From Spirogloea muscicola (lineage: Eukaryota > Streptophyta > Zygnematophyceae > Spirogloeales > Spirogloeaceae), in contig WELB01000029.1 in the NCBI GenBank assembly GCA_009602725.1, positions 952,084 through 981,094 on the forward strand: DNA of 29,011 nt. Reading direction: 5' to 3'. Within the stretch, counting starts at the first letter, position 1. Each line of letters begins with the position of its first letter. The notes under the pieces are model-generated. The model ran no database searches. It was not told the DNA's origin and worked only from the letters and a program-made list of their open reading frames with translations. Of the stretch, positions 1-29,011 are shown piece after piece. The translations under genes and the position numbers were made by a program.

Positions 1-103
1 CCCCCGCCCCCCCTTCTCCACTCAGCTCTTTGGGGAGCAAGTCCGGCCAGGCCCACTGAGCGAACGTCACAGCGCTGCCTGCTCTGTCTGATGGGCTGAT
101 TGC

Positions 104-933
104 ATGATCTGGGCTGCTGGTGGATTGGGACAGCAGTCGGCGATGTCGCCTGACGGGCAGGCACAGGGGTACATATTTGCCGCGGCCAACCCTTCAAATC
201 AGACATCAGGACACCCCTTCATGCCAATGCCCCTGCAGTTCCCCAGGGGCCATGCTGCAGAAGGGATGCCAGAACTGCCCAACCGCCTGAGGGAGGAGGG
301 CGGAGCCTTTGTGTTCCCAGAAAGGCCGGGCCAGCCTGAGTGCCAATATTACCTGAGGACGGGCGACTGCAAGTACGGTGCGACTTGCCGCTTTCACCAC
401 CCCTCCGACAGGGCCCTGCCCTCGCCAACCTGCGTCCTCAGCCCCATCGGCTTGCCGCTTCGCGAGGTATGACAATAGGACCTGGACTAACCTCTGCTGG
501 CGCATGGAGGCCCGGCTGGGGACATCTTAGCAAGGCCGCTTCGACCCCTGCACAGGCTTTGCGCCCTACGGGCTGCTTTGTTGAGGGTGTCGCTTCCTCT
601 TGGCTGGCATTTGTGCATGCTGCCAGTCAGGGGACACTTCGCCGTGTCGGGGGGCCCGCTGACTCGAAGCGTACACACGTGCCCCTCCCCACACAGGGCT
701 CTCCTACGTGTACATTTTACAGCCGCTTCGGCATCTGCAAATATGGGCCCACCTGCCGGTATGACCATCCGATGCACATCTCCCCAGCACCTGGACCCCC
801 GGTGGCCCCTCCAACTGCCACAGTCATGGGGGTGCACAGCTTCCAGCAAGCGTCCCCGGGGAGCCAGTGTGATCCCTCGATGCCCTCTGCAGAGGGCCAC
901 ATACACAGCGTCCGGGTTTCAAGCGGCACCTGA
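104..933 (+). CDS. CCCH zinc-finger protein, ZFN/HUA1-like (3' part)
   Basis: This is a predicted RNA-binding (possibly also DNA-binding) nuclear protein. Two C-x8-C-x5-C-x3-H fingers are visible. The first is in exon 104-466, after the [10 protein letters not shown] block typical of plant ZFN/HUA1 proteins. The second is in exon 697-933 ([16 protein letters not shown], then RYDH). The intron 467-696 is GT-AG and phase 0, and joining it restores the family spacing. Plant relatives usually carry five fingers, so the first three are probably left of the window. The ATG at 104 has an in-frame stop at 89-91. The sequence upstream of a likely acceptor at 131-133 may be intron, so the true exon probably starts at 134 rather than at the ATG. 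The stop at 931-933 may also be intronic: open, phase-0-compatible segments follow at 1411-1569 and 1777-1995. The family is clear; both ends are uncertain. Confidence 0.8.
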
Positions 934-1984
934 TACCGCCGCTCCATGAGCGGCTGGTCTGTGGGTTGTGCAACCTGAGAGTCCACCCATTCTGCTCAGG
1001 AGCCCTGCGCAGTGTCGGCCTTGTTGGCCCCCGCCTCTCCATGGAGTCCCTCCTCCCTCATTCCCCTTTTAGCTCTCTATTCCCCCAGGGCACAACTTGC
1101 GACATTCACCAAGGCACCTGCTTGTCACAGAGACCACACAGGCAGCTGCGCCATGTTGCTTAGGCATCAGCAGGCAGACCCAGGCCAGCAAAGGAAGGGG
1201 GCCTTTGCTCGCCCTGTGGTTTCAGCTTGCCCTTCAGCACAGGAAAATACGGACACCGGTCAACGCCCACTGAGCATCTCCTGCCAAGAGAGCCTGGCAC
1301 ATGCTGGATCTGCTCTAGAGTGGGAGGCTCAGGCCACGGTCCTGTCGTTTAAAAGCATAGCTCTGAGGCCAGGTTTACAGCACTCATCTTGTGACCCCGG
1401 CCCCTTGCAGGCGGACATTATCATTCGTGAGCTGGGGGTGTCTGGCACCCCGGCAGACAGCGAGCTGCCAGAGCCCAGAACCCTTGCGACACCGCCCATA
1501 CCCAATAACGAGACACCCTGCTTTGCTCTGGGGTCCGACAGCAGCTGCACTTTCACTGGTACCTTGCAAGTAAGTTGATACTTGCAGAGGCTCTGTGGAT
1601 GTCTGATCTTTGTGACTAGTGTGGACAAGGCAAAGCCCGGTGCACTACAGTGCACTCTTGCTTCAAGTACCTGACTGCCCAGAAGACTCCTGCAGCAAAA
1701 TAGTGGTGCAGACTACAGCTCGCAGCTGGGTGCTTGCACTCGCCTGACCGTGCATCTCAACAGCTGCTCCCTGCAGATGAAAGCAGCGCCGCAAAGTCCG
1801 CTGGCGGGCAGCCTCACCTTCAGTCCTGTCACAATGCAGCTGGCCAGACATGAGCCAAGCTGTCTTGCCAGTCATCGAGAGCACACGGCACAAGCTGCTG
1901 TCTCTGGCAAGGGCATCATGGCTGAGCGAGGGAGGGCAGGGGGAGCCTCTTCCTGGGATCGATCTGCCTCATCCCGGCTGTCGG
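934..1984. other. Tail-to-tail region between CCCH gene and Mic10-like gene
   Basis: No independent gene is recognised here. Two segments look like possible extra 3' exons of the CCCH gene. Segment 1411-1569 has a CCCTTGCAG acceptor and a GTAAGT donor. Segment 1777-1995 has a CCCTGCAG acceptor and ends at a TGA. Both are open in the same phase-0 register as the upstream exons. Their translations are low-complexity Ser/Pro/Thr-rich sequence with no domain. Without those exons the stretch is simply the two genes' 3' untranslated sequence. I found no copies of the repeat family that fills other intergenic regions. Confidence 0.4.
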
Positions 1985-2676
1985 CTACTGACTGACGGAA
2001 ATGATTGGCCCTGGTTCCACACAGTTGGCCACACCCTCTGTCCTGCAGCAGCATACGGCAGCTGGAGTGTGCCGAGTTCGAGCCAGCACCTGGAGAGATG
2101 GCTTCTCATCAGCAGCTCCTTCCTCGGCGGGGGCGGTCAAGTAGTGCAGAGCCGGAGGTGGTGGCGGGGGTGGGTCCTTGGACGTGGAGATAGGGCCGGG
2201 TTGAGAGGACGGAGCAGCGGCGGGTGCAGTGGGGGGCCACTTGAATGAGCTGCCATCGAAGATGTGGGAGCAGTCGGTATACGCCGAGCCGAGGCCGGCG
2301 CCGGCCCCGAACGTCAGACACGCCCACCTTGACGCGGGGGCGCCTGCAGGCAGCCGCAGGGCCTGGGGCAATGAGCGCCAGCCGGCGGAGGCTGGGCAGA
2401 GGCAGCTCAGCGGGCGGCCATCGCCCGCGGATCCGGGTCTCGGCGCGTCTGCGGAGGGGCCGCCTGAGGGCTCCTCGGCTCCTCGGCCAGCTGCGCAAGG
2501 CGGCCGAGGGCTGGGGCGTGGGATGTGCGGGGCTCACGGAAGAGGAGGAGGCCGGCGGCGAGGCCGGCGAGGGAGGCGTAGACGCCGCGGCGCAGCGTGA
2601 GGTCGAGGCAGGCGTCCCACTGCGCGTCCAGGGCCAGCTCGCGGGGGCGCCCGCCCGCCGAGCCGCCCGTCGCCAT
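1985..2676 (-). CDS. MIC10: MICOS complex subunit Mic10-like protein
   Basis: Mic10 is a small mitochondrial inner-membrane protein that bends the membrane at cristae junctions by oligomerising through glycine motifs. Exon 1 (2676-2538) encodes a short hydrophilic start, WDACLDLTLRRG, and the first membrane segment (GVYASLAGLAAGLLLF). Exon 2 (2343-1985) encodes the second, with the hallmark glycine run FGAGAGLGSAYTDC and then HIFDG, as in plant Mic10/DUF543 proteins. The intron 2344-2537 has a GTGAGC donor and CTGCAG acceptor. Phase 1 joining gives 166 codons including the stop. Family members are usually about 80-105 residues. Here a Pro/Ala-rich tail of about 90 residues follows the second membrane segment, which could be real or could hide an unrecognised intron. 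The gene is divergent from CPSF160 across a repeat-filled region. Confidence 0.88.
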
Positions 2677-2849
2677 GGCGGCGGGGAGGGTGGGGCCACC
2701 GGCTGGTGGTGGTGGCGGGCGGCGGTGATAGGGCAGCGGAGGGCTCCGTCTTGGGTTGAGCTCACCTCACCTCGGGCCCGGCAGCCGCAGGGCTCGTCGG
2801 AAGGCGGCCGTGGCAGGGGGCCCGCCGCAGTGGCCTCCTCCGCTTCATC

Positions 2850-3300
2850 AACGCCTCGATCCCTCCGCCTTTATGTCCCTCCAGCGCTCCCACGCGCTTG
2901 CTTTGCACCGCCGCGCCGATCGCGCCCTTGCAGCAGCCTCTGGCCTTGCGCAGCGGGGTTGCTCTTCCTCCCCTCAGCTCATCGCGCTTCGTAATTGCTT
3001 TGTTTCTCCTTGTGCTTGTCTTTCTTAGCGCTTCCCCTGGCCCCCTTCTCGTACTTTGTTCATTCTTTTTGGGCTGGCTTTTCCAGCCCCTATCCTCGAT
3101 GGGCTTCCCCTTCTTGCTCATCTGACTTCCTACTGCTGACCCGGGGGTTACTAAGAGCGCCCTGTCTGCCTGTTACGATTCATACGTAGCTGCTCTGTTT
3201 CTTGTTGTGCTTGTTTTTCTTAGCGCTTCCCCTGGCCCCCTTCTCATACTTTGTTCCTTCTTTTTTGGGCTGGCTTTTCCAGCCCCTATCCTCAATGGGC
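2850..3300 (+). mobile_element. Degenerate retroelement 3' fragment with duplicated tail
   Basis: Positions about 2865-2996 encode a decayed copy of the window-wide C-terminal peptide (MSLQRSHALALHRRADRALAAASG). A separate LLTRGY-stop remnant sits at about 3128-3151. Two near-identical tails of about 100 bp, each with a GGGCTGGCTTTTCCAGCCC hairpin, lie at about 3000-3105 and 3198-3300. The doubled tail suggests a tandem or nested insertion. The fragment begins about 175 bp upstream of the Mic10-like start codon. Assignment to a non-LTR element is inferred from the related copies. Confidence 0.6.
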
Positions 3301-3565
3301 GAGCCCTTCCATCTTTTGTAGTAATCTGTGGTGTAGTCCTTTTCCCGGCTCCTCTTTCTCTTTTCTTCTTGGACGTTGTCCATTCTTTTTAGGGGTGGCT
3401 TTGCAAGCCCCTCTTCTCTGTGGGCGAGGCCTTCTTCCTGTCTGCCTAGCCTGTGGCTCCGCCATGAACACCTGTATGCATCTGGCTGGGTTTCACAGCC
3501 GCTCTTTTAATATCAGCAGCCGCATTCATTCTTTCTTCGTCCATGTTCACTCTTTCCAGCTGGCC
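3301..3565 (+). mobile_element. Retroelement 3' tail fragment, second tail type
   Basis: This segment has the tail sequence also seen at 14940-15050 (+) and 25960-26060 (-): GTGGTGTAGTCCTTTT, then CCGGCTCCTCTTTCT, then GTCCATTCTTTT and a hairpin (GGGGTGGCTTTGCAAGCCCC). No coding part is attached. It is followed by another tail-like piece with imperfect CTGG/CCAG pairs up to about 3565. Confidence 0.5.
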
Positions 3566-3868
3566 TTCACAAGCAAGCGCGGCCTAACTGGTGGCTGGGA
3601 GAAGTGGCACTCCCAATGGGGGCAAGGGCTGTGAAAGCCAGCCCGAAAATAATTAAAAAAGGTTCAAAGGGGCCAAATGACGGAGGGGCCTAAGAAAAGC
3701 GCTACGCAGCTACGAAGGGGCCTGAAGATGCTATGTCAGAACGGGGGAGGATGGACCACTCAGCAGTTACGAGTGAGGAGCCTCAAATCCGACAAACTAG
3801 CTGCCGGAAAACGATCCCCCTGCTGAAAGCCTGAGGCCGTAGCGAAGAGGGAGAGGCCAGTCCCAGAG
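3566..3868 (-). mobile_element. Retroelement 3' fragment, minus strand
   Basis: Reading the minus strand from about 3845 to 3755 gives a short copy of the C-terminal peptide (ASGFQQGDRFPAASLSDLRL, then LTRNC-stop). Its tail runs to 3571 and contains the AGAGCCACTT-type box (here AGTGCCACTT), the GGGCTGGCTTTCACAGCCC hairpin, and the terminal GCAAGCGCGGCC box. The copy is truncated upstream of the ASGF segment. Confidence 0.6.
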
Positions 3869-4270
3869 GGGAGCAAGCGCGGCCAGATTAACTGGTGGCT
3901 GGGAGAAGAAGTGGCTCTCCCAATGGGGGCAAGGGCTGTGAGAAGCCAGCCCGAAAAGAATTGACAAGGTTCGAAGGGGCCAAAGTACGAGCTAAGCAGC
4001 GACTGTGGGGCCTGAAGAGGCTATGGCAGAACGGGGGAGGATGGACCGCTTAGTAGTTACGAGTGAGGAGCCTCACATCCGACAGACTAGCTGCCGGTAA
4101 ACTATCCCCCTGACGAAAGCCGGAGGCCGCAGCGAGAGCACGGCCAGCACGCAGATGCAAGGCGTGGGCCATGGACCGCTGGAGGGAGACGGACAAGCGC
4201 ATACGATACACCTGAGCCCACGAGCCAGCGGCGTTGAAGTCAGCCGGCTCACCGCGCCTGCGGGACACAG
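3869..4270 (-). mobile_element. Retroelement 3' fragment with intact C-terminal peptide
   Basis: On the minus strand, 4270-4050 encodes RRGEPADFNAAGSWAQ, then YRMRLSVSLQRSMAHALHLR, then AGRALAAASGF and a final LLTRNY-stop. This matches the copy at 27860-28077 (+) almost residue for residue. The tail (4049-3870) carries the hairpin and ends at the GCAAGCGCGGCC box. The upstream end stops abruptly at 4271, where another tail fragment begins, consistent with 5' truncation or nested insertion. Confidence 0.7.
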
Positions 4271-4560
4271 CACGCCTGGGAGAGGCCAGCCCAAAAGAAT
4301 GGACAAGGTCTGAAGGAGTCGGAGTGCTAAGGACTGAGACAGCAGTAAGCGAACTCTCAGTAACCTCAGTCCCAGAGGAATGGACAGGGTCCTGAAGGAG
4401 CCGGAGTGCCAAGGAGTGCTTCACAGCCCTCGCTTCAGTCCCCTCCGTCATTGTGGCCCCTTGGACCCATTCTGTCCATTCCTTCCGGGCTGGCTGTTTC
4501 ACAGCCCTTGCCCCCATTGGGAGAGCCACATCTTCACAGCCGCTGCCGTGCAGTGATCGG
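4271..4560. mobile_element. Two opposed retroelement tail fragments next to CPSF160 start
   Basis: Positions 4271-4400 hold a minus-strand tail of the first type, with GAAGGAGTCGGAGTGCTAAG and then GACTGAGACAGCAG. The same sequence occurs at 13452-13506 and 15154-15214. Positions about 4400-4560 hold a plus-strand tail with GGGCTGGCTGTTTCACAGCC followed by CCCCATTGGGAGAGCCAC. The patch ends about 90 bp before the CPSF160 start codon and so probably overlaps its promoter or 5' untranslated region. Confidence 0.6.
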
Positions 4561-4650
4561 CGCTGCTCCTGCCCCTCCGCCAGCCGCTTCGCCGGCTCTG
4601 CCCTCCGCCGTCGCGGCCCCGCCTCGCTCGCCGCCGCCACGCCCCTGCTC

Positions 4651-7600
4651 ATGAGTTACGCAGGCTTCCGCACCCTGCACGCCCCGACTGGCGTGGATGC
4701 CGCCGCCGCCGCCTTCCTCACCCACACCGCCCGCTCCCCTCCCACCCTCCCGTGAGCCTCGCACCCGCTCCCCGCCCAGCCTCCTCCCAGCAGCTCCTCG
4801 CTGCTCCGCGGCCTCGCGCGGCTTGCTCGCTGACGCTCCTTCCGGCCTGGGGCCGGTGCGGGTGCGCACAGGGAGAGCGGCTCGCCAGGCGCTCTGCCCT
4901 TGCCGGCAGCGGAGAGCTCGCCCCGTGTCCAAGTCATGCCATGGCCGTCTTCGCGCTCCGCTGAAGGGCCGCTCCATGGTAGCCTCCACATGCCAGCCAG
5001 CCGCCCTGTCCAGAAGCGTCTCCCAGTTCTCTCCTACCATTTCCGGGACAGAGCAGCGTCTCATGACCTGCAAAGCTGTGGGGCCAGCTCAGGCTGCCAG
5101 CGGCAGGCTCTTCGAGCTGCATGCACTCTGAGCAGAGTGCGTGCTGCTCGCACTCGCACTCGCACTCGGTCGAGAGTTGCGAGGGAGCAACCAATCAGCC
5201 CCATACAATTGCTGCTGCCTGCTAGGCGGTACTGTTTTGAAGGGAGACGAGGCGGGGCGCAGTCAGGTTCTTGACGGAGCTCAACAGTTCCCTAAGTGCT
5301 GGCGGCGTTGTGTTGCAGTCGACCTGCCGCCAGACCTGGTCGTTGCCAAGGCCAACGTGCTGGAGATCTACAGGCTGTGCATGCAGCCGGGGTTGGGATC
5401 TGGCGCCGGAACCGGCGATAAGGCATTTCTGCAGCTCGTCTGCGAACACAGGTGCCGCGCTCACACTGAGCAGTAAAGAATGTATCAGCCACTGGCGTTG
5501 TCTCGCTGGTCGCCCAGTTGCTGAGCGCCAGGATGGTGCTCCGGTGGCCAGGCTGCAGGAGAACATCGAAGGTTTGGCCGTTTTGGCTGGTCAGGGGGGA
5601 GGCAGAGGGCAGCGGTGCGGCAGGCGGGACGCCCTACTGCTGGCCTTCCGCGAGGCCAAGATCTCTGTACTGGAGTTTGACGATGCGTCCCACGCCCTCC
5701 GCACCATGCAAGCCTCCTGCCCCATTCTTGGCATCTGGCTTTGCATCAGCAGGGCCGCGACTATCCCAACGCCACTCCAGGAAATACCTGCCACTGCCTG
5801 TCCTGCCCAGACTCACGCAGCATCGCGCTCTTGAGCTGCTGACACGCACATCTGCGTGCTGCTGCGCATTGCCTGACAGCTCTTTGCACTACTACGAAGG
5901 TGATGAGTGGCAGAGCCTCAAGCGAGGCCACGAGAGGTTCCCTCGAGGGCCGATCGCTCGCGCAGATCCGTTGGGACGGTGTGCAGCGGTCCTGCTCTTC
6001 CGGTGCCAGCTTGCGCTCTTCAGAGCCGCCAACCCGTCGCTTGGGCTCGGGCTCCTCCCTGGGGAAGAGGAGCCCGTAGGTGGAGGACAGGTGTCCTACA
6101 TTGCGCACCTCCGAGATATGGGGATCCCGCATGTGCGGGACTTTGTCTTCTTGCATGGTGCGAGCCCCTGTCAAGCAGAGCTCCTGCCTGCCAGCATCAG
6201 CTATGACGTTAATCTGATTTATGCCTTCTAGTATGCGCCACGATCACAGGAACTGCCTTGAGTTGCGAGCAGGGTACACAGAGCCGGTGGCGGCGGTCTT
6301 GTGGGAGGCTGAGCCGGCTTGGGCCGGAACCCTCCCGCTCTCCAAGCGCTCCAATGCCTCGCTCTCCGCCCTCAGCCTCAACACCTCCCTTCGCCAGCAC
6401 CCCATCATCTGGTCCTTCTCCGTCAGTCAGGGCTTCCTCCTCGTTCCTCCTGCCGAGCTGCTCAATCGACTACCTGACGAAGTCCGTTGAGATGCACTCC
6501 ATGTCAAGCCCAGGCGCTCAAGAAGCTGCTGTCTTGTGTCTCTGCAGGGGTTGCCCTTTGATGTGTTCAGCGTGACCGCAGTCCCTCATCCAGTCGGCGG
6601 TGTGCTAGTCTTGGGGACCAATTCGGTGCACCACTGCAGTCAAGCCCAACAGGTTTCTGTTGCAGTGAATGACTTTGGAAAAGGTCAGGAAGCTGAGGTG
6701 CCGAGGGCGTCTGTCACCACGGAGTTGGACGGTACGCAGGCAACGTGGCTGGCACCGCACGTCGCACTCCTCTCCACCAAGACTGGGGTTTTCTACCTTC
6801 TCTCCCTCATCTTTGATGGACGGTAAGACCCACTCGTTGGCTCGCAGGACTTTCAGTGCAGCGCTAGCAAGCCTTGGCCAGCGATAGGGAGGGACGGTGT
6901 GGTATGCTCAGCCTGTTTGACATGGAGTTGACACTGCGACAGGGCTGTCGTGCGTCTGGAACTATCCGAGAGCCGAGCGGCCTCACTACCTTCATGCCTT
7001 GTCACCTTGGACGGGTCCTATTTCTTCCTGGGCAGCCGCCTTGGCGACAGCCTCCTTATTCAATATGCCCCGGCCCCTCACTTACCTCTCGGCGACCAGC
7101 ATCTGAGTGATGGGAACAAAACACTGCCGGACTTGGATGTGGTATATCGCCTGGTCTCACCATGGTGCTCATGCTTGACTGTGTGGTGCGGCCCAAAGTC
7201 ATGCCACCATGTCAGCCTGATGTGGCTACGTCTTTGCGCACCTTGCAGGGTGGCCTCCTCTCACCTGCCAGCAAGAAGCGCCGTGTGTTACTGGAGGGCC
7301 AGGCGTCCATCAGTGCTGAGGAGGATCTCCTTCTCTACTCGTCATCTCCTTCTGCCGAGGGCCCAGCACCGTCCCATCTCCACCTGGACAGAAGTGGGAA
7401 GTTTGACTTTGCAGTGGTCGACTCGCTTGTCAATATCGCTCCCCTGCGTGCCTTGGCGCATGGTGTGCGGTCTGCTACCGATGCGAGTGATGGGGGAGGG
7501 GAGGGGGCTTTGCAGGACAGCCATGAGCTTGTGAGCTGCTTCACCTGGCCCCTGGCACTGCACCGTGCAACTTGGCCTTCTGTACAGTGGCATGTACGGA

Positions 7601-10600
7601 CTTCTGGGTCGTTCTGTGACCTGAGCAAGTTGGCACCGTTCGTCTGCAGCTGGCCTGTTCAGGCCATGGGAAGAATGGCAGTATATCTGTCCTCCACCGC
7701 TTCATTCAGCCTGAGGTCATCTCGGAGGTAGGTCTCTCGTCCTGCCGCTTCTGATCTCAAGCAACCGCCTTGAAGAGTGACGGCCCTCCTCATGAGCTGC
7801 AGGCTTAGTTCTAGTCTGCCACAAAACAGAGGAATCAAGCCTTGGTCCTGTGATCCTGAGGACTTGGCGCATCCCACGTGTAACCACCCGCAGGCTGCTG
7901 TTCCCAGTTGTCAAGCCATCTGGACGGTGTATCACGAGGCAGATGACCGCCCGCCCCTTCTCGAAGAAGGGCCCACTGATGCACACCACGCATACCTCAT
8001 CATGAGCTTAGAGGACAGAACGATTGTGCTGGAGACCAGGGAGGACTTAGCTGAGGTCACAGATGCAGTGGGGTATTTCAGCGAAGGCCCAACGGTCGCA
8101 GTAGGGAACTTCTTTGGCAGGAGAATGGTACTCCAGGTCTTTCGCAATGGTGTGCGGCTCCTCGATGGACCAAAGCTGGTCCAGGAGGTTGCTGTGTCAG
8201 GCGTGATGCGGGCTACAGTGCAGGACCCTCATGCTGTCCTCCAATTGGCGGATGGGAGGCTCGAGCTCGTCACTGCATGTGAGAGCTTGTGGATGCCAGG
8301 ATGGAGCACAATCTGCATGCTGAGAACATTCACTGCCTGCGCCTACTGCAGATTACGAGTCATGCAGGTTCTAGTCTGAGCAAGTTTGCTTGCACCTTTG
8401 CAGGTCTTCCAGCACATGTCGTAACCCTGTCTGACATTGACATCGGGCCTGAGAGGCCGACATGCTTCGCCCTTCACTGTGATCCAACGGAAACTGCATG
8501 GCTGGCAGCTGCTTGCAGTGCTAGTGGATCGTCAGCAGGTGGAGGCAAGGGTGAGCCTAAGGACACGGTGCATCACGGTCACTGCATACTATGTACGAGG
8601 GATGGGGCAATGGAGATCTTTGGTCTCCCTGGCTTCAAGTCTGTCTTCAGGGAGGCAAAGCTAGGGGCTGGACCAAGGGTACTCAAGGACAGTAGTGGTA
8701 AAGTACGGAGATCAGAGTCACAGGAAGTGGAGGACGTTCCTTTTGCTCAAGAAGTGTGCATGCCTGCTTGGAGAGGAGGCCATTCAAGGCAGCCATTCCT
8801 CCTTGCCCTCCTCAGCGATGGCCGATTGCTCTGTTACTGTGCGTATACTTATGACAGTCTCAAAGCTGAGGGGAATCGGAGCCGCTTGCGCTTTGTACGC
8901 CTGGCTATAGATCAGCTCCCCTGTGTAGCCCCTGAGCCCAAATCGAGACCAGCAGGATGCGTAGCAGAGGCTAGCCAGAGATTGGTGGCTTTTGACAACA
9001 TTGGGGGCATGCCAGGAGCCGTCATGATGGGGGCCAGAGTGCTTTGGCTCATGGCGGTCAGAGGCAGGTTGCGAGCACACCATCAGAAAGCGGATGCAGT
9101 CACTGTGGCCTTTGCCTCCTTGCACAACGTCCACTGTGCGCATGGCTTTGTCACTGTGAACTCCCAGGTGCGCTGTGTTGAAAACCAGGGGCACGCGACT
9201 GTCAAGGAGGTATTGAGTGCTTTGTTTGGCTCAAGCAGTTGTGACATTAGAGCATTCTGAGCTTTGCTGCATTGCTGGCTCGCCTTGCACAGGGGCAGCT
9301 CAGAATTAGCAACCTACCCCACCTGCTCCATTACGACAGCGAGTGGCCAGTGCTGAAGGTAACAAGGCCAAGCTTAGCTCCGCTTGGAGCTAGCTCTTGA
9401 AAGCCAGGCCGATCAAGGATGCAAGCACTGCTAATGTGAGGAGCTCACTTGGATCTCTTAGCTTGGACCGTTAGTCTGCTTTCAAGACTGATTGCTTGTC
9501 CAAGTCTGCTGCCCATTTGTTGCAGATTCCGCTCAGAGTCACCGCGCACGACATTGCCTTCCATGCAGACTCCAATGCCTATGTCCTGGTCACATCAACC
9601 CCTGTATGCTCTTCTTCAGAATGTCACCAGTCACTGTGGCTCATTGTCAGTGGACAAGGCAACCTAGATATAGACAAGGCAGCAGCATATAGCGAGGCTC
9701 CAAGACCTTGTATGAACCTGGACATGTGTGTTGTGACAATGCCCCTGATTGGGTCATCAAAATTGCACATGCCATGCAGGTTCCTTGTGTGCCACTGCAT
9801 CGGAGTAACATGATCACTGGGTGGCTGGTAACAGGGCAAGAGGCTGCTTGCAGAGGTAGTTGAGCAAGGAGAGGAAGGGGATGTTGACGAGGCCGACGAA
9901 GGTCAGATGGGAAAGAGCAAGGGCCAACTGGTGCCTGTGAAGCTATTTGAGGTGTGCGCTCTTAGTGCCAAGCGCGACTTTACCATCGAGCAGAATCAGC
10001 TCCTAAAGGTTGGGGAGCATGTGACGACTCTTCGCGTGCTATTCATCCAGGTGAGAGGCCTTGGCCTCTGCATAGAACTCTGCATCAATCCTTGACAAAT
10101 GGGTTCGGCAGTGCTGCATGACCAGACGCGCATGCTACAGGCTGAGGCTGGTGCCTAAGCGCAGAATCTGTCTGGTGGAGGCATCGAGGCGTTGGTGGTT
10201 GTGGGAACCATGTGCGTGCAAGGGGAGGATGTGCCAAGCAAAGGGCGCATACTCCTCTACACACTGAAGGAGTCTTCAGAAGGCGAGAAAAACAAGTTGC
10301 AGGTAGGCTTGCACACTCTCGTATAGCGGATGGGGACGGGGAGATAACACGAAGAAATCACTCTTCATCAGTGGTGTCTTCACAACATGACAGTCGCACC
10401 TGAGCTGTTTTGCCCTGCGGCCTGGTGGGCGCTGCGCAGCTGCTGGAGGTTTTGGAGAAGGAGATGAAGGGGGGGGTGACAGCTGTGGCCTCCCTTCAAG
10501 GGGCCATCTTGTTGGCCGTTGGTCCTAAGCTTGTGCTGCACTCTTGGGATGGCAAGGACATCACCGCTACCGCCTTCTACGATGCTCCACTATATGTCGT

Positions 10601-12208
10601 CAATCTGACAACGGTGCAGACAAGACTCCTCCAGCTTGTGAATTCATCACAGCTCTGGGCAGAGACCATGTGCTAACGAATTTCTGGTCCAGCTGACTTC
10701 CTCTTTGTCAATTATTTGCAGGTCAAGAATTACGTGCTACTAGGAGATATCCACAAAAGCATCTCATTTCTGCAGTGGAAGGAGGATGGCGCACAGCTTC
10801 TGCTTCTTGCCAAAGATTTCTCGCCTTTGGATTGCTACGCTTCTGAATTTCTCATTGATGGACCCCAGCTCAGCCTTGTGGTCGCAGACCGCAATAAGAA
10901 TCTCAAGGTGGGGACTGGATGGGATTGGCACTGACATTCGTTCTTAAAGGAATGGAGCATTGTTGTGCAGTTGTAATTTACATTTATTCACTTGTTCATC
11001 AATCTCTTAAGTGACTTGAGTGCCTTGGAGAAGGCGCAACCCATACCAATGTTTGTTATCACAAAGGAGAAGGTTGTGCTGTCCCTCCTACACCATATAC
11101 ACAGTCTCGGGTCATGAAGTCGCAGAGGACATTAATATCACCCATAGAGATGACCCTCGGTAGCCTGGCTATCATGACAAGGACTGCCTCTGACGTCTGT
11201 GTTGCACTTACTTTCCGGTCCAGATTCTGGTTTATGCTCCGAAGAGCCTACAAAGTTGGAAAGGACAAAAGCTGCTGACTCGTGCGGAATTCCATGTTGG
11301 TGCTCACACCACGCGCTTCCTGCGGATACAATGCCCGTCGACCTCTCAAAGCACAACCCATGCTGCCCGATATGCACTACTTTTTGGTACCTTGGACGGG
11401 GGAGTTGCTGTGCTTGTATGTGCCAGCCAGCTTGTTAACCTCACCTGCCCCTTGCAGAACGTTGATAGTCTGTGTCTCACCAGAAGATTGCTGTCTGCAC
11501 GGGCGGCATTACCGCCTCCTTGTGCCCCAAAAATATCCTCATCTCTGTGCTACATCCTTCTGTTCCTGATTCTCAAGTAGCTGGGCAGCTGCTTCGTATT
11601 GCATGTGATGCTTGTTTTAGAGGTTACTGTGTGAAGGCTCAGGCCTTCACTTGGACTGCTGCAGGCGCCCATGGACGAGCTGGCATTCAGGCGCCTCCAA
11701 GCTCTCCAGAGAGTGTTGGTGGATGCTGTGCCCCACACGGCAGGCCTCAATCCTCAGGCCTTCAGGGAGTACCGCACAGGTGGCGAAGCGCATTCGCCAG
11801 GACCAGACAACATTGTGGACTGTGACCTGCTATTCCAGTCAGTACAGTTGCCCTTCCTACACTATGATATGCAAGAAAACAACTTGTTTCTCCAGGACAA
11901 AGCAAGCAACAAGCAGGCCACACGCCCTGCTATGTTTGGCAGTGATTGCAGTGCACGGGTCCCAAGCAAGCCACAGAGAGGCGCAGCTCAAGTCTTGTGT
12001 CAAGCTAACGCGCCGCGCACATGCATGAATCCAACAATGGCATGGTAAAGCCTTGCGTTGTGACAATTGCCTCCTGCTTGTGCCTGTACACAGGTATGAC
12101 ATGCTGGACTTTCAGGACCAGCTTAGACTAGCCACACAAATAGGTAGCAGCCGCTTGCAGATAACGGCCAGCCTGAGAGAGTTCGCCGCAAGCACAAGCT
12201 TCTTGTGA
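4651..12208 (+). CDS. CPSF160: Cleavage and polyadenylation specificity factor subunit 1 (CPSF160)
   Basis: This is the large scaffold of the nuclear CPSF complex. With WDR33/FY-type and CPSF30 subunits it helps recognise pre-mRNA 3'-end signals. Exons: 4651-4751, 4872-4924 (tentative), 5319-5451, 5552-5707, 5880-6157, 6273-6421, 6548-6822, 6943-7138, 7249-7530, 7650-7727, 7894-8278, 8404-9167, 9293-9358, 9526-9603, 9835-10050, 10165-10302, 10440-10613, 10722-10907, 11224-11415, 11665-11837, 12094-12208. Lengths sum to 1396 codons with the stop, close to plant CPSF160 (about 1440). Landmarks are MSYAGFRTLHAPTG at the start, KANVLEIYRL, the SLHYYEGDEW...LKRG block, YFFLGSRLGDSLL, SGHGKNG, the CPSF_A region (about residues 1030-1360, with VGTMCVQGEDV, LLGDIHKSI and FLIDG), and VDAVPHTAGLNP near the end. 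Intron 5708-5879 needs a GC donor. The start codon is well supported by family match. Confidence 0.96.
5148..5168 (+). repeat. CTCGCA hexamer microsatellite
   Basis: About three and a half tandem copies of a CTCGCA/GCACTC hexamer lie inside CPSF160 intron 2 (4925-5318 in the tentative model). The rest of this 394-base intron holds nothing else recognised. Confidence 0.7.
5708..5879 (+). other. Probable GC-AG intron in CPSF160
   Basis: The upstream exon must stop right after HALRT plus two bases and resume at SLHYYEGDEW to keep the family alignment and phase. No GT exists near that point. The fitting donor is GCAAGC at 5708-5713, and the acceptor is GACAG ending at 5879. The joined codon is ATC. 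GC-AG introns are a known minor class, so this is plausible but needs transcript evidence. Confidence 0.6.
10908..11223 (+). other. Long CPSF160 intron 18
   Basis: This 316-base interval lies between NLK and ILVYAPK. The donor is GTGGGG and the acceptor GGTCCAG. It is more AT-rich than the flanking exons, and I see no gene, RNA or repeat in it. Confidence 0.65.
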
Positions 12209-12555
12209 TCACGACAGTGTGAGGTGCACGAGCCCACAAAAGAAAACCCTCCCAAGCAAGCAGGCCAGGTGCCAAATACAGCAGTCCTGGCCGTGCACAG
12301 GCGGCAAGCTCGTCTCTCTCAAGTCTCAAACTTTGGCTGGAGTCTAAGCTCATGGACGGGCAAGCGGAACACGTGCCAACCTCGTTGGCACCACGGCAGG
12401 GGCGTCAGGTGGCTGCGACAGTGTTCCGCATCACAGGGGGAGGAGGGGAGGTGGGAGCTAAATAAGGAGGGCCAGGGAGGCAGCACGTGGTGGGTTGGCC
12501 ACGGGCTCCTGTGTGACTGCACTTGGAGGCTCGCGAAAGAGGCCTGGTCGCAGGG
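12209..12555. other. Convergent 3' intergenic region, CPSF160 and eIF1A
   Basis: Two genes end tail-to-tail 347 bases apart. No coding potential and no fragments of the repeat family were found. It presumably holds both 3' untranslated regions. I did not find a clear chlorophyte TGTAA polyadenylation signal for either gene. Confidence 0.6.
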
Positions 12556-12993
12556 TCAGATCCTGTCGATGTCCTCGTCCTCGAACTCGATGTAGTCGTC
12601 CTCGCCATCGCCCTCCTCGTCGTCCATGCCGCCGGCGATGCCCTCGTTGAGGCGCACGTTGTCGGGCAGCTCCCCATACGCCTTGAGCAGGCGGGCCTCG
12701 TCGGGCTGGAACTTGAGGATGACGTCGGCCTTGTCGTCCTGGTAGTCGCGCAGGCCGACGAGGATGATGTCGCCGCTGGCAATCCACACCTTCTTGTGCA
12801 TCTTGCCGCGGATGTGGCAGAGGCGCTTGGTGCCGTCGATGCAGAGCGCTTCGCAGCGGCCGTTGCCCAGCATGCGCAGCACCTGCGCGTACTCCTGCCC
12901 GTCCTCCTTGAACACCAGCTCCCGCTTCTCGTCCTCCGCCTCGTTCTTCCCGCGCTTCCGGTTCTTGCCTCCCTTGCCCTTGTTCTTCGGCAT
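12556..12993 (-). CDS. EIF1A: Translation initiation factor eIF1A
   Basis: eIF1A binds the 40S A site with eIF1 and promotes scanning and start-codon choice. The protein is 145 residues, matching the usual length (about 144). It has the basic N-terminal tail ([18 protein letters not shown]), then the S1-like OB fold (about 25-110) with [41 protein letters not shown] and [19 protein letters not shown]. The acidic C-terminal tail ends EDEDIDRI. It is intronless, unlike the intron-rich neighbours. The reading frame stays open upstream to about 13263, but the conserved MPKNKG start fixes the ATG at 12993-12991. The upstream 5' region contains an ambiguous base at 13084. Confidence 0.97.
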
Positions 12994-13309
12994 GCTGCTG
13001 GCGCGGGCGCCGCCCTCGCCGGGGGTGGAGGGCTGCGCGGCGGGAGGCGGGGGGGCCTGGGGCCGCGACGGCAGAGGAGGCGGNGGCGGGGGTGGTGGCG
13101 GGCTAGCAGGGCTGGAGGCGGCGGGCGTGGGAGTGGGGAAGGAGCGGGAGGCGACGGCCGGCCAGTCGAGACGGCGCGACCGACGTGGGAGAAAGAAACG
13201 AGAGGCGCGCGGCGCGCAGGAAATGAGAAAGAAGGTGGCCCGAACACTGTCTGTCAGGAACACACCCGCGGGGACAGGAAGGAACAGCTATATCAAGTTA
13301 CGGCAAGGG
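12994..13309. promoter_or_regulatory. GC-rich 5' region of eIF1A
   Basis: This GC-rich interval directly precedes the eIF1A start and must contain its 5' untranslated region and core promoter. No TATA-like or other named element can be assigned by eye. Repeat fragments begin just beyond, from about 13310. Confidence 0.35.
13084..13084. other. Ambiguous base (N) upstream of eIF1A
   Basis: A single N sits in a very G-rich run 91 bases upstream of the eIF1A start codon. It may be an uncertain call or a collapsed gap, so local spacing should not be trusted. Confidence 0.9.
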
Positions 13310-13605
13310 CTGTGAGGACCCACGAGGGAGCACATACTAGCCTACACACATGCCCGCCTAATTGGAAGTGCTAGCCCATAGAGAAGAAAAGCAAGCGCGG
13401 CCAGATTGACTGGTGGCTGGGGGAGGCCAGCCCAAAAGAATGGACAAGGTCTGAAGGAGTCGGAGTGCTAAGGACTGAGACAGCAGTAAGCGAACTCTCA
13501 GTAACCTCTCGTCAGTAGATGCAAATCTGAATAGCTAGCAGGCGGAAAGACGTCGCCCTGACAGAAGCCGGAGGCCGCCGCCAGAGCGCAGAAGAGGGGC
13601 TGGCA
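13310..13605 (-). mobile_element. Retroelement 3' fragment with C-terminal peptide
   Basis: On the minus strand, about 13600-13513 encodes ALAAASGFCQGDVFPPASYS, then DLHLLTRGY-stop. The tail of the first type runs through AGTCCTTAGCACTCCGACTC (reverse strand) and TTTTGGGCTGGCC to the terminal GCAAGCGCGGCC box at 13391. A partial AAGGGCTGTGAGGACCC piece at 13303-13325 is probably another tail remnant. Confidence 0.65.
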
Positions 13606-14060
13606 AAGCCAGCCCAAAAAGAATGGACAATGTCCAAAGCCAAAGAAGTCTGATTCGGGGGCCTGAACAGACAAGTGAGCTCTTGGAAAAGGGGCCGAGG
13701 GCTGTGAAAGCCAGCCCGATTTTCCGATTTGACAAACCTTATACACTAAGCCGGAGCACCACCTCGTAGGAAAGACTCTTCCGCAGAGAAGGGGCACTCC
13801 CAATGGGGGCAAGGGCTGTGAAAAGCCTGCCCGAAAAAGAATTGACAAAGGTCCGAAGGGGCCAAATGATGGAGGGGCCTAAAAAGCGCTAAGCAGCTAC
13901 GAAGGGGCCTGAAGATAAATGAATGAACAAACACATTCTTTTTCTGGCCAGAATGAACAAACTTCGAAGGGGCTAGAGAGAAGTGGCTCTCCCAATGGGG
14001 GCAAGGGCTGTGAAACGCCAGCCCGAAAAGAAGTGAAAGGGGCCAGAGAAGCGTTAAGTA
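13590..14060 (-). mobile_element. Stacked retroelement tail fragments
   Basis: At least three tail units lie in succession on the minus strand, with hairpins at about 13600-13620 (GGGCTGGCAAAGCCAGCCC), 13690-13712, 13805-13838 and 14003-14030. The units at 13787-13870 and 13975-14045 share a CTCCCAATGGGGGCAAGGGC box and GAAGGGGCCA spacing. The unit at 13618-13645 has GAATGGACAATGTCCAAAGC. No coding part is attached except the piece to the left. Confidence 0.6.
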
Positions 14061-14725
14061 CACAGTGACTCAAGTGGCCACTGGGTGCTCACTGGGTGCC
14101 AGTGGGTGCTCAATATCCCCTGTTGAGCAGCCCCAGGTCAGACAAACAAATCCCCGGGTAGCAGGTCCCCTGTCTACAGCCAGAGCTGCAGCCAAAGCGC
14201 AACTGGCATGCAGATGCACTGCATGTGCCAGTGCCCACTGCAGCGGTACTGACAGGCGCATGCGATACACCTGGGCAAGAGAGCCTGCCGCGTTGATGTC
14301 TGCCTGCTCCCATTGATAACGTCAGGACACAGCGCACTAGCCGGTGCAGGAGCTCGAGCCACCGAGCCGGCCGAACGCCCCGTGGACGTCAATGGCAAGG
14401 GGGAAGAACTCGTCCTCTGTCAAAGGATCAGCATCATTTGCCTCCTTGCCTCGAGCGGCACTGGCGACTGCATGTTCTGCCTTAGAGGCAGATACATCGG
14501 GGTTGGCCCGATCGAACGCTTCAGTCGTTACCACATCCAGGAACCAGCGAGGGTCACCAGCCAGTGGGGTAGCCAGCAGGTCGACTTCCCGGGCGTACAC
14601 GCCGTTCGCCCTTCTGCTGCAGAGAGAAACAACAACAGCACAGGAAAGGCACGCGGTGCGCATGCAATGAGAGGGTGGCCGTCTCAAGTCGATACATTGC
14701 AGGAGGTCTGAGAGTGCATCCACGC
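14061..14725 (-). pseudogene. Degenerate retroelement copy with nuclease-like region
   Basis: The minus strand from about 14610 to 14345 reads ARE, VDLLATPLAG, then LDVVTTEAFDRANPD, KEANDADPLTEDE and FFPLAIDVHGAFGRL. After stops and frame breaks around 14340-14300, 14300-14070 gives a decayed C-terminal peptide (DINAAGSLAQVYRMRLSV). The order of an Asp-hydrophobic strand, then Lys, then PLAxDVHGA resembles the PD-(D/E)xK-like region that follows reverse transcriptase in some non-LTR elements. That family assignment is inference from pattern memory. In-frame stops show the copy is dead. Confidence 0.5.
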
Positions 14726-15090
14726 CGCCGGTCCGCTCGCACAAGTCTTCCGCATGCGCCTGGCCGTATCGCTTCAACGCTCCCTTGCCCACGCCGTCCA
14801 CACGCGAGCAGGCCGTGCTATGGCCGCCGCCTCTGGGTCTCGGCGGAGTGCCTCTTTCCCTGCAGCGAGCTACTCAGACCTGATGTTGCTCACTCGTGGG
14901 TACTGAGCTTCCCTTTTCATCGTTTCTGTGTTCTGCAGTGTTTTGTAGTGTAGTCCTTTTTCCGGCTCCTCTTTCTTTGGCTTCGGACATTGTCCATTCT
15001 TTTTTGGGCTGGCTTTTGCCAGCCCCTCTTCGCTATTGGCGTGCACTCCTTCGGACCTTGTCCCTTCTTCCTGTGTCCCTTCGCCTCCAA
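14726..15090 (+). mobile_element. Retroelement 3' fragment, recent copy
   Basis: Positions 14742-14906 encode VFRMRLAVSLQRSLAHAVHT, then RAGRAMAAASG and SFPAASYSDLMLLTRGY-stop. By eye this DNA differs at only about three positions from the reverse strand of 26142-26315, so the two copies are recent. The tail is of the second type (TTTGTAGTGTAGTCC, then the TTTTGGGCTGGCTTTTGCCAG hairpin at about 15000-15027). Confidence 0.7.
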
Positions 15091-15510
15091 AAGAAGCAAG
15101 CGCGGCCAGATTAACTGGTGGCTGGGAGAGGCCAGCCCAAAAGAATGGACAAGGTCTGAAGGAGTCGGAGTGCTAAGGACTGAGACAGCAGTAAGCGAAC
15201 TCTCAGTAACCTCTCGTCAGTAGATGCAAGTCTGAGTAGCTAGCAGGCAGAAAGACGTCGCCCTGACTCTACTCTAAGTTGTGACCACTCTTCTTGGTGG
15301 GGCTGGCCTGTCGTAGCCATCGGCCCCCTAGTGTTGCCGGGTGAGGACTTGCCATCCGCGGCGGCGCAAGCCTTGCCTAGGGCTCAAGCAAGAGAGTGAG
15401 CTCTTCCAAGGGGGCGGGGGCTGTGGAATGCCAGCCCTGTGAAGCTTGTTCATACTTTCTAGGCTGGCTTTTCCCAGCCCATGCCCCCCATCGGAATAGC
15501 CACTCCTTTT
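15091..15510. mobile_element. Retroelement tail fragments close to GDI start
   Basis: Positions 15096-15265 are a minus-strand first-type tail starting at the GCAAGCGCGGCC box, with the peptide remnant QGDVFLPASYSDLHLLTRGY-stop on the reverse strand. Positions 15391-15443 (AGTGAGCTCTTCC, then GGGGCTGTGGAATGCCAGCC) repeat the unit at 13674-13712. Positions 15450-15510 are a plus-strand hairpin piece (GGCTGGCTTTTCCCAGCCC). The interval 15266-15390 is not recognised. The patch ends about 150 bases before the GDI start codon. Confidence 0.6.
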
Positions 15511-15638
15511 TCCCAGCCCCCCACCCCGTTGGAAGAGCTCACCTCCCGGCCAACCCGGCGCCGTTGCCCCAACCGCCCCCCGGCCCCAGGCCCTGCGTTG
15601 GTGTTGGTGTGCCTCGCCCCTCGCTGCGCCGCCGCCGC

Positions 15639-15639
15639 N
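15639..15639. other. Ambiguous base (N) just upstream of GDI start
   Basis: One N lies in a GCC-repeat run 18 bases before the GDI ATG, within the presumed 5' untranslated region. It does not affect the coding sequence. Confidence 0.9.
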
Positions 15640-15656
15640 CTCGTGGCCGTCCCGCC

Positions 15657-18600
15657 ATGGACGAGGAGTACGACGTGATCGTGCTGGGCACAGGCCTCAA
15701 GGAATGCATCCTCAGCGGCCTCCTCTCCGTCGACGGCCTCAAGGTCCCTCTCCCGCCGTCGCCCCTTCCGCCTTCTGCCCCGCAGCGGCGCGCAGCACCA
15801 CGGTGCATCATGCTGCGCAACCCCTCCCCTGCCACCAGGTCCTGCACATGGACGTCAATGACTACTACGGAGGAGCGTCGGCCTCACTTACCCTCCCCCA
15901 GGTCCGCGCCTGGTCCGAGATTACCCCAGCCCCGTCCCTCACAATCCTAGCTTTGGCTCGCCACCGCTCGTTCTGCCAACCGAGGCAAGGGATCTCTTGC
16001 TCACGCCCCTTCACTGGTGCCCGGTTGGGCACCCTCCTCTGGCACCAGCTCTACAAAAAGTTCCGAGGCGAAGACAAGCCCCCCGCCAGTCTTGGCCCGG
16101 CACGAGACTACAACGTCGACATGGTGCCCAAGGTAGGACGGCGCATTGCAAGGTCCTGTCTCGTGTAGCCGGCATGAGCTGTGGAGGGCAGGATGGCAGA
16201 GCTGCACATGCTTTGCAAGCTCCAGGCACGGTGCCTGCCGTCTTAGTTGGGCAACTTGGCACCCCAAGCACTCCTGCCCCAGGGTAGCTCCAGAGCCAAG
16301 TCCAAGGCAGCGTTTCTGTAGACGACCTTCACTACTTCGGTAGTGCAGGAGTAGGCTCTGCTAGATTCTGCCGCAGGCTTTGTCGGCTTGTGCGATCATC
16401 AAGCAAACATTTGCACGCTTGAGCTGGTTTTATGTTGGATGCAGTTCATGATGGCCAACGGGCAGCTCGTGCGCGTGCTCATCCACACGGACGTAACCAA
16501 GTACCTGCAGTTCAAGGCTGTGGATGGCAGTTTTGTGTTCAAGCAGGGCAAGGTAGTCATGCCTGTCAAGCTGTCTATACCATGGCTGGCATGCGACCCG
16601 TATGGCAGAAGTGCCTTAAGAGTACACAAGCACTCGATCTTTGGCCCCTTACTTTCCCGTCGGTCTCAGGGGGATTGCTTAGGTGTCAGGCCCCTCAAGT
16701 CGTGTGTCCATGCGTTCTCAACAGGTGTACAAGGTGCCAGCCACTGACCTGGAAGCTCTCAAATCTCCTCTCTTGGGACTCTTTGAGAAGCGACGTGCTC
16801 GTTCCTTCTTCATCTTTGTGCAAGACTATGAGGAGAGCGACCTAAAGACGCACCAGGGCCTTGATCTCAACCGAGCTACTTCAAGGGAGGTTTTTGCGTA
16901 CGTGTCTATCTTTCTCATCTGTCGTTGCCAATGTGCGGCACCACATAGATACTTTAGTGCTTCACCATGTCTCCGGCAAGTCTGACTGGCCTCTTCTGAA
17001 GAGGGCAGTCGCCATCTGATGCCACTGCAATACAATTTGACTGACCTGCAAGGCAGCACTTGCAATTTGGCAGAAAATTTGGTTTGCAGCCCGATACCAC
17101 CGATTTCGTCGGACACGCTCTGGCGCTCTACAGGGATGATGCATACATGGATCAACCTGCAAAAGACATGGTTCTCAGAGTCAAGGTTGTGACATTATTG
17201 ATGACCCACCACAATTGATGCGTCTAGTGACGGCTTGCTCCAGCACGTAGAGGCAAGATGTAGCTTGCATGGTGACCGCAATCAGTGTCAGTGTGGTGAG
17301 CTCCTTGAAAATTTGTGAAAATGATAGCTTATCCTGTCCTGGAGCGTTGACTGAGGAGGCTTTTTGCAAATTGAAAACAGCTGTATGCGGAGTCGCTTGC
17401 CAGATTTGGTGGTGGATCTCCCTATATCTATCCTCTCTGGGGTTTGGGTGAACTTCCCCAGGTGAGCTCTCACAGTCCTCAGAAGTTGGCCCTGACGTGA
17501 CTAGCACTCAGGCTACAGTCACAGAGGAGTGCCCCTTGACAGCCAAAATACAGGGATTTGAATCCGTGTTTGCGCCATGAAAAAGTGCAGACAGCTACTT
17601 GTCACACCTGTGGGCTTAGATAAGGCAGTCTTGGTCGCTCAGAGGAACTTCAGCACAGGGCTTAGACTTTTGCTGCTCACATGAGCAACTTGCGCAGGCA
17701 TTTGCGCGATTGAGCGCCGTGTATGGAGGAACTTACATGCTCAACAAGCCAGGATGCAAGGTGCGTGCTCCGGCAGTCGCTACCTTGTACCTACAAGCAA
17801 GGACATCTGCCCAAGAATGGGTTCTGGGATATCTGTGGTGCTGCTGTCGATAGGTAGGCTTCAGGGGTAAAGATGGGTTGGTCCCTGCAAGCGGGCTCTT
17901 CTTGGCCATAACTCTCTTATAAGACTGACTCATGCAGCAGGTTGAGTTGGTCTTCTGTGCCAGGTCGAATATGACGAGACAGGGGCTGTACGAGGTGTCA
18001 CATCAGAGGGGGAGACGGCTCGAGCAAAGAAAGTGGTGTGTGACCCTACTTATCTACCCAACAAGGTATGTGGGCCGTTGCAAGGACTGACCTTGTGCTT
18101 TGCGTGGTGCTTTACTCTTCTTCTCCACACTGCCGCCACTTTGCAGCTTATCTTAGTTTCCCTGCAAAAGGGGGGGGGGGGGGGGGGGGAGGGGGGGGGG
18201 GGGGTGGTTGTGGAGTGCTGCATCATATTCTTCAAGGACTGAGTGCAGTTGCCATGACTCGGTTGCAGAGATCTGGTGATCAATTTGAGCATCAATTGAT
18301 GTCCACTGTGCAGGTGAAGGTGGTTGGGAAGGTTGTTCGCGCCATATGCATCATGAGTCATCCCATACCAAATACGGCAGAGTCGCACTCTGTCCAGATT
18401 ATACTTCCCCAGAAGCAGCTGGGCCGGAAGTCAGACATGTGCGCCCCCGTCAAGTGCTTGATGCAGTGACGTGGCTTGACGTATGTGCACTGTGTACGTC
18501 CGCACCTTGCCTCTTGCATTTGATGAAATGCTGACGCATCTGATAAGCAGTTGGAGTGACTGATTTGTCTGGCTATACCATTGCAGGTACGTTTTCTGCT

Positions 18601-19441
18601 GCTCATATTCGCACAACGTGGCGCCGAAGGGCAAGTTTATTGCCTTTGTGTCTGCAGAAGCAGAGACGGTGAGTTGAATGCAAGGCTCAGCCTTCTCTCA
18701 TGGACTTTTGAGGAGTGTCAATGCTGATGTGCAAATGTCAAAGGCAGATAGTTGCAGAACGTCTGTAGGTGTGCACCAGCTTCTGACAGTGCAGCACTTC
18801 ATACTCATGGTCATGCGAGCAAGAACTCCAAACAGGGAAGGGTCTGCACAGCCCTTGGTAGTAGCAGGTCTGTGCAGGCTTCGTCCAGGGGACTGACAAG
18901 TCTGGCCTGGCGTGCAGGACAATCCACAAGCTGAGTTGGCTCCTGGCATACAGCTTCTCGGGCCTGTGGATGAGATGTTTTTCGACTCCTATGACAGATT
19001 CGAACCTGTCAACGAGTCATCACTGGACAACTGCTTCATTTCAAAGGTTTCTCCTGAGTGGCGTGGCAGTGCTTCACGTCCAGAGTCTCTGTTGCCTGTT
19101 CGCTTGGACAAGGACAATGACAAGCAGCCCGCCTGATTATGCTCGGCTCTCATCCTGATTGTGCTGCTAGCGCCTTGGCTTTGCAGAGCTACGATCCCAC
19201 GACGCACTTTGAGACCACCGTGCAGGATGTCCTGGCCATGTACACACGCATCACGGGCAAGGCAAGAAGACATCATCCACCTAACTTGGCGGCAGCTGGC
19301 TCGTTCTGTCGAGGTCAGGGCTGCCAGTGCAATCTGATGAACAGCCTTTGGCCCTTGACAAGCTGTTGGCTGCGACTGTTGCTGCAGGTCCTGGATCTCA
19401 GCGAGAAGGACCTCACTGCTGCAAGTGCGTCCGACGAGTAA
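15657..19441 (+). CDS. GDI: Rab GDP dissociation inhibitor
   Basis: GDI extracts prenylated GDP-bound Rab GTPases from membranes and recycles them through the cytosol in vesicle traffic. Exons: 15657-15743, 15839-15901, 16049-16132, 16445-16552, 16725-16897, 17074-17185, 17381-17461, 17698-17760, 17964-18065, 18314-18438, 18587-18668, 18918-19046, 19187-19261, 19388-19441. The model gives 445 residues, the family's normal length. Conserved blocks occur in order: [20 protein letters not shown] (FAD-like GxG fold), [114 protein letters not shown] and [20 protein letters not shown]. All introns are GT-AG except the last, which fits only a GC donor. Intron 3 (16133-16444) holds nothing recognised. 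Confidence 0.97.
18170..18204 (+). repeat. Long poly-G tract in GDI intron 9
   Basis: About 34 G residues are broken only by one A at 18190, inside the intron 18066-18313. On the RNA strand this could form a G-quadruplex. Exact length in such runs is error-prone in sequencing. Confidence 0.9.
19262..19387 (+). other. Probable GC-AG intron in GDI
   Basis: The exon ends ITGK and the next begins VLDLSEKDL, exactly where plant GDI proteins are continuous. The base pair after AAG is GC (GCAAGA), matching the known AG|GCAAG consensus of GC-AG introns. The acceptor is GCTGCAG. No GT donor keeps both sequence and phase. Confidence 0.72.
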
Positions 19442-20206
19442 GAGCGTGGGCATCATAGAGACCTTGCTGCTCGGAGCTTTCTCTCCCCCTCTGGATGGCA
19501 GCTCACTTGGCTTTAGTGCGTGCAGCAGCCTTTCCGTCCCGCATTGTACATACACCGAGGTCCGTCGTCTTTGCAAGCTCTGGACGAAGACAACCACTGG
19601 GTCCCTGGCGGCATGCCTGTGTGCCAGTCGATCTCAGATGTGATGTGCAATGCTGAGCGGGCGGAAGGAGGCGAGCCGTTATGGCGAGGATGACCAGGGG
19701 GAGTGCAGCTCGGAGCCCGGCAGTGACCGGGCAGCCGGCCAGAGAGCGAGGGGGAGGGGAGGCGGCGGTGGCAGGGGAGGCTGAGCTGAGCAGCGCAGCT
19801 CGTGCAGAGGGGCTAGATCTGCAGGGCGGAGGCACGGCTGGAGGCTGGGGGGGGGGGCTTGATGCCCACGGGAGGAGCACATGCCGGCCGTCCGGGCAGG
19901 CCAGCAGGAAGTGGGAAGTGAGGAGCATCCCCGCGGGCGAGGAGGTGGCGAGCGACCTCCTCGTGAGCTCGCGAAGAGGGGGGGGCATGGGGTGTGCGTG
20001 TACCATGATACGGAGAGGGCCTGTGGCGCCAAGCACAGCGGCACGCACACGGGCGGGCAAGCCGTCTGCAGCCGCCGCCTGCCCGTGGCCCGGCGCCGCC
20101 CCGCCGCTGCACCAGCAAGGGCCTCGCCCTGCCGGCCCGATGCGCTCCTCCCCCGCCGCTGCGGCAGCCCGCGCCCCGCCGCTGCTGCCCCGGCGCCCCT
20201 CCTGAN
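19442..20206. other. Region between GDI and cyclin T
   Basis: This stretch holds the GDI 3' untranslated region and the GC-rich cyclin T 5' region. An ORF from 20140 (MRSSPAAAARAPPLLPRR) is in frame with cyclin T but meets a TGA at 20203-20205, right beside an N at 20206. On the minus strand at about 20050-19995 there is weak similarity to a retroelement tail at 27395-27445 (shared TGTGCTTGG and CAGGCCCT). Nothing else is recognised. Confidence 0.4.
20206..20206. other. Ambiguous base (N) at the 5' end of cyclin T
   Basis: The single N directly follows an in-frame TGA and precedes the conserved cyclin T sequence. If bases are missing or wrong here, the true start could be the ATG at 20140. 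Confidence 0.9.
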
Positions 20207-23158
20207 CCCCCTCCACGTCCGCTCGGCCGAGCGAGCACCTGGCGGCGCCGCGGCTGGTCGAGCCCGACTTCTCCAGCTCCGACTGGTACTTCACGCGCGA
20301 GCACATCGAGCAGCAGTCGCCGTCCCGCAAGGACGGCATTGGCCTGTCGCGCGAGATTTACCTCCGCAAGTCCTACTGCGCCTTCCTCCAGGACCTCGGC
20401 ATGCGCCTCGGCGTGTCAGTGCTCCAAACCTCCACACCACCCCGCCGCTCCGCTCGCTGCTGTGGTCGCCCACCGAGCTTCCCTGTGCCCTGCTGCATGA
20501 TCGCCTGCCCCTTTGCCACCACTGCCTGGCGCGCACCTTGCCCAGCCATCGGCTTGTGCTCCCGCTTGTCATGCATCGACGGCGACTTGGTGCCTGACGG
20601 CCTCACCTTGGTGAACAGCTTGCCAATTGGACTTAGCATGTGGCTTGCCACTCCAAAAGTGTCCTGCTGTCGCGTCCAGCCGCCTGCTGACTGGCGGCGC
20701 CCTGGAGTCTGCGCGCCCGCCCTGCTGAGGCAGTCGCCACTTCCCCATGCTCTTCACGTCTCTTGCAGGCCGCAGATAACCATTGCTACCTCCATTGTCT
20801 TCTGCCACCGCTTCTTCCTGCGTCAGTCACACCTGAAGAACGACCGCTTTGTAAGGTCCCAAACCTCTTGTACAAAGGGGCCTCCCACCCTCATCACTTC
20901 TCGGCCTCCCTGTGCATCTCTCTCATTGACCCCGTCATCCTGCTCGTGGGCCGGAACTTGCCTCCTCCAAACACTTGTGCAGCATCTGCCCTGGACACGC
21001 TTGCAGCCAGGCTGGACAGCTGAGCAGGCAGCCGGCTTCAGACTGCCAGCAAAGATGAGACGCTGTTGGCCTCTGCTAGAGCGGAATGTTACAGAGGATG
21101 TTGGTGGCTGCCCCTGCACCTGTGCCCTGAAACCCCAACGAAATTCCATCATGTTACGCAGATGATTGCAACAATCTGCATGTTCCTGGCCGGCAAGGTG
21201 GAGGAGACCCCCAAATCTCTCAAGGACGTTATCAGAATCTCATATGAATCGCGGCACAAGAAGGACCCAGCTCAGCTGGCCCGATTTCAACAAAGAGTAA
21301 GGGCCAGGCAACCCTCATGCATTGTAGACGGCACTCAAGTGTACAAGAGGCATGAGGGCTTGCATGGTCCTATTCGGTCAACTACGGCTCTCGGCAGTGA
21401 AGACATGCAGTCTTCTTTCTTGGGATCATTCAGAATATGCCTTGCAGTGCCCAGCCTTCAGATCCACGTGCACTGTAGACTTTACTATGGCAATTCCTGC
21501 ACTCTTTGACAGTACGAAGCAGAGAAGGAACTTCTCCTGGTCGGCGAGCGTCTTGTGCTGAATACACTGGGGTTTGACCTGAACATCAACCACCCATACA
21601 AGCCGCTGGTCACGGCAATAAAGATGTATGGCGTTGCACAGCAAGCGCTCGCCCAGGTGGCCTGGAATTTTGTCAATGACGGGTAAGAACGGTGGTGGAC
21701 AGGCTGGCCTGTTCTCCCATTAAATGCCTTCACCATATAGTACACAGACCCAGTCATTGTGTTCCACGCGGTGGTACTGTGTAGTATGTCTCCATGACTT
21801 TCAAAAGTTGTGTGTGCTTGCACGACATCACTCTCACCTGTCCACTTTGATGTTGGACGTGGCTGATTGTTGGCTTCTCACGACATGGAACCTGCAGGCT
21901 GCGTACATCCTTGTGTCTCCAATTCAAGCCACACCATATATCTGCTGGGGCCATCTTTCTTGCAGCCAAGTTCTTGAAGGTCAAGCTACCATCAACAGCG
22001 GGAAGGCCCTGGTTTGAGGAGTTCCAAGTAACCCCCAGGCAGCTGGAAGGTAGGTTTGCTATTCACATTGATGCATTTACCTGGGATTGCTTGTCCTCTC
22101 TCCTCTTGGCTGTTCGCTGTAATCAGAGTCGCACGCAGGTGTGAGAATGTCAGTCAGTGACTGTGCTAATTCTGCCCTCTGAATTGCCAGCTCAGGCCAG
22201 CTCACATTTCCTGCTTTCACCTTGGACAGATGTGAGCAATCAGATGCTTGAGCTGTATGAGCAGAACAAGTCTGCACCAAATTCGCGGCAGTCAGACGAG
22301 CAGGCGGCCAGTGTAGGCACAGCCACGAGCATCGGCAGGAGGCACCAAGCTAGTGGCAGCACAGCTGTTCCGCGCAATCAACCAGCTGAGACCTGGTCTT
22401 CCAAAAAGGATGAGAGCACTGTGGAGGATGACAGGATGAGCTTGGACAGCACGGCTGATGCGATGGCTGCAACTCCTCGCTTGTCTCCGTCAGGCTCCAC
22501 TCGGTTGCAGAATGGCAGTGCCGAAGGACGGAACCACTTGGGTCCTGGCAGCCTGCAAGAGGGATTGGCGCCCCTTGGACAGGCTCAGCCAGCCACGCTT
22601 GAGCACGAATGGCGCGCCAAGCGGCTGAAACTTAAGCAGGAGAAGGAGGCGAGGGGGGAGCGTAAAGGTGGAGATCGGCAGGTCGTAGCGAGTAAGGAGG
22701 AGCTTCAGCTGGAGCTTGAGCGGGAGCTAGAGTCGGCCATGTCGCCATCTGCTACTACAACAAGGGCGCCTGCAGAGAACAGAGCAGCAATGGAGAACGG
22801 TATCCACGACTTGGCAGGCGGAGCGAGAGCTTGCAGTCCTCCTGCAAGCAATGGGGTGGGGAAGCGGGCCAGGTCGCCTGAGTCGTGCCAGGATCCCTCT
22901 CTGGTGGACAACGCTTTCAGGCAGCCAGCAGCAGCCCCACTGACATTACGAGGAGCAACTGCTCAGGCAAAGCATGACATGCGTAGCCAAGAGTTTGCTC
23001 TTCACAACGTCAGGAAGTTGGACCGGGATGAGAGTGATACAGGTCGACAGAAGTACCGGCCCTGCGAGCAAGATCGTGAGCGATCTTGGGGCAGGGAAGC
23101 GGCTCAAGACGAAGGACGAGGACATGAAGACGGCGTCAAAATCCGCCAAGACCATTGA
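20207..23158 (+). CDS. CYCT: Cyclin T (P-TEFb cyclin), 5' end unresolved
   Basis: Cyclin T pairs with CDK9-type kinases to phosphorylate the RNA polymerase II C-terminal domain and promote elongation. Exons: 20207(uncertain)-20414, 20769-20850, 21162-21296, 21513-21682, 21898-22049, 22230-23158; every junction keeps phase. Cyclin box 1 spans [57 protein letters not shown] and [14 protein letters not shown]. Cyclin box 2 includes [58 protein letters not shown] and [16 protein letters not shown] tail of about 300 residues is Ser/Glu/Arg-rich with a charged segment ([19 protein letters not shown]), as in plant cyclin T and L. The WYF...SPSRKDGI start favours cyclin T over L. Introns 20415-20768 and 20851-21161 hold nothing recognised. 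No ATG opens the frame between 20206 and the cyclin box. Confidence 0.88.
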
Positions 23159-24314
23159 GTTCGCTGTCACTGTGGCAAGCCAATGCCGCAGGCAATATGA
23201 AGAGGTCTGGGAGTAAAACTTATCAGCGTTCGGCAGGACCAGACTCGAGCCAAGCATGTGCCCGAGCTCTCTATGTGCTTTCCAGCAGCAATGGCCCCTG
23301 CTTTCATTACTGCCCCTCTGAGGCTGCCCTCTTGGTGCACCAATGTCTTGACATTCATATGCAATTGTGAGCTCCACCCTCACTCTGCTCCAGTGTCAAT
23401 CTTATTGCCACAATTCTCTCCTACTGGTCCAAGAGGCAGTGCGTCCATCAGACATGCGGCTGTGATCACCACTCCTTAGGCACGAAGGATGCAGATAAGC
23501 TGGAATGCAGATCAGCTCCAGAGGCACAGTAGCAAGACGGGAGACTGCTTCCACGAGTTGACACTCTGTTCAAACATTCTGTGACATAAAAGGTCACCAA
23601 AGCCGCAGCTTGAACAGCGCCATGCTCTTCAATCTGCAATATGGAAGGCCTCGCAATGTGACCACAAGTTGTATACGAGCAACATCAAAGCGGCAGGGGG
23701 AAGGTTCGTAATGTTGGCAGATATGGCAAGCACAAGCACACCCCTTGAGAGGACAGCGTGTCTCAACAACAGCATGGACCAAGAGGTTAGAGGTCAGCGT
23801 GGGTTCCGAACAGTACCTTGCAACATTGCTTGACGTGTCTGGTGCTAGAACCTGCCAGAGCGATTCTCACCCAGCTCTACTGCCGGTTGATGCACAGAAA
23901 AGGTGAGGAGCAGGGCGCCAACCAACCAGGATACATTTGCTGTGGCAGTAATTGCTTGTTACGAAGCTGCAAAGTCCCAGTAGGAGGAAAACCCTTCCCA
24001 CAGTCTGACCAAGACCTGCTGGCCTGTGTCGAAGGCGCTGTCTCAGCCAAGTTCAAAGTTGCAAATTCCAGGCACAGGGCCAGTTAACACCACGTCCCTT
24101 CATACCATATGTGGACCACTTGAGGCTGCATGGTGGCTCAGCCGACTTCTACACCGCGTGGGGTTCAGTGTTGCTCATGTGAGACTATGTGTGTACAGCC
24201 GAGCATTCTGCACAAGGAATCTCGCGTGCAAAGCAGCCTGCGCGGGCACCCACAAAGACTTTGTCTGCTCTTCTGCCCTCTGGCAACAGACTGCCACTTG
24301 CCCATGCCTCAAGC
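23159..24314. other. Convergent region, cyclin T and glycine-rich RNA-binding gene
   Basis: About 1.16 kb lies between two stop codons facing each other. Short open frames exist on both strands but none shows a domain, codon bias or splice-consistent extension. No fragments of the repeat family were found. It most likely contains two 3' untranslated regions. Confidence 0.5.
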
Positions 24315-25349
24315 TCAGTAACGGTCGCTGTCGTGGTCGCCTCCACTACGAGAGCCGCCACCACTGCTGGGGCGATCATAGGGGGTGGGGCGCTCGCTTC
24401 TGTAACTCCCACCTCCTCCCCCTCCGTAGCTGCCACCACCGTAACGGTCACCCCCGCCACCGCCACCGTTGTGGCGAGAGGCTCCACCGCCCCCGTAACG
24501 ATCGCTGCCTCCGCTGCCACTGCCACCACCATAGCGGTCGCCGCTGCTGCTGTAGCTGCTGCGTGAGCTGTAGCGGTCGCCTCCGCCACCGCCACTCCCG
24601 CCATACCGGTCGCCGCCACCTCCGCCACCATAGCGATCGCTGCCACCTCCGTAGCGATCGCCCCCACCACCATAAGAGCCACTGCTGTAGCGACCACCTC
24701 CGCCCCCGCTATAGCGACTGCCGCCCCCGCCACCTCCAGCAGAGGGGCACTCGCGAGCCCAGTGACCCGATTCGCCGCACTTGAAGCACTCCCCGCCACC
24801 GCCGCCGCCACGACCACCACCCCCCCCACCGCCGCCTCCATAGCCCCCGCCACCTCCTCCGCCACCATAACCACCACCGCCTCCGCCGCTCTTGGGCTGC
24901 GCCTCGTTCACTGTGATGATGCGCCCGTCCAGCTCTTTCCCGTTCATGGCCTCGATCGCGTCATCCATGCCACCCTTGTCCCCGAACGTCACGAAGCCAA
25001 AGCCCCGCGAGCGGCCCGTCTCCCGGTCTTGGATCACCTGACGGCCGACCACAGCCAGCCTCGACCGGATGTGACCACCGGGAATCGCAGCCAGCAAGCG
25101 ATGCTGCGGACCAGAGGAGCGGCTCAGCGGGACCCTCACCTTGGCATCGGTCACACCGTAAGGTTGGAACGCATCCTCCAGGGCACGGTCGTCGGTGGCC
25201 CAGGCGAGCCCTCCGACAAAGCACCGAAACTCGCCGTCGCCACCGCGACCGCCGCCTCCGCTGCCTCCGCCGCCTCCCCCACCGTCGTTGCCGCTGCCGT
25301 AATAGCCGCCGCCACCACCACCGGCGCCGCCTTCGTCACTGGCATAATA

Positions 25350-25382
<33 letters not shown>

Positions 25383-25448
25383 GTCGCCACCGCCACCGCC
25401 GCTGCCGCTCTTGACGACAGCGTCGGGCTCGTCGCCGTTGTCACCCAT
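24315..25448 (-). CDS. Glycine-rich RNA-binding protein, RRM plus CCHC zinc knuckle
   Basis: This is a predicted nuclear or cytoplasmic RNA-binding protein of the plant RZ-1/GRP type, which act in RNA processing and cold response. Exon 1 (25448-25140) encodes a Gly-rich N-terminus with two YY(A/G)S blocks and RRM strand 1 (CFVGGLAW, RNP2). Exon 2 (25037-24315) continues with VIQDRETGRSRGFGFVTF (RNP1), AMNGKELDGRIITVNEAQPK, a Gly-rich linker, a CCHC knuckle CFKCGESGHWARECP, and a long GGGDRYGG/RYSS repeat tail ending DHDSDRY. Total is 343 residues. The N-terminal Gly-rich extension before the RRM is unusual; GRPs normally begin at the RRM. The start MGDNGDEPD is chosen as the first ATG adjoining the domain; an upstream in-frame ATG at 25544 is less likely. 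The intron is 102 nt and stop-free. Confidence 0.93.
25038..25139 (-). other. In-frame 102-nt intron inside the RRM
   Basis: The donor GTGAGG follows VTDAK and the acceptor GTCAG precedes VIQDRETG. Removal gives a perfect RRM. The intron length is a multiple of three and has no stop in frame, so retention would insert 34 residues between two halves of strand 2 of the RRM. Confidence 0.85.
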
Positions 25449-25499
25449 GGTGAGGGCGGGCGGCGGGGCGGCGGAGGGGGAGGGCGGCGGGCGGGCGGG

Positions 25500-25720
25500 T
25501 TCTACCCGCGCTCCTGACCGGGTTTCGAGAAGTGAGCCCTCCAATCGGGTGGGCGCTGTGAATGAAGAAGTGGCTCACCCAACGGGGGCAAGGAAGATTT
25601 CGTGTATTTGAAACAAACGAAGGCCAAATGGCCAAGTACAAAGGCACGCACATCTTAAGACCTACATAACCTACAGTAGATTGACCCGCTCAGAAACCAC
25701 GGGTCAAAACAAGGGCTGTG
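25500..25720 (-). mobile_element. Retroelement 3' tail with LTRGF remnant
   Basis: On the minus strand, 25712-25695 reads LTRGF-stop, followed by a tail (25692-25604, with TAGGTTATGTAGGTCTTAAG). This tail is closely repeated in inverse orientation at 26740-26826. It then passes into a CCCGTTGGGTGAGCCACTTC box at 25592-25573 (reverse strand). It abuts the GRP gene's 5' flank, starting about 50-60 bases from its ATG. Confidence 0.6.
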
Positions 25721-26070
25721 AGAGCGGAGCGCCGGCGGAGCGCCTCTTTCCCTGCAGCGAGCTACTCAGACCTGATGTTGCTCACTCGTACTGAGCTTTC
25801 CTCTGCATCGTTTCTGTGTTCTGTGAGAAGAAGTGGCTCTCCCAATGGGGCCAAGGGCTGTGAGAAGCCAGCCCGAAAAGAATTGACAAGGTTCGAAGGG
25901 GCCACCCAGAAAGAACCAACAAGGTCCACAGGGCCGAGAGGGAGTCAGAGAAAAGGAAAAGCGCGCCCATAGAAAAGAGGGGCTGGACCAAGCCAGCCCA
26001 AAAAAGAATGGACAATGTCTAAAGCCAAAGCAAGAGGAGCCGGAGAAAGGACTACACTACAACATACTGC
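25721..26070. mobile_element. Nested retroelement fragments
   Basis: Positions 25725-25822 (+) encode SASFPAASYSDLMLLTR with the final GY lost by a short deletion. At 25823 the sequence switches to a minus-strand tail (GAAGTGGCTCTCCCAATGGG and a hairpin at 25856-25878). A second minus-strand tail of the second type follows at 25960-26060 (hairpin GGGCTGGACCAAGCCAGCCC). The sharp switches indicate nested or joined insertions. Confidence 0.6.
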
Positions 26071-26460
26071 AGAAAGCAAGCGCGGCCAGATTAACTGGTG
26101 GCTGGGAGAACACAGAAACGATGCAGAGGAAAGCTCAGTACCCACGAGTGAGCAACATCAGGTCTGAGTAGCTCGCTGCAGGGAAAGAGGCGCTCCGCCG
26201 AGACCCAGAGGCGGCGGCCATAGCACGGCCTGCGCGCGTATGGACGGCGTGGGCAAGGGAGCGTTGAAGCGATACGGCCAGGCGCATGCGGAAGACTTGT
26301 GCGAGCGACCCGGCGGCGTTGAAGCCGGGCATCGCCCCTGGCAGACCCGGCCGCCGGTCAATGGCCTGGCGAGCAAGCCGCTGAATGAGATCCAGCCAAA
26401 GGCTCGCCCATTGAGGATAGGGGCTGGAAAAGCCAGCCCAAAAACGAAGGAACAAAGTAA
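26071..26460 (-). mobile_element. Retroelement 3' fragment, recent copy
   Basis: On the minus strand, 26330-26135 encodes FNAAGSLAQVFRMRLAVSLQ, then RSLAHAVHTRAGRAMAAASG and LMLLTRGY-stop. It is nearly identical to 14742-14906. The GCAAGCGCGGCC terminal box at 26076 lies immediately downstream, and the intervening tail is almost entirely missing. Upstream, at about 26395-26460, lies another minus-strand tail piece with GAGGATAGGGGCTGGAAAAG. Confidence 0.65.
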
Positions 26461-26910
26461 GAGAAGGGGGCCAGGGGAGGCAGTCCGCTTGCTGCTGTCT
26501 CAGTCCTTAGCACTCCGGCTCCTTCTCCGGCTCCTCCCGGCTGAGATGGGCTTGCCAGCTGCATATCTGTCATTCCTGCGGCGACGAGCTTCGGCCTGTT
26601 TGCAGCGTGCTCAGGCTAATGCTTTGCACCAGAAAGCTGGGCGAGCTCTAGTTGGTGGGAGAAGGGCTTCGTATCTGCCCTCTAGTATTCAGGCATCGGT
26701 TAGCGAGATTTATATTTGGACCCGTGGTTACTGAGGGGGTCAATCTACTTTAGGTTATGTAGGTCTTAAGATGTGCTTCCCTTTGTACTTGGCCATTGGG
26801 CCTTCGTTTGTATCGAATACACGAAATTTTTCTTCAGACCTCCATTCCTTTGGGCTGGCCTCTCCCAGCCACCAGTTAATCTGGCCGCGCTTGCGCCGAA
26901 AGGGGGTCGA
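26461..26910 (+). mobile_element. Divergent retroelement 3' fragment
   Basis: Positions 26495-26535 are a first-type tail piece (CTGTCTCAGTCCTTAGCACT). Positions 26566-26734 encode a divergent C-terminal peptide (SACLQRAQANALHQKAGRAL, ending IYIWTRGY-stop). The tail at 26740-26826 is the inverted partner of 25604-25692. The stretch then joins GGGCTGGCCTCTCCCAGCC and the terminal box on the plus strand (26853-26893). Confidence 0.6.
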
Positions 26911-27240
26911 GAGGATGCTGCATGTGCCCCACGCAGCCAGCGCCTCACACGGGACGAGCTACAGCCAGTGTACTGGCTTGCTTTGGCCTCCCTCTCACTT
27001 CATGCGCACCGCGCGTCCTGGCGCGCCCCCTCCCGCTCGCGCCGGCGCCCTCGAGATCTGCCCTAAGCCCTGAACCCTCATCGCAACCAAGACGGTCGCT
27101 GACGGTCGCTATTCATCCGCAAATGCGAGGGAAAGGCGCGCGGTACGCATGAAGTGAAAGGGAGGCCAACCGACAGATCACACAGAAGGCCAAACCTATC
27201 AGAGCCGGCCCACCACACCGCTACCTTCAGTCCTCCGTCC
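26911..27240. mobile_element. Short internal retroelement fragments, both strands
   Basis: Positions about 26965-27030 (+) read LALASLSLHAHRASWRAP. Positions about 27190-27100 (-) contain a related sequence in a shifted frame. The same LSLHAHR phrase occurs at about 14690-14640 (-), just upstream of the nuclease-like region, so these are probably internal pieces of the same element. Similarity is by eye and short. Confidence 0.4.
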
Positions 27241-27480
27241 GCTCTAGTCTCGTGCATATAGCGGTGTGGTTCTGGATCTTGTCCATTACCATTGGGCTGG
27301 CCTTTCACAGCCCTTGCCCCCATTGGGAGAGCCACTTCTTCTTTCACAGCCACTGCCTTAATTTGGAAGACCTGTGGTTTGCTCCCCCTCTTGACGTACA
27401 TCTGTCAATGTGCTTGCCTTTGTGCTTGGCCACGCAGGCCCTTTATCTCTAAGTACACACTCCTTATTCTTGACACTACG
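27241..27480 (+). mobile_element. Retroelement 3' tail fragment
   Basis: This piece includes TTGTCCATTACCATTGGGCT, the GGGCTGGCCTTTCACAGCCC hairpin and CCCCATTGGGAGAGCCACTT. A CTTTGTGCTTGGCCACGCAG piece follows, related to the 26770-26800 and 25650-25620 tails. No coding part is attached on its left. Confidence 0.55.
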
Positions 27481-27499
27481 AGCCAACACCAAGACTTCA

Positions 27500-28280
27500 A
27501 GATGGAAGGACCCGCCGCCAAGGGCAGCAGAGCGAGCAGCCCGGCTTCAATGCCGTCAAGTCGCTTGCTCGGCTGTACAGCTTGCGCCTTGCCTCCCTGT
27601 GCACCTGGTTTGCGTCCACGCCGGGCGGCGGCCCGCGCGTCATCGCCGATGTGGTCACCACCGATAAGGTGGATCGCGCCAATCCGGGGCTCTTCTGCCT
27701 CGAGGGCTGGCCATGCAGCGGCGAACGCCGCTCGCTGCAAGGCCGCAAAGTGTGCAGACCACCCGGTTTGGGACGATTTCGTACCCTTGGCCGTGGATGT
27801 GCACGGGGCTCTCGGGTCCCAGTGGCTCGACCTGCTAGCCAGGCTTGCGAGGCGCGCTGTGACCCGCAGGCGAGGTGAGCCGGCTGACTTCAACGCCGCT
27901 GGCTCGTGGGCCCAGGTCTTTCGCATGCGTCTGTCAATCTCCCTCCAGCGGTCCGTGGCCAACGCCTTGCATCTGCGTGCTGGCCGTGCTCTCGCTGCAG
28001 CCTCTGGCTTTCATCAAGGGGATTGTTTTCTGGCAGCTAGTCTGTTGGATTTGAGGATCCTCACTGGTAGCTACTGAGTGGTCCATCCTACACCCGTTCT
28101 GACATAGCGCTTTAGGCCCCTCCGTCGTTTGGCCCCTTCGAACCTTTGTCAATTCTTTTCGGGGCTGGCTTTTCATAGCCAAGGAACCATATTGCTCATA
28201 AAATATATGTTATACAGCACCTTACCATATTGATTTCATTGCCCCCATTGGGGGAGCCACTTCTCTCTCTCCCTGCAGCT
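27500..28280 (+). pseudogene. Longest retroelement copy: nuclease-like region and C-terminus, frameshifted
   Basis: Positions about 27560-27690 read SLRLASLCTWFASTPGGGPR, then VIADVVTTDKVDRANPG. A frame change near 27690-27715 is needed to continue into HAAANAARCKAAKCADHP, then WDDFVPLAVDVHGALGSQWL. After this it stays open through FNAAGSWAQVFRMRLSISLQ and RAGRALAAASGFHQGD to LLDLRILTGSY-stop at 28077. The tail to 28280 carries the hairpin and CCCCATTGGGGGAGCCACTT, split by an AT-rich insertion at 28181-28240. It parallels the 14345-14610 (-) copy, which fixes the domain order. It is inactive as it stands. Assignment to a non-LTR retrotransposon protein is inference. Confidence 0.6.
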
Positions 28281-28520
28281 TTCCTTGGCATTTGCCGTCC
28301 ACTTGCGGGCCCCGCCTCGGCCGCTGCCTCCGGGTTCCTGTAGGCTGCTGCCTCTAGTCATCCGGATCTGCACTTGCTGACTAGCGGGTTTTGAGCTCCC
28401 TCTCGCAGACGGCACAGAGAGTAGTTTCTTGCTTTAATGAGCCTGCCAGCCCGTTCAGGCCTTGTACATTCCGTTTGGGCTGACCTCTCACAGCCACTGC
28501 CGTACATTGGAAAATCTATT
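28281..28520 (+). mobile_element. Telomere-proximal retroelement 3' fragment
   Basis: Positions about 28285-28393 give a badly decayed C-terminal peptide (SLAFAVHLRAP, then SHPDLHLLTSGF-stop) with an internal stop. Its tail contains TTGTACATTCCGTTTGGGCT and GACCTCTCACAGCCACTGCC, equivalent to the hairpin box of other copies. It is the last recognised copy before the telomere. Confidence 0.5.
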
Positions 28521-28941
28521 CTTTCTTGGAACACCCTCAAAACCAACAACAAGTATTACAATGGAGCTCTCGCCGCTTCTCAATCTGAGCTGGCCATCCA
28601 GGGTCCCCGCCCCCTTTGGATCCTTTCCAAACCTGGATACCACTTCATCAAAAACATCAAAAGCGACAGGCCTTCACACCTTGGTGTAAGCCGCTGCAAT
28701 GTGACATGTGCTGCGCCCATCGACTGTCAGCTGCAACGCGCTGCAGCGCCCAAGCCGGTTGTCACGGTCATTGTCTCCAACAGCAACCAGGGGATCATTT
28801 CTGCAAGGCGTGTGATCTCGTTGGTGGCATATGTCATCATCTCCAGCATGGCAGTACTTGCCAGTTCTAGTTCGAGACTGTATGGTACCCCAGCCTAGCA
28901 TTGAAAGCGCATGGAACACGGACCTGTGCATGGAAGGGGTC
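28521..28941. other. Subtelomeric sequence without recognised genes
   Basis: Short open frames run through this interval, the longest at 28437-28898 (+), but none shows a domain or splice support. No copies of the neighbouring repeat family are evident. It directly adjoins the telomere repeats. Confidence 0.4.
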
Positions 28942-29011
28942 ATTAGGGTTTAGGGTGTAGGGTTTCGGGTTTAGGGGTTTAGGGTTTAGGGTTTAGGGGT
29001 TTGGGGTTTAG
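28942..29011 (+). repeat. Telomere repeat, TTTAGGG type
   Basis: About nine to ten head-to-tail units of TTTAGGG and variants (TTTAGGGG, TGTAGGG, TTTCGGG, TTTGGGG) run to the window edge with the G-rich strand pointing outward. This is the plant/green-alga telomere motif. The mixed units suit the proximal, less regular part of a telomere, so the right end of the window is a chromosome end. Confidence 0.93.

Follow-up and report, generated by a model that had tools for sequence, protein, structure and literature searches.

Nested, 5'-truncated copies of a probable RLE-type LINE retrotransposon in DNA of Spirogloea muscicola

What kind of sequence leaves one C-terminal peptide at place after place on both strands of a short piece of genome, and how did its copies arise? 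We examined these questions in DNA from Spirogloea muscicola (assembly GCA_009602725.1, contig WELB01000029.1, positions 952,084-981,094 of the forward strand), the whole 29,011-nt stretch being referred to here as the window. Our analysis indicates that the copies are very probably inserts, truncated at the 5' end, of a non-LTR (LINE) retrotransposon of the restriction-like-endonuclease (RLE) type that comprises several subfamilies and was active recently, with a green alga as its probable host.

An earlier note on this DNA had described a dozen-copy family sharing a C-terminal peptide at 13 places. A tblastn search of the window, with C-terminal peptides of the family as queries (E<=0.05), matched the peptide at 12 of these and detected one place absent from the list, an internal fragment just ahead of the C-terminal core (27510-27593, +; E 8e-7). 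The thirteenth place (25712-25695, -) had no tblastn match and sits on the border of a repeated DNA segment of 120 bases, the 3' part of a distant-subfamily copy (25590-25709, -), which self-comparison of the window showed to be an inverted, 91% identical repeat of 26715-26834; the common peptide was thus recovered at 12 places directly, with the last supported as DNA. The shuffled-window control produced a single hit (E 0.031), which puts rows with E close to 0.05, such as 7141-7284 (E 0.043), at chance level. Rows for the places at 26561 and 27772 are circular because both also served as queries, and each was examined by other means. The first is a distant-subfamily copy with the last 57 aa and 3' UTR (26561-26834, +; tblastn extent 26561-26731), whose peptide scored 36.6-38.9 bits against four other subfamilies, the best of 200 shuffles reaching 26.6. 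The second (27772-28074) is backed by its matches elsewhere in the genome, of which 149 were scored, with 83-87% identity. The figure of a dozen was an undercount, because a DNA profile of the 3' end (nhmmer; 164 training ends, with the window excluded from training) found 23 3' ends on the two strands of the window and none in shuffled sequence. The earlier note contained neither the RLE-type LINE kind nor the copy-in-copy nesting, nor about ten of the 3' ends.

The copies differ widely in how much of the element they retain. At 2831-3104 (+) a truncated copy carries the peptide (tblastn 2831-2992, E 0.002) and a 3' end (3043-3104), and 3'-end fragments lie at 3185-3323 (+; nhmmer 3237-3323, E 8.5e-19; a 90% repeat of 2990-3113) and 3367-3438 (+; nhmmer E 2e-9). 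Two minus-strand copies retain the last 27 aa through to the 3' tail (3594-3846; tblastn 3766-3846, E 1.6e-10; 3' end 3675-3594) and the last 75 aa, stop and 3' UTR (3903-4277; tblastn 4053-4277, E 5.6e-45; 3' end 3982-3903, E 2e-22). A 3'-end fragment of another subfamily (4276-4367, -; nhmmer 4320-4276) is 99-100% identical to 13417-13508 and 15122-15213, and another 3'-end fragment occupies 4455-4538 (+; nhmmer E 2.7e-15). The copy at 13375-13587 (-) keeps the last 29 aa, stop and 3' UTR (tblastn 13501-13587, E 3.6e-14; 3' end by nhmmer; 97% identical to 15094-15267), and minus-strand 3'-end fragments follow at 13591-13639 (nhmmer E 7e-11), 13688-13719 (short; E 1.7e-6) and 13780-13864 (E 5.8e-20). 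An old, longer copy with in-frame stops (13975-14537, -) comprises the RLE end, C-terminus and 3' UTR (tblastn 14205-14414, E 1.2e-17; DNA repeat to 14537; 3' end 14048-13975). The last 20 aa, stop and 3' UTR are found at 15080-15265 (-; tblastn 15206-15265, E 3.2e-8; 3' end 15166-15080). Further 3'-end fragments were detected by nhmmer at 15385-15437 (-; E 2.3e-7), 15434-15510 (+; E 8.2e-12), 26398-26467 (-; E 3.3e-15), 26841-26890 (+; E 2.6e-7) and 27269-27342 (+; E 2.8e-18). The copy that includes the 27772 place (27648-28181, +) runs from the RLE end through the C-terminus (101 aa open) and stop into a partial 3' UTR, as judged from the genome matches, a DNA repeat and nhmmer (28130-28181), and a decayed truncated copy lies at 28264-28529 (+; tblastn 28264-28302 and 28353-28391, E 0.003; 3' end 28444-28529).

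Differing starts combined with a constant 3' tail had led the earlier note to propose target-primed reverse transcription with 5' truncation, a reading that a single 5' boundary for all copies would count against. Across 40 loci, the 5' boundaries of truncated copies were spread, lying 456 to >1,454 bases ahead of the 3' end, and 30 of the 40 end at a common tail, CCACTTC(TTC)n, described for the most-sampled subfamily. Full-length copies have a 5' end that is common within about 10 bases in subfamily C (6/6) and subfamily B (9/11, the expected end not being shown at the other two places); three of the 13 full-length places fetched were without the tail pattern searched for. Near-identical full-length copies exist, and identity was 100% at the 40 scored places (of 2,363 first-look candidates), over 451 bases at two and 117 bases at 38, which argues for recent spread of the family. 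Two further short rows in the identity listing stood at 93% and 87%.

The reverse transcriptase expected upstream of the peptide is present in full-length copies: the Pfam family RVT_1 scored above cut-off in all three full ORFs scanned (E 8.4e-16, 2.4e-13 and 1.2e-14), and the best matches among solved structures were R2 proteins (E 7e-7 for a single query sequence, 7e-11 for a profile of six sequences). One long ORF was found in 6/8 loci. Counted from the likely start codon, it spans ~1,300-1,440 aa in subfamilies B, C and D, and in B and C a GC-rich leader of some 90 bases precedes it. It encodes, in order, N-terminal zinc-finger-like motifs, reverse transcriptase, a CCHC-like knuckle, RLE motifs and the C-terminal peptide. 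The N-terminal motifs are of the form C-x2-C-x12-H, with C2H2 Pfam matches in only one of three ORFs and below cut-off. The candidate knuckle is a C-C-H-C cluster at the right place before the putative RLE, and its spacing, C-x1-C-x12-H-x3-C, differs from the CX2-3CX7-8HX4C given for RLE LINEs in the available part of PMC5678591. The RLE residues R..DL, D-V-V-T-T-D and K-x2-K are invariant in 5/5 aligned C-termini; the last of these is followed by Y in three and H in two, for comparison with the KX2KY motif described in the same part of that source. The RLE assignment rests on these motifs, because a profile of the element's RLE region failed to pick out the R2 RLE among the solved structures, although E values up to 10 were admitted. 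The loci L008-L012, which have long frames, are mostly N.

Comparison with solved structures and clade descriptions suggests an R2/NeSL/Utopia-like build, and we assign the element to no named RLE clade. R2 elements insert into 28S rRNA genes. With the R2 structures 9nl2, 9nl3 and 9dou the element shares a single ORF, the best reverse transcriptase sequence match and a C-terminal knuckle-like cluster with RLE-like motifs, the N-terminal zinc finger aligning weakly; it differs in its Pro-rich N-terminal region, in a conserved C-terminal tail of ~85-90 aa beyond the last RLE-like motif and in a C-terminal region unmatched by profile. Its flanks are also diverse, and a search of the window and 29 loci turned up no rRNA at or above the Rfam gathering score. 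Excerpts of PMC4640811 describe Utopia, NeSL and HERO as encoding a single protein that carries one to three zinc fingers at its N-terminus, reverse transcriptase, one zinc finger and RLE, a layout that the element resembles in its zinc-finger-like motifs, reverse transcriptase, knuckle-like cluster and RLE-like motifs. According to the same excerpts, Utopia targets U2 snRNA genes, target duplications are rare in crocodilian Utopia, and HERO has many non-specific families, some targeting microsatellites. No U2 snRNA match was found in the window and 29 loci, and the words 'alga' and 'Chlor' are absent from the main text of PMC4640811. Of the features expected of RLE-type LINEs, the element shows a LINE-type reverse transcriptase, no apurinic-like endonuclease (APE) domain in the three ORFs scanned, and a common 3' end with variable 5' truncation and short or absent duplications.

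The window itself holds an empty and a filled version of one insertion site. Two copies of one 3' UTR were aligned: a truncated plus-strand copy (14718-15047; tblastn 14718-14903, E 5e-30; 3' end 14981-15047) has an empty TTCT site at 14931-14934, and a minus-strand copy with the last 91 aa, stop and 3' UTR (25951-26410; tblastn 26138-26410, E 1.3e-47; 3' end 26024-25951) has a 32-base fragment inserted (26075-26106) and the TTCT duplicated. A further truncated copy (25703-25822, +; tblastn 25703-25786, E 6e-7; alignment) ends abruptly inside its 3' UTR, at the TTCT site, where a minus-strand 3'-end copy adjoins it (25823-25906; nhmmer E 8.5e-23; alignment). Elsewhere, a nested insertion (L055) has a 15-base duplication with two mismatches. 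The longest word shared by the flanks was at least 8 bases in 9/29 loci, compared with about 3% in re-paired controls, and such a word was absent in the other 20. TTTAGG-like words at two insertions raised a telomere-repeat target, which was rejected; by eye the flanks are pyrimidine-rich, without a telomere repeat.

Could the copies have another origin? L1 elements carry an APE-type endonuclease, and Dualen (RandI) LINEs, known from green algae, carry both an APE-like endonuclease and an RLE. A Dualen-type element would account for the RLE-like C-terminus in a probable green-algal host, and the available part of PMC8226300 places Dualen in Chlamydomonas and relatives. No APE endonuclease family was found by Pfam at E<=1 in the three full ORFs, however, and there is little room for one because subfamily B and C copies start ~90 bases before the likely start codon; we regard a Dualen-type LINE as very unlikely. 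The same absence sets the element apart from Zepp and Zepp-like L1, which excerpts of PMC8226300 and PMC11005252 describe as abundant, clustered green-algal LINEs reported at centromeres, and which it resembles in abundance and clustering. Spread of a satellite or gene family through unequal recombination or segmental duplication, instead of retrotransposition, could explain why copies are clustered and why two locus pairs have a common compound unit or extended flank (L014/L015; C66/C453). It is contradicted by the empty and filled site in the window, and the common 3' tail combined with dispersed 5' starts across 40 loci, the target duplications and the parent encoding a reverse transcriptase leave it scarcely credible. 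These same features, together with short duplications at some of the loci, support the target-primed reverse transcription of the earlier note, and neither of the two outcomes which that note had named as refuting it was observed.

Under the RLE-type LINE reading, the nesting itself calls for comment. Copies lie inside one another, and certain 3'-UTR sites have taken insertions repeatedly: 13/19 breaks in the subfamily A UTR fall within 18 of 100 positions (73 3'-side breaks in all, with 54 beyond position 100 left out because there other subfamilies have only the hairpin in common). As an addition to the preferred explanation and not an alternative, the element may target its own 3' UTRs as a safe landing place, as opposed to crowding in permissive regions. 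Besides the repeated use of the same sites, flanks 3' of the insertion were element DNA in 19/31 cases compared with 39/368 arbitrary windows (Fisher p 2.8e-10). However, 150 bases further on 13/29 windows were still element DNA, so regional crowding explains much of the nesting, and 32 of the 39 background element windows sit in just two stretches. On balance self-targeting is conceivable but somewhat doubtful.

The inverted 3' ends of L014/L015, which have a shared compound unit (2 of the 40 scored places, from 2,363 candidates), prompted consideration of double-ended target-primed reverse transcription, yielding head-to-head dimers in one event. This was dropped as a general rule because L053 and L059, where the outer copy resumes on the far side of the inner one, are simple nesting, as is L041, read by eye from its flanks; the head-to-head-looking L040, L046 and L056 lie outside these readings, and nesting does not cover L014/L015. 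A 5.45-kb unit with inverted 3' ends is present at two loci (C20, C338), and compound head-to-head nests may be able to move as one.

The listed 3' ends repeatedly contain a hairpin resembling GGGCTGGC...GCCAGCCC, the listing pattern itself having required the stem, and a few of the 164 training ends may be wrong-strand because the hairpin is near-palindromic. Folding of six usable 3' UTRs, with the wrong-strand L019 row left out, surpassed that of shuffled sequences weakly at best (z +0.6 to -2.4). Strong 3'-UTR RNA structure was rejected as a candidate, as energies were not clearly better than shuffles and the stem was demanded by the pattern.

The mechanism that we infer assumes an active enzyme. 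The predicted RLE would nick pyrimidine-rich sites, such as TTCT or CTTT, and the freed 3' end would prime reverse transcription off the TTC-rich RNA end. Synthesis would usually halt early, so that most copies are the last tens to hundreds of bases, and some would acquire a short target duplication. Because such sites occur in every 3' UTR and its tail, older copies could receive new ones, which would build the nests.

The element is of a known kind, a LINE with R2-like build, and the member itself is new. On the unlikely side, the family may be a green-algal lineage of RLE-only LINEs not described before, one that inserts at pyrimidine-rich TTCT/CTTT sites with a preference for 3' UTRs left by its own older copies; each copy would then provide the target for the next, and the family would expand as gene-sparing nests. 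The available parts of PMC8226300 and PMC11005252 name L1/Zepp, RTE-X and Dualen as green-algal LINEs. The known range of the old RLE-only class would be widened by an abundant family of this type whose full-length copies are near-identical. With element-like DNA in 39/368 sampled 80-base windows, the family leaves its mark on both the genome and its assembly. Finally, its natural empty and filled sites provide material for studying target choice.

C29, one of the 471 contigs of the 153 Mb assembly, comprises 981,094 bases, of which the window is the final 29 kb. Self-comparison of the window revealed four clusters of related repeats (approximately 2,990-4,550, 13,390-15,520, 25,555-27,015 and 27,140-28,500), with copies on both strands overall. 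An earlier note had read a C-terminal peptide ending in LLTRGY-stop at 13 places. Searching the window with C-terminal peptides (tblastn) detected the peptide at 12 of these, two of which served as queries themselves and are backed by other evidence, while the thirteenth is backed by a DNA repeat rather than a peptide match. A DNA profile of the 3' end of the element, built from 164 ends at other loci (the window and an arbitrary sample being excluded), identified 23 ends in the window and none in Markov-shuffled sequence. Ordinary genes lie between clusters, encoding eIF-1A (12559-13287) and a glycine-rich protein with an RRM and zinc knuckle (24318-25574), both on the reverse strand; ARAGORN found no tRNA in the window. 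Imperfect TTTAGGG/TTTAGGGG repeats at 28938-29011 end both the window and C29, suggesting that this terminus is probably a chromosome end.

The arbitrary sample (L062-L077) consisted of 16 stretches at round coordinates, totalling 40,000 bases with 10,054 N; four stretches lacked any N-free 80-base window and held nearly all of these N. The 3'-end profile found 14 ends, all in four of the 16 stretches, and the family is therefore abundant and clustered. Genome searches with the C-terminal peptide gave 17,318 first-look candidates, of which 150 were scored and all 150 were significant, as compared to 6,220 (111 scored) for a 367-aa query from further upstream. These candidate counts are rough, and the surplus of 3' over upstream parts is as truncation predicts. 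Long N runs beside element copies make up most of two fetched loci (L008 and L009) and about half or more of three others (L010-L012).

Upstream extension of the peptide led to long open frames in six of the eight loci fetched for this purpose (1,350, 1,350, 1,410, 1,433, 1,521 and 1,558 codons), with shorter frames of 833 and 691 codons in L020 and L021; all terminate with the peptide motif or a variant thereof. The expectation of a reverse transcriptase upstream of the peptide in full-length copies was borne out by Pfam RVT_1 matches in all three ORFs scanned, in which no apurinic-like endonuclease, RNase H or GIY-YIG family was found at E<=1. R2 retrotransposon proteins were the top solved-structure matches (7e-7 with one sequence, 7e-11 with a profile); the sole other profile match at E<=0.01, to Cdt1 (0.0018), lies within a Pro-rich part and is probably due to chance. 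The ORFs show C-x2-C-x12-H motifs at the N-terminus, C2H2 Pfam models matching one of three below the cut-off, and a CCHC-like cluster downstream of the reverse transcriptase. PMC5678591 gives RxxDL, D, KX2KY and GXW as motifs of LINE restriction-like endonucleases (RLEs). Here, RxxDL and D occur 3' of the reverse transcriptase with KX2KY in three of five sequences and KX2KH in two, whereas GXW is replaced by G-x2-W. This putative RLE assignment is at the motif level because the C-terminal profile alone matched no R2 chain at E<=10 in the solved-structure set. Six places, including C33:908349-908831, tie for the highest RVT_1 score genome-wide (139.9 bits); the frame containing them is 1,237 aa long in five cases and 1,172 aa in one, and they probably represent another retroelement family.

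Truncation was examined in 40 loci drawn in table order from the 150 scored matches (frames of 104-200 aa, two previously obtained loci excluded). Measured from the 3' end, the focal truncated copies start at scattered points between 456 and more than 1,454 bases away; the query fixes the lower bound, and one copy runs off the fetched stretch. In 30 loci they terminate no more than 9 bases from the reference end, and in 10 they are broken within the 3' UTR, once by an N run; the common terminus consists of CCACTTC and a variable, TTC-rich tail. Full-length copies share a 5' start within approximately 10 bases in 6/6 loci for subfamily C and 9/11 for subfamily B, with the caveat that L014/L015 and the copies on C66 and C453 have upstream DNA in common and so are not independent. 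The family was active recently: L016 and L017 have 4.3 kb in common at 99.7%, and all 40 places scored, from 2,363 first-look candidates, match at 100% identity (38 over 117 bases, two over 451).

Two pairs of loci have either a compound unit or flanking DNA in common. L014 (170-5623; C20) and L015 (C338) share a 5,451-base unit, 99.98% identical with different flanks and present in two of the 40 scored places. The first 947 bases of the unit are its own 3' end in inverted orientation, which makes both ends resemble inverted terminal repeats. Just outside the unit in L015, the DNA appears by eye to form an imperfect inverted repeat across both sides. The full-length copies L085 (C66) and L089 (C453) have 252 bases or more of 5' flank in common but unlike 3' flanks, a pattern that 5' transduction or partial duplication would produce.

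A clear 5' junction was available in 29 loci; in nine of these, the longest word common to both flanks was at least 8 bases, compared to approximately 3% of re-paired controls, and in six of the nine (L027, L033, L035, L041, L042 and L053) it ended within 2 bases of that junction. The window holds an empty site, GTG-TTCT-GCAG (TTCT at 14,931-14,934, forward strand), and on the reverse strand its filled version, GTG-TTCT-[32-base 3'-end fragment, 26,075-26,106]-TTCT-GCAG; a third, forward-strand copy is broken at the same TTCT (25,822), adjoining an inverted 3' end. In L055, a 165-base copy lies inside a subfamily-A 3' UTR at CCCC|TTTGTAG, flanked by a 15-base duplication with two mismatches. 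Of 19 3'-side breaks in positions 1-100 of the A 3' UTR, 13 cluster at 45-62 (p 1.9e-6 for a stretch picked post hoc); 54 breaks past position 100 were discarded because other subfamilies share only the hairpin, a near-palindromic stem, there. No rRNA or U2 match reached Rfam gathering scores in the window and 29 loci, the sole match being a tRNA in L020 (1521-1592), away from the examined element.

The copies are nested, with certain sites hit repeatedly. Element-derived DNA lies 3' of the insertion in 19/31 loci versus 39/368 arbitrary windows (32 of the 39 coming from two stretches), and is still present a further 150 bases away in 13/29. Nesting may reflect targeting of the element by itself or regional crowding.

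The host genome encodes light-harvesting proteins (Pfam PF00504), two of which, as translated, we take to resemble green-lineage LHCII, and the DNA is GC-rich; with the TTTAGGG-like repeats at the contig end, these features point to a green alga as the likely host. Among the matches listed in the open-access literature, there was no description of an RLE LINE family of this type in algae; likewise, the open-access matches listed for LINE copies inverted head to head, and for LINEs that are nested or come from green algae, describe no such family.

The pattern fits target-primed reverse transcription that stops early and would occur at TTCT/CTTT sites rich in pyrimidines; where the nick falls, priming by the tail and the activity of the enzyme are inferred. 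The earlier note's interpretation of these copies as products of target-primed reverse transcription with 5' truncation is supported by parents bearing a reverse transcriptase, a common tail and the empty and filled TTCT site. These repeats are a new family of LINEs, probably of the RLE type and of a kind already known, that is both real and common in the genome of Spirogloea muscicola.
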